NCBI GenBank assembly: GCA_029962745.1
Contig: CM057159.1
Location: 28,847,898-28,911,897 of the forward strand
Source of the DNA: Echinometra lucunter
Lineage: Eukaryota > Echinodermata > Echinoidea > Camarodonta > Echinometridae
Length of the DNA: 64,000 nucleotides
Direction: 5' to 3'
Shown: one piece after another, positions 1 to 64,000 of the stretch
Layout: every line of letters begins with the position of its first letter
Numbering within the stretch: position 1 is the stretch's first letter
The notes under the pieces: generated by a model
What the model was told of the DNA's origin: nothing
Seen by the model: only the letters and a program-made list of their open reading frames with translations
The model's database searches: none
Made by a program: the position numbers and the translations under genes

Positions 1-3000
1 CAGGGTAAAAATGAAGATCACAAGACAATGAAGGAGCTGACGGAGAAAGAGGCTCTCACGAAATTCTGTCGAGGAGCATTATTAGCCATCATAGAAAGTC
101 TGGCAAAGTTTGCGAAGAAGCTCCAAGAATTCAAGAATCTAGATTTAAATGATCAGGTAAGTCATGTACTCTACCTGTTATACATGATAATAGGTTTTGT
201 CAATATCATTATTGTTAACTTGAAAAATCATTGTCAGTGAAGAATTCTTATCTCCTCATGAAAATGTGCAAAGATGATTTAATGTAAAAAAAGGTTTCTT
301 TGTTGTTTTTTACTGAATATTGCCTTTTCTTATTATTTCAGTGATGAAATCGGAGAGTTCTTGCAAAAAAATAGAGTATATAAGAAACCCCAAACACTCT
401 GCTTCAAAGGAAGTCTTGATGTGATTGATTTACAATAGATAATGATCTCTAAACTGATAGCACCCATAAATTACATCCCCCACGGAAGCCTCAACTGCTG
501 AACAGAACAAATGTTCAGTTTCAGACCAACCGTACAGGATGCCTCAGAAAGTAAGAATAACCTGCTAATCAGGTTATTGCAGTTCCAAACACAGCACATG
601 AAGATACAGTGAATTTTTCTGTAAATTTTATTGAATATTGAAATGTTTGAATACTCTTAAGATTGAATTTCCTTATCTGGTTTTGAAATAAATTTCAGCT
701 CTTGAAGTGAAATTAGGTCATGAAGCACCTCACTGAATGAGCAAGGGTAATGTTTGTGAGATGAGAGATTACTTTAAAGTTAGATTTTACCATTTGCATT
801 TAAACAAATAATCTTGGGTATGCAAGGACTCTACAGTGAAAATAATATCCAAGTAGACTATCACTCCCAGTCATCTTTGCCTGGACAAATACCCTCCAAG
901 ACAAGTACCTCTAGAATAATCACACCCCCCAACAATGTACCACTGGACATCTTCCCTCCAACTACCACCAGTAGGTTTACTTCCATCCACATGAAGTCCA
1001 AATGATTGCCAGATGATTGGCAATATGGAAGTGTATCCTATTACGAACACTTTTCATAGATTCGGTCATATCAAATACAATATTCCCTTAATATTTATCA
1101 AACTTCCACCATGAATACTCAAATAACGTACAGAAAATGAAGATGTAAAAAATTTTCGAAGACAAGTAGTCTTTGATCCGATATCACATTCTGATTGCAC
1201 CCCTCTCCGCATACGCAACGTTTTGGTGACCTGAAAATGGAATCGTATTACTGAACGTGCATTTCCTATGGGAAAAAGTTGTACACTGTACCACATCGAC
1301 AATCAGCTAGTTTGACCATTTTTTGCTTTTTGAGAAATTACAAAAGTGTTTTTGCCTCGTTTTTGTCATCTTCCTTTTGAAATCGCCTGTGGGAGAATGT
1401 TGCATTAATCTAAGCGTAGGAAATTAATGTTGGATGCGTAAATGCGCGTATTGGGTAATACAATGTTGTTCATCAATACCATCACTGACTATACACGATC
1501 AGTGATCTACATGTAGTTTTTAGGCACCCTATAGTGGAATTGATTTAAAGGAAGGAACAAAATAGAACAGTTGGCTGTGGTAAACAAACACAGGAAGAAT
1601 TCAAACGCAGACAAGCGATTTATTGAGATGCATTGTGCTGATAAAACAATTACTGGTCTATATTACTTCTGCAAAGGTCTTTAGGTGCATGACAGCGCAT
1701 GAACAGATTTAAAAGATTACGTCATGTATAATCTTTCAGAAAGTGAGAATTACCTTGTATCATGTTAAGCTTAGTAGTTTTCTTTGGTTCTGCTTTGTAT
1801 ATTTTCTTGAGTACTTGAATAAGTCCGAATCTTGACAATCTGAAAATTATGAGTCCGAATATCTGCACCTAGTGTATGAAATACATGTGTGCATGTACCG
1901 GTACATCAAACAGAGACACCTGCATTTCTACATTTGCAATCAGTTGTTAAAATTCACTTTGCTTTTATAGAGTGAGCTTTTTTTTTTGTCCATGTAATGA
2001 AACATTGATGAACTAATATAGTCATATCTTTTCTTCACTTTTGTTGGATTTATAGATTAGGTGTGTCCATTTTCTCTCTAAGAGCCATATTGTTCATTAT
2101 AAAGCATTCCTTTGTTTCATTATGGGGTGTGGCTTCCTTAAGAAAAATAGTCTTTGTCTTTGCAAATCAAAAATTAAAGTGGGTAAAATTACCATAAAAA
2201 GAAAATGAGGTTTTTACTTTATGCTGGGTTCCGACTGCCGATCCGATCAACTCAAGTGTCCCGATCTCTCAAAAGCTAGTCTGCAAAAACAGACATTATT
2301 TTTTGCACTTGAATACAATAATTCCATGAAGCCCTGAATGAGCCTTGTCATGGCAAGTCACTTGCGGTTTCAAATTATTTGACTGTACAAGAGACTTGCC
2401 ATGGGTAGGCTCATTCAAGGCTTCATAGAATTAATGTATTCAGGTGTCAAAATTATGTCTGTTTCTGCAGACTAGGTGTTCAGGTGTCAAAATTATGTCT
2501 GTTTCTGCAGACTATCGTAGGTTTTGAGAGATTGGGACAATCAAGTTGATCGGATCGGCAGTGGGAACCTAGCATAAAGAAGTCATTATCCTATCAAGGA
2601 AGTAAATCTAAGAAGAGAAAGCTCAAGTCCACTTGTACAATACTCATTAGTGGTAAAGTAAACCATTTATCATATTTTAGACCATGAAAAATCTTTGTAA
2701 AGCGTTTTGGATATCAAATAATCGATGACAACTAATATCAAGTCACATATAACTTGGAGATATAAATGATGTGTTAAAATGTGTATTTTAGGTTTTTATC
2801 CCTCCCCTTTACTTAGTGTGGATATGAACTCAGAACAAGTGAATGCAGAAGAGATAGGTACTTTGTTTGAATGATGATCCTTCCTCCTAAAAGGCTCAAA
2901 TGTTATTTTTCAATAGTGATGATAGCAATGATAATACACGGTAGTAGCGCTGTTTGCATGTGTTTCAAAGTGCTGTACAATACATGTATTAAGGAAAAAC

Positions 3001-5175
3001 TTGTATGACATACATGAATGATTTAACAGCATACAAAATATTAACAGCTGTTTAATAGGTTAATTGTTAAAAGAAGTTCTTTAACTTGCATTCCTTTCTG
3101 TTTTCATAATGATTAATGTCTACACTGTAATAGCTTCCTAAGAATTATCTACTTCTTTCTCTTTATGTTGAAGAAAAAAATTTTTGATAAGAGGCCAGAA
3201 TCTGATGAGCATATTGCAAAAATCACCATTATAGCATTTGGCTGTGTGTCCAGCTTATCATCATTCATGTGTACTTCTGTGAATACTGTGCATGTCCTAT
3301 GTAAATCTTTCATTCTACACTGATGGATCACTTTTATTATAACATAAAAAATAGTTTAAATGTTTTTTAATGTTTTAGATGACTTGTTAATAACTTGATA
3401 TCTGAATATAATAGGAAAGCAAAATATTATTGTTTTATCATTCATTTTTTCATCATTCTGCAGTCATTTATCTTTCTGCCTTGGCTCTAGTGTTTGTATT
3501 AAAAAACACCTCTGAAAACTGACTTCCCCCTTTAATCTGTTAATGAAGAAGGAAATAACTCACTAAAATACACAACCTGTGTGTTACATATCAGTCAAAT
3601 ATGTTGTTCAGCTAGGCCTACATGTATGATACTCTCGTTTTCAGAAGGCTCAAGATATGTAATGTCTTTGATTATTGAGATGTGAAAGTGGGAGTTGGCA
3701 TTTTATTGTTAATATTTTTTAATTGAAAAACTTTCCATCTCCGTTTTCTATTCAATTTCCGAGAAAGAATTAATTTGAATATAATGCTTTGGTAGCTATT
3801 ACAGTGTGGACATTAACCTTTAACAGATGAACATTACATATGCCCTGCTAAAGGAAAATGGGTGTCATTTTATTTGGCATTTCAACATTATAAAAAAAAA
3901 ATCAACAAGAGAGTACACAAGGAGAACATGAAAAGAGGATGATGACCATTGAAGATACACCATGATGATATTACCAATTGACTATACTTGAAAGATGGGA
4001 ACAGTACAAGCATGTGTACAGTTTCCCTCATATTGCCCAGTGTGATTTTAAAAACACATTAATTCATGAATAAATCCACACTTTTGCTGGGGAAATACCC
4101 ATTAAAACTTGTATAATGTCTAGTCTACATTGGGTTTTTTTTAATTTCAGACATTCACGAAAGTCAATTTGATTTGTTTTTATACATACTCTATGTAGGT
4201 CTGTCTACTGAAACACGCTGCATTTGAAGTAGCAATGATAGCGACATCATCAAGGTATGCATCGGATGGACTGTGGTTCCCGACTGATGGGGTTTATTTC
4301 ACCAAGAAGATGCTCGAGCAACTAGAAATATCCTTCTTTGATGGAAAGTTCAAGTTCTTTGAGAAGATGAAGAAGCTTAATCTAACAGAGAGGGAACTTG
4401 CATTGTTCTGTGTACTGTCATTAACATCACCAGGTACCGTAACTCAACATGAAATTCATACTAAATATAAGGAAAAAATGATAAAGAGTCATCGTATAGC
4501 GAAGGGCCTACACAAAAGATAAAATTGTCTCCCCCCCCCCTCCAACCTCCCTCCCTCATACCATCATACAGTAAGGTTACACATGAACAAGAAAACACTA
4601 AAAAAAATTTAGCTGTCATGTGGTGAATTTTTTTGGTCATAATCAGTCAAAATACATGACAAAATCTTGTGTTTCATGTCAATTTACAGTCCACAGAATG
4701 TCAACTAAAGTGTGTTGATTAAGACTAGGAAGAGCTGCTTGGAAAGAAGAAGGATTCGCATGAAATCCAAAGATTGTAAGCTTTGATTGGTGGCCAAGAT
4801 TTTGCTTTCAAAACTATAACACTTGAACTTCTCTAAGCAGTTTGTCACCGATTTTATTTTTTGAGACATGAATGTACAGGTAGGTTCTACATGGCCATTT
4901 TTCTTTCCTTCTCTCTCTGTTTAGACCGGGATGAATTAATAGAACGTGATGAAGTCGAGAAGTTCCAAGAGCAAGTCTTAGAAGCTATCCAGATGGAACT
5001 AAGAACCAATCACAGCAATCATCGCTTGTTACTCCCAAGACTACTCTCTCTCCTCGTAGACCTCAGGCAGTTGGTCCTGGACCACATCAAACAGGTCCAG
5101 CAACTGATGCTGATGGATGATCCATCATATTCAGGTCCTCCACCTCTCATCAAGGAGATATTTGGACTCTATTGA
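1..5175 (+). CDS. PPAR-like nuclear receptor (NR1 group), 3' three exons, partial at the 5' side
   Basis: Three exons splice cleanly: 1-156 (open to the left), 4199-4433 and 4925-5175 (TGA). The junctions are CAG/gtaagt, tatgtag/GTC, CAG/gtaccg and gtttag/ACC, giving 642 nt or 213 residues. The product is most of a nuclear-receptor ligand-binding domain: helix 3 (LLAIIESLAKFAKKL), the signature NLDLNDQVCLLK (PPAR has NLDLNDQVTLLK), the helix 8-9 region ending in TSPDRDEL, helix 10 VDLRQLVLDHIKQ, and an AF-2 helix 12 PPLIKEIFGLY at the C-terminus (PPAR ends in LLQEIYKDLY). The family acts in the nucleus as ligand-regulated transcription factors pairing with RXR. The DNA-binding domain must lie left of the window. 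Of four polar residues that hold fatty-acid carboxylates in PPAR-gamma, only the helix 10 His is kept. An E75/Rev-erb relative is the alternative, but those usually lack this helix 12 form. Confidence 0.88.
2218..2578. mobile_element. Fold-back MITE with TIRs of about 80 bp or more
   Basis: The left end TTTATGCTGGGTTCC and the right end GGAACCTAGCATAAA are imperfect reverse complements. The match continues inward through GCCGATCCGATCAACT and the CTCTCAAAA and TGCAGACT regions, and the centre (tcatgaagc / gcttcat) is also self-complementary. The element has no open frame, so it would need a transposase supplied elsewhere. The right arm carries a tandem duplication of about 37 bp at roughly 2440-2513. 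It lies in an intron of the receptor gene. Confidence 0.8.
2919..2990. repeat. Short dispersed repeat fragment (TAGCGC ... TTTCAAAGTGCTGTAC type)
   Basis: An ATGATAATA-rich stretch leads into TAGTAGCGCTGTTTGC and then CAAAGTGCTGTAC. The same word order (ATAATAA, TTATAGCGC, then GCGCTTTAC) recurs at 58806-58880, which suggests two worn copies of one dispersed family. The family is not identified. Confidence 0.4.
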
Positions 5176-5500
5176 TTGGCTCGTGGAGTTTGTAAACTGT
5201 TCAATCAGACTACCTGATCACACCTCTACCTGACAGCTCAGTTTGGACTAACTTGTGCTTTTTTGTGGTTCCCAATAATGTATTGGATTGACATGTAGGT
5301 CCTGCACGAACACCATTTTGAACATAACTGGTCTATACATGTTTTGTCTATGATGTAGTAAGACCAAAATAAAAGGTTATAAACTGTTCAACTTGACTAC
5401 CTGATATTGCCTACAAGTCACATACATACATGACAACTCAGTTTTCAGGAACATTGTTTCTTTTATTCCCTTATACAATGAAGGAACACACAAGTCCTGC
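5176..5500 (+). repeat. Receptor 3' UTR with an internal diverged tandem duplication
   Basis: After the stop codon, the stretch around 5188-5350 (TTGTAAACTGTTCAATCAGACTACCTGATC split over the start, then ACAGCTCAGTTT and CATTTTGAACATAACTGGTCT) is followed by a diverged copy around 5378-5530. The second copy carries ATAAACTGTTCAA, GACTACCTGAT, ACAACTCAGTTTTC and ATTTCTGGTCTGG. The two units are about 190 bp apart and probably both lie in untranslated sequence. Confidence 0.6.
5368..5373 (+). terminator. Candidate poly(A) signal AATAAA for the receptor gene
   Basis: AATAAA lies 193 bases after the stop codon of the PPAR-like gene. Further AATAAA words occur near 8273, so a longer 3' UTR cannot be excluded. 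Confidence 0.5.
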
Positions 5501-6790
5501 ATATTTATCACCTTCAGCATTTCTGGTCTGGTTCTGCTTGGTCATAGACCCAATATATCATTAAAGTGACAAGATTCTATTTATCAACTGGATCATTCAC
5601 CAGCTTTGATCTACATCATCATGGAGCAAACCAGACTTTACAACTCGAGTTTGATGCTAGTAGGCCCAGCATGTCAACCTGGTCTTGTTGCATGTTAGAC
5701 CAAAGCAGGACCCATTCATCCCCTGTGTACTCCCTTACCATGTGATTAATTCTTTTTTGGGGGAAAAAAAACAACTTCAGAAAGTATTGTTCTTTGATAT
5801 TTTATAAGCAAAACTGAGAAAGGCTGATACCACTTTATATCATCTTTTCGTATATAAACTCATGACTTTTGTTTTCTTATTATTTGTATGCCCATCATTC
5901 ATCAACTCATTGACTCAGAATTCCTTATAGTTTTCAAATTCATTGAGAAAAAAGTGCTTGTAAGCGGTCATGATTTGTCTGTCATTTTTCAAGGTGACTT
6001 ATGTTGAAAAAAAAAAAAAAAAAAAATCTCAATCAATCAATAGAAGAACAGACAAGTGACCAGCTAACTAACTGTATATGCTCTACTGAGAATGGAAGAT
6101 TATAATTATGTGCTCTTAAAAAACAAAAATGACTTTTTTTTTTTCATTGGAGGTACAAAATTCATGTCATTCCTATCTTTCATAATTCTAATTCCTGTTT
6201 TGAAGTATTGCTTCATCACTTCTAAATCTGCAGTCAGTGAGCTACTTATGGGAATATTGAATCTACTCCACATCACAAAACTGCAGCTACATATCAGTTG
6301 GATGCTAGAATATTGAAGTAATGAACAGATATTTTTGTTTTTTGTCAGTTGACCCTGTCAAAGTTCACCAAGGTTTGCTTTGTAGTAGTGGTATACAAGC
6401 ACTGTTCTAATCAAGATAGAAAGATAAACTGAAGAGCCTTTTGATGTTTTTAATGATTTTTTTTGCTTCATTTGCTAGAAGCCAGAATGAAGGGTGTTAG
6501 TGTTGTGGTGAAGTACACAGTTAACCCTTTCATGACAGGACTTATTTGAAGACTTATTTAATCAGTCTTTCTGCAAATTGGCAACTCCAGTATTGCTCCA
6601 TTTTTTTCTTACAAAAGAAAGTTATGTATAGATATGTAATGAATATAAATTGATAAGAAGTTTGTTGAGAAGTTAAAGAGTTGGAAATCTGCTTGGATGA
6701 ACAGTGATTTGAATGTTTCTTTGCATTGCCAATTTAAGGATTTTAGTGGTTATATCCCTTTAAAAAATATTGTTATACCAAACAACAGAT

Positions 6791-6972
6791 AGGCATTGTG
6801 GCGTGCACCTGTAATCCAGTTAACAGTGGAAGTTATAAAATGATTCAGCGGACCCGGGTTCGAGTCTCGTCTGAGTCACATTTCTCGGATAGTGACGTAA
6901 AAGGGCGGTCCCAGATGTTAATAATCGTATCTGATTGATACACGTCTGTAGAAACCCAATTCAACAAGATAC
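6791..6972 (+). mobile_element. SINE copy 1 (Pol III promoter, 7SL-like head, tRNA-like B box)
   Basis: About 180 bp. It starts AGGCATTGTGGCGTGCACCT, where GGCGTGCACCTGTAATCC is Alu/7SL-like, and has a canonical B box GGTTCGAGTCT at 6857-6867. The body contains ATCTGATTGATACACGTCTG and it ends in a TTCAACAA-type tail. A second copy is at 11705-11890 with the same order of blocks. An open frame on the minus strand across it is not a gene. Confidence 0.8.
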
Positions 6973-7225
6973 CTAAATGCAACCAAAATGGGCATGTACA
7001 GTATGTGTAGAATCTTTTGCTCTTTCTGGTCATATATTTGGTATAATTTATAGGGCTCTATATCAAAAGTTTTTGGAACAGACCATACAAAATTATTTGT
7101 TTCTCAGTATTCCATTTCATTTCAAGCTTTGTGTTTGAAATTAAAACATGAATATATGCCTTAAAGTGCACCAAATCAATTTCCTTTCATTTCCGACAAG
7201 GAAGTTGAAATTTTCATTCTACAAA

Positions 7226-7784
7226 TTAAAGGCATTGGCTAACTTTGTGAGCAGCTGATTTAAAAAATTCTCAAACTAAGATGAAACATGTGTATGAAAA
7301 CTTGTATTTGTACTCAAAAACCCTGAAACCAACCATAATTTGAAATGAAAAACTGTTAGTAAGACGCAAACAAGGATTTCATTATTTTTGGTCTCAGAGA
7401 CAATAAATAAGAGGAGCATTTTCCACAAGTTCAAAAATCCGTGAGCTGCACCTCTCTCCCTGTACTATACATGATATGTATACACACACCCACATACACA
7501 CCCTACCGTACTATACATGATATGCATACATACACATATACAGTACTGTTCAGGTGAACTCTGTGCACATACACGCTCCGTATGTCCAGTCTGTGCAACC
7601 GACGACCTTTATATTTTCGTCAAACATAGGTTTACGTTTCTAATATGTAAAAATACTTTCCGTCGATATTATACTTTGAAACTTTCAGACTGATATTTTC
7701 AAACTATAACTCTTGTGTTTATACCATTACCAAGTAGCAAAATGAGATTTTTAAAATTCTCACAATGTTAGCCTTTTACTTTAA
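7226..7784. mobile_element. TTAA-flanked MITE, copy 1
   Basis: The left end is TTAA followed by AGGCATTGGCTAAC, and the right end is a worn inverted version closing on TTAA. It matches the element at 44194-44693 through most of its length, including TTTGTGAGCAGCTGATTT, AAACTAAGATGAAACATG and GACGCAAAC. The right TIR is damaged here and intact in the other copy. TTAA target duplication is typical of piggyBac-type elements. No transposase frame is present. Confidence 0.75.
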
Positions 7785-8760
7785 TGAAGAAATCTGATTC
7801 ATTCGAATCATTGGTGAATTGGTGGATAGACGTAATGTAGTTGTATCATAGTATGATTTGTATTACCTGGTACATTGACCTATGTTTTACTATCTAACAT
7901 CAGCTATACATAAAGACTGGCTGCAAGCAATATAGTCATTTAAAGCCTGAAATTGTTCACATAAATCCAATTCAAGCCTTTGAGGAACATGTATTATATC
8001 AGTAGTGACATCAGTATCGCTAATATGTGCTATAAATATTGAGGGATTGCTCTAAAGCATTTTGTGCTAAGAAAAATCAAGTCATTGTCTTAATAGTTTA
8101 TTGGACAACATTTGGCAAATAATAAGACCTTATTTTGATGCAATTACACTGTTTTTTATCTGTGTATTATTGCTACTATTTGTAGAGGCTGCTTACATTT
8201 TTGTCTATTATGTGACAGAAGAAATGAAACTCAATTAATGTCCTGAGGAATGTGTACCAGTCATTGATCAGAATAAAATGGCAATTGATGTGTCAATACT
8301 TTCCCATTTAAAATGTGAACTGTTCGTTTCAACTGCACATCAAAGCTTTTATTTTTCTTTTTTTTTTTGTATGAAAACCTTAAATATTTAATACTTCACA
8401 AAGAATTTTTTAGCATAGTTTTCCATAAATAATGGGAACAAAAAAAAGTCTTTTTTTTTTTTTTTAAATTACATAAAATTCAGATTTAGTACTACGGAAT
8501 GATAAGGTATTTGAAACTTGTGAAACCGCAAGTCAAGTGGCTCGCAAATAAAACCATTATCTGTGTAAACACAGGGTCTCGACACCTTCATGGGAGGTGC
8601 ATTTTTTAAAAACACATTCATGGAATCGTTTCCTCCTTATTACTACTTAATCCGTTTCCCAGTCTCTGTATTTGTTTATTTCTGACTCTATCGCGCTTTT
8701 ATCTCTATTTAAGTAATGCTGTCTGACCCTTATTTTCTACCTGTACATTCCCTTCTTCTC

Positions 8761-8798
8761 TCCCCCCCCCCCTTCCCCCTCCCCCCCCCCCCCCTCTT

Positions 8799-8835
<37 letters not shown>
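8761..8835. repeat. Poly(C) plus (CT)n microsatellite
   Basis: Runs of 10 and 14 C with a few T are followed by about 16 CT units. The (RE)n-type open frame on the minus strand is an artefact of this tract. Confidence 0.9.
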
Positions 8836-8839
<4 letters not shown>

Positions 8840-11290
8840 ATATACTCTTCTTCCAGTAAAACTTTTCATTCCCACTCTATCTTTCTCTTTTCTTTTCATA
8901 ATTGGAATAAGATTCTAAACTGAAACATTTAACCGACATATTAAAAATGCTATAAAGACCCTTGTCAGATTGCATTCATGATGATAGTCTTAACATTTCT
9001 AACAGTTTCAGTCATTGTTTACAGCCGGCAAGCTCGTGAATATGCGTAGATGCCGTACTTTATTTCGCATTAATGCAAACAGTAGCATTATGGTCGGTAG
9101 TAAAGGTTGTAATTTGTGTGCAAATAGTGGAAAGATTAGTCTACCCATGCCTGCTGGTTTAGAATCAAAGTTCAACAGACATGTAGGAGCCATGGAGTGG
9201 ATGAACCCAAGATAAATTTCATTCAGTTCCACCCTATACACCTAACTTCAAGTACCAACGAAACATAATCGCATCCATCTGTGGAGATTGTCTTTAAGAT
9301 GATATTATCTCTACGTACACTGGATAATAGATAGTGACTTGTATAACAGATTTGACCTGCTAATATTTACTTGATGATATTTTGTACATCTGATAGCTTT
9401 CAAGTTCAGCAAACCGTTGAAAAATAGATATGACAAACATAATTTGCTGTAGACAAAAAGATCAAGTAAATTGATTAAAAGATGATGTTTTTTCCATGTG
9501 ACCACAGCATATTATGATGGTTGCATTACATGCATATTGTTGCAATAACCAAGTTTGGACCCAAGATGTGGATTTGATACTGCGCATAGGTAAAATGTTG
9601 TTAGTGATAACAGGCTAGGAAAAGTTAGTTGAGAAACATAGAATACATAACAAGTTTGATCTTAAGAAAGTGATAATTTGTAAATTGTTTTATATTTGCG
9701 ATTGAATTTGTTGAATATGAAAAGAAAATTAAAAGAAAATATGATACTTCAGATCATAATTCCAAACTTTTCCTTTGATATATATAGGGTATCAAATGGA
9801 AGGCATTATTTTTATCATAAAATGGGAAAATTGTGAAAAAATGAATGGCCTTTATCGGTTTTTACAATCAAACTGTTCACATAATACATGTACTTGTGTG
9901 AATGCCCTCCTGGCCCTCGGCACATGATGTGATATCTTGACTGTGAAGTTATGAGGGGATGTCAAAATGTCTTATCTCAGATCACCTCAGAATGCAATGT
10001 GAATATGTCTATTGTGGAAATGTTTAAGGATGTATAAATTGCAGAATGATAGGCAAATATTTACCTTGATAGCAGTTATTTCCAGGCAAAGATGAATTTC
10101 ATGTAGATAATGTCATTGATTTTATGTATATGAAGTGTGCTATGTTGGGAAATGTATAGGATTACTGTGGGCAATATTATGCAGTGTAGCAAGGACCAGA
10201 ATACTTTGATGTGATTATGTTAATGTTTTACATATATTTGAAAAAGAAAAATCAATTTCAGTGCCCCAGACCCGTTTCTGTCTATGAGTTATCATCATTG
10301 ATAACTTGTCAATAGAATATGTTAATTCTAAATTCAGTACTTATATAGAATATACTTGTGTTTACCATTAAGTTGTGAAACTGTGATGAATTTGATAGGC
10401 TCAATCAAACTTTCAAATTAAGTTAATGGAAAAGGAGAATATGATTCTGGTTCAGATTGTGCTTCACACTGTTATGATATTGTGTATTTGTGTATGTATA
10501 TTTCATTGTATTTTTTTTGGGGGGGGATATGATTTGTTGAGATTAAAATGATACATACATATATATGTGTGATATATACATAATCATGTTAGAGGATGAA
10601 TACAATACTGAATGGTAATTAATAGATGCATTCATCAAGGACTTTCAATGGGGGCTTTGTTTGTTGTGATGTCACATTAGGTGTGGGCAAACCTTTGAAA
10701 GTTGATTGTATATTTGGTAAAAACGGGTTATTTTCCTGAACAATTATGTTTTGAATTCATGGTATTTGTATGTAGCCACAACACCCCCAACCAACCCTAG
10801 GCCAAGTTTCTGTTTAATAACTGAAAACGTGTCCCCTCACCTATTACAGAATTATATTTCTCAGATTGTGTAGCAAGAAGTACATGTACAGGTGAAACAG
10901 TATGAATGATATTATCATAGACATCACACTTTCTGTGGATATTTATTAAGTTGTAAATATTAACCATATATATAACTCCTGACTCTCGTTTGTAAGAAAG
11001 TATAATGCTGAACTTTGGTGGAAGTATGTGCCAGTTATTCATCTATGTTTTCAACTCAATGATTGTAACTGTGTAGTGATGGAAATTATGATATACAGTG
11101 TACTAAGACATGGCCGATGACTGGGGAGAATCAAGTGGAAAGATACTAAAACCTTCCATCGATTTGCCAAAGATGATTTTCTATGATAAAGTTTAATTTC
11201 TTTAATAAAATGAATGATCACGAAAACTTTAATCCATTCTCAGTTTTCTTTTATTTTGAGGTAATATTTATGATAAACATGATGATACCC
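8836..11290. other. Intergenic AT-rich DNA without a supported gene
   Basis: Short overlapping open frames on both strands at 9008-9241 do not resemble any family and have no splice context. I see nothing else to annotate. Confidence 0.55.
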
Positions 11291-11299
11291 TTTTCTCCC

Positions 11300-11704
11300 C
11301 CCGACCCCCCCCCCCCCTCTCTCTCTCTATCTCTCTCTCTCATCTCCCTATATTCCTCTTTCTTCCTCTTTTTTTTTCTCTTTGTACTCTTTCTTCCTCT
11401 GTATTTCTTTGTCTTTTCCATGCCATTCTCTCTTTCTATCCCTTCTCTGTGTGTTCCTCTCCCCTCTCCTCCCTCCCCTCTTTCTCCCCTCCCCTCTTGC
11501 ACTATCTCTGTTCCTCATCTAAATACATTCCCCTATTCCCCTTCTCTCTTTTCTATCTCCCTTTATCTTTCTTAGCTGTCTTGCTGCCTCTCTATTTCTT
11601 TATGTTTCCATCTGTCATTCTCTGTGTTCCTCTCCCATTCTCTCTCCATCCATCTCCCCCCCCCTCTCTCTCTCTCTTCTTCTTCATCTCCCTCCATTAC
11701 AACT
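11300..11704. repeat. CT-rich polypyrimidine tract
   Basis: Interrupted (CT)n and C-runs extend for about 400 bp on the plus strand. Long Ser/Leu/Pro-rich or Arg/Glu-rich open frames here are translated repeat. SINE copy 2 follows directly, and the pyrimidine-rich sequence resumes at 11891-12060. Confidence 0.9.
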
Positions 11705-11890
11705 AGGCATTGTGGCGTGTGCCTGTAATCCAGCTAACAGTGGAAGTTGCAAACTGATTCAGCGGACCCAGGTTCGAGTCTGATTCACGTCTTTCGTATG
11801 TTGACGTAAAAGGCCAGTCCCAGGCGTAAATAATCATATCTGATTGATACACGTCTGTAAAAATCCAAATTCAACAACAACAACAACAAT
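11705..11890 (+). mobile_element. SINE copy 2, inserted within a pyrimidine tract
   Basis: Same family as 6791-6972. It has the head AGGCATTGTGGCGTGTGCCT followed by GTAATCCAGCTAACAGTGG, a B box GGTTCGAGTCT at 11771-11781, a body with TGACGTAAAAGG and ATCTGATTGATACACGTCTG, and a (CAA)n tail at 11873-11889. It appears to have split a pre-existing CT-rich tract. Confidence 0.82.
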
Positions 11891-12561
11891 CTATTTCTTC
11901 TACCTCTCTGTCTTCCTTGTATATCTCTCTTTCTTCGTCTGTTTTTCTTTTTTCTTTTTCATCTATTGACCATTCTACATTTCTATCCATTTTCTTTTTG
12001 TTCCCGTTTCTCTCCCTCTCTCTACTTTTCTTTCCTCTCTCTCCCTTCTTTTCACTGAGAAAACAAAACTCCAAAACAAAATTTCATATTTTTAATGAAA
12101 TTAATATAGTGAACCGCTCTTGCTTAGTTGTTCATGAATTCAATTTTTTCGCCAATGCCCCCCCCCCCACACCATAAGACAGGCATTCACAAAAGATCCT
12201 TGGCAAAAGCTATGTAGTGGAAACATTTTGTAAAATGTTCATTTCATTTAAGCCTCTATCGTAAGTCCTTGCTTGAATATAGCGTGTCTTATCATCTTCC
12301 TTCTTTTCTTCTTATCATATTGTTTCGTTTCTCTGGAACTATGTACTTAGATGGCGCTCTTCAATCATAATATTTTGCCTACATTGGATTTTACGGATTT
12401 CTTTTTTTCTTTGGGGATACTGGAAACATAGGAGAGAGAGAGGGGGGGGGGGGAGGGAGGGAGAGGATACGAAAGGTAGACAGAGAGATAGAAGAAATAA
12501 TAGAAAGCTTTTTGAAAACTTTTTCACAGGAAAATAGAAAAGTTAGAGGGCTCTCCCTTAT

Positions 12562-13206
12562 GGGACGCCAAGTACGTGTTAACCAAGCTATTCGGTCCAA
12601 AACTACATAATTAAATGTGTGACAAAATTCACTCAAAGTTACATTTTGTTACAGAATTCATGACAAAGAATCTATTTCGTTACAAAATAACTTTAAGGAG
12701 GTCATTGTAACAAAATACGTCTGAATTTTTTTTTCTGTAGCAAAATCTTATTTTGTTAAATGCTGTGACAAAATTCACTCAAAACTCTTTGTTACAGAAT
12801 TCATGACCCAAGAATCCATTTTGTTACAAAATGACTTCGGCTGGATTTATTCTTTGAAGGAATATGCCTATCTTTTGTTTCCAGAATTGCCTTCGTTGAG
12901 GGCGCCAAGTTTGAACTAAGTTATAGGGTCCAAAACTACAACCGAATTTTGTGACAAAATTGACCGAAAACTCTAATTTGTTACAGAATTCATGCCCCGG
13001 TTTTCCCCTATTTTGTAACAAAATAGGATTCTATTACGGAAAAAAAATCCGACATATTCTGTCACAAAATGATCTGTTTGAAGTCATTTTTCTTGGTCAT
13101 GAATTCTGTAACAAAATACAGTTATGAGTTAATTTTGTCACAAAATTGTGTAGTTTAGACTGAATAACCTGGATAACACTTGGCGCCCCGTACTCCCAAC
13201 CCTTGA
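12562..13206. mobile_element. Composite fold-back element with three related end modules
   Basis: The left module (from 12562: GGACGCCAAGT, GGTCCAAAACTACA, GTGACAAAATT, GTTACAGAATTCATGA) is repeated directly near 12770 and again from 12901 (GGCGCCAAGTTTG, GGTCCAAAACTACAACC). It appears in inverted orientation at 13095-13206, ending ACTTGGCGCCCC. The word TTTTGTNACANAATTCATGA occurs in both orientations. This looks like a non-autonomous DNA transposon that has acquired internal copies of its own end. Confidence 0.75.
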
Positions 13207-13796
13207 ATTCCAACTAGGATTATGATCAGTTTCGGGTTACTATTTTCTGGGGCACAAGAGCGTATTCAAATCCTATAGGACAAGTCAAACGTTTTAAGAA
13301 CAAAAAATTTGCCAACAATTTTGAAAAGCTCTTCTCAGTATTCTCATTTCCAAATTTGAGGACGGAGCTAACCATTATTAAGGATTTGACGAAAAGTCCC
13401 CCCCCCCCCCCCCCATCAGCCGCTGCCGGGCTTACAGCGACGACCACGACGTAGGGGTCATGAACTGTTGATCCGTGAGCGATCACCATATCACATATGT
13501 TTTGATTTTAACATTCTCGATAATGGCACGGGGCGATGATAGCTCGGATTTCACTGCTATATCATATCATATAATTAGATAAGGGCGTATGAAACTTTCA
13601 ACAAAAAGAAAATAAATAAAAAATAAAAAAATAACCCGGAGAGAATGAATGCTCTGTACCGTACTCTCTGTTTGAAGGTTAGTGTAACTTTTGTCAGTCT
13701 TTCTCTGTCAATCATTTATGCATGTTGGACAAAGATTATTTTGTTAATTCTGAAAATCAATAAAACATACGAATAAGAAAAAAAACTTAAGTTAAT

Positions 13797-14212
13797 TCTT
13801 CTTCTTCTTCTCCTCCTCCTCCTCCTCCTCCTCTTCCTTTTCCTCCTCCTCTTCCTCCTTCTACTCCTACTTTTTCTTCTCCTCCTCCTCTTCCTTTTCC
13901 TCCTCCTCTTCCTCCTTCTACTCCTACTTCTTCTTCTCCTCCTCTTCCTTTTCCTCCTCCTCTTCCTCCTTCTACTCCTACTTCTTCTTATCCTCCTCCT
14001 CTTCCTTCTCCTCCTTTTTCTTCTCCTTCTTCTCCTCTTCCTTCTCCTCCTCCTTCTTTTTCTTCTCCTTCTTCTTCTTCTCCTCCTCCTCCTTCTTCTT
14101 TTTTTCTTCTCCTTCTTCTTCTTCTTCTCCTCCTCCTCCTTCTCCTCCTCCTTCTTCTTTTTTCTTCTCCTTCTTTTTCTTCTTCTTCTTCCTCTTCTTC
14201 TTTTTCTCCTTG
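13797..14212. repeat. (TCC/TTC)n microsatellite, about 415 bp
   Basis: Interrupted TTC and TCC triplets with TCCTTCTACTCCTACTTC sub-repeats. The Arg/Lys-rich 175-codon open frame on the minus strand is only this repeat translated. Confidence 0.95.
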
Positions 14213-16354
14213 GTTTTAACCCATTTTCACGATGTTTAAACATGATCTCTGAAGCTCTAGGTGTCTAGCTCTTCTTCCCAGGTTAGGTGAATATTATCAC
14301 CTCTTTTATAACTTTTATATTCTTCCTTCCTGCTCTCAGCCAAGGACTGATTCTGTGCTACATTAAAACAAGATTAGCAACAGGAGAAACAACACAGAAA
14401 GAAAGCGTAAGAGGGAGAGAGAGAGAGAGAGAGAGGGAGGGAGAGGGAGAGAGAGAAAGAAAGAAAGAAATGAAATCTAACATAAATGTACAGAAAGAGA
14501 TTATAAAGTTTAAAGCATGTATATTGACATTCAGGATTAGAATTATGTGCATTTCTGACATACAACAAAAACAAACAAAACAAAACATGAAGTTTCATTT
14601 CATGGCTTCTCTTACACATCTCAACATACGTGTAGACGTAACAATGAGCTCACATTCACTGTTGTACTTTAACCCTGAAGAACAAAACTTGCAAAACATT
14701 TGGAATTGCATCACATCAGAGTTGAATGGCCAAATTACAAATTTCATTACAAATACCTGTACTGCAGATTACAGGTAATATAAGCCAGCAAGAAATAGAC
14801 ATTGCTTAATGTGTACAAAAGTAACAGATATGATAAATGCAGTTAAATAGGTTGCTCTGAACTAATATAAAATATAGTGCATACATGTTGCCTACAATGT
14901 ACATGTATATACCTGAAGCTAACTATTGCCAATACACGTGGAGCACATAAGTTCTATTACAAGAAAACATTATACAAAGTAGTAAAGTATAATTGTAATC
15001 AACTACAGTGTATATTGTAATCAAAATAAACAAAAACAATCTTAAAACATTGAAGATGGTTGCTTCGATATGCTTCCAAAATATGCATTATGCAACATAA
15101 AATGATAATACTAACATCATACAATGTACACTGTACATCTAATTCTTGACCCAATACTATTTTGCATGGAAATGAGGTATGACTTAAATATTTTGCAAAG
15201 TGTGCGACAATACAAAGACACAAAAGAATATTTACAACATCTGGCACTTTGCACAAACTGCAAATGATTTTTCATCGTTATTTTCTAGAAGAAAGAGTAA
15301 CTCCTTAACAACAAGCAAAAATGGTCTCATTACATAAAACTTCCCTCAGTGGTAATGATGCTCGTTTCCCTATTCATTTATTCTTTCTTTTTTGAAAAGT
15401 TATTGACCAAACATTTCCTTGTCAATTATTCAAATCTCAGATCAAAATAAAGTTAGACAAGAGAGGGCTGCTTGAACAACTACTCAGAAACACATTACAT
15501 CAAGCATATATAATCAAACCATACATAAAGCAACATTCAGTAGATATACATCTTAATATCAGCAGGAAGAAGTGTCAAATAAAATTTAGACAGTGTAGAT
15601 AGCATCATAGCAGGTACTTAAAAGTGAAACTTAGTTATGGAAAAGCAAGACTTAAAAATCTAGTTATACTTGTAAATCAATAAATGAATCAATTAATCAA
15701 TCAAATATCATCCAGATTCATGCCTGCCCTTCTTCAATGTGAATGTAAGAATACAAATTTGTAATAAAGGAATTTCATTGTACATTGTTACTCAAAATTA
15801 GAGTAAAAAAAAAAAAATAAATAAATAAAAAAAAGTTTTTACATTATGGGCAAGAGATGGCATTTGGGGCATTGGGCAGGTGTTTTGAAAACCAACTTGT
15901 CTATCTGGAAAATTAGAGAAATTCAGTTTCTATAGCACAATAACAATAGCAGACCATATTCAGAATCAGAGCTTTTTCTTTCAACACATTGTTAATAATT
16001 ATATTCTGGGTTTTTTTCCTGGTCAGAATGTTCTAGACAATTCATATATCTTGTGCATAATGCAGTTTGTCCTGTTTTAACATGAAAATAGAGTTTTGTA
16101 CACATATCTAGGGGCATCAATTTGTTTTATATTTGGGGGGACAATGGGGTAGAAATTCACTAGCAAGCCCTCCCCCAAAAGGTCCTCAGCTTTTTCAGGC
16201 CTCTTTTTTTTTTCCTTAACTTTGAGGAGAGGGACATACCCTGTTGTCCATCTGTTGTTTTTTTCAGATGTCTCACTTTAATCCAGAAATTGGCAGAAAA
16301 AAAAAGAAAGAAAAGAAATGCAGTCAGAAATAATAAATTTCTGAATTAATTGCC
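14213..16354. other. Intergenic DNA downstream of the 16.7-18.0 kb gene
   Basis: Contains a short (GA)n at 14418-14465, A-rich patches and AT-rich sequence. A 163-codon plus-strand frame (14287-14778) runs through the (GA)n and has no recognisable domain. The part nearest the gene may be 3' UTR if transcription continues past the poly(A) signal at 16355. Confidence 0.5.
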
Positions 16355-16360
16355 TTTATT
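16355..16360 (-). terminator. Candidate poly(A) signal for the intronless minus-strand gene
   Basis: TTTATT on the plus strand reads AATAAA on the minus strand, about 300 bases past the stop codon. A 33-base G run lies between the stop and this site. Confidence 0.45.
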
Positions 16361-16477
16361 TCCATGATCCATGATCCAGTTATATGGCATGCACTCATTG
16401 AAAATTTGTTTTAAATTAATCTCTAGCAGTAGTATTCTAACTCAATTCTCTCTTTCTCTCTCTCATGAGAGAGGAGG

Positions 16478-16478
<1 letters not shown>

Positions 16479-16511
<33 letters not shown>
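16479..16511. repeat. Poly(G) run of 33 bases
   Basis: The uninterrupted G run on the plus strand would be C-rich in the 3' UTR of the adjacent minus-strand gene. It sits next to a short inverted CTCTCTC...GAGAGAG motif. Confidence 0.95.
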
Positions 16512-16512
<1 letters not shown>

Positions 16513-16661
16513 ATGATGTTAGGCGAGCCTTCAGAAGACCAATCTGCCAAACTGAGCTAGAAATAGAAAACTGCTTATCACAGAAAAGGGGGCTGTGAAA
16601 GAATTATTTTTTACTTGCATAGAACTCTTGTTGACTTATGTATTATTTCCTGAGAGGTTAC

Positions 16662-17954
16662 CTACTTGAAGACACTCTCTACACTGTCCATTAGGTTAGC
16701 TGCTTGTACAGCTGATTGTGGGATACGCAAGTAGCGACATTTTCTCAAAGATCTCCAGTCCTCTTCAGTCATGGGCTTAGACTTAGGGAGAGGTTGATCT
16801 TCCTCCCCGCTTGCTGAACTTGAATAGGAGCATTGTCGAGGTCGGAACTCTTTGTTCTCACATATAGGAGGTAGAATGATTGGTGGCAGACTGAGAGGAG
16901 AACCAAGTCTTCCCAGCTGTTCCATCTTCATCACCCTAGAGTTGGATCTTGTGGAATGTCCTCCTGCACCGAACAGATGATGCAGAGGAGATGGAGTGCG
17001 CATCGGGTAGACCTTGCTGACCTGCCGTTTTCTCTCTTCAGGTGCTAGCACACCTTCTACCAGAATGGGCATGGACGTTTGCTGCTCATCAATGGCTGCT
17101 AAGTCGCTCAAACTGACAGCAGGACCTATCTTGGTGCGTGACCTAGCAGCATCTGCACAGGTTTTATCCAAGAACTCCTTGATCCTATGCTGGGTGCTGT
17201 CCATAAATTCAACATCATTTGATTCAATTCTCTTTGGAAGTGGAGACATTTGCATGTGTTTGTACTTGGAGATTTCAAGACTCTTTGCTGGGTCCAAGTT
17301 TGGTCCCGGTTCTATTCGGATCTGACAACTCTGAGCTGGCTTCACTCTCTTGGGTTTCTTTGGTGAAGTGGGTTTAACAGGCACAAAGAAATGATCCAAG
17401 TTAGCGTCAGGTGCAGCACTCAAAAACTTCTTGCTTTTTGGTCTACTGCTGGGAGAACAGAATACCGGTGGTCTCCTCAACCGATTCACAATGGAGGTTT
17501 CGTAGCTGGATATATCAGTCGTTCCATAATCAAATCTTTCTGGATGAACAGCAATGTTTGCTTTGTTTTCATAATCACCAGCACCATAATTTGTATTTCC
17601 AGTGGAGCCATATTTCAATGCAAATGCATGCCTTTGTTCATAATCATCACAATCTGAAGACATAAGATTTTTGAAGGGAGGTTTAATAGGCCTATTGTTC
17701 TTATCCTTATATTCTCTGCTTCCTCTGTCCACCCCTACCTCAGACTCAGTCCGACAATTTTTCAAGTCAACATGAGCTCTCTTTGCCTTGGAGAATCTGT
17801 GATTTCTTACTAAGTTAGAGTTTTGTTGATGTTCTACAGATGAAAACGTCTCCCGACATGTCTCCAATTGCCGTCTCATCGATCGCGTCCGCCTTCTAAA
17901 TAATTCTCTTTCAGTGTTTGTGGAATGATCTGCGGCCTTTATTGGAGAATACAT
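16662..17954 (-). CDS. Uncharacterised basic, mostly disordered 430-residue protein; intronless
   Basis: A single open exon from ATG at 17954 (MYSPIKAADHST) to the stop at 16662; the frame is open two more codons upstream but those lack an ATG. The composition is ordinary protein rather than repeat. Visible parts are a basic, helix-prone N-terminus (ERELFRRRTRSMRRQLETC), a nuclear-signal-like PTSPKKPKRVKPA near residue 200, several SP/TP sites (MRTPSPLHH, SPLSLPP) and a compact C-terminal block EEDWRSLRKCRYLRIP that may be the conserved part. I do not recognise a family and assign no function. A predominantly disordered nuclear or cytoskeletal adaptor is possible. No introns break the coding region, although a 5' non-coding exon could lie in the GC-richer DNA at 17.96-18.15 kb. 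Confidence 0.75.
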   Translation of the reverse strand: MYSPIKAADHSTNTERELFRRRTRSMRRQLETCRETFSSVEHQQNSNLVRNHRFSKAKRAHVDLKNCRTESEVGVDRGSREYKDKNNRPIKPPFKNLMSSDCDDYEQRHAFALKYGSTGNTNYGAGDYENKANIAVHPERFDYGTTDISSYETSIVNRLRRPPVFCSPSSRPKSKKFLSAAPDANLDHFFVPVKPTSPKKPKRVKPAQSCQIRIEPGPNLDPAKSLEISKYKHMQMSPLPKRIESNDVEFMDSTQHRIKEFLDKTCADAARSRTKIGPAVSLSDLAAIDEQQTSMPILVEGVLAPEERKRQVSKVYPMRTPSPLHHLFGAGGHSTRSNSRVMKMEQLGRLGSPLSLPPIILPPICENKEFRPRQCSYSSSASGEEDQPLPKSKPMTEEDWRSLRKCRYLRIPQSAVQAANLMDSVESVFK

Positions 17955-18150
17955 TGCCACAAAGGGTTTGCCGCAGCTACCGTACCTGTGACGTGACTCT
18001 TCAACCAGGCCGCGCCCCTACAGCTGCATATGCTTGTGTGTGTGATGCTACGCAAGGTTGGGATGCGGAGTCAGGTTGCAGGTCAGGTCGCATGGATTTC
18101 GGACTCTGTCTACACAGTGATGGAGACTCGGTTGTCTAGATAATATGCTT
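17955..18150 (-). promoter_or_regulatory. GC-richer upstream region with a CRE-like TGACGTGA word
   Basis: The 200 bases upstream of the ATG are clearly richer in G, C and CpG than the surroundings and contain TGACGTGA near 17989. This fits a promoter or 5' UTR for the minus-strand gene; no TATA box is evident. Confidence 0.4.
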
Positions 18151-18462
18151 CCAATCCTCTCAAGGCTCGTTGCGAAAAGTTACGGAATTTCAGGCTCTTG
18201 CAAACAATTTGACCATCCTGTTAGACCCTCACGTGTTATCTACATCCACGAGAGATGTTTGTATGCGAGTACTTGAACAAGTTTGCACCAAACACTTATT
18301 TTTTCTCCTAATTTCAGTTTGGGCTTCAGTCTTTCAGTTGAACCATGGTCAAAACTTTCACGCTTTGCAATTCGACACCCCACGCTAGTCTATTATCAAG
18401 ACGCGGAAATATCTTTCAGGAGAAAACTTTCTCCTGAAAGAACCTTGGATATTTGCCATTCT

Positions 18463-18514
18463 TTTTTCTTTTCTTTCTTTCTTTCTTTCTTTCTTTTTTT
18501 CTTTCTTTCTTTTT

Positions 18515-18550
<36 letters not shown>

Positions 18551-18680
18551 TTCATTTCTTTCATCTTTTTTCTTGCTTAACGTTTCTTTGTTCTATCTTG
18601 CTTGCTTGCTTCTTCTTCTTTCTCCCCTTTCTTTGCTTTTTTTCTTTCCTTCTTTATGCTTTTTATTTGTGTAAAATTAT
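18463..18680. repeat. (TTTC)n microsatellite with degenerate flanks
   Basis: TTTC tetramers run from about 18463 to 18560, then give way to a TTC/CTTG-rich pyrimidine stretch. The Phe/Leu/Ser-rich open frames here are translated repeat. Confidence 0.93.
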
Positions 18681-21670
18681 TATTATTGATATAGCCTATG
18701 CGTGCATATATAGACCTTGGCCTGGATTTTGATTTACATCTTTTTGTCACATCGTGGGCACTGACGAAGAATGTGACTTCGCCTTTCATTTTTGAGAGCT
18801 ATGCTCCATTTTCTTTTAAAATCTATGGTTTTATTTTTTATGGCATTCTACTACCAACTCACACACATATGGGGGACGCTGTCCAACAATTTGCTGACAA
18901 GCAAAAAAAAATCAGGTGTATCTATTTCTATTTGGGGGGCAAGAGCGGCTGCGGACGAATTCTCCCCCCCCCCCCCCCATTCGGAAGTCCGCTTTAATTT
19001 ATGTATACCATTAATATTAGGACACATATCAAGCATATTTCGTAATGACCCACTAATGAGAGGTGTAGTTCAGTGACAAGTAAGACTTCTTACAAAACTA
19101 ATGAGTGCTCTAATATGACAACTTCTTAAACGAGGATTAATGATTGCAGAAGTTAACACTGATGTGACAACTTTTTCTTGAAATCGACCCTCAACGATGC
19201 GGCACCCACATGACCCTTACACCTCTTGAACTCTTGTGTGAATTTGTAAAACTGTAATTTTATCATAATTACCAATTTCTGGTTTATATAATTGTCATTA
19301 TAACATTACCTTTTTTCTCCCTGTTATTTGGTAGATTAGCAGTGAAGGGTCTTGGTGGAAAGCTTGTGGCTGAAGCAATATCCAGGATGAGCAGTCAAAA
19401 TGGTGGGGAAAGACACTCTTTTTTTTCCGATTGTTACTCGCATCGATCGGTTTTTGTTTCAGTGTTGGAATTAAGAAGCCCTATGTATTCAATTTCGGAT
19501 TTATAAACTCTGTTTCATTTTCAGAATTACGAAGCCCCTGGGAACGAACATTCGGAATAACGTTCTTTTAGATTCGTATTTTTTAAACCTTTTTTTAAAA
19601 TCCGAAATCATCTGTTTAATGATTAAAACAATGCCTCACTGGTAAATGGTAAAAGAAAAAAAAATGAGTAAAAAATTCACTGAGGCAGTACTAGTATATT
19701 GCGAATTAGCGTCTATTGCATGCTTTTCTTTTACCACCTCGATTCTGCTATTTGAACATTTTAGGTTGGTGCCCTGTCTTTTCTAGACCTCATTTTCTCG
19801 ATTGCACGTCGTAACCATCAGCCTAACCAGAATTCACCACTCGCTCACTCTTACCCCTCTCACTCCATCCTTACTCCAAGCTTTCACTACCCACCTGTCT
19901 TTACACTCCTGATCTTCATCCATTTCTTCTATATCGCTTCCCATTCTTCTTCTTCTTCTCCTCTCCAATACCCACCCTTCCCTCCTCCTGCTCCATGTCC
20001 CCTCCCATACTATTCATCTTCGCCTCTCATCCTCTCTCCCATATCATCCTAACATTATTTGCTTTAATACTATCCCACCCTCTCTCCTTCTCTACAAGAA
20101 TATGAATGCCCGTCGTTCCTCATCAGTTCACCTCTTTGAAATACACTGTGTGTCAATCTCATTCAAGCACCCTCTTCTCTGTTCAAGTCGTTCTTAGAAT
20201 ACATGTACCTGTAACTGCTTTGTCATAATTAGATAATCAAGAAATCGTGTAAATGTTTGTTAAGGGCTTGGATTTGAAAGAAGCTACTGTCTTAACATAC
20301 GTCATCACATGGTTGATTTTATTATGAACGTAAAGACCTCTCTTGCTCCTGAACTATCCAAATATTTGGTGCAAGCTTAGGAAGGTACAGGGCTTTTTTT
20401 TTTTACTGTACTTATCTTGCTACTAATAACTTTTAAAGGGTATATACCCTTTTCATCTCTATACCCTAGTCACGACGCAAAACCGATTTTATAAACATGC
20501 CAAAGCGTCCATTCTTGGCTATCCCGGCTACTGTAATTATTTCTTGTTTGTTCTTTTCTTTGATGTGGTCTCGTGTGAGAAAAAAGAGTAAGTTAACAAG
20601 ATTGAACGAAAATCGTCTTCACCTCGCTCACTTCGTTTCATCGCATTTCACCCATCTTATGTTACAAGAATGGCCCATGATGAACATGGTAACCTGTTTA
20701 CTCCCATATTTATTCAGATCCCGTAGCAACTGTCAGGTCTCCATCGGAGGAAAATGAAGGTTTTATGGAGCACTGCTCCCTTCCAAATAGCTAAAATTCA
20801 TGAATTCATATTTAAATGGAATTTAAAGACACAGCTATCGAGGCAACTCAAGCTAAAAGATATTTATGTCACAGTTTAGAGAACATGCATTAGTTAATTG
20901 ATTCTGCAAATTGCTACTGATCAGCAAGAGATCTTCATAATTTTTTTTTGTTCAGTTAACCCTGCTGACACGATGAAGAGCGCAGCGTCTGGAGGTAAAA
21001 CTTGTACAAAGCAAGGATGACAGACAATGAAACGTAATAAAGACTTTCTCTGTATTGTATGTCTGCTGTCAAGTGACCTTATAGCCCAGAGCTACTAAAG
21101 TCTCCTTTCCACTTATACACTTTTATCTCATCATTGCCGCATGATTATATAAAACACAAAAGATATACGCCTTTTCAACTCTGAAGTATAGCAAAAAGCA
21201 ATTTGTCTGTTTTATTTGGTCTAAGGGCATTTCTAGAAAGATAGATACGCCTACGATAAGTTTTCGTGAAGGTGAAGAATGAATCAGATCGTGATTCATC
21301 TGTTACGAATCAGATATTGCTTTACAAAGTTTTATCGTCAAAGCTCTCATTTCTTTTTTCTTATTTTTTGTTGTACTACAATTTCTACGCCATGAACTAA
21401 TCATCTTTTCAGATTTAAAGCATGACAGAAGTAGTTAAACTCCAGTACTTTATGTAGATTTCGATAATGGGAAAATGAACAAGTTGAAATTGAAAAGACA
21501 GTTAAGAAGAAGAAGAAACACACCCACACACGCACACACACAGGCACACATTAAAATGATGGAATGGTGTGCCAAGGCCGGGAATTAAATGAAATCTAGT
21601 ATATCCAGTTTATTGTCATCACTATCGTCAATGTAATCATTATTACTATTATCATCATTATCATTATCAG
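18681..21670. other. Intergenic DNA without a supported gene
   Basis: AT-rich with a C run at 18964-18979 and a CT-rich stretch near 19860-20100. At 19333-19420 there is a short coding-like frame (RLAVKGLGGKLVAEAISRMS) next to a possible acceptor. No donor or second exon could be matched, so it is not called. Confidence 0.5.
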
Positions 21671-21675
21671 CAGTA

Positions 21676-21710
21676 GTAATAGTAGTAGTAGTAGTAGTAG
21701 TAGTAGCAGC

Positions 21711-21742
<32 letters not shown>

Positions 21743-21801
21743 CAGTAGTAGTGGCAGTAGTATTAGTACTTATTGTAGTAATAGTAGTTGTAGTAGTAAT
21801 G

Positions 21802-21832
<31 letters not shown>

Positions 21833-21849
21833 CAGTCGTAGCAGTCGTG

Positions 21850-21911
<62 letters not shown>

Positions 21912-21960
21912 TGTTGTTGTAGCAGTCGTAGCAGTCGTAGTAGTAGTAGTAGCAGTCGTA

Positions 21961-22030
<70 letters not shown>

Positions 22031-22044
22031 CAGTCGTAGCAGTC

Positions 22045-22085
<41 letters not shown>

Positions 22086-22130
22086 TGTTGTTGTAGCAGT
22101 CGTAGCAGTCGTAGTAGTAGTAGTAGTAGC

Positions 22131-22168
<38 letters not shown>

Positions 22169-22274
22169 CAGTAGTAGCAGTAGTAGTCGTCGTAGTAGTA
22201 GCAGTAGTAGCAGTAATAGTAATAGTAGTTGTTGTAATAGAAGTCGTAGTAGTAGTAGTCGTAGCAGTAGTCGC

Positions 22275-22328
<54 letters not shown>

Positions 22329-22476
22329 CGTAGTAGTAGTCGCAGTAGTAGTAGTAGTAGTCGTCGTCGTAGTAGTTGTAGTCGTAGTAGTAGTTGTAGT
22401 AGTAGTGGTATAATGTAGTAGTGTAGTGGTGGTGGTAGTAGTAGTAGTAGTCAGTAGTAGTAGAAGTAGTAGTCGC

Positions 22477-22532
<56 letters not shown>

Positions 22533-22588
22533 AAGTAGTAGTCGCAGTAGTAGTAGTAGAAGTAGTAGTAGTAGCAGTAATAGTATAT
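21676..22588. repeat. (TAG)n array of about 0.9 kb with CGT and GCA variants
   Basis: Continuous GTA/TAG triplets, with regularly recurring variant blocks such as AGCAGTCGTAGCAGTCGTAG. In three frames it encodes poly-Val, poly-Thr or poly-Tyr open frames up to 342 codons, none of which is a gene. Recurrence of the variant blocks suggests growth by duplication of longer units. Confidence 0.97.
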
Positions 22589-22589
22589 A

Positions 22590-25230
22590 GTAAGAGTATA
22601 CAGAAAGGCACAATTTTGAAAGGATCTGTTGTCAACAACTACAAGTTTCAGTTTTGTTATTTAGCATGCAAATGCGAAATGTTTTGTATGTCTTATTTGT
22701 TTCTGCTGATTCTTAAAATATGGCTGGAGCAATAAAACGTATCATTTATAAAACTGATATTAATGATAATTATGATAATAAGAATCTACTGCTACTGCTA
22801 TTTCCTGCATACCGCAATGCCGATATCTACATGATCTTACACGTTTTACATGGTTTTAGGTATATTACAGTTATATGCAGGTACTAAAATTCTGTTATTC
22901 CTTCTTATCATAGTCGTATTTTAATTTTTTTTTTCAATTTCTGCTATTACTCCAAATGCTAATGTCTTGCTTCAAATAAAAGTATTAAGGTGGAACCTTT
23001 GTCTTGTTATAGAGGTTAAAGAAAGAGAAAATATTTTATCATGAGCACGTTAGATTTCAATAGAAATGTATTATTTTCATTTTGATTAGTTGAAAGATCA
23101 ATCTCAAAGAATGATCTTTGAGAACTGTTGTTCGCAATTTAAAGATTAAAAGGATGTTTATGTTGCATTAGATCAATACATCGCGAAAGGTTAAAATGGT
23201 AACTCAAAACTAATTACCACTTCGGGCATTGTCGGGTGAAGATTTAACTGTTCTTAGCAAGTGGGTTAATCAGGTATGTCAAGGAATGTAATAATTAGTA
23301 TTTCATTCAATTCATTGACTTTTCAACAATAAGCATGGCAAGTCCTTGAACAACTTTCATGCCATGCGTTTTTTTAAACAATTAACCTCCATCTGATGAA
23401 AAATTCCGTGGATGAATGAAATGAATTGAAGATAATTGGACTGCGATCACTACTTCATGAGATGATAGCATTGCTTTCCATCGGTAAGTGTCGAGAATTG
23501 AACTCAAGTAAACCAAGAAATCATGGTAGAAAACACGAGTAAGAAATGTTGACCAAAAGTACATCACCGGGACGACTCTAATCCCTCGAATAAATATTAT
23601 GGGTACCGTTGACCGGAAGCCTGCCCAATCAACAATAGCTCCAAAGGATACGGTATTGGCCAATAATACTGCTAAAGACGGTCTTTATCTCCTTACAACT
23701 GATCTGAGTATAGTACGGTACAAAGCAAGTTATTTTACAGGCTTTATCTCCGAGGAATACTTACGGAGATCATCCGTCGCCGCCTTTCATAATAAATAGC
23801 TCTTCGTTTCATTCATCCCATCTGAAGAACGACATACTTGTGGTCGCTGTATAACACCGGGCCATCGAACTTGGCGATCTTGTGACAGTGTGATAAAAAG
23901 TGGCATTGATGATACCATTAACAGTCTATTAGGAGGATTAACTCATTGACAACTACTTTGCATCATGCATAGGAAGCCGAGGTTCGCTGACCCCATCAGT
24001 TGTGGTCCTAAGAGTTCCTCAAACAAGGAAAGAGAAAGAGAAGCAGAGTTTTGTGACGAGGGGGTCATCAGGCGTCCCTTAAGGGGGCTATGAATTCGGA
24101 ATAGGACTAGAAGAGTTCTGTGACAAGGGGTCATCAGGCGTCCCTTAACTGCTTAAGGGGGTTATGAACTCAGACTCGGTACCCATCATAAAGATCTACT
24201 GTACTAAACTTTCTCAGAAATTGATTTCCTCATTCCCTACTATGTTTCTTTTAATTCAGTTGTATCTAGCTATGAGTTCTTTGAGTTGTATTTATATAAT
24301 ACTAATTTCTGCTGGTTATTTCATCGACTAATGGTTTTAAAAAGGTGGAAAAAATATGTACAAAATTATGTACAGGGAAAGCCCTCATCTTTTAGGAAAC
24401 CTTCACCTTGTTCAAAAAATTTTGAAACATCAGATCATAGTTCTGATGAAAGCTCTCCTTTAGATTCGTATTTTTGTCAGATATTGTTCAGATCTTTGTA
24501 GTGCACCGTAGAAAGCTTGTCCCAGTAGATTTTTGCGAATAAATTTTCTTGCAGAATAGTAATCTCGTCTAATAGTTCCAAATGTTGATTTGCAACCTTG
24601 CTAATCTGTAGATGGTATAGGTGTTGGAGGAGGTGGTGGTGAAGAGAAAGAGGGAACAAAGCCGGGTGGAGACAGAGAGAGAGAGGGAGAGAGAGAGGGG
24701 GGGGGAGGAGGTGGAAATGGAGCAAATAAAAAGAAAGAAGAAAAGAAAAGAAAGCGTGAACATGGTAAAAGACAGAGAAATGACAAAGAAACGGTCCAAA
24801 ATAGAAGGTGTGCGTCTGTGAGTGTGCGAAGGGTGAGTGTGGTATGTGGGTGTATGTTGTGTGGTCGATGGATGTGTGTGCACATCTCCTGATACAAAAA
24901 AGTGTGCAGATGTAGTTTTTTGGGGGGTGGGTCGGGGAGGGGTGATAAAGGTGTATGTATGTATGCATGTATTTAAAAAATATATATATGTATATATAAG
25001 GGGGTTTAATTCCTCTTTGTTTCTTTTGCTCATTAATTGATGTCTTATCTACGAAAATATGCTATGGAAACAAAATGAAGACTTGAATTATATTATTTAG
25101 CTTATATTGATTCATATGGATGTATTGATGTTTATTTTGAATGAAATTTCTAATAAAAACATTATGGAAAAAAATGTTACGAAAAGGGAGTGAAGATTTC
25201 TATTCTTACTTTGTTTACTGTATATAAAGG
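22590..25230. other. Intergenic DNA with a small tandem duplication
   Basis: A unit of about 75 bp containing GGGGTCATCAGGCGTCCCTT is duplicated at 24040-24175. A purine-rich stretch follows at 24620-24780. No gene is supported. Confidence 0.5.
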
Positions 25231-25239
25231 AAATACATG

Positions 25240-25427
25240 AGATCAATTGAGAGAATAATAGCGTAGCATGAATCAAAGTTCTCCATAGCTGGCCTATGTT
25301 ATTTGATCACAAATATTTAATTCATGCTACGCTGTTATTCTCTCAGTTGATCTCACATATATATATATGAAATCAATTGAGAAAATAATAGCGTAACATG
25401 AATCAAAGTTCCCCAGAGCTGGCCTAC
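25240..25427. repeat. Direct plus inverted repeat of a 55-base unit
   Basis: The unit GATCAATTGAGAGAATAATA ... CATGAATCAAAG occurs at about 25241-25297, partly inverted at 25320-25354 (TTCATGCTACGCTGTTATTC), and again directly at 25371-25426, with (TA)n between. The block is compatible with the end of a fold-back element. Confidence 0.7.
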
Positions 25428-25458
25428 CATTTTTGGATTTTTGCAAAGGTTGAAAAAA

Positions 25459-25550
25459 TGTCTCCGCCGGGAATCGAACCCGGGTTATGAACGCCAATGT
25501 CTTAATGCAAGGCTATGAACGCCAATGCCTTAATGCAAGGAGATGGCAGG
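25459..25550 (-). other. tRNA-like 3' half (pseudogene or SINE fragment)
   Basis: On the minus strand, ACCCGGGTTCGATTCCCGGC forms a perfect T-arm, followed by GGAGACA and then T6, a Pol III stop. The 5' side is not a normal tRNA: a 27-base unit (GAACGCCAATGTCTTAATGC on the plus strand) is duplicated and no matching acceptor strand of full length is found. Confidence 0.45.
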
Positions 25551-27300
25551 ATAGGATGACCCTTCTATCATGTTCCCTAGTCAAAGGAAATCTAAAAAAA
25601 TAATACTCAAGCCCCCATAACCTTTTCTCAATGACGCCACTTTTTTAAAAGTTTCATCAGCATCCACTAATTAATAATTATCATTTCAAGTTGAAAAATC
25701 TAATCCAGTTGAAATATTTTTCAATTAACGTCTATTCGTTGTCTTTCAAATGCATTTTGAACACTTCATCAGGACTTCAAGTGATCAATGGACAAATCTC
25801 TTTAGATATTAGGAGAATAAAGAAAAACATGAAAGGAAAATAAAAAGAAAACGGAATAAGAAAACCCTATAAACAAATGTGCACAAAATTTTATAAAAAG
25901 ACGAATAAATATAAAGAAATAAATAAAACTCTGACAGAAGTATAAAAAACTCTAATATTTTCATTGCAATTTCATGGCCTAAACTAAGTATAAGATGATG
26001 AAATTCGAATATCAATCTTTAATTGTTTCACATAGTGTCAAAAATCGCTTGAGGGTTTTCGTCAATATCATCGGCGCAGAGATCGGAAGAAGAGGTGCAA
26101 AAATATCCAGCCTTTATCAGGTTTTTATTCAAAGCTTGGAAGTCACAGTTCCTGGCTTTGTTAGGCGATACATTGATTGCTCTCTGTTCTAATTCTTTTA
26201 AAAAAAATGATGAGGCTAGACTTTTTCGTGTCAGCAAACATTTCACACGATGGACTATTACATTTCATATTACCATAATCCCGAATAAGATCACGTGTGG
26301 TTAGAATATAATGTAAGTGGAAAACATTTCAAGCTTTATGTTATTAAAGGAACAATATTGGAGTATTAATCCTTAAAGGGATCCGTAAATTTGTGGAGGC
26401 TTGATTTAATAAAATGTTGAATTTTGATGTCTGTGTAAGATGTTCAGAAGGATAAATAAACAGCTGTGAAGATAAAGGTTTTGAAATACAAGATGCTATT
26501 ACCAAGATATCTATCACTGAATTCCGCCATTTGCAAAACCAACCAGGGTATGCTTCTGTCTAACACTGCAGCCTATGGGTAACAAAGGTTTGACATTTCC
26601 GGTCACTTGAATATTTTAGCTATTTGTGAAGCACATGAAGATGCTTTAAAAGTGCATTTTTTAGGGCTTCATATTTACACAATATTGCATAGCATGTAAG
26701 GCCATACACTCAGATTTTGAAAAGTTACTCAGTGGCTTTAAGTTACGGATACCAGAAAATGGGTGTGCGCGAATGTGTAGGGGTGTCAAAACATAAGAGT
26801 ATTGTGACTTAGTGCTGTCGAAACAGGAATTTTAGGGATTAATAAAATGCAACTCACACATTCAAATTATTTGTATATTGCAATAAGAGTACTAAACATC
26901 ACAGTAATGAAGTGCCTTCAGCTACATTTCCCACGTATATGACCGTCGAATCAGCAAAGATTTTTTTTTTCCAGAAATTCTCATATCTCAAAAGAAATTG
27001 TTTTTCAGTGTTCAAATTCACCCGACGTGTAAACTCCCACAGAAAACTGCACGCTCGATCTTGATTGAGATGTATGTTGATTCGTTTGGACCAAATATAG
27101 GGACAAATATGACACCCCAACGACTTATTCAACGATCACTAAAGGTGGTGGTGGTGGTGGGGGGGGGGGGGGGGTCTGTGTCCTGGTGTTAATAACACAG
27201 GTTCAACTTGTCTCAAGAATCAATGGACAGATGTCTGCGGATGCAATATCCATATGATATTAAAGGCAATAACACTGTAAACATGGTATAAGATAATGCA
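25551..27300. other. Intergenic AT-rich DNA
   Basis: Opposed short open frames at 26028-26304 have no recognisable motif. A short GGT/G run lies at 27145-27175. Nothing else is supported. Confidence 0.5.
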
Positions 27301-27570
27301 TGATGATGATGATGATAGTGGTGGTGGTGGTGGTGGTGGTGGTGGTGGTGGTGGTGGCGGTGGTGGTGGTGGTGGTGGTGGTGGTGATGATGGTTTTGGT
27401 GTGGTAGTGGTGGGGGTGGTGGGAATGGTGGTGGTGGTGGTGATGGTGATGGTGGTGGTGGTGGTGGTGGGGATGGTTAGGGTGGTGGTGGTGGAGATGG
27501 TGGTGGAGATGGTGGTGGTGGTGGTGATGGGAATGGTGGTGGTGATGGTGGTGGTGATGATGATAATGAT
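27300..27570. repeat. (GGT)n / (GAT)n microsatellite
   Basis: GGT triplets with GAT and GGA variants for 270 bp. The Gly/Val/Met and Pro/Thr open frames on the two strands are repeat translations. Confidence 0.95.
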
Positions 27571-28169
27571 ATAAAGTTGATTAACCATCTAATCTTATTA
27601 GAATTCATATAAAAAGAAGTTTCTAGCCTTAGAAAATACGAGTCAGACGTAGAAATATATTGTAGTACATTAAGTAGAACATATACAGTATATAGACAGT
27701 AGCAAACATTCACGCTTTAACTTAAAAAAACCACTAAGAAACATACACACAAAAACAAGCAAGGAAACGAACCCAAATACAAGCAAGCAAACAAACAAAC
27801 AAACAAACCCACTAACAAATAAATTCTCCCTTCCCCAAGAAAAGAACTGTTAACCAACCAATCGGTCATTGGCATTTATGTAAACGGCTTTAGTGTCCAA
27901 TGAAGCAATTCAGCAACCTTAAAGTGACAAACCTACAAACCTACAAGCCATTCAACAGTACTCCTGCATTTTGATATCTAGTTTATCAACACTTTATGAG
28001 TCATCCAATGTACAAACAGTCCACTAATCACTAAGTAACTACTTACAGCTAACTAACCAATTCTTCAACTGGTCACCTCTTCCATCTGTTTAATTGAAAA
28101 ACCATGAATTAAAGATTTGATTGTCCTAGATTGCCAGTCTACCATCGAAACAATCGTTTAGCTGATTTA

Positions 28170-28205
28170 CTATTAAGTCATCTTCATAAGAATTAAACTC
28201 TTTAA

Positions 28206-28272
<67 letters not shown>

Positions 28273-28622
28273 TAGCAGAGTTAAGTTAATAAATCGAACA
28301 TCTAAGTGGACAAAAAAAAATTTAAATCCTTACAAGTGTTAAGTCTTGAACTTAGTAAAAACTAGGTTTTTTTATTCGCAATAAGAATGACGTTCATCTC
28401 AATTTTGGCGTCTATGAAGTGGCGTTCTCTTCTGATGAATTTTCTTTCTACTGCAACCATTTCTCTCTCTCTCTCTCTCTCTCTGTTTAAACCAACTGCA
28501 AATGAATGAATAGAGAAATAAGTCATTCATTTAACAAAATTGATAGAGTTAAGTTAATAAATCAAACATCTAAGTGAAAAAAAAACTATTAAGTCATCTT
28601 CATAAGAATTAAACTCTTTAAG

Positions 28623-28665
<43 letters not shown>

Positions 28666-29000
28666 CCCACAGTCACTACAACCTTAAACCAGTTGTAAAT
28701 GAATGAATAGAGAAAGAAGTAATTCATTCAACAAACTTAACAGAGTTAAGTTAATGAATCAAACATCTAAGTGAAAAAAATCAAATCCTTACAAGTGTTA
28801 AGTCTTCATGGTCTTGAACTTAGTCAAAACTAGATGTTTCATTCGCAATAAAATACCTATGACGTTCATCTCATTTTTGGCGTCTATGAAGTGGCGTTCA
28901 CTTCTGACGAAATTTCTTCTACTGCAACTCTCTCTCTCTCCCTCTCTCTCTCTTTCTATCTCTCTCTCTCTCTCTCTCTCTCTTTATTTCTCTGTCTTAA
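28170..29000. repeat. Tandem duplication of a module of about 400 bp built on (TA)n and (CT)n
   Basis: The order TCATCTTCATAAGAATTAAA, (TA)n, AGAGTTAAGTTAATAAATC, CCTTACAAGTGTTAAGTC, TTTTGGCGTCTATGAAGTGG and (CT)n occurs twice, starting near 28175 and 28595. The (TA)n lengths differ: about 62 bp at 28206-28267 against about 40 bp at 28622-28660. Confidence 0.85.
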
Positions 29001-31041
29001 AATCTACCGCTTGATTCTCGTCGTTCTCAACTCTGTCTGACCTCCTTCTACACTATAATATCAGCTTTATCTTGTCTCATTTGACCAGCTTCTTTAGGAG
29101 AAAAGTTGGGCGTGTTTCTACGAGAAGATGAAGTCCCAAGAAGACGTCATGCATGATATCCTCTGACTGAACTCTCACGCCACTTGGTCAACGCGGGTCA
29201 GCTCGAGAAGAGAGGGAGAGAGCGAGATAAGATGAATGGGTGAGTTGAGAGGGGGTGTTCCGTTATTTCGTCATCGTTCCGCTAGAAATCTTGAATGGGA
29301 ATAGCTCCTTTTTTTTTGTTCGTGTTGTTTAATTCCCTGTGCATACCACATGCTGCTAAATCCCCCTTCACACCTCCGATATACTGAAAATGGTTGTTAG
29401 GGGTATAAAAGGGACAGTGTTTGAATAGTAGTCGTTCAGTTATCGACCATATGATCGGTCAGAAAGTTTCCACGTGCCTCCATTCATGCTACAGCACATT
29501 GTACCTTGGCTTACTACAAGAAATACTCTTCTTGAGTTTTTGGTTGATTTTGCTTTGATTCATTATCGATTTGGGCAATTTGTCTCAGTTTCGTCATTTC
29601 TCTATTTTGCCTTTTCACGTCAAAATTGGTAAGTTAAAACTATTATCTTCCTTCTTGTTCATTTATGATATAAACCTATTAGATATTTTAGAGATGTTCC
29701 TTCAGTTTCTTATGCATCTCAGTAATCGGTTTTATTATTATTTATTATCAACATCATGATACCATTTTTTTTTTGACCAGCACACTTTAAACTTTGGATC
29801 ATTTATTTCTTCTTCAGTTTTATTGTTTAAAGTTTTTACTGAAGTGCTAGCACAAAACTGCTATTGTTAGCATGCATGGTGAGTGGGTTAAAGTACATGG
29901 CATGTGATTCCTCGTAATCGTTTAAGTAAAGATTATATTCAAGATATTTTTATGGCACCGCAATTTTCAGTTTGACCTCGATTGTTACTTTTATAAAGAT
30001 CAAATGGTTGCACTGAAAAAAATCATAAAAATCTGTTTTAAAGTCGCAAATCTACTGGCCATTTGGCACCCAAAATTCTGAAGAAGTATGATAAGTCAAA
30101 TGAGAACATTATATTTTAGAGCAGAAGGCGTTGAAGACTATAATAGAGATGGCTGCAAGGTTCCCACTGCCCCCCCCCCCGCCCCTCGCCTAGAACTCAA
30201 AAGTATCAATTTTTTTAGCAACTCCCACCTTATATTCGGAGAGCGAAAGGTCTAGTTTAATTTCTACATACCTTATATTTTCATTAATCATAAAACAGAC
30301 GGTGGCAAATACGATGGAATAATCAATTTAATGCAATTTCATAACTTCCATCGTAACCTATTTAATAGTGTTAATATTAATACAACTGTTACTTAATCCG
30401 AACCTGATTTCCGCGAGATAATGGGATATTAAAATTGCTCTTAAGTTGATTCTGATCATTCAGCTATGTGATTCTATGGTAAAAGTGTTTCACGGTAATA
30501 GCAGACAAGTACAGCAAAGTTTAATATGAACAATATAACAATCGCAGACTCAGAAGTAAAACAATTTTTTAAAATCATAAAACTTTATGAAAAATCTGGG
30601 TGTATGGCTTGATTCTCGTTTGAATATGGAGAAGAGCTTATCCAATCAGCGGATCAGCATTTTTTATTTGTTATACAACGCATGTCATATTAGTAGATAA
30701 TTGGACCAGAAAAACGCTGCAGTCCTTGTCCATGCATAATTAGGAGTAGGCTTGATCATACAGTACATACAGTAATGGATTTAATTTTTTTTATTTGCTT
30801 GCCAGATTCCCAGGTAAACATGCTGCAGCCCCGTGTTCAGAAAGCATGTGCAAGACTTGTGTCCAGTTCCTCAAAATATTCCCATATTAGACCTATTTTG
30901 ATAAAGTTACATTAATCAAGTTAAGTTAAAAGAAAAAATACTGGATATTAACAAAATAAGAATAGCTTAAGACACGATGCAGCATTTTTTTTCTTTCATT
31001 AATTGTTCTAAAACTACTTGTTTGATATGTGCATATTTCTT

Positions 31042-31096
<55 letters not shown>

Positions 31097-31430
31097 TATA
31101 TATATATATATATATATATATATAGGATATTATAGTGGTTGAGGAAAAACAATACCCATTCTAATGTCTCATGCTAAACGAGCCTTAGCCTTTCGCTACG
31201 CTGAATTGGGAATAAGAATTGTGATATTCTCTTGCTGACACGCATTTTTTTTTTCGTATTCTTTGGTCTCTAATTTATCGTGCGTGGTTAAAATGAACCT
31301 ATAGATTTCAGCTGCGCTTGAGAACTCTATATATTGACGTCTTTGTCTTAGATATATTAACACCTTATTTCTCGAGGAGACCCGGGGAAATTTATATTGG
31401 GAATTATTTTTTTTAATTCTCTGATCGAAA
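29001..31430. other. Intergenic DNA with a palindromic (TA)n
   Basis: No supported gene. (TA)n at 31043-31124 is interrupted by CCTATA and ends TATAGGATAT, so the tract is self-complementary. A poly(C) run is at 30172-30181. Confidence 0.5.
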
Positions 31431-31432
31431 AA

Positions 31433-33346
31433 TATAGGTTTTCCCGTCCAATTTCGTTAAAATAGCGAGCAAATTCGTTATATGTCATTGAACTTCTAGT
31501 GATTTTTGGTCTCACGGTTCAATTTCAATCTCCAGAATATTCAACTTCATGAAATGGCATTCAGTTTTTTGAGACAACGTATTCAAATTATTCAAAATGT
31601 CACTCAATTTGACAATGTGCATCCGTCATTCAAATTCGTGCCAGTTTGCTTGACCTTAGATTTCGGCCCGATTTATGTTTTCTGTTTCGTTTTCAGGCGT
31701 GCTTCTTAGCACATCTATCATTCAAATAAGAACGATCACGACAACATATAGTATAGAGCATTAAGAAGGTAAGGGGCGGGGGGGGGGGGGGGGGTTGGGT
31801 TGGGTTGGCAATGAACTTTCCCTTTTCTCACCTTTGTGAATACATGGGGGTCATTATTCCATCCCTGCACAACCATCACCCCGACCAAAGCAGGGTTTAT
31901 TCAGATCACTTCATATTTTTCTACATTGATGATTATAAACTACCAACTTATGTTTTTCAAGAAGGGCTCACCATTACAAACCTCGCTTTTCAATAAGCCC
32001 TTTGTGTTCACATGTCATATAATTTCCGCTTTTGATAATTTTCAAATTTTCAAATTGTTATATTCGTTCAATTGTCAATAATGTAACAAAATACTGATGA
32101 TTTTTTAACTGATATTTTTTCCAGCTCTATATCCTCTACTTTGTTATATTGCTTGTCTTTTGTATATACATCGAATATGTGGAAATAAATCAATCAATCT
32201 ATAAACTCAATAAACTCAAACTCAAATTCAATATATCCGCCTTTTGTCTTCTGTCATACATGTATGCCTATATACATTTTTTTCAAATATGAAAAACGAT
32301 GAGCAATGTTTATTTGAAAAGAAATATATATAGCCATACATATATGACAAAAGACAATAAAGTGAAATGGAAGATATATAAGTTTCTATAAAGCTATCCG
32401 CTCCTTTCGTAAACTATGAATATATAAAACACAAATAAAGAGTTGTAATTTGGATGAACTGGAATGCGCACATTCCGTATATACTTGGCTATAAACGGAC
32501 TTGAATGTGTTACCTTTGCAGACGAATTGAATGCTCTTCAGGGCCATTCTCTGGAAAGTGAAACTTTCGGTCACACACGTGACCATCTAATTTTGCCTCC
32601 TTGCTCGAAAATTAGATAACATGTTTTTTTTTTCTCAACCAGTTTCTTACATGAAAAAGGCTCCCCTTTCTTTGATAAGAATAAATAATTTTTCAACTAT
32701 AATGTGCTTACAGAGTCGTTTAAAAATGCCCCCTTTTTGAGTGGTCACACACGTGACTGACCCAATTTTCACCTCTAAAAGAACAGAATGTTCATTCATT
32801 TATGGAAAATTGCTTTAAAACTGTTTAGAGCGATCCCCATCATGCGGTAATGAAAAGTGGAAACTTACCCTTCCAGAGAAATGAGAGAAAAATAAGTTTG
32901 AAGACCAACAAGTAAGACCTATTTTCCTGCGAAGTCACACACGTGACCGACCTAGTTTGACTTCTGAAAGAAGGATGATGTACACTTTTATAAAAAAAAG
33001 ATTGCCTTCATTCTATTGGGGGTACTACAGTTATTTAAGATTCCAAAATGAGAGACTTCTGCTACAAGTTAAATAATGACAAATTAGTTTTGAATCGGCT
33101 ATTTTTTCATGATGTGGGTCACACACGTGACCGAGAATGGCCCTTCACCAGATTTTCTAATTTGAGTGATGTTATTTCGATTCGGTTTAACTAAAGTTGG
33201 TTATCGCACGATGAAAGAATCAAATTGAACGAAGTTATTTGTTATTTGAAAGATGATCCTGATTGTCATTCAGATTCGTTCTAAATTGCGTGCTATTATC
33301 GAACATCTGCGTGCTATTTTGATGAAATTGGACGGGAAAACCTATA
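31433..33346. mobile_element. Non-autonomous DNA transposon of about 1.9 kb with TIRs
   Basis: The left end reads TATAGGTTTTCCCGTCCAAT followed by TTCGTTAAAATAGC. The right end is its inverse, GCTATTTTGATGAA and then ATTGGACGGGAAAACCTATA. The interior has no transposase-like frame but holds an inner inverted repeat (TTCAGGGCCATTCTC at 32538 against GAGAATGGCCCTTCAC near 33133) and a four-copy array of a CACGTG palindrome. Confidence 0.7.
32569..33132. repeat. Four regularly spaced copies of GTCACACACGTGAC
   Basis: Copies sit at 32569-32584, 32743-32758, 32933-32948 and 33117-33132, 174-190 bases apart, usually preceded by G and followed by C or T and then GA. Each core contains an E-box, CACGTG. 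Sequence between copies is only weakly similar, so the motif is better conserved than its surroundings. Confidence 0.85.
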
Positions 33347-34723
33347 CTAGCGTGGATAAAGTTGTGGTGTTCCTTTCTTGTCTTGCGTGAACATGAATTG
33401 AACATTGCTGTAGAGACTATATTTTTGTAATCATTATATGAGCAGGCCGCCAGACCATGGCCTCCATTTACTGTGATACATAGTACTTCAGCAAGGTAAC
33501 TATTTTTTGAGGGACGTGGTTTGCCCTTTAGGCTATACATAGAGGGTGGGGGTGACCATTGTGTGAAGAAAAAAGCGTCTTTCGAATTTCGAGAACGATA
33601 TCATTTTCTATTCCGCTAGTACATACATATTGAAAATATATTGTTTTCGTTTTTTTCCCATTTTCTTTTTTTTGGGGGGGGGGCAGGGGGAGGAGGGGGT
33701 CGAAAATCTGCCAGGAGAGGTGAATGACCCCTTGCCCCTTATCTCTCTCTCTCTCTCTCTCTCTCTCTTCTTTCTCTCTATCATAAATTCTACCACTTGA
33801 TTATGCAGAGGAAAATGTGGAGCCTGTTTGAGGCCGAATGAGAAAAATGTCATAATAAAGACGAATAGTGAAAAAAATTTATATGAATAAATAAAAATTA
33901 AAAAGGGGGACCAACACTTGGTCCAAATCGTAACCATGTTAAATGTTCTCACCGTTTCCATTTCAGTGATATATCTTGCCTATAATTATTACCATTATCC
34001 GATTATGGGATTAAGAAAGAACGAAAGAGGAGGGGGGAGAGAGAGAGAAGAAATAAATGCTTAGGACTTATCAGATAATGGTTGGATAATGCGGTTGTTT
34101 GATTTGGGTTTCGTCCACTTAACCCTAAAATCATTACCGGATACAAGCTGGTGAAGCTCGAGACAGCCGTAATTACAAGTTTACTAATCATGTGGGCTTT
34201 CGCAAATAGGTATTTAAATATTTAAATGATTTGGCACGGTTATATCCACCAGTGTATACTCATCAAGCGATAAATGACACCATCAAGGCTTACCATTTCT
34301 CCTTAACTATTAGGAAACTAATAGGATTAGAGACACGTATGGGTATGATAGGATGAAACGAAAGTAAATTTTTACATTATAGAAAAGAAGATAAGAACGA
34401 TGGAGAGAGGGGAGATATAGAGAGATGGAAATATAGAGACGGGAGAGAGAGGGAGAGAGAAAGAGAGAGAGAGGTCATGAAAGGGAGACACGTCAATGAA
34501 CAGTGAGACAAGGATGTAAATAGAAAGAGAGGGAAGAAGAACTTTAGAGCAGGAAGAGAGGAAAGGAGGAAGAGATGGATTAAAAGGGAGATGGAGAACA
34601 AGAGAGCGAAGTGGATCTTAGAAGTGTCTTTAATGCTTCTTATTTCATGTATTTGGGGGGCTATAATTTTATGACGTGAAATGCATACATTGATTTAGCA
34701 TGAGATAGATTGAGATGAACCCA
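33347..34723. other. Intergenic or upstream region of gene A
   Basis: Contains a G/CT simple-sequence patch at 33672-33775 and an interrupted (GA)n at 34390-34605. A 5' non-coding exon of gene A may lie here but I could not identify it. Confidence 0.45.
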
Positions 34724-34829
34724 TTTCTTCTTCTTCTTCTTCTTCTTCTTCTTCTTCTTCTTCTTCTTCTTCTTCTTCTTCTTCTTCTTCTTCTTCTTCT
34801 TCTTCTTCTTCTTCTTCGCTCGTAGTGCC
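34724..34829 (+). repeat. (TTC)n array directly before the first coding exon of gene A
   Basis: About 31 TTC units end in GCTCGTAG just 11 bases before the gene A ATG at 34836. A long pyrimidine tract ending in TAG looks like a splice acceptor, so the array may serve as the polypyrimidine tract of an intron in the 5' UTR. Confidence 0.8.
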
Positions 34830-34835
34830 GACATC

Positions 34836-37800
34836 ATGTCCATGACGCCCCTAGTCGGGATCCCCGTCAGCTACCTGACCGTTGTTGGTATGGTATGTTG
34901 CCTGGGCATTCAACTCACACAAGGGGCCTCCATCCTCGAAAAACTACACATCAGCGGGACGAGAACGAAACGGCATTCGAGCGACAGATGCAAACTTGAC
35001 CAGGGAATCCACCGACAATTAACAGAAATAGAAAGAGATATACAGATGATATTCATGCGTTATGTAAGTACCAACCTCTTATTTCAATGAAACAGAGTTC
35101 TTATCCATGTCCTCCAAATTTATTACGCTGAATCTTCCCTCCTCACGCTTCAAGATGGCTTCATTAATGACTTCACATCTATCTGAAGTTCCAATCAGTA
35201 TTGTATTCAATAAATTGATTTCAAGTGTTTTGTTATGTTTGTCAATGCATCACAGCACTTGATAATAAAAGACCTGATAGATGATAGAACATATATGGAA
35301 ACCCAATCAGACTTCAGTCTAGACTGTACAGAAATTTCGACATACCAAGATTATATATTTTTTCCAATTAAGTCAAAAGGACTTTAAGCAGATTGTTCTT
35401 TCTTGTTGACGCATTTGGTGACATCGGATTAAAGGATGAAGACAGAAGCGAATTTATGTTTTATTATACCTTTATTTGGTAGAAAAACAAGAATGCGAGA
35501 GAAGATGAAGAAGAAAGCGAAAGAAAATGAAGGAGAAAAAAAATCAATTGTCGAACACATGTCAAGATTTTAATTTAAACCTCACTGAACTTCACAGTAG
35601 TAAAGGTTAATTTTTTTCAAATCGTCATCGCATCAATTTTCTTATAGTTTCTTTTTGCGGTTTTGTGATTTGATAAATATTTTAATTATTCATTCTCATC
35701 ATTCTTATAACTGCTCAATGAATTTTATTGCTTTATTCATATCACCATTTTATTGTAATTCTTAATTTAGAGAAAAAATGACGTAGGTATACATGTCCTT
35801 CTTCTTAATTGCAGGTTTTCGACGCACCCGCAGGAGAATTATTAGAAAGCAGAGAGTGTTTTCCACCCCTACATGTAAGTATCAACATTGCTTTTACGGA
35901 AATGAAAGTTTTTGATTCACCACATCTCTATAAAAATAACAAATATTAGTTTATTTTATTCAGTTTTCTGATCACATATTTTCCCCCCAAGAGGACACTT
36001 GACAGTTTTTTATTTTTTATTTCAGAACATCTTAACAGTCCTCATAGCTGCCTCACTTTATTAATCATGTCAATAAACTTTTTGTAAGTAGTGGTAGTTG
36101 GTAATTTTTTTTTTTTTTTAAGAGTAGAAAATTGCAAGTTTCTTGTTCCTCCTCTATACTCACCTGAAATTCTTCAGAAGCTACGTAGAATTCAGTAAAA
36201 TTAACTAGGGTGTTTTTACGAGAGGGCTTTGGAAGAAGGATTGTATCTTCTGCTTGATATCCCACCATGCCCCCTTTCTTGTCAAAGTTGTTTCAAACCG
36301 GCGCGGCGCCACATGGACAAAATTCTCCTAAATTCTGTTGAAGGAGAGGTTTGATTTTATAGGTATAGTTACTGTTTCTTAAAAATTATCGCTTGGAGTA
36401 TTATATCCCGTCCCCAGTATAGTAACGGCCTTTGCTTTTCGAATATTATTTTCTTATCTTTGGTTTTTCAAAGTCGTTTCATATAGTTTATTGCACAGTT
36501 GTATATCTAGATTATGGTCAATAAAATGAATAGATAAATAATAAAAGAAAGATTTATAGATGTATAGATAGATAAACGAATAAGCAAACAAATAAATAGA
36601 TAAACAATAAAAGGAATAGATAAATAATAAAATGAATAGATAAACAATAAAATGAATAGATAAATAATAAAAGAAAGGTTTATAGATGTATAGATAAACG
36701 AACAAACAAACAAACAAACAAACAAATAGATAAAATTAAAAAATGAGAAAATGATTATATAAATGAGTAGATAAATAATGAATAAATATAAATAAATGAT
36801 TAAATGAATAAATTGCTAATCACATTTGTGAAAACAAAAAAAGCAAATTAATAATTCAGTTTGGTTTTTGTCTTCTTTGGGCGAATGAAGCTGATGAAAA
36901 GTTTTTTTTTCTATCATCTTTCCAGTCATCTGGTCACAATGGTCAATGGATAGCTGCCCGGGTGGAGCAGATCCGTCAATTTATGCCGTGGTATCGTGCA
37001 ATAGAGAGTCATGCAAGTCAACCTGACTCCGTCCTACAAGCAGGATTCTATCCAGCTTTCTCAGGTCTAGTTAATTTGATCAATTCTACTATAGATCGTC
37101 TTGAACACAGGGTAAGTCATTTTCCCCCTTCTTTCACCCCCTCTCCATCTTCTTCTCTTTTCCTACTTTGATCTTGACACACATTCCCTATACACCACCA
37201 GCGTAAATCCACTTTGAGGAGTGGGATGACCGACTTTTTTTGCCGATTTTTTCTGTCTAACTCACACTTATGTATAAGCAGAGACCCCCTTACACACATT
37301 TAAAATTTTTATTTTGCTAGCGAGCGAAGCGAGCGAGCCATTTTCAAAAAGAAATTCTAAAATATGATGGTCGTTCATGACAAATTATCAAAAGTTTTAC
37401 TGATTAATTTAAAATCATTTCTTCCTTAAAAAGTGGAGAGGGGGATATATCCCCCCATCCCCTGGGATTTACGCCAATGCTATACGCCCTCTTCTGTTGC
37501 TTCATAATCATCACCATCCATAATGAATAGTGATTACGTCATTTTCTGTTCATAGTGTTAAATAAAATCAAGAGAATTGCTTACATTAAGGTCTTGCAAA
37601 GCTCCCTTTGATTAGATGATTAATACAGTGGAGAAAAGAAGACGTTTATGAAGAAGATGAGGAAGAAGAAGAAGGAGGAGAAGAAGAAGAAGAAGAAGAA
37701 GAAGAAGAAGAAGAAGAAGAAGAAGAAGAAGAAGAAGAAGAAGAAGAAGAAGAAGAAGAGGGAGAAGGAAAAAATGTTGAGAAGGAGGAGGAGAAGAAGA

Positions 37801-39442
37801 AAAAAAGAAAAAGAAGAAGAAGAAGAAGAAGAGGGAGAAGGAGAAAAAGATGGAGAAGGAGAAAAAGAGGGAGAAGGAAAAGAAGAGGGAGGAGGAGGGG
37901 GGAGGAGGAGGAGGAGGAGGAGGAGGAGGAGGAGGAGGAGGAGGAGGAGGAAAAACCTTTCATGTTTCAAGGAGAATTGAACCCAGGCATCAGTGTGCTT
38001 TAAGTGAATAGAGATGGACAAGAAAGATAAACAGTGAAAGTTTGAACAAAATCAGACAATCCGTTCAAGAGTTATGAATTTTGATAGTTTAAGTAAACCC
38101 CTATTATAGGGATCATTGAGTTGGCAACTTTGCCAGCATCTGTGATGCCATTGTGGACAACTCTCCATTCATTTTGTGTATGATTTTTCCAAAAAAAATG
38201 GATTTATATGAAATCAAAAAAATTAATGCTTGCAGAATTGATGTAGCCATGTCATACTCAAACAGTAAATCATAAGAATTTCTATTTTTCTTGAAAATGA
38301 AGAAAATGTTAAATTATGCACACAAAATGAATGGAGAGCTGTCCACTATGACAACACAGATGCTGGCAAAGTTGCCAACCCAAGGATCCCTGTAATAGAG
38401 ATTTGCTAAAACTTTCAAAATTCATAACTCTTGAACAGATTGTCCGATTTTGCTCAAATTTACACTGTTTACTCTTCTTAGTCATCTTTATTCACTAAGA
38501 GCACACTGATGCCTGGGTTGCATTCTCCTTGATATCTGCCTCGCATTTGCCACTTCACTGGATAGAGGCACAGAGTTTACTCTAGATAATTAGATATAAA
38601 TTCTGAAATGCAATTTCTGGATTCACTTGTAAATTGTCACATTCATATATCATATTCTTTATCTCCTCACTCTTTATGTCTTTATTTCTAACTGACAGGT
38701 GGAAACTTTAAAAAATCGCTCTCTCTGCGCATGTCCAGAGAGTGTATTAGATGCAACAGCAGTATTAACATCGAACTGTCATGTAAGTTTATGGCACCCT
38801 TTGTCTGTTTCCTATTTTTAGCAAAAAAAAACTAATCATAATTCTTAGCCTCTGAGATGAGACTACAAGGCAAGCTTTATAGTCTATTGCTTGTAAAGCT
38901 GTACAGAGGAGATTGAGCTTACTTTTACTAGTTTTGGACGGCCAATGTGCGAATTAGCGAGATACATCAAGGAAAAAGAAAATACGGTTTCATTGTCTGT
39001 TCCATTAGCTTGAAGAAGAAAGAGAAAACATTTATCAAATATGTGTTTTTAAGCATCCCGCTTTGCTGGGAGTGTTACTGTTAAAATATCTAAAGAAAAT
39101 AGTTGTATAATCATATATTTATTTAGATCCTGCAGTGGATATGTAAATTTACTTTATGTAAATTTTCATTTGTTGTGTAGGTTGAAAGATTCAAAGAAAA
39201 CCCTCTAACAGATTAAAGCTTTCATGATGACAAATACCCCGAACGAGCTCCATGCTATTATTTTTTTTGTTGTTCATATTAATTTTCCTTTATCTTTGTA
39301 GGTGACGCCCCCTCCCGAGGTTATAGCCCCCGAGTCTTTGCGTGCCTATGTCGCCAGCGTGGTTAGGTTACTCCTTCAAATCATCAATGACCTTCACTTG
39401 TATCGTGTCAGGGAAAATATATGCAGAGATATCCCATTGTAG
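34836..39442 (+). CDS. Gene A: secreted helical protein, candidate cytokine, five exons
   Basis: Exons 34836-35063, 35815-35874, 36926-37111, 38699-38782 and 39302-39442 (TAG) give 232 residues. All four introns are phase 0, with gtaagt donors and NAG acceptors. Exon 1 (76 aa) has a signal peptide (core YLTVVGMVCCLGI, likely end near residue 30), a furin-type RTKR at 43-46, then a Cys-started amphipathic helix CKLDQGIHRQLTEIERDI. Exon 2 has 20 aa, exon 3 has 62 aa (helical, NST sequon at 149), exon 4 has 28 aa with SLCACPESV, and exon 5 has 46 aa with helix SLRAYVASVVRLLLQIINDL and a final Cys at 227. The mature part has six cysteines. Genes B and C share this plan. A four-helix cytokine acting through a cell-surface receptor is the leading idea, by inference from exon phases and helices. 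An unrelated secreted helical family is the alternative. Confidence 0.82.
36524..36830. repeat. A/T-rich minisatellite in intron 2 of gene A
   Basis: Units close to AATAGATAAACAATAAAATG and longer units containing AAAGAAAGGTTTATAGATGT are repeated. Tyr/Ile/Phe-rich open frames on the minus strand come from this repeat. Confidence 0.88.
37640..37952. repeat. (GAA)n then (GGA)n purine tract in intron 3 of gene A
   Basis: Over 300 bp of GAA and GGA triplets in a gene transcribed left to right, so the pre-mRNA would be strongly purine-rich here. The Lys/Arg/Glu, Ser and Phe/Leu open frames are repeat artefacts. Confidence 0.95.
37962..38532. mobile_element. Fold-back MITE of about 570 bp in intron 3 of gene A
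   Basis: The left arm (TCAAGGAGAATTGAACCCAG, GCATCAGTGTGCTT, AGAGTTATGAATTTTGA, GGATCATTGAGTTGGCAAC, AACTCTCCATTCATTTTGTG) is matched in inverse order by the right arm ending CCTGGGTTGCATTCTCCTTG. The arms are about 200 bp each with a short AT-rich centre. No coding capacity. Confidence 0.85.
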
Positions 39443-39796
39443 TGACGTCAGCATTCCAACTAGCCATCACAGACTTCTGCCCAGGTCATTAACTCGTAAC
39501 GCATGTCATTTTATTAGCCAAGAACCCTATGTATTAATCAATTATGATCGTGAAATCTATTTATCTACACTAATGATATCTATCTTTTTGTTCATCAATT
39601 ACATTTCACTTTTCTCTTCATATTTATTGCCTACAAGGTTTACGAGATGACATTCCCTTTGGCAGTATTTATATCAAAGACAACTGTTTTGTCTCTAAAA
39701 TAATAACACATTCACGTGCATATGAAGCCTATTTTAAGATCTGATCACATTGATAGGATATGAGTGTTGGTATTTATTTTCGTCTTAACTTATTCT

Positions 39797-39802
39797 ATTA
39801 AA
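39797..39802 (+). terminator. Candidate poly(A) signal ATTAAA for gene A
   Basis: ATTAAA lies 355 bases past the gene A stop. A canonical AATAAA is found only at 40685-40690. Either could be used. Confidence 0.3.
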
Positions 39803-40800
39803 TGTTTTTATATGAATATGTCTATTTTATGTACTATTTATTTATTTCATATGAAGCTGTTAGCAAAATATAGGAAAAGATATCAAATGGATGTTAACTC
39901 GGACTAATATCTTTATATTTGAAATGGAAATACTTTGTTGTTTCTTCTTGTTGAAATGTAAAGAAATGTAAAGAAAGCATGTTTGGATATGAGATGACGA
40001 TGGACTTGACTAGAATTGATTCGCATGAGAAATATTGATTTTTGATTGGAAGGTTTTCTGATGTCCTTGATGCTTCGCCAAGAACGGAATAATCATTTGA
40101 TATAATATCTTTGTAGATTTGCTATTCCTGAAATTATTCATCTTCAAAGTAAGTTGAAAAAGAAAATATACTTTATTCTCGGATCAATGTGATTAAACCA
40201 TCATTAGAAACTGTGTACACGATCTCGTTAAATCTCGGAAAATTTCGTCATACTGAGTGTTTCTCTATTTCCGTTCAGAGAGAGACAAAGTGATAAGAAA
40301 GTAAGACAATCCGTGTCCAAATCACTCCAGGGAAAAGTAGAAATTCAGCTACGAGAAGAAGTGTTTAAAAAGTTATCGTACATGTATAAACCATTACTAT
40401 TTATCTTGATCACTTTAATGTGCCATCAGTTATCAAAAGAGGTTTTTGTTCTTTTTATTTTTCTATTTTTTTTTTTTAAGATTAAGCAGTTTCATATTTG
40501 TGTCATGATCCATCTAATGGTATCTGAAGTAGACATAATGTATAAGTTGTATTCGTATATTATTGTGCTATTCGTTTGGGATACGTGCAATTTGAAATGA
40601 ATTCTATCGGAGCATTATTTTTTGGCTGGATTTATTGGATGCCTGAAAATGAAAAATCATGCAGAGATTATATTAACAGCGATGAATAAAGTCACATTAT
40701 TTTTGTGCCTAAACAAAGCTTTTAATGAAAACATCATTGGGTTGAGTCTCCATATTATTTCCAGGAGTCTCTGCTTTTGAGGGGTAGGTAGTAAGAGGAC

Positions 40801-41545
40801 ACTATAGTAATGGGGGGGGGGAGGAGGAAGAGAGAGGTTAGGGAATATATAGCAGTATGAGACTAGAAAAGAGGGAGAGAAAGAGAGAGAGAGAGAGAGA
40901 AAGGGAAGAAGGGGAATAGAGAGGTGGAGAGAGATAGAGGGAGAGAAGGCGGCGATAAGAAGAGGGAAATAAAGAGAGGGAGAGAGGAGGAAAGGAGGAA
41001 GAGAGTTGTGGGGAGAAAGAGAGACAGAGAGAGAGAGAGAGAGAGAAAGGAGGAGGAGACTATAAAAGAGAGAGAAACGGAGAGAAAGGAATTAGGGAGG
41101 AAGGGGAGGGGAGATGCGGGGAGAGAGAGAGAAGGAGGAGGAGGAACTATATAAAAGAGGAAAAACTATAGAGAGGTAGAGAGGAAAGGAGAAAGAAAGA
41201 GGTGGGGAAGAGAGAGAGAGAGAGAGATATAGGAAGGGGGACTAGAAAAGAGGAAGAGAGAGAGAGAGAGAGATAGGACGGAAGTGAGAATAGAGAGGTA
41301 GGAAAGAGATAGAGGAGGAGGAGACTAGAAAAGAGGGAGAAATAGAAAGATAGGAAGGAGGGCTGGGAAGAGAGAGAGAGAGAGGTGGGGAAGAGATAGA
41401 ATGAGAGGAGGAGAAGACTGGAACAGAGGGCGAAAGAGAGAGAGAGAGAGAGAGAGAGGTGGGGAAGAGATAGAATGAGAGGAGGAGAAGACTGGAACAG
41501 AGGGCGAAAGAGAGAGAGAGAGAGAGAGAGGAGACGGGATGGAGA
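40801..41545. repeat. Interrupted (GA)n tract of about 0.75 kb
   Basis: A long purine tract with higher-order duplication: a unit with GTGGGGAAGAGATAGAATGA and GGAACAGAGGGCGAAAG occurs twice between 41386 and 41515. Arg/Glu and Ser/Leu open frames here are not genes. Confidence 0.93.
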
Positions 41546-43046
41546 GACTGGAGTGATTATATAGCCTATTATCTGTTGAATGCCATGCATGAATATTAAT
41601 GAAACAGGATGAAGTAAAACTGAAACAGGAGAAAGAATGCATCATGCTACGGTTGCTGCGATTATTCATTAAATGGATACAGTTTTAATGGAAGGAGGAA
41701 GCAACACATCATGGATCAAGACAGAGAATAATGAACATGATGAAGACAAATTCTGAGCGGATGGCTCCTAAAATGCTTAATAAGAAGATTTGTATGTCTC
41801 TGTGATATGTCCAAGTACAATTCGATTTTAATATAATTCAGATAACAGTCACTTGGTTTCGTTAGTGGAATGTACGATGCATCTTTACTTTCCGAGATAA
41901 TAATCATAAAATTTACATAAGCTTCATTTAGTACATTTTTTAAATGTTATTCAACAAAGTTTCCCACATAGTTATTAGATATTCATATCATCAAAACCAC
42001 TATCTATTACAATCCTTTGAGAGAATACAAAATTCCTTTATTACTTAATAAGATTCTGTGATTCAATACACTCTTTAAAGTTTTTTTTTTTTACTAGTAA
42101 AGTCTTATCATGCCACTGAAAATTGTTGATATTTATGCATGAGGTTGATTCCATTATAAGACCTAGAATAACCTTTTATTTTGGCATACAATGAAATTTC
42201 GATTATCACTGCAATTGATGATTCTTTGGTGAGGAATACATTATTTTGGTGTTTTAACATGACATTTTGCCATTATCTCCCCATATAAAATCATGCTTAA
42301 ATGCTAAGTACTATTTTACTATTATACTCGACATCAAGATCAATTCATTTCTAACTATTTCCAATATTATTTTTCAAGGTTTTTGAATGAATACGGATTC
42401 ATAATCATGCACTTGCTATTTAACTATCAATAGCTCAAATAAATATCGAATAATAAACATTACATAAATAACATGATTATTATTGTTATTAACCAAACTT
42501 GACATTGATCAAAATCGTGCTGCTCTTTAATTTGATGATTCATCTTCAGCTCATATCATGCTGACAAGAACAAGTAGCAAAATGCATCCAAATAACTGTC
42601 AGCCTTAATGAAAAAGTAGGGTCCTCAACAAAAACTATCATGCTTTTGCCATGTTTGCAGGGGAAAAGATAAAAACGTTTAAGTATAATAAGTTTAAGTC
42701 TTTACACATTTACAATACCATATTAGAATATTAGGAACTTATTCTAATACTATAGCACTTGTATCTATGCAATTGTACACAGTTTTCTCTTGATCTTGGC
42801 GTCAATAGAATTACTATTACCTCAGCTTTACATAGTCGAGTTGCTCAAAGGCACTGAAAATGTGCTGTCAGTTACTTTTCCCCAAGTATTCATTAGATAT
42901 ACACCCGGGTTGAGAGAAACAAATAGTTCTTTGTCAAAGGCATTAGCAAAAAGAACTGCACATACATCAATAATTGTAGTGATAAGAGACCAGTATGCAA
43001 ACAAGTATTTTTAAGAAAGTGTTTGTACTTTCCTACGAGTTTTGTA
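41546..43046. other. Intergenic AT-rich DNA
   Basis: I see no supported gene or repeat in this stretch between gene A and the 43.0 kb transposon. Confidence 0.5.
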
Positions 43047-43841
43047 TATAGACCAATTTCACCTCCGGTTTATGTATTTGGCCCTCTATCGGCGACGCCA
43101 TTGCTGCGGTGGGCAAGCGCGCTGACCGCGATTGGCTCTGTGTACAAAATGAATGTAAGATATGAGATATGCCCCGATATTGTTCCATTTACTTTTTTCC
43201 AGATCAATAAAATTAAAGCATGGATACGTGGGTAGATGAGGTAAGACAATGGCCATATCTGACAGATGAAGGTATAATGTATTTTTGTACTTTCGATGGT
43301 TTTTCAACTTAGTTTTGTCAGTAAAAGTTAGATTGCTGCATAGAAGCCGTAGTAAACAGGAGCCATAAATCTTACCCTGTTTACAAAGTCATGTTTTCAC
43401 TCATTGAATTTTACGCCAAAGTACATAATGATAATGTTTCTTGACTTCAAAGTCCTTTCTGTTGATGTTTTTACCCACTGGCGACGAATTCCTTCACATT
43501 GCTTACGGAAACCTGTGTAGGGAGTACGGCTTCTCACACAAACAGGCTTCACGAGTCAAAAGCGAGTGAATTTCGCACTCAGTTAGCTTCCAATTTTTAA
43601 ACTTTCTCTAATTCTTGTGGCATTTGAGCACCGCACAGATGCGACCTGAATTTCCCTGATAATTTCTCATTGCAAATATAAAAAATAAATCTGCATATAC
43701 TGGTCAAAATAGACAAAAAATCGAACGAATGTACATAACGCGCTATTGACTTGTGTACTATAAAAGTTAGAACGCCCACCGCAGTATGTCGAACTGTGTC
43801 GAACAGTCTGCTGCCCTCTTGCGTTGTGAAATTGGTCTATA
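43047..43841. mobile_element. Non-autonomous DNA transposon, about 795 bp, perfect 16-bp TIRs
   Basis: The left end TATAGACCAATTTCAC and right end GTGAAATTGGTCTATA are exact reverse complements. The subterminal CCGCAGTATGTCGAA region and the left GCTGCGGTGGGC are also partly inverted. TA at each end suits a Tc1/mariner-like target site. Only short frames lie inside. Confidence 0.72.
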
Positions 43842-44193
43842 GGCTACTCCTTTAAGAAAAAAAATGTTTGCCTATATATTATTTATTGATAAAAGAAAAG
43901 TGCATGTGTACAATAATCCTGTGGATGAATTATGAAAAGGATGTAAGCATAGCCATCGACGTACTTCAGTTATTTGAAATGATATTACTCTTAATTGTAC
44001 AAGAATTAAGAGTGACTCAATAAATAAGTATACATTATGGAAATCATGAATATGATATTATGATATTAGAATAATAGACCTGAAATGTCTCTACAAATGC
44101 ATGCAAAATTTGAAAGTATGTTAGATGCTAAAAGACTACAATTTGCAGACATACATCATAGATGTTTACAGTAATATTAAGATAGAGAATAGA

Positions 44194-44693
44194 TTAAAGG
44201 CATTGGCTAACTTTGTGAGTAGCTGATTTAAAAAATTCTCAAACTAAGATGAAACATGTGTATGAGTACTTGTATTTGTACTCTGAAACCAACCCTGAAA
44301 CCAACAATAATTTGGAATGAAAAACTGTAAGTTAGACGCAAACGGCGATTTTATTATCCTTCGTCTCACGAGACAATCACTAAGAGGATCACTTTGCTTG
44401 AATTTGAAAATGCCGTTATGTGCCTCCCGCAGCAGTGATACGCCAATACACACAGAGCGGTAAGGTGAGTCATACGCGCATGCGCACTCCTTATGTCTAT
44501 TCTGTGCAACCAACCCTCGTATATTTTTCAAACATTGGTTCACATTTTTTATATTTAAAAATACTTCCTGTGGATATTATACTTTGAAACTTTCAGACTG
44601 GTATTTTTACACTATAACCCTTATGTTTATCCCATTTTCAAGTAACAAAACAAGATTTTTAAAAATCATAACAATGTTAACCAATGCCTTTAA
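44194..44693. mobile_element. TTAA-flanked MITE, copy 2 (both ends intact)
   Basis: TTAA then AGGCATTGGCTAAC on the left; GTTAACCAATGCCT then TTAA on the right, a 14-bp TIR with one mismatch. The interior matches copy 1 at 7226-7784. Length, TIR and TTAA target site suggest piggyBac-type mobilisation. Confidence 0.82.
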
Positions 44694-44886
44694 ATAGTAC
44701 AGAATGCTTATAAAGCATACTCGTTTATACTGATATCAACATTATATTGTAATTATTACAATATATTGTTTACTTCAGTTTCGTTAATATTTCCAGAATA
44801 AGACGACCACTGTCTACAGTTCCAAAGAATTATCATTAGAAACTCGAATAGAATAACTATATTTACAAAAGCTTACGCTACAATAT

Positions 44887-44892
44887 TTTATT
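44887..44892 (-). terminator. Candidate poly(A) signal for gene B
   Basis: TTTATT on the plus strand gives AATAAA on the minus strand, about 450 bases beyond the gene B stop codon. Confidence 0.4.
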
Positions 44893-45345
44893 TTTTACCA
44901 TTGAGATGTGTCAGATTTAACATTTCTCGACAAAATCTGGATTTGGACAATTTCAACAAGAACTTTGTGCGATATAGGCTATAACATTCACAGAACATGC
45001 GCGGGTTTATCATGCCTAAAGTGATAAGCAAAATGCCCCGATTATGGTTATTATTTTTAAACAATAACTATTGTATTTCGATGGCGAAATACTGTTCTTA
45101 TCATGATAAAAGTCGCTTTAATAGTTCATTTCGCTCGCTTGAATAAATTCAGAAACTGGAAAGTTGTTGTCCAGGCCAGAGGCACACTTCACCATCACCC
45201 CTCGGAGAAAATGTCCCTAATTAGAATGTAGAGATCACCCTATAACGCATCAATATGATGACAAGGGTCAATATATGTTACTATTACTACAATAAGCTGA
45301 TATTCATAGATAAATAAATAACGAAATACATAGGATCGGACGAAA

Positions 45346-48300
45346 CTAATCGGCCAAACATATAGCACGATAGCAATCTGCTCGACCTGTATCGGTAATC
45401 TCACGGCCACCAAGGTGCCTGACAAAATCCGTGATGCAGTGCAGCTTCTCACGCCAGACGAGCCAGAATCTGGAGGCAAAAAAATTGGTAGTGCCGTCAT
45501 CTCGTTCTAGCCATGGCTCCTCGTTCGTTGGTTCCTAAGAGAAGGAGAGAAAATGTCATTTGAAATTATACCGGTGTATACGTATAGTAGTAGAGGCAAG
45601 AATTCAAAGTACGCCATTTATAGCTCTAACTTAATTGTTTTATTAACAAAATTTTCACCCCTCCTCAGGTTTTCGGGCCTTCGTCAGTATACGGTGGAGT
45701 CATGGGTGGAGTTGTCGAAACCAATTCATCGATCTCTCGATGAACCAAATACATGTACGCGGCCGCCTGTCGTGTGCACATGCTCAAATCAAAATCTCCC
45801 CATAACCCTAACCGTATGTCCCCATACCAATTGCTTTTTGGTTTGCTTGTTTTTGTTTTTTTTTTTCCTTTTACGGGGACGTAATAAAGCCTTATAGTTA
45901 ACACATCCCCATACCACTAGTTTTATCAAACTACATATATATATCGTGATAAGGGGGGGGGGGGGTGAGAGGAGCGCACTACCCCCCCCCCCCCTCGCAT
46001 TCCTCTTTCATTAGAAGCATGAGGGAAAAAGTTAAATACAAGTTTCAATGGGATGGATACGCCATGTGATTAATGATAGTCTATTCGAATTTCTGGTTGA
46101 GAAATTTCCGAGCGTTTTGTAACCACTGAATTCCGCTGCTAGATAACTTTATTTTGATAATACTCACCACTGTTACGTTATAACCAGCTAACAGTGGACA
46201 GTTCTCTGCAACTGACTTGACCTGAAAAACAGAGATATATTCATCGCGTCTTAAATGGTGATAATTTTTGTTACAATAAAAGAATTGATTTACTATTGTT
46301 TATAACAAGTTTGGACCGGAGAAAGGAAAAAAAAAAGAAAAAAATAAATAAACAAACGCCATGTGCACGAATATCAAGAAAAGTATCGACAATAGCCACA
46401 ACACAAATAACAGCCAAACAACATGGTTACAATACCGACTTGCGATTGGAGCTTATATACTCATTCTTCAATTTGCTGCTGTTATTTACTTATTTATTTA
46501 TCTTTTTAATTTTTTATTTTGAAGGGGGGGGGGGGTAAAAAGGGGTAAATCTTAAAATTTCCTATACCAGCAAACAAAAATTGTTTTAAAAAAGGTTATC
46601 AAATTATACAGGTAGCTTTTAGGTACAAATTGAAAACAGGCGCGGAGCACAATAATGTCATTATTTATTTATTTATTTTTGTCTTTTCTAATGCGCCGGA
46701 GTATGCTGTGTTGGTTTTTGAAGAGGGCTACATGTGACGGTTATAAACCCCTCTTGTGCCCCACCGTTTCACCCGACCCATATTATGATTGCTGGGCCCT
46801 CTGGGAGAACATTACATAGTATTGAAGAGGCTACCCTCGGTAAATAAGACATATTGTTATCATCATTATTATCATTGTTGTTGTTGTTGTTGCTCTTATC
46901 ATTATATTTCTTTCTTTCATCTCATACAAGTAACTTTATTAATATATCTATAACAAATATTTGCATAATATATCCAAATGTTTCAAATCACTGATATTAA
47001 GGAAAAAATACTGAAATACTTAGTTGACTGCCCTTCAATCGTGATATTCACGAATAAATTTACAACTTAAATACTAATGTAATCATAACTTAGATTTGTC
47101 CACAATGCTTTAGCAAGTAGCCTTAACTTTTGTTTCTATTCCAAACCTTTTAACGTAATCTTTATAGGCCTAAATAACATATCTATTAATATGAATTAAT
47201 CATAAAATTCTTTAGTTCTGCAATATTGAATCAACTTTTCATACCTAAATTATCAATTAAGACTTCTGTCTGAAAAAACATTATAAAAATCATTTGTTGA
47301 ATTATTTTTCCAAAATACCTTGACTCTTTTGCATTCCAGATACCTTGGCATTGTCGTCTCTTGACATTTACATACATTACACTGATTATTACTTACTATA
47401 TTCCGTTGATTTTGAATAGATTGTCTTTTGATAGTAATATTCCAAGGAGAAGTTTAAAATCAAATTGTTTTATTCTGTTATCTTTTATATACTTAAATTT
47501 GAAAAGCATAACTATTCTAATCAAAGTCATTTGTAACTTGAAATCAAAAACAAATTTTGAAAAAAATACGTTTTTGTTTGGTTGTTTTGTTGCTTTCATA
47601 GATCTTATACATGTACTAATTAAATCACCCGATCAAATTCTCTTGACTGTACTCAGTATACTGTCGGTTTTGTCTTATTTTATCACATTATCGGAAACGC
47701 TTATTTTTCATTTTTGATTGCTGAAAATGACATAACAATATTTTTCTTATTCTGAAACATTTGAAATATCAATGATTTCTTTCCAACATCTGTTTGTTAT
47801 TATTGTTTAACATTCATCTTCCCGAAGTCAACCTATCTTTTAAAGAACAACAGTTTGTTAGCATAAATCATTTTTAATACTGTTATTCCAAATGATTTTA
47901 TTACCGAAATAACATGTACTTTAAGATATCAATGAATCGAAGATTCGCACAAACACTTAATAAACTCAGATAAAACTGTAGTAAACTTCTATCAGTATTG
48001 TTGTTATCATTGTTACTCACCTCGCAATATAGGTCTGTTAATTGTGATTCAACTTTTTGAACCAGTGTACCTATGCTTCTTTCTTTAGTCACTGTTAGCT
48101 TTGTTAGATTATTGACGAGTCGTGCATCTTCCCCAAATTGTGTCATTCCTTTAAAGGCCTCATTAAGTACGTATGAGATCATCTGGAATGTGAATGTTTA
48201 TATTGATATTTATAATAACAGTTTTAATAGCAGTACAGGTAATGATAGTAATAATGATAATGATGATAATAAATTTATAAAGGCCCTGTTTACATTTGCT

Positions 48301-49383
48301 GCCGGGGGCAGTGCTACGGGGAGGGGCAGGAGGCAGCCGCTCCCTATGATTTTTTTTCAAGTGATAAGAAGAACAAGAAGAAAAGAAAATATGCTGGGTC
48401 ATTTAATACGCAAAATCCAAAATTGGTCAAAGTTAAAAACCAGAACACCCCCCTATCAAAATACCCTGGCGCCGCCCCTGTTTGCTGCCTTTGCAGCTTC
48501 ATAGGTAATAACTGAGAAGCTAACTAAGAGTACTAGATCAATGATTATTTTTCATGAGTGATTGACCTACACTTTGGTTGTCTGGACAGTCGTGCCATTT
48601 GCGTTGCCAATCGAAGAAACTCCTATTTCCTGGTAGCAATTTCACTTTCTATACAAAGAAAAGTGCCAAAAAATCATTATTATTAGTTTGTAACATTTTA
48701 TGGTGAGTGAGTATTAATGAAATAGGCATACTGTGGTCAGACAATGTGAGTAACATTTCGACAAGCACATGTTAAAGACTGAAATTACTGCAAAATTTTC
48801 TTTTGAAGCTGCAGAGGAGATGTGTTTTTTTCCCCCTGCCTGAAACCACAGTGAAAATGAAAAATACTTCATAATGCACTCCTTATATAAAACGATTGAT
48901 TATCATGTTGTGTCACAGAGAGTTTTTTTTAATGTGATTTCTTTAGCTGAATGTCAATTTGTACATTTGGATGGGCGATACACTCTATTTCAGATTGGAT
49001 GATATTTGAAAAATCGTTTTAGAAGTTATTTTTTTGAAGATAAGATTAATTGGTGATAAGCCAATCTTAATTACCAATTTGTATCTTTATCTCAAATATT
49101 TGCTACGTTTATGTTATCAAGATATTATACTCACTTCAAATTCACTAGTTTGCTGGTCTTGGAGATTGTCTTCAAGCTGCTTTAACCTGCTGGTTAAATT
49201 ATGTGATAGGAAACAAGCTGCCGCATCAATTGTCCCGTTTGGGCAAATTGAAGACACATCTTCGTCACTGCTCGCTGATCTTTCTTCGATATATCGACTC
49301 CGCGTGAGCAACGCAAACTGGAGCAGCAATACCGCCACCAACGCTAGCTTTTTGTGTTGTATATGCATCTTTCCTTTTAACAT
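45346..49383 (-). CDS. Gene B: secreted helical protein, candidate cytokine, five exons
   Basis: On the minus strand the exons are 49383-49135, 48648-48571, 48182-48021, 46221-46168 and 45534-45346 (TAG). They give 243 residues, and all four introns are phase 0. Exon 1 (83 aa) has a strong signal peptide (LALVAVLLLQFALL) and a Cys-led helix CFLSHNLTSRLKQLEDNL. Exon 2 (26 aa) carries FFDWQRKWHDCP; it is too small to appear as an open frame but has a good branch region, acceptor and gtaggt donor. Exon 3 (54 aa) ends DLYCE, exon 4 (18 aa) has CPLLAG, and exon 5 (62 aa) has FWLVWREKLHCITDFVRHL and ends ADCYRAICLAD. Eight mature cysteines and sequons NGT, NLT, NLT and NVT fit a secreted glycoprotein. 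The CPLLA motif and tail link it to gene C, and the plan links it to gene A. The cytokine role is inferred, not shown. Confidence 0.82.
46222..48020 (-). other. Intron 3 of gene B (1.8 kb)
   Basis: Contains a G run near 46525, a worn repeat with GGGCCCTCTGGGAGAACATT at 46792-46815 followed by GGCTACCCTCGGTAAATAA, and a 118-codon hydrophobic plus-strand frame at 47361-47717 in AT-rich DNA that I do not accept as a gene. Confidence 0.55.
48290..48490. repeat. Dispersed repeat fragment in the 3.9 kb gene B region (intron 2)
   Basis: The word CCCTATCAAAATACCCTGGC followed by GCCGCCCC at 48451-48478 is nearly repeated in inverse form at 55810-55835 (GGCGTCAGGGTATTTTGATA). The shared, GC-rich edge points to fragments of one mobile family of unknown type. 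Confidence 0.45.
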
Positions 49384-51170
49384 TCAGCTCTGATTTAATG
49401 CCTCAAAAGTCTTTCGTTTAAAGTCCTCCCGAAACCTGCTTGCTATAGTGATATTCTCATATACCTTTCTGAAAATAAGCAGGAGGAGAAATTGGAACAT
49501 TACCTTGAAAAAAAAGTTATTACGGTATAAAATCTACAATGGATATGACAGCTTTACGCGGTCAAGTTGACACTATGATAATCTAAGATTAAAATGTTAT
49601 CTGGTGGCCAAAATCATGGATATGTATTGATTGTTTTGACAGAAACTGATATCAGCATCAATGTTGTGAGTTGCTTGAATAAAGATCTTGGTATGATACA
49701 TTTTTATCAGCATATATTTCATCAGTGGACAAAGTTCTTGTTGAAAAGAAATACTTTTTGAGCATTGTCAAAGATGTTGATATTATTTTTTAAATAGACG
49801 ATTTAGCTTATGACAAGACAGAATACATTCTTTCAACTGAATTGTAGAATTTTATCTCTTAAACATAGATTCCCACAGTCCGACTTTCACTATTTCGGAA
49901 TGAAATAACCATGATATCAGAGATCATACAAAGGTAGTTCTGAATTATAGTAAGTTAAAGTTTACTCTTTACTAGATAAACATTTGATAAATTGTAACCA
50001 ATTTTCTACAAAGATTTTAATGAAAGTGAAATAGTGTGGTTAGTGTGACCATAACGAACTGATTATGCAGACGATATGAAATGAAATAATATCAGACGGT
50101 ATATTGGTCATGTTGGTGAAAAGCAAACACCACTGGCCCATGTTTCAATATAAACATATGAATCTTAGCTGTCAAATCAGTTTTGAATTGATCAGTTATC
50201 CAGATTTTTTTTCTATCATTCTTCAGATATAGATTTAAAAATCATATTTGTGATGATATTTGATTGCATTCAGTGTCATTTTAATAAAAAAAATGAAATC
50301 GAGTTTGTAAAGGAAGATCAAGAAGAATAAAAAAAAAAATAGAAACACGCATGCATGATCGTTTACCTGTATATCCATATAACGTGCTCGAACTGTAGTG
50401 TAACTTATTCAAACAAATATACGAGAAGCTTTTGAACAGACTGGATGATGATGATGATGGTGGTGGTGGTCTTTGTATGAGGTTGGTCCTTGAGTAGAGT
50501 GATGAAATTAATATCATTACGCTGGTATTTAAAGAAATAATCTGACTGGGGGATTCATACACAGGGCATATATCATCCAATCTCGAAGTCCGGTTGTAGC
50601 TTTTAGATAGCGTAATAATTTCATGTTCATAAAACAGGGGAAGAACCGAATGGATGAGACATGTAAATCTTATATGGGAATGTAAAGCCGGAAATATTCC
50701 GGTACTCAAGTCTGTCGCTGCGAATTGGATCGCGAAACGTTTATTGACCCCAATTAGACATCGATTCTTGTGTTCGCGTTATGGACATCTACACACCTGT
50801 CATGCTTGACTACCCGTGAAAACTGGTTTTGAAATTACTCTAGCAAGCAGTGTGTAAATTGAAAATCATGATCCATAACATAGCAGCGTTGCTTTCGCAC
50901 GGTGTTAAAAACGAAACGCATTTGTTTAAACCATTGCGAAATACTGGTCTCGTTTTGCCGCTCATTCTAGATTACTACTTTTCGTTTGAAATGGAAAGCT
51001 TCCTATAGCGGGAGGACAAGCATAAATGATGTAAGAATACCCATGTATATATTGAGAATAGTCATTGTAGTATTCTGAAATTTCTAACTGGAAACTTTGA
51101 AGTTCCGCTGGACCTGTTTCAGGCTGATGGGAATTGCGAAAAAAAGGATAAATGAATGAAAAGAAGTAGT

Positions 51171-51172
<2 letters not shown>
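49384..51172. other. Upstream region of gene B and intergenic DNA
   Basis: The promoter of gene B should lie just above 49383, but I see no convincing TATA box. A 142-codon minus-strand frame at 50281-50709 includes a repeat-coded Pro/Ser tract and has no recognisable domain. Confidence 0.45.
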
Positions 51173-51203
<31 letters not shown>

Positions 51204-51212
51204 CAACAACAA

Positions 51213-51263
<51 letters not shown>

Positions 51264-51265
51264 TA
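51173..51265. repeat. (ATC)n microsatellite with an (AAC)n interruption
   Basis: CATCAT repeats flank four AAC units. Confidence 0.95.
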
Positions 51266-51881
51266 ATTTAATACTTATCTTCTATATATTACAAGTTCCA
51301 AGTGTATTTCAATTTGTTGGGTTAAAATTCAAGAACATTAATAGCAGTGAGTATCAGTGAAAAAAACGCTCCTTTGGTAGAATTCTAGATGTATCTTAAA
51401 ATGAAGTAAGGGGAAATTTATTTTGACATATTGTCACCAGTATAACTGTGTATTAATACGTCACGCTTTGTTTGAATAAAACCCACTGGGCCACGTATGG
51501 CATATATGGAGATGTAATTCTCTTTTTATACCTTATTAGAAGAATGCCTGCATGTTATACCGTGTCCCTTACAGTGGCATACACATCAAAAAACAATGTT
51601 AAATTGAATTTTGCCGGAATGCGATAACATTCGAGGATGATAACATTGATAAGATATTACACACACGGTTCAATGAAAATTGTGAAAATGGAAATCGTGA
51701 TAATAAGGTCTTAGGCTTACCCTCAACACTGTAGAATGGTGGTAAAAAATAATGGATTCAAAAAAGATTTTAAAAAGAACATCTGTATGGCTTACCCTAA
51801 AATGAAAATTCATTTTACTGAGGTTACCTATTCAAATTGAGAGAAAAAAATAAATCGGAAATGGCCGTCGGAGGGGGGGGG

Positions 51882-52068
51882 GGGTGTTTCACAAAGATTG
51901 TATCGATTTTAGATTTAGGATTGATTTTAAGCAGGGATTGATGTAATTATACCTTTGTACAGCTTAAAATATGATTCCTGATATCCTCTTTCATCACATG
52001 AATTTTAAGTTATTTAAAACTGATCGGAGCGATTTTAAAATCAATTTCAACTCTTTGTGAAATACTCC
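51882..52068. mobile_element. Small MITE with TIR GTGTTTCACAAAGA
   Basis: The left end GGGTGTTTCACAAAGATTG is matched by the inverse TCTTTGTGAAATACTCCC at the right end, with inner complementarity between ATCGATTTTAGATTTAGG and GCGATTTTAAAATCAATTTC. About 187 bp, non-coding. Confidence 0.7.
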
Positions 52069-53610
52069 CTGGCAGGCAAACATGTTTTCCCCCTCTTTTT
52101 AATTACAGTTATTTCCTTTTGAAATTATTTATTTCGAGAGTTATGAATTCGTTGAATACTATTTTTTCATTATAAATTTTCACCTTTATTAGTTACCTTA
52201 GGTGAATGTCCAAAACTGCACGAGTTTGTTTGAACTTACGGCAATAGGAGATATATTGCAATATAGAAAAAAGAGGGGATGGGAAAATTAGCTCTCATTT
52301 CCTCAACTTTATTCTTTATTTTCAATATATGAAAACATGATTATTTCCGGATATAGGGCGTTACTTCTGTCAAATTTATAAAGACCTGTTCATTATGTAC
52401 ACATTTTTTCTTCATATCCGTATCATAATCGGTGAGGGGACTGCAAATATGGCCAATAATGGATACCAATAGATCCTCTAGCATTAAGTTCAGAATACCT
52501 TTCATCCACAAGCACCAACATAAGAAATATCATTCAACTGAATAAGAGATTATACTTTTAAAATTATGTCTTTACTTTTTAGTTCCATTGAATCACGAAA
52601 TACCTAAATACTAAAAATTTGTTGCTTTTCAAAGGTCTAGTCTATATCTAATTTCAATGTACGCTGAACTTATAATTTTCTAAAGATAGTTGACAGACAA
52701 ACCCTGATGAAGTTGTTATCATAGCATTCGGTCTAGGAAAATTTAGGGAAAGTCCGCTGAGACGTGTATAATCTACTCTTTGGCGGGTCAGGTATTTATA
52801 TTTGGCAAGGATGTTATAATTAGAAAGAGATTTAAAGATTCAAGATTTAAAGATTTCACTGTCGGTCAGATCATTTTCTGAAATTAAGAATAAATCATTG
52901 GTGCTTTTTGTGGTGAGACAGAGATTTCGGCCGTGAAGAAATTCTAAACTGTGATGGGTTAAACAAGGAACTTACTAAAATCATGGGTGCCAACCAGGGG
53001 AAGGACAAGCGAAGACGCCTCACCCCCCCCCCCAAAAAAAAATGCAGATGGGTCACACTTTTCTTAAAGGACACCTGAAAAATCTAATAGGGTATCTCCC
53101 TTAAAAAATCGATTCGAAAAGAGCATGAAGAGAGCAGAGAAACTTGGAAACAAGTTTTAACAATTTGATGTATGTCCTTGTAAAAATCCTAAAATGAAGA
53201 CTTTTTTCTGCATGTCAGCAAATTTTTGGACAGTGTCCCTACCCCCACTTCCCACCCCCAAATAAAATGATTATAAAATAGATTTACGCCCATGAGTAAA
53301 AATAAGGTGAATTGATCGCAAGCAATAAAGAATATCGATTTATTCTAATCGAGATGGAGCCTTATGGAGATGTATCTAATGAGTCTGATTCCTATTGTCT
53401 ACCGGACTCATTCATTGTTCTAATTGGAGTAGTATAAACTTGATAATTTTTATTTTCAAATTCCATAGGTGATTTTATTTCACAATATATACACTGATAT
53501 ATGCGACATCACTGATCTAAACACAATAATTATGAATCTTCTGTAACTCCTACAACGTTCGGTTATCGTTCGAGATCCGTTTGATATATTTGACAGCTTT
53601 GGTGTTACGG

Positions 53611-53830
53611 TAGGCCCCGTCACATATTAGCGAATCGAGCTAACGAATGCCTAACGAACAGTTATTTTTTTAAGTCCAGATACGCTCAAATTAGCTACTA
53701 TGTGACAGGACATTTCGAACGCTATTGTAGCCAAGAATTTTAGCGTATTTGAGCGTATCTGGACTTCAAAAAAAATAGTCGTTCGTTAGGCATTCGTTAG
53801 CTCGATTCGGTAATATGTGACGCGGCCTTA
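53611..53830. mobile_element. Fold-back MITE with TIRs of about 85 bp
   Basis: The left arm TAGGCCCCGTCACATATTAG, ATCGAGCTAACGAATGCCTA and AGTCCAGATACGCTCAAA is matched by the inverse right arm TTTGAGCGTATCTGGACTTC, TAGGCATTCGTTAGCTCGAT and GTGACGCGGCCTTA. The arms make up most of the 220 bp. Confidence 0.88.
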
Positions 53831-54095
53831 AGTTTTGTAAGGGGTAGTGTGGCAAAGACGGAAAAAAAGAATTACTTCACAAGTATACAAAAGAATGAAC
53901 TTCACAGGACAAGTGAAAAGGAAAGTAAGAAAGACAATTCGAAAGAACACCTCCTTGCTTCTTTCGGATGTAGTTCAGCAACCAAGGCTATAAGATACAT
54001 TAGTCAACTTGAATTTTCTTGAACAGAGAAGGTTATGCCAACTGCTTTGTGTTATCTGGGACAGTGCCTAAGACTTTGCTTCACTGAGGATTTAC

Positions 54096-54288
54096 AAAGG
54101 AGGATTGGTCAAAATAACCAATGTGTTGGTGATTATGTGTCCGACCAAAAAATTGGTCAAAATCAACCAAAATGTTGGTACATTTTGGCCAATAATTTGG
54201 TAACCATCATATTGGTAAATCTTAACCAATATTTTTGGTCGGACACATATTCACCAACATATAGATTATTTTGACCAATCCTTTTTAG
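54096..54288. mobile_element. Fold-back MITE built on TTGGTCAAAATAACC
   Basis: Left AGGATTGGTCAAAATAACCA, GTTGGTGATTATGTGTCCGA; right TCGGACACATATTCACCAAC, ATTATTTTGACCAATCCT. The centre also repeats TTGGTNAANNTTGGT-like words in both orientations. About 190 bp. Confidence 0.83.
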
Positions 54289-54933
54289 AGTGTAAGAATA
54301 ATACGAAGGCTTATGTATAGTCGTGGTTAATGATTGAGAAGATTGCACCAAAGTGAAATCGGTGAAGTGAGAAAAAAAATAGAATGGAGTAATAAAGAGG
54401 CAGAAAATTCATTAGAAATGGAATTATTGGGCCGGTGTTTCCCAGGTTAACAAAATGTAGTCTGATATTGATTTCTAGATACGCTGTCGCTCTATTTCAG
54501 AGACTTTCTAGTAGCGAAAACAAAGTTTGTCAACCTCTGTTGAAAGAGAGAGTTCATGTAGTTTGCGAAATGAATCCGGAAGAAGAAATTTGCTTTTACG
54601 TAAAAACAATTGTTGTTGATATCATTTCTTTACGAGAGAAAAGTAGAATACAAATATACAAAGTAAACGTAGTATAATCAATTCAACATAGTTTGACAAG
54701 TATAGAAAGAGAAAACAATAGTGACATAAACATAATAGAGGGAAGGTTGTAAATATACCAGGTCCACTGCTTATATGGGCGAATGGCAGGTTTTGCATGT
54801 TTTGTTTTGGGTTTTTTTTTTACATTATATCTTGAATATCGTGTTGTTGTTTTTTTAATGCGTGTAGGCCCTACACGATCAACTTCATAGTTTGATTACA
54901 AAATGGGGAAAGAAGACACGAACAAGAACTAAC

Positions 54934-55252
54934 TGAATGTAGTTTGTGAAGTGAATACGGAAGAAGAGTTTTACTTAATTACGTGAAACAATGAACGTAA
55001 TGGAGAAAGAAGAAACGGAAAGAAACGTAGGAAACGAACTGAAAGTTGTGAATTAAGTAGGAAGAAGAAATTTACTTTTACCGAAAAACAATAACCTAAT
55101 GGGGAAAGAAGAAACGGAAAGAAACGTGGGAAACGAACTGAATGTAGTTTATGAAGTGAGTGCGGAAGAAGGAGTTTATTTTATTTATTTTCATTTTGTA
55201 AAATGAATTTAGTGGGGAAAGAAGAAACGCAAAGAAACGTGGGAAACGGAGA
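54934..55252. repeat. Minisatellite: three units of about 100-112 bp
   Basis: Each unit runs from GTAGTTTRTGAAGTGA-like sequence through GGAAGAAG, an (A/T)-rich middle and GGGGAAAGAAGAAACGGAAA to GAAACGTGGGAAACGAACT. A shorter relative lies at about 54555-54612. Confidence 0.8.
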
Positions 55253-55976
55253 AGAACCAACCGCAGACAAAAAAGGGTTACGTCAATTTTCAATTACGAA
55301 ATCAGCAACTGAAGTCGTTTCGGATCTTGAGAGGTTTTCGACAACAGTTTAACAAAATTATGAATGCGATTGGTTTCGCCAGGCATACGCAAGGGTGAAA
55401 AACGTATACTTTGAAAGTTGCAATCCAAGAGGGAAAATATAGTTAAAAATAAAAGAGAGTCAGCGATGTGACTCATTTAAGGGTTCGAAATTCAGTTTCA
55501 CAACAAACAAATGACATTGGAGGAGGGGAATAAGTGTAAAGAAAAGTTTTCCCTACTTTCTACATAAATTAAGGCCATCATGTCATTAGATCTCCATTGT
55601 TTGTCCCAACATGCTCAATATCCATTTGTAAATCCCAGCACAGAAGGTTGTTTGAATTCTCACATCAGCTGCTGAATATATTCTTGAAAATAGCAAACTG
55701 TACCTTGTTTTTGTGTTACTCATGGTATAGGACATCGATGTTCCCCTGCATACGAAAAACTAAGCTTCTTAGAATGTTGTATTGTCCTGAATCAGGGGGG
55801 GGGGGGGGCGTCAGGGTATTTTGATAGGGCCGGGGGGGGGGTGGAGGGGAAGCTAACCCATAGGTGAGAATATTTACGTTTTAATGAACAAAATAAGGGT
55901 TATATATAATTGCATGACCCAGCCCTTGCTTTCCCCACACTCTCCTTACTTCTTCCTTCTCTTTTTCCCCTTCTTG

Positions 55977-56009
<33 letters not shown>

Positions 56010-56500
56010 ATCACTCGAAAAATCATAGGGGTCGGTCACCCACCTCCCTCCCCCATCCCTATAGTGCTGCCCTGTCCTGAATAGATCTTACAAGATTAAT
56101 CGAATCTGACCAAGATGTGAGGCTTGAGGTTAAACTTTGACTGAAGACACACACAGAGCTATTTAGAAAATAAAAGAGATATAGCATATCGGATATTTCA
56201 CGAGAAAGATATTTGTCGGAGATAAATAACAATGAAGTATTTGTTTTTAAATTGGAATTCATTCCGAATGACAGAGGAGAAAATTTAGCAGGGTTCCGTG
56301 AATTTTTAAATGCTGTTTAGAACTATCAAGTTCCTGAGAATAGGTCTATATTTTCTTTTCATATATATCAATCAAAATCAAAGAAATATGTTGAAAAAAT
56401 CAGTCTAGCACTTCTAAGTCAAAGGACTGTCTTAAAAGTTAGAGTAAAAACAACAAATCTCAGTCCATTAATGTGTGATTCAATGATGACCTTATTTTAT
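55253..56500. other. Intergenic DNA with G, C and CT runs
   Basis: A poly(G) patch is at 55795-55850 and (CT)n at 55979-56006. No supported gene. Confidence 0.5.
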
Positions 56501-56501
56501 T

Positions 56502-56795
56502 CATTAAAAAAGAGTGAACGCTTTCACTCTGTTAGGGGTGAATTTCAGAAGAGAGTACATTTATTGTGAATTAAGAGTGAATTAAGAGTAAAAATTGTGA
56601 TATTCACTCTTTATTCACTCTTTTAGGGGTGACCTCAGTGATCACTCAAATCCTTAAGTGATCACTGAGGTCACCCCTCAGAGAGAGTGAATATCACAAT
56701 TGTTATTCTTAATTCAATCTTATTTCACTCTAAATGCACTCTCTTCTGAAATTCACCCCTAACAGACTGAATGCGTTCACCTTTTTTTTTTATAA
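56502..56795. mobile_element. Fold-back MITE with TIRs of about 130 bp and a palindromic centre
   Basis: The left arm has AAAAAAGAGTGAACGCTTTC, GTTAGGGGTGAATTTCAGAA and TTAGGGGTGACCTCAGTGAT. The right arm inverts each: ATCACTGAGGTCACCCCTCA, TTCTGAAATTCACCCCTAAC and GAATGCGTTCACCTTTTTT. The centre TGATCACTCAAATCCTTAAG / GTGATCA closes the hairpin. Confidence 0.9.
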
Positions 56796-57819
56796 AGAGA
56801 TTATACAAAATTAATGCATCCGTTAACTAATCATCCGGCTAATTACTGTTGATAAGTTGAAAGAGATTCAGGAAAGATAATTACGCTATTACATCGGCCG
56901 GGGGGGGGGGGAGGTGGAATGGGGGACTTCCCAGGCCTGGGACATCTTACCCCTTTCCCTTGCCCGACATGCCAGAAGGATCTCGGTGTTGACTGGTATC
57001 ATTTTTTTTATAGACAACAAATAATTATATATACATGCAGTAATTGTCCTAATTTAGTTTGCCTGCTACGCTCGCTCGCGGGGTCATTAATGACTTCAAT
57101 ATTTGCTCTCCCGTCTAGCCCTTTCAAGTAGTGTCTAAAGTCCATTATTGCACAATCCGAAATCTGCTCATCCCGACTTTTGCCAATACCGTATAACAGA
57201 TTATATGTGGAAAGTTTGTTGACGTTTGTTGACGTTCGTAGATGTGCATGAATATGAAAAGATGGTTAATGATTTCATAAACTTAATTGTGATTAATTTA
57301 CTTAAGCTTTATAATGATCATGATGATATGACATTGTATGTTACATGGAAGTAAACGACTGCCAGTTGTGAACTCGTTTGATTTTTTTTTTCAGTCGAGT
57401 CAGATTATTTGAAACCAACCTAGAGTAAACTTATTGCAACTAATGAAGTTGATTAGACGTCCAAATATAATTGCAATAACGATTTTTTTTGTTGTTAAAT
57501 GTTTGAAATTACAAATGATTTCGGGTCATAAACGTTTCCCAATGTAGGCACACGTAAGATGTCACATCCAGGTTCTTCTCTTTGTTTAAAATTTCCTACT
57601 GGTCCCTCACCACCTTATTCTCTCTCATATCATTACTCATCGTCCTCATCATCCTCTCTATCATTCTCGTCATCGTTACATCATTTTCCACTATCATCAT
57701 ACATCACCGTAATCAACGTTGACAGCAGCTAGTCATTATACCTCGTCAGCATTACTGGTAATGGTAATCATCAACCATACCAACTAATAAGGGCCCTTGG
57801 AATCATACTAATCTTCATC

Positions 57820-57862
57820 ATTATCACTACCATCACCATCATCATCATCATCATCACCATCG

Positions 57863-57902
<40 letters not shown>

Positions 57903-58020
57903 CCACCACCACCACCACCACCACCATCATCATCACCAGAACAACCACCATCTTCATCCTCATCATCAACACCACCACCACCACCACCACCATTATCATC
58001 ATCATCGTCATCATTATCAC

Positions 58021-58061
<41 letters not shown>

Positions 58062-58256
58062 ACACCACCATCATTATCATGATCATCATGATCATCATGA
58101 TCATCATCATCATCATCATCATCTTCTTCTTCTTCTTCTTCATCCTCCTCCTCATCATTATCAACATCATTATTACAACAGCATGGCGCTCCTTCTCCTT
58201 ACGATCCTCCTCCTCCTCCTCCTCCTCCTCCTCTCCATCGTCGTCATCATTCATTC
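57820..58256. repeat. (ATC)n / (ACC)n / (TCC)n array
   Basis: A run of CAT, CAC and CTC triplets for about 430 bp, ending in a short ATTCATTC. The Met/Asp/Val-rich minus-strand open frame is repeat-coded. Confidence 0.96.
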
Positions 58257-59627
58257 ATTCGTGCCATGAACTAAACTAAATAATCACGATCGTTTTCATG
58301 ATTATTATACCACCATAAACATTAACTTCGACATTCTTACATTATAAAGACAAGTATGCAACTGGAAATTGAGTACATACATGTATGAATTGAATACCAG
58401 GTAGGCAGATTTTTAGTTACTTTATGATTAAAAATGTCTATTTAAATCAGTTTTCGACATACAGGTCTAAATATTCGTAGAACAAACACATTTAAACAAT
58501 TCTAATCATAACAATGAATTGGAATACACCTTACTTTCGAAAAAGATGCAGCATATTTGAGGCACGTCTGTAACAGTATTACAGTGATTAAAGTCTCCAT
58601 ATAAATAAGATGAATATAATTTAATAGATGTCTTTTTCTATATAGTATTAAGAATATACCCTGAATTTGAAACAACACTTTAGTGTGAAAAACACTGATA
58701 AATATAATATAATCAATCACCTTAGAGCCAATGCATGAGGCAAGCTAAAAATGAGACATATTATAGCTAAGGAGGCTATAAGGTCACATTATGAGTTTCG
58801 ATTAGGTTTAATATAATAATAATAACGATAAACTTATACTTTTATAGCGCATTATGCGGGGTGTTTCTATGCGCTTTACATAAAGTGACTAAATTTTAGT
58901 CTACTGTATTTTCTTTACATTTGGTTATGTTATATACATCCAAAATCTAACGAAAATTCTGACAAAATCAGAACGAAAGTCTTGCAGCAGTATAATACAA
59001 TTCAATGGAATAGCAACTTAGTTAAATTCTTGAGTAATTGTGGAAATTTTCTATTTCTGTACATCAGTGATCAAATTATAATTCCAATAATTACAAATAA
59101 TAAAGCATGAAAATAGTCAGTTCTTAATTAATTCTTTAATTAATTTCATCATTATTCAAAAGTATATACTGATGTTGATTTTTCAAAATGCAAATAACAA
59201 CAACAACAAAATCCGTAAATACACTTAACTGAAATAACTTTAACAGGTTAATAATGATAGGCAGAATTTCAAACAAAGCAGTTTCTTTTTTTTCGGAGAG
59301 TCACCATAATACAGTGGCATGAATAATGGGACAACTTGCGCAAGCCCCCCCCCCCCCAACCCCAAATCAAATGACGAATAGAAGAAGAAAAAAAAAGAAG
59401 GGAAATTCGAAAGAAGATTAGAAACCCCCCACAAAACTACCTGCCCACTCCTTCTCATGTGGCGGTCTTGCAAATTCGAATTTTGTGCACCGAGTAAAAC
59501 TGGTGACATTCCATCGCCCCCATGCATGTCCCCATGATCATTGCTACATCCATGATGCTCATACACCCTCAGTGGAAGAGCAAACGCTACACCACTTCCA
59601 CTCGGATGTGATCCTAAATTATCAGGT
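58257..59627. other. Intergenic DNA and 3' side of gene C
   Basis: AT-rich, with a dispersed repeat fragment at 58806-58880 (TTATAGCGCATTATGCG, TATGCGCTTTACAT) and a C run at 59346-59358. TTTAAT at 59135-59140 (ATTAAA on the minus strand) is a weak poly(A) candidate for gene C. Confidence 0.45.
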
Positions 59628-60732
59628 TTACATCGAAACCTCTTCTCCTGCAGCACTCTCAATCCTGTTAGCCCGTTTCACACAGAGCATGTCTTCTGCG
59701 TAGGACTGGCAATTCCCACTGTCGGTACCTGTGAACCGACCGACCCAAAGTCCATTTAACACTTCCTGGATCTTGGATAAGAACTGCATCCAGTTGGAGG
59801 CGCTGCTGGCTGCCGGTAACAAGGAGACTGATGCTTGTGTATCCACCTACAGAGCGGAAAAAAAAAATGTTCGACAAAGTAAATCTCATTCAGAGAAGTG
59901 TTGACAGTAATGGGATAATACGGCCATTTTCAATCCCACAAACAAACACGAGGGCGGAGGGCACATTTTTTTTATAACCAATGCATTATCCATGATAACT
60001 AGGCTGTCTTTGGATTAAAGGAGAATGAAACCGTGGGGGGGAAATCGATTTTAATGAAAAGAGAGGATAGAGAGGAACAATTTTTTTTAAAGTTCCATCA
60101 TCAACCGTTACGAAATAAGAAAGTAATGAAAGTTTGAAAATTTACTTTCAATTTACTTTATACGGCGATCCTCAAATTGGCAATATTGCTTCACTAATGG
60201 CAGGTTTAGAAGGACAACTCTCGATACATTTTCCCATTATATATCTTGAGCTAAGAAGGAGACAAGCATCATCTTTAGAGATAATGGAGAAAATATGCCA
60301 TTTTGTGTACAAAACGTATTGAAAGTTGTCCTTAAACCTACCATTTTGAAGTAATATTGACAGTTTGAGGAATCGCCATAGAAAGTAAATTGAGACTTTT
60401 CAAACTTTCATCATAACTTTCTCATTTCGCAACCGTTTTTTATGGAACTTTTTTTTTTTTTAAAGAAATTGCTTCTCTCTATCCTCTCGTTTCATTAAAA
60501 TTGACCCCCCGGGTTTCATTCTCCTTTAAGCATAATACATGAGTGAATTCAGTAGGCAAACTGGAAGAGGAGTGAACGGTCAAAACGCTTGCCTGGATAT
60601 AACGTCAGACATGCTATAATATTTCAGGCAACTACATACTACGCGATGTAAGTGTCATAATGTAAACGAGAATATTATTCTGACAGGGAGAATAGATCCG
60701 GAATAGATAATGAAGAATCATTAGAATGTGTA

Positions 60733-60774
<42 letters not shown>

Positions 60775-63387
60775 ACAAACAAACAAAAGAGAATATTCTT
60801 ACCTCTTCCAGTTGTATAGGAGCCTGGGCGAGTAGTGGACATCTTGTGATCATGGTAACGAGCTGAAAGAGATCCACAGGAAACACGAGTGATCACGTGA
60901 TACAAACTCGGTAAACGGATTCGCCAACACATAATGGGAAACAATACAAGGGATACTTTATTTGTTTCAGTTACTGATTCCGTTTTTTTTTTATTGCACA
61001 AAATCTGTAATTCGGCTTTTGAGCCGCGGTTGATTTTTATATTAATAAACCATTTCAAATCAAATCAAAAAAAAAAAAAAAAATGGTCACTGACAAAAAT
61101 CGAACGATCATGGCGTATGTTTAAAGGGGGTGCAACCGGCGGCCTACACCCCCACGATTGAAGACTAAGAAATGGAAACCAAAAGACTTGCAAAGGGTCC
61201 TCGCGGCCAGTCCACATGAACTGGAGCATTGGTTAAAATAAATTACTTGCACCCCCCCCCCCCTTCCAGGCGTCTCTAGACCATTACGAATTGCGATGTC
61301 TAACAACTTATGCTGTCCCCAAAACCAACTCTCCCGAGGGCAAATAAAATCTACTAATAAAACATCATCTCACTCACCGACGTGTTCAGGAGATCATGCG
61401 CCACGGACGAATCGGTGTTTGAGCGTTGTGACGTCGACTTCCACTAAAGACTCACCGGCGTGGTCGAGTTCATGGATGAAGGAGTTCATGAGAAGCAATC
61501 CACGGCAGAGAAATGTCACTCCCAATTCATTTCTTCTACGACTGGTATCGTCCATCTGAATCTCGCGGAAGAGAAAAGAAAGTAGTCAGTTTCCAGCAGT
61601 GTATATAGATGGTATCAGTAGCGAACACAATATGAAAAATCGTTCTGCATGACGTCAAGTACCAGGAAGAAAAAAATACTCTAGAGAATAACTAAACCTT
61701 AATATGGCATGAAGATGTTAAATTTGTCTTTTAGAAGTAGAAAATCATGAAGCATAAAGGGGTTATCAAAGGTTGGGTGACCCGATCCAGATCCACAAAC
61801 AAATCACCCAAATACTTACAGCGATACAACTTGATAAAGAACTCGTAGGAGGCTTTAAACAATATATTTTCAGTCCAGAGGGAGTATCTGGTATTTGATT
61901 TGACAGCACCCTTTTGCAGATACAGTGGAACTTTATTTAATTTAATTTAATTTAATTTAATTTTATTTATTTATTTTTTTTTTTTTTGGGGGGGGGGGGG
62001 TGTCTAACTTCCAAACCGGCAGGGTCCAAAAGCGGAGCCATCGGTTTTGCAAGTCTACGAACAATTTAGAAACTTTTTTCTTTTACAATTTAAGGGTTTT
62101 GATTTTTATCTTTATCATTACATGTATTTTCAGCCTAAATTGTGTGGGGGTGAGCCAACCCAGTCCCTGCTTCCGCAGCCTCTGTATTGTATAACTTGTT
62201 TTTCTGAAAAGAGTTGAAATACATGTATATCTTCTTCCCGAATCTTTCTACCTTACTTGTATTATAATATCACAATAAAATACCAAGGCAATTAACAAAA
62301 GAGGATGACTATGAACTGTAATGGAAGAATCAACGCTACGCCACTGCCACTCGTATGTGATCTTTTATCATGTTCTAATCCGCCTCTCATGTAGCACTCC
62401 CAATCCGAAATTCCAATCCGAAATCCCAGTCTGAAAATCTTCGTATACATGTACTTACCGCTGGGTTGATAGTAGCAAGTAGCCTAGTTCGGTACTAAAG
62501 AAAGCAAAGAGAAAATTAAAAGAAAATAATCAAACAGTAGAAAGGATCTTGTACCCAAGAATGTAGAAGGTTATTTGTCTGGCATTTTCAAATAATTCTC
62601 CCCTTTTCTTGTAATATGGACATTTTCATCGAAAAGAAATTTAAGGAAAACACATTTAAAGTTCTAAAGCTTGCCTTCCATATTTCCTCTGTCATGACTG
62701 CAAATTTCGGAGTTGTTCCGTTAATTCTAAAGCTCTCAAAATCTGGATTTCCGATTGTGTGTCTCCGAGAGCTTAACCAAACCAAGAATGATAGGTGAAT
62801 CGACAAGATTATTCATATCAATACTTACAAAAAAGACAGATTCCAAAACAAAGTGAAATCTCAAAAAGTAGAGTGATGACATCTATCAGTGGATTTTTTT
62901 CAAGGGCAAAGTCAGCATTTTGAGACGGATTAAAGTAAACGTACGTCCTACCCCCCCTAAAAAAATCCTTACCACCACCACCTCCCCCCCCCCCAAAAAA
63001 AAGAAAAATAAAGAAAAAAAAAAGAAAAAAAAAGTGATCAATCAAATGACAAAAAGGCACCACTGGAAATATAACTTTAAGCTTTTCCTCTGCCCTCCTC
63101 CCCCTGTCTCTGCCCCTAGCCCCTCCCCCCCCCCTCTCTCTCTCTCTCTCTTGCTTCGGAAGCTTACCTCGCCCTCCATCATGTCCATGACGTCATTGAA
63201 AGCCAAAAAGATGGAACTGTTTAAGAAGCAATGCTTCATGGACACACGTGCACGGGAAGCCCTGGGTAACGATGTTCCTCCACGTATTCCACACGGTGGC
63301 CATACTTGACCTTCCACATGAAATGAGGTCGTCAGGACGATTGTCAGAGCAAGTCACGAACACCAACAGCGGGATGGGCGTGATCAT
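59628..63387 (-). CDS. Gene C: third member of the secreted helical family, with two +1 frameshifts (possible pseudogene)
   Basis: On the minus strand the exons are 63387-63168, 62494-62459, 61555-61378, 60862-60803 and 59846-59628 (TAA). Exons 2 (12 aa), 4 (20 aa) and 5 (72 aa) are intact and phase 0. Exon 4 has TRCPLLAQAP, matching CPLLAG of gene B. Exon 5 has a helix region SNWMQFLSKIQEVLNGLW and tail cysteines GNC...MLC. Exon 1 (220 nt) starts MITPIPLLVFV in one frame, and the rest of the signal peptide (LALTIVLTTSFHV) and the helix MKHCFLNSSIFLAFNDVMDM lie in another. Exon 3 (178 nt) starts in frame after its acceptor but needs a shift to reach its donor open (SSVAHDLLNTS). Each is one base over a multiple of three. 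Either this is a decaying paralogue or the assembly has two single-base errors. A 54-nt alternative exon 2 (62882-62829) with a good donor also exists. Confidence 0.68.
60018..60532. mobile_element. Fold-back MITE of about 515 bp in intron 4 of gene C
   Basis: The left arm AAAGGAGAATGAAACC, AGAGGATAGAGAG, ACTTTCAATTTACTTTATAC and GGCAGGTTTAGAAGGACAAC is matched inversely by GTTGTCCTTAAACCTACCAT, AAAGTAAATTGAGACTTTTC, CTCTCTATCCTCTC and GGGTTTCATTCTCCTTT. The arms are about 200 bp each. A 62-codon frame inside is not a gene. Confidence 0.88.
60737..60785. repeat. (CAA)n microsatellite in intron 4 of gene C
   Basis: Thirteen or more CAA units followed by CAAACAAA. It lies 17-65 bases beyond the exon 4 donor. 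Confidence 0.95.
61378..61555 (-). pseudogene. Gene C exon 3, frameshifted
   Basis: Acceptor cttccgcgagattcag, then ATGGACGATACC and a frame with LGVTFLCRGLLLMNSFIHEL that runs into TGA 18 bases before the donor TCG/gtgagt. The final frame SSVAHDLLNTS is open only from 61441 downward. The exon length is 178 nt, against 162 and 186 in genes B and A. A second donor-like GCCG/gtgagt at 61455 would give a phase-1 end, unlike every other junction in the family. Confidence 0.6.
63168..63387 (-). pseudogene. Gene C exon 1, signal-peptide exon, frameshifted
   Basis: ATG at 63387 in an acaaaATGa context begins MITPIPLLVFV. The hydrophobic run continues in the next frame and then leads to PPCG and the Cys-led helix, ending GAG/gtaagc. 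The switch falls near 63350 (GTGACTTGCTCTGAC on the minus strand). Removing the one-base excess would make 73 codons ending in phase 0, in line with 76 and 83 codons in genes A and B. Confidence 0.6.
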
Positions 63388-64000
63388 TTTGTGGTTGGGT
63401 GTGGTTCGTCTGATAACTGAAATGTTGGTACTGATGAGCAAATTATGATAGTTTTCTTTGGTGTTCTGTTCGTCTGTGGTCTTGAGAAAGATTGGTAAAA
63501 CTGTATCGTAAGTAAAAAATACGAGAAAGAAAAAGGAAAGAAAGCAAGGGAGAAAGACGGAAGACAAAAAAAAAAAAAAAAAAAAATGTTGCTGTTATTT
63601 TGCAAAGTTACACTGCAGAAGGCATTATTTTATAAAGATAATCAAGGGTTTTACGCGCTATACTGTCAAGCTCAATTTTAGAAATGATCATAACATTGTT
63701 TTAAATTACAAGACATTACATGGACAATTAACTAACCCAAAGTGAATATTTGATTGTCATATTTCTTAAAATTCTGTCATTACCAAATGACATCTAGAGA
63801 ATGAAATCATTTTTTAGAATTTCTACTGAAAGCATTTGCATCACGCACAGTACTATTCAGAATGATGAAAACTAACAATGATGCCATAAAATTCTGTTTC
63901 TTGACTAGATTATATATAGATATATATATATTATACTGGTTCCATGTATTAGGAAAAAATGAAATTATATAAATAGCATATCACTAGTGAAGAAATTGGT
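63388..64000. other. Upstream region of gene C
   Basis: AT-rich with a 22-base poly(A) run at 63567-63587 and a (TA)-rich patch near 63911-63930. No further gene is supported before the window ends. Confidence 0.45.

Follow-up and report, generated by a model that had tools for sequence, protein, structure and literature searches.

Three gene models, named A, B and C, lie in the window, i.e., the whole 64,000-nucleotide stretch of DNA that was analysed. Gene A (34836-39442, plus strand) forms an open reading frame of 232 amino acids with GT-AG introns, all junctions in phase 0 and no internal stop. By re-reading of the sequence, comparison with homologues and mapping of the predicted helices, exon 1 (34836..35063, 76 codons) was assigned a signal-like stretch, a propeptide ending in RTKR, the first conserved cysteine and helix A. 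Helix mapping on the re-read sequence assigned the AB loop with a conserved cysteine to exon 2 (35815..35874, 20 codons), helix B and the larger part of helix C to exon 3 (36926..37111, 62 codons), the remainder of helix C plus the CD loop, with three conserved cysteines, to exon 4 (38699..38782, 28 codons), and helix D with the last conserved cysteine to exon 5 (39302..39442, 46 codons and stop).

Gene B (45346-49383, minus strand) encodes 243 amino acids with a hydrophobic N-terminus, and also has GT-AG introns, only phase-0 junctions and no internal stop. Its exon 1 (49135..49383, 83 codons) holds a signal-like stretch, two cysteines and a putative amphipathic segment A (p 0.0855). Exon 2 (48571..48648) has 26 codons and a weak donor (score 0.5); both exons were placed by sequence and chain search. 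Exon 3 (48021..48182, 54 codons) holds two amphipathic segments (p 0.0135 and 0.011), exon 4 (46168..46221, 18 codons) the stretch CPLLA common to B and C, and exon 5 (45346..45534, 62 codons and stop) a putative segment D (p 0.1295) and a cysteine near the C-terminus. The p values are helical moments against shuffles for segments picked by eye. In A, such segments gave p values of 0.019, 0.2205, 0.0655 and 0.1505.

Gene C (59628-63387, minus strand) is broken. Its five exons, read from the sequence, lie at 63168..63387 (exon 1), 62459..62494 (exon 2, 12 codons), 61378..61555 (exon 3), 60803..60862 (exon 4, 20 codons) and 59628..59846 (exon 5, 72 codons and stop). Exons 1 and 3 shift the frame because their lengths, 220 and 178 nt, are not multiples of three. 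C was therefore rejected for now as a working gene; it is probably a pseudogene, and the frame breaks may also be assembly errors. Three C segments picked by eye gave helical-moment p values of 0.49, 0.42 and 0.0375 against shuffles.

A sequence-only reading of the window had proposed five phase-0 coding exons for each gene. Its codon counts were reproduced exactly, stops added, for A (76/20/62/28/46) and for B (83/26/54/18/62). For C, the exon order, the splice sites and exons 2, 4 and 5 stood, and the counts of about 73 and 59 codons for exons 1 and 3 did not. The claimed signal-like N-termini of A and B are likewise predicted here, by a hydrophobic stretch that passes a simple hydropathy filter.

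An unguided chain search was run on both strands of 264 kb, i.e., the window and 100 kb on each side, for an ATG-led hydrophobic first exon followed by four phase-0 exons in set size ranges. The first cut-offs returned gene A only, once with an alternative last exon. B was missed because its exon-2 donor is weak; cut-offs loosened post hoc to admit this donor returned only A (38.4) and B (30.3), and still looser ones gave one further chain with a score of 11.5. No chains were found in the reversed 264-kb sequence or in any of 20 block shuffles. The search is supportive and not blind, because the exon-size ranges came from A, B and C themselves. Gene A is independent of this argument, since collinear homologues occur in three other urchins. 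Genes A and B are real five-exon, all-phase-0 genes at these places.

By its closest proteins, all of them from urchins, the genome, read earlier as of invertebrate type, is that of a sea urchin. The A product matched, from end to end, a protein from Strongylocentrotus purpuratus at 83% and one from Lytechinus pictus at 77%. A profile recovered a homologue from Diadema setosum that is 48% identical to its S. purpuratus counterpart, the alignment covering 92% of the latter. All three are annotated only as 'uncharacterized'. The mature parts of A and of the three homologues share six conserved cysteines: the first precedes helix A, the second lies in the AB loop, the next three are in the CD loop and the last is near the C-terminus. 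RTKR precedes the mature part in A and in the S. purpuratus and L. pictus proteins, and is missing from the Diadema protein.

The genome (743 Mb in 2266 contigs) was searched for paralogues of A, and the seven matches were its own five exons and two weak places (E 1.14 and 2.12), which were read as chance on inspection. In 200 kb of flanks, no extra copy of a cluster gene was accepted among the matches listed, a list outside which the pieces of C exons 4 and 5 fell. One stretch resembling B, at joined coordinate 249939, was dropped after its sequence was read. In the open-licence literature, the S. purpuratus homologue of A, LOC100888194, was named in no paper found, and titles and abstract openings held no echinoderm four-helix cytokine gene, which is no proof of absence.

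Predicted fold and exon plan of gene A

Fold prediction and a Foldseek search, proposed with the sequence-only reading, were made on a homologue of A. The predicted model has helices at 45-66, 92-117, 128-154 and 187-214, joined by connections of 25, 10 and 32 residues, i.e., long, short, long. The model is a bundle of four helices in which the AB and CD connections are the long ones, and the structural neighbours listed are mostly helical cytokines. Among the matches listed after realignment, IL-11 scored 13.7, IL-27 12.7, and CNTF and prolactin 12.2 each; IL-6 (11.5) was tied with the best interferon (11.3), and IL-19, the sole entry of the IL-10 family, scored 9.2. In the ranking by Foldseek itself, the groups were less clearly separated: interferon-tau came third, and interferon-lambda stood at ranks 14, 25, 34 and 39.

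Identity to the cytokines in the realigned matches listed was 4 to 13%. A matched no Pfam family, and PDB sequence searches returned no cytokine for it. The IL-6-type cytokine family is itself described as weakly conserved in sequence (PMC13203501, section 3.1). Matches to GH18 chitinase (E 0.00098) and Pumilio (E 0.0013) were discarded as chance.

The introns of A follow the helices. In model numbering, helix A ends where intron 1 interrupts the gene (66|67), and the AB loop makes up exon 2. Helix B is encoded by exon 3, which also covers the larger part of helix C, as far as residue 149; exon 4 (150-177) completes helix C and adds the CD loop, and helix D is left to exon 5. A common five-exon structure with analogous helix-dividing introns and no split codons is described for six IL-10 family genes, IL3, IL21 and IFNL1 in the gene-structure account of PMC2654155. 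The introns of A agree with those of these genes in number and phase and divide the helices at corresponding places, so the exon-structure argument of the sequence-only reading stands; IL3 and IL21 also follow this IL-10-type rule. Since A maps onto this layout, a class II-type exon plan is combined with a fold ranked nearest to the class I long-chain cytokines. From the gp130 ligands of the IL-11/IL-6 family, i.e., IL-6, IL-11, IL-27p28, CNTF, LIF and OSM, A differs by the lack of a Pfam match, the RTKR propeptide and its own six-cysteine pattern. Compared with the IL-6-type gene layout, the CD loop of A carries an extra phase-0 intron.

It is well supported by the predicted model that A is a helical cytokine by fold. 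This fold is probably nearest to class I, the gene plan is class II-like, and A is a proven member of neither family. The urchin protein is conserved and has a predicted fold like those of interleukin-11 and interleukin-6, and it is probably secreted. The earlier label of helical cytokine, given to all three genes, is thus well supported for A by the predicted bundle and its structural neighbours, plausible for B and weak for C.

A candidate receptor and JAK-STAT exons

Cytokine receptors and JAK-STAT parts had been suggested as targets for a search of the same genome, and a class I receptor candidate, a JAK FERM exon and STAT exons were found. Profile search of the genome placed two loci over the cut-off of the gp130/leptin-receptor Ig family (PF06328). 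Rescored alone against the cut-off of 28.8, the Ig exon on C1 reached 30.7 bits, with general Ig families higher at 38.7, and the Ig piece on C7 dropped to 28.2. The candidate gp130-like receptor, at the one of these two loci that was analysed further, lies outside the window, at C1:52754078 (52.754 Mb) and downstream, and comprises an Ig exon, a class I D1 motif, fn3 exons, a membrane helix with a Box1-like stretch and a long tail.

In the D1 module, CX9CXWX30CX14C is formed across a phase-2 splice, on the same strand as the Ig exon and downstream of it. These spacings fall within the rule CX(9-10)CXWX(26-32)CX(10-15)C that PMC1963337 gives for the first module of class I receptors. The same motif was absent from six unspliced frames of the 264-kb region, a control that is not fully like-for-like. 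By sequence, the D1 module gave E 0.0015 with LIFR_D4, below the cut-off, and no match to PDB receptors.

No W[SG]XW[ST] was found in three forward frames of 20 kb at this locus. About where WSXWS is expected, an exon with PMISWS, PMISWSKPVKGRT, was found, and the motif is described as slightly variable (PMC1963337). Because a clean WSXWS is missing, the receptor is termed a candidate only. Its two fn3-like exons are below the fn3 cut-off and have neogenin as their best match (3e-6), ahead of IL12RB2 and gp130. The membrane helix is followed by RRLPQPYIPP, which we read as a Box1-like stretch, and the tail is a 536-codon open frame rich in tyrosines, including one within YDMQ. The exons were read singly; no place was found for the first half of module 2, and in two exons no donor exceeded the threshold.

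STAT_alpha exons were found on C1 at 20.103 Mb (3.1e-13), and a JAK FERM exon on C12 at 22.974 Mb (FERM_F2 2.3e-6; FERM_F1 1.6e-10). The families IL6Ra-bind (PF09240), Tissue_fac of class II receptors (PF01108) and PF00726 had no match in the genome; their controls were likewise silent, so these results are uninformative. An IL6R is reported in S. purpuratus (PMC13203501), and raised contigs annotated as IL-6 receptor are reported in sea star wasting disease (PMC4503460); both fit this picture.

Two observations were made by eye in these searches. At C7:9449552, the second Lep_receptor_Ig-like exon, the same stretch seems to be repeated just upstream, possibly belonging to a second receptor. 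Downstream of the candidate, at about 8.6 to 10 kb of sequence piece L034, a 450-codon open frame contains a BTB-type stretch.

Proposed action of A and competing readings

The reading that we regard as likely is that A is a four-helix, long-chain cytokine that is secreted, resembles the IL-6/IL-11 group most closely and acts through a gp130-like class I receptor and JAK-STAT, with B as a tandem relative and C as a decayed third copy. A would be made as a prepro-protein with a signal peptide and a short propeptide ending in RTKR. The propeptide may be trimmed at RTKR, a furin-type site, where it is present, i.e., in A and its two closest homologues. The mature part would fold as an up-up-down-down bundle, presumably with disulphides among the six conserved cysteines. 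Once secreted, it could act on urchin cells bearing the gp130-like class I receptor, possibly coelomocytes, and the receptor would signal through JAK and STAT. An immune or haematopoietic role of A may be supposed.

The place of B and C in this reading has to be weighed against a cluster of one cytokine gene and unrelated or spurious models. Profile comparison detected no similarity between A and B, and protein search found no homologue of B among 260 candidates; a DUF3658 match of B was below the cut-off and dropped as chance. C is broken in two exons, and its similarity to B is weak, i.e., p 0.0175 in exon 1 and 0.0015 in exon 4, with exons 2, 3 and 5 not significant (p 0.22, 0.86 and 0.11). 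All this speaks for unrelated genes. However, B is the sole other such chain in 264 kb at the loosened cut-offs, against none in 20 shuffles, its four putative helices, at the p values given above for segments picked by eye, occupy the same exons as those of A, and sequence similarity is quickly lost among cytokines. An unrelated origin is considered somewhat unlikely. From the null comparison of A and B, the match of helices to exons and the likeness of B and C, B was judged a probable relative, and C a possible one that has decayed. Most likely, B is a fast-evolving tandem relative of A with the same gene architecture and a conjectural fold.

For A itself, class and function were weighed. 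The sequence-only reading preferred an IL-10/interferon-lambda-like family, i.e., class II cytokines using class II receptors, with which the exon plan agrees. This assignment was not kept and was demoted to a rival, because the realigned fold ranking and the receptor type favour class I: IL-11, IL-27, CNTF and prolactin stand above the best interferon and IL-19 in the realigned list, and the receptor candidate carries the class I D1 cysteine motif. PF01108 is also without a match in the genome, though its controls are silent too. We consider class II membership of A and its kin quite improbable. A secreted helical protein of another function, e.g., a gamete, matrix or pheromone protein that reached the bundle by convergence, would agree with the missing sequence link to cytokines, with homologues found in urchins only and with the ease with which four-helix bundles arise. 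Against this, cytokines prevail among the structural neighbours of the model, the connections are long, short and long, and the introns sit as in cytokine genes; these points together make convergence less likely, and we hold it, too, to be quite improbable. A cytokine of the IL-6/IL-11 type stays the favoured reading of A.

Cytokine-like factors and genomic neighbourhood

A wider proposal is more tentative, and we put its chance somewhat below even. A, B and C may represent a previously undescribed ancestral deuterostome family of helical cytokines with an IL-6/IL-11-like fold, a gp130-like receptor and an IL-10-type exon plan. If so, this combination would mean that class I and class II cytokines share one five-exon, phase-0 ancestral gene that predates the echinoderm-chordate split. 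A-type genes may in that case encode the long-known echinoderm 'IL-6-like' activity. Taken alone, an urchin ligand of cytokine fold, with a receptor candidate encoded by that genome too, would place the origin of helical cytokines before this split, which suggests that immune messengers of this kind predate vertebrates. It would also allow the common origin of both classes to be tested in an animal whose immune cells are easy to reach.

A factor of the starfish Asterias forbesi is titled IL-6-like by Beck and Habicht 1996, as cited in PMC9465101 and PMC4503460. Its source is an echinoderm like that of A; no starfish homologue of A was found, and a tie to A would be hypothetical. The starfish factor is reportedly a biochemical activity. 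Among insects, Upd is described as acting through Domeless, JAK and STAT (PMC13203501), and Drosophila helical factor as a putative helical cytokine of an invertebrate (cited in PMC2248247). Both are invertebrate ligands or putative helical cytokines like A, and they are likened to it by description only. The genes of Upd and Drosophila helical factor are protostome genes of a different make-up from A.

Around the cluster, a 451-codon open frame lies at 16665-18017 of the window on the minus strand, without a Pfam match at E 0.1. Vertebrate-type synteny was considered and rejected; the recognised neighbours, i.e., a PPAR-like nuclear receptor and SH3- and Sel1-repeat-like ORFs, fit no vertebrate cytokine locus known to us. 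The nuclear receptor is seen as two exons of a ligand-binding domain at 4199-5175 of the window on the plus strand, with Hormone_recep below the cut-off and a PPAR-like appearance by eye. In the flanks, at about +75 to +84 kb and +154 kb in window coordinates, the ORFs resemble, by eye, Sel1-repeat (LRP2BP-like) and SH3-domain (SH3PXD2-like) proteins.
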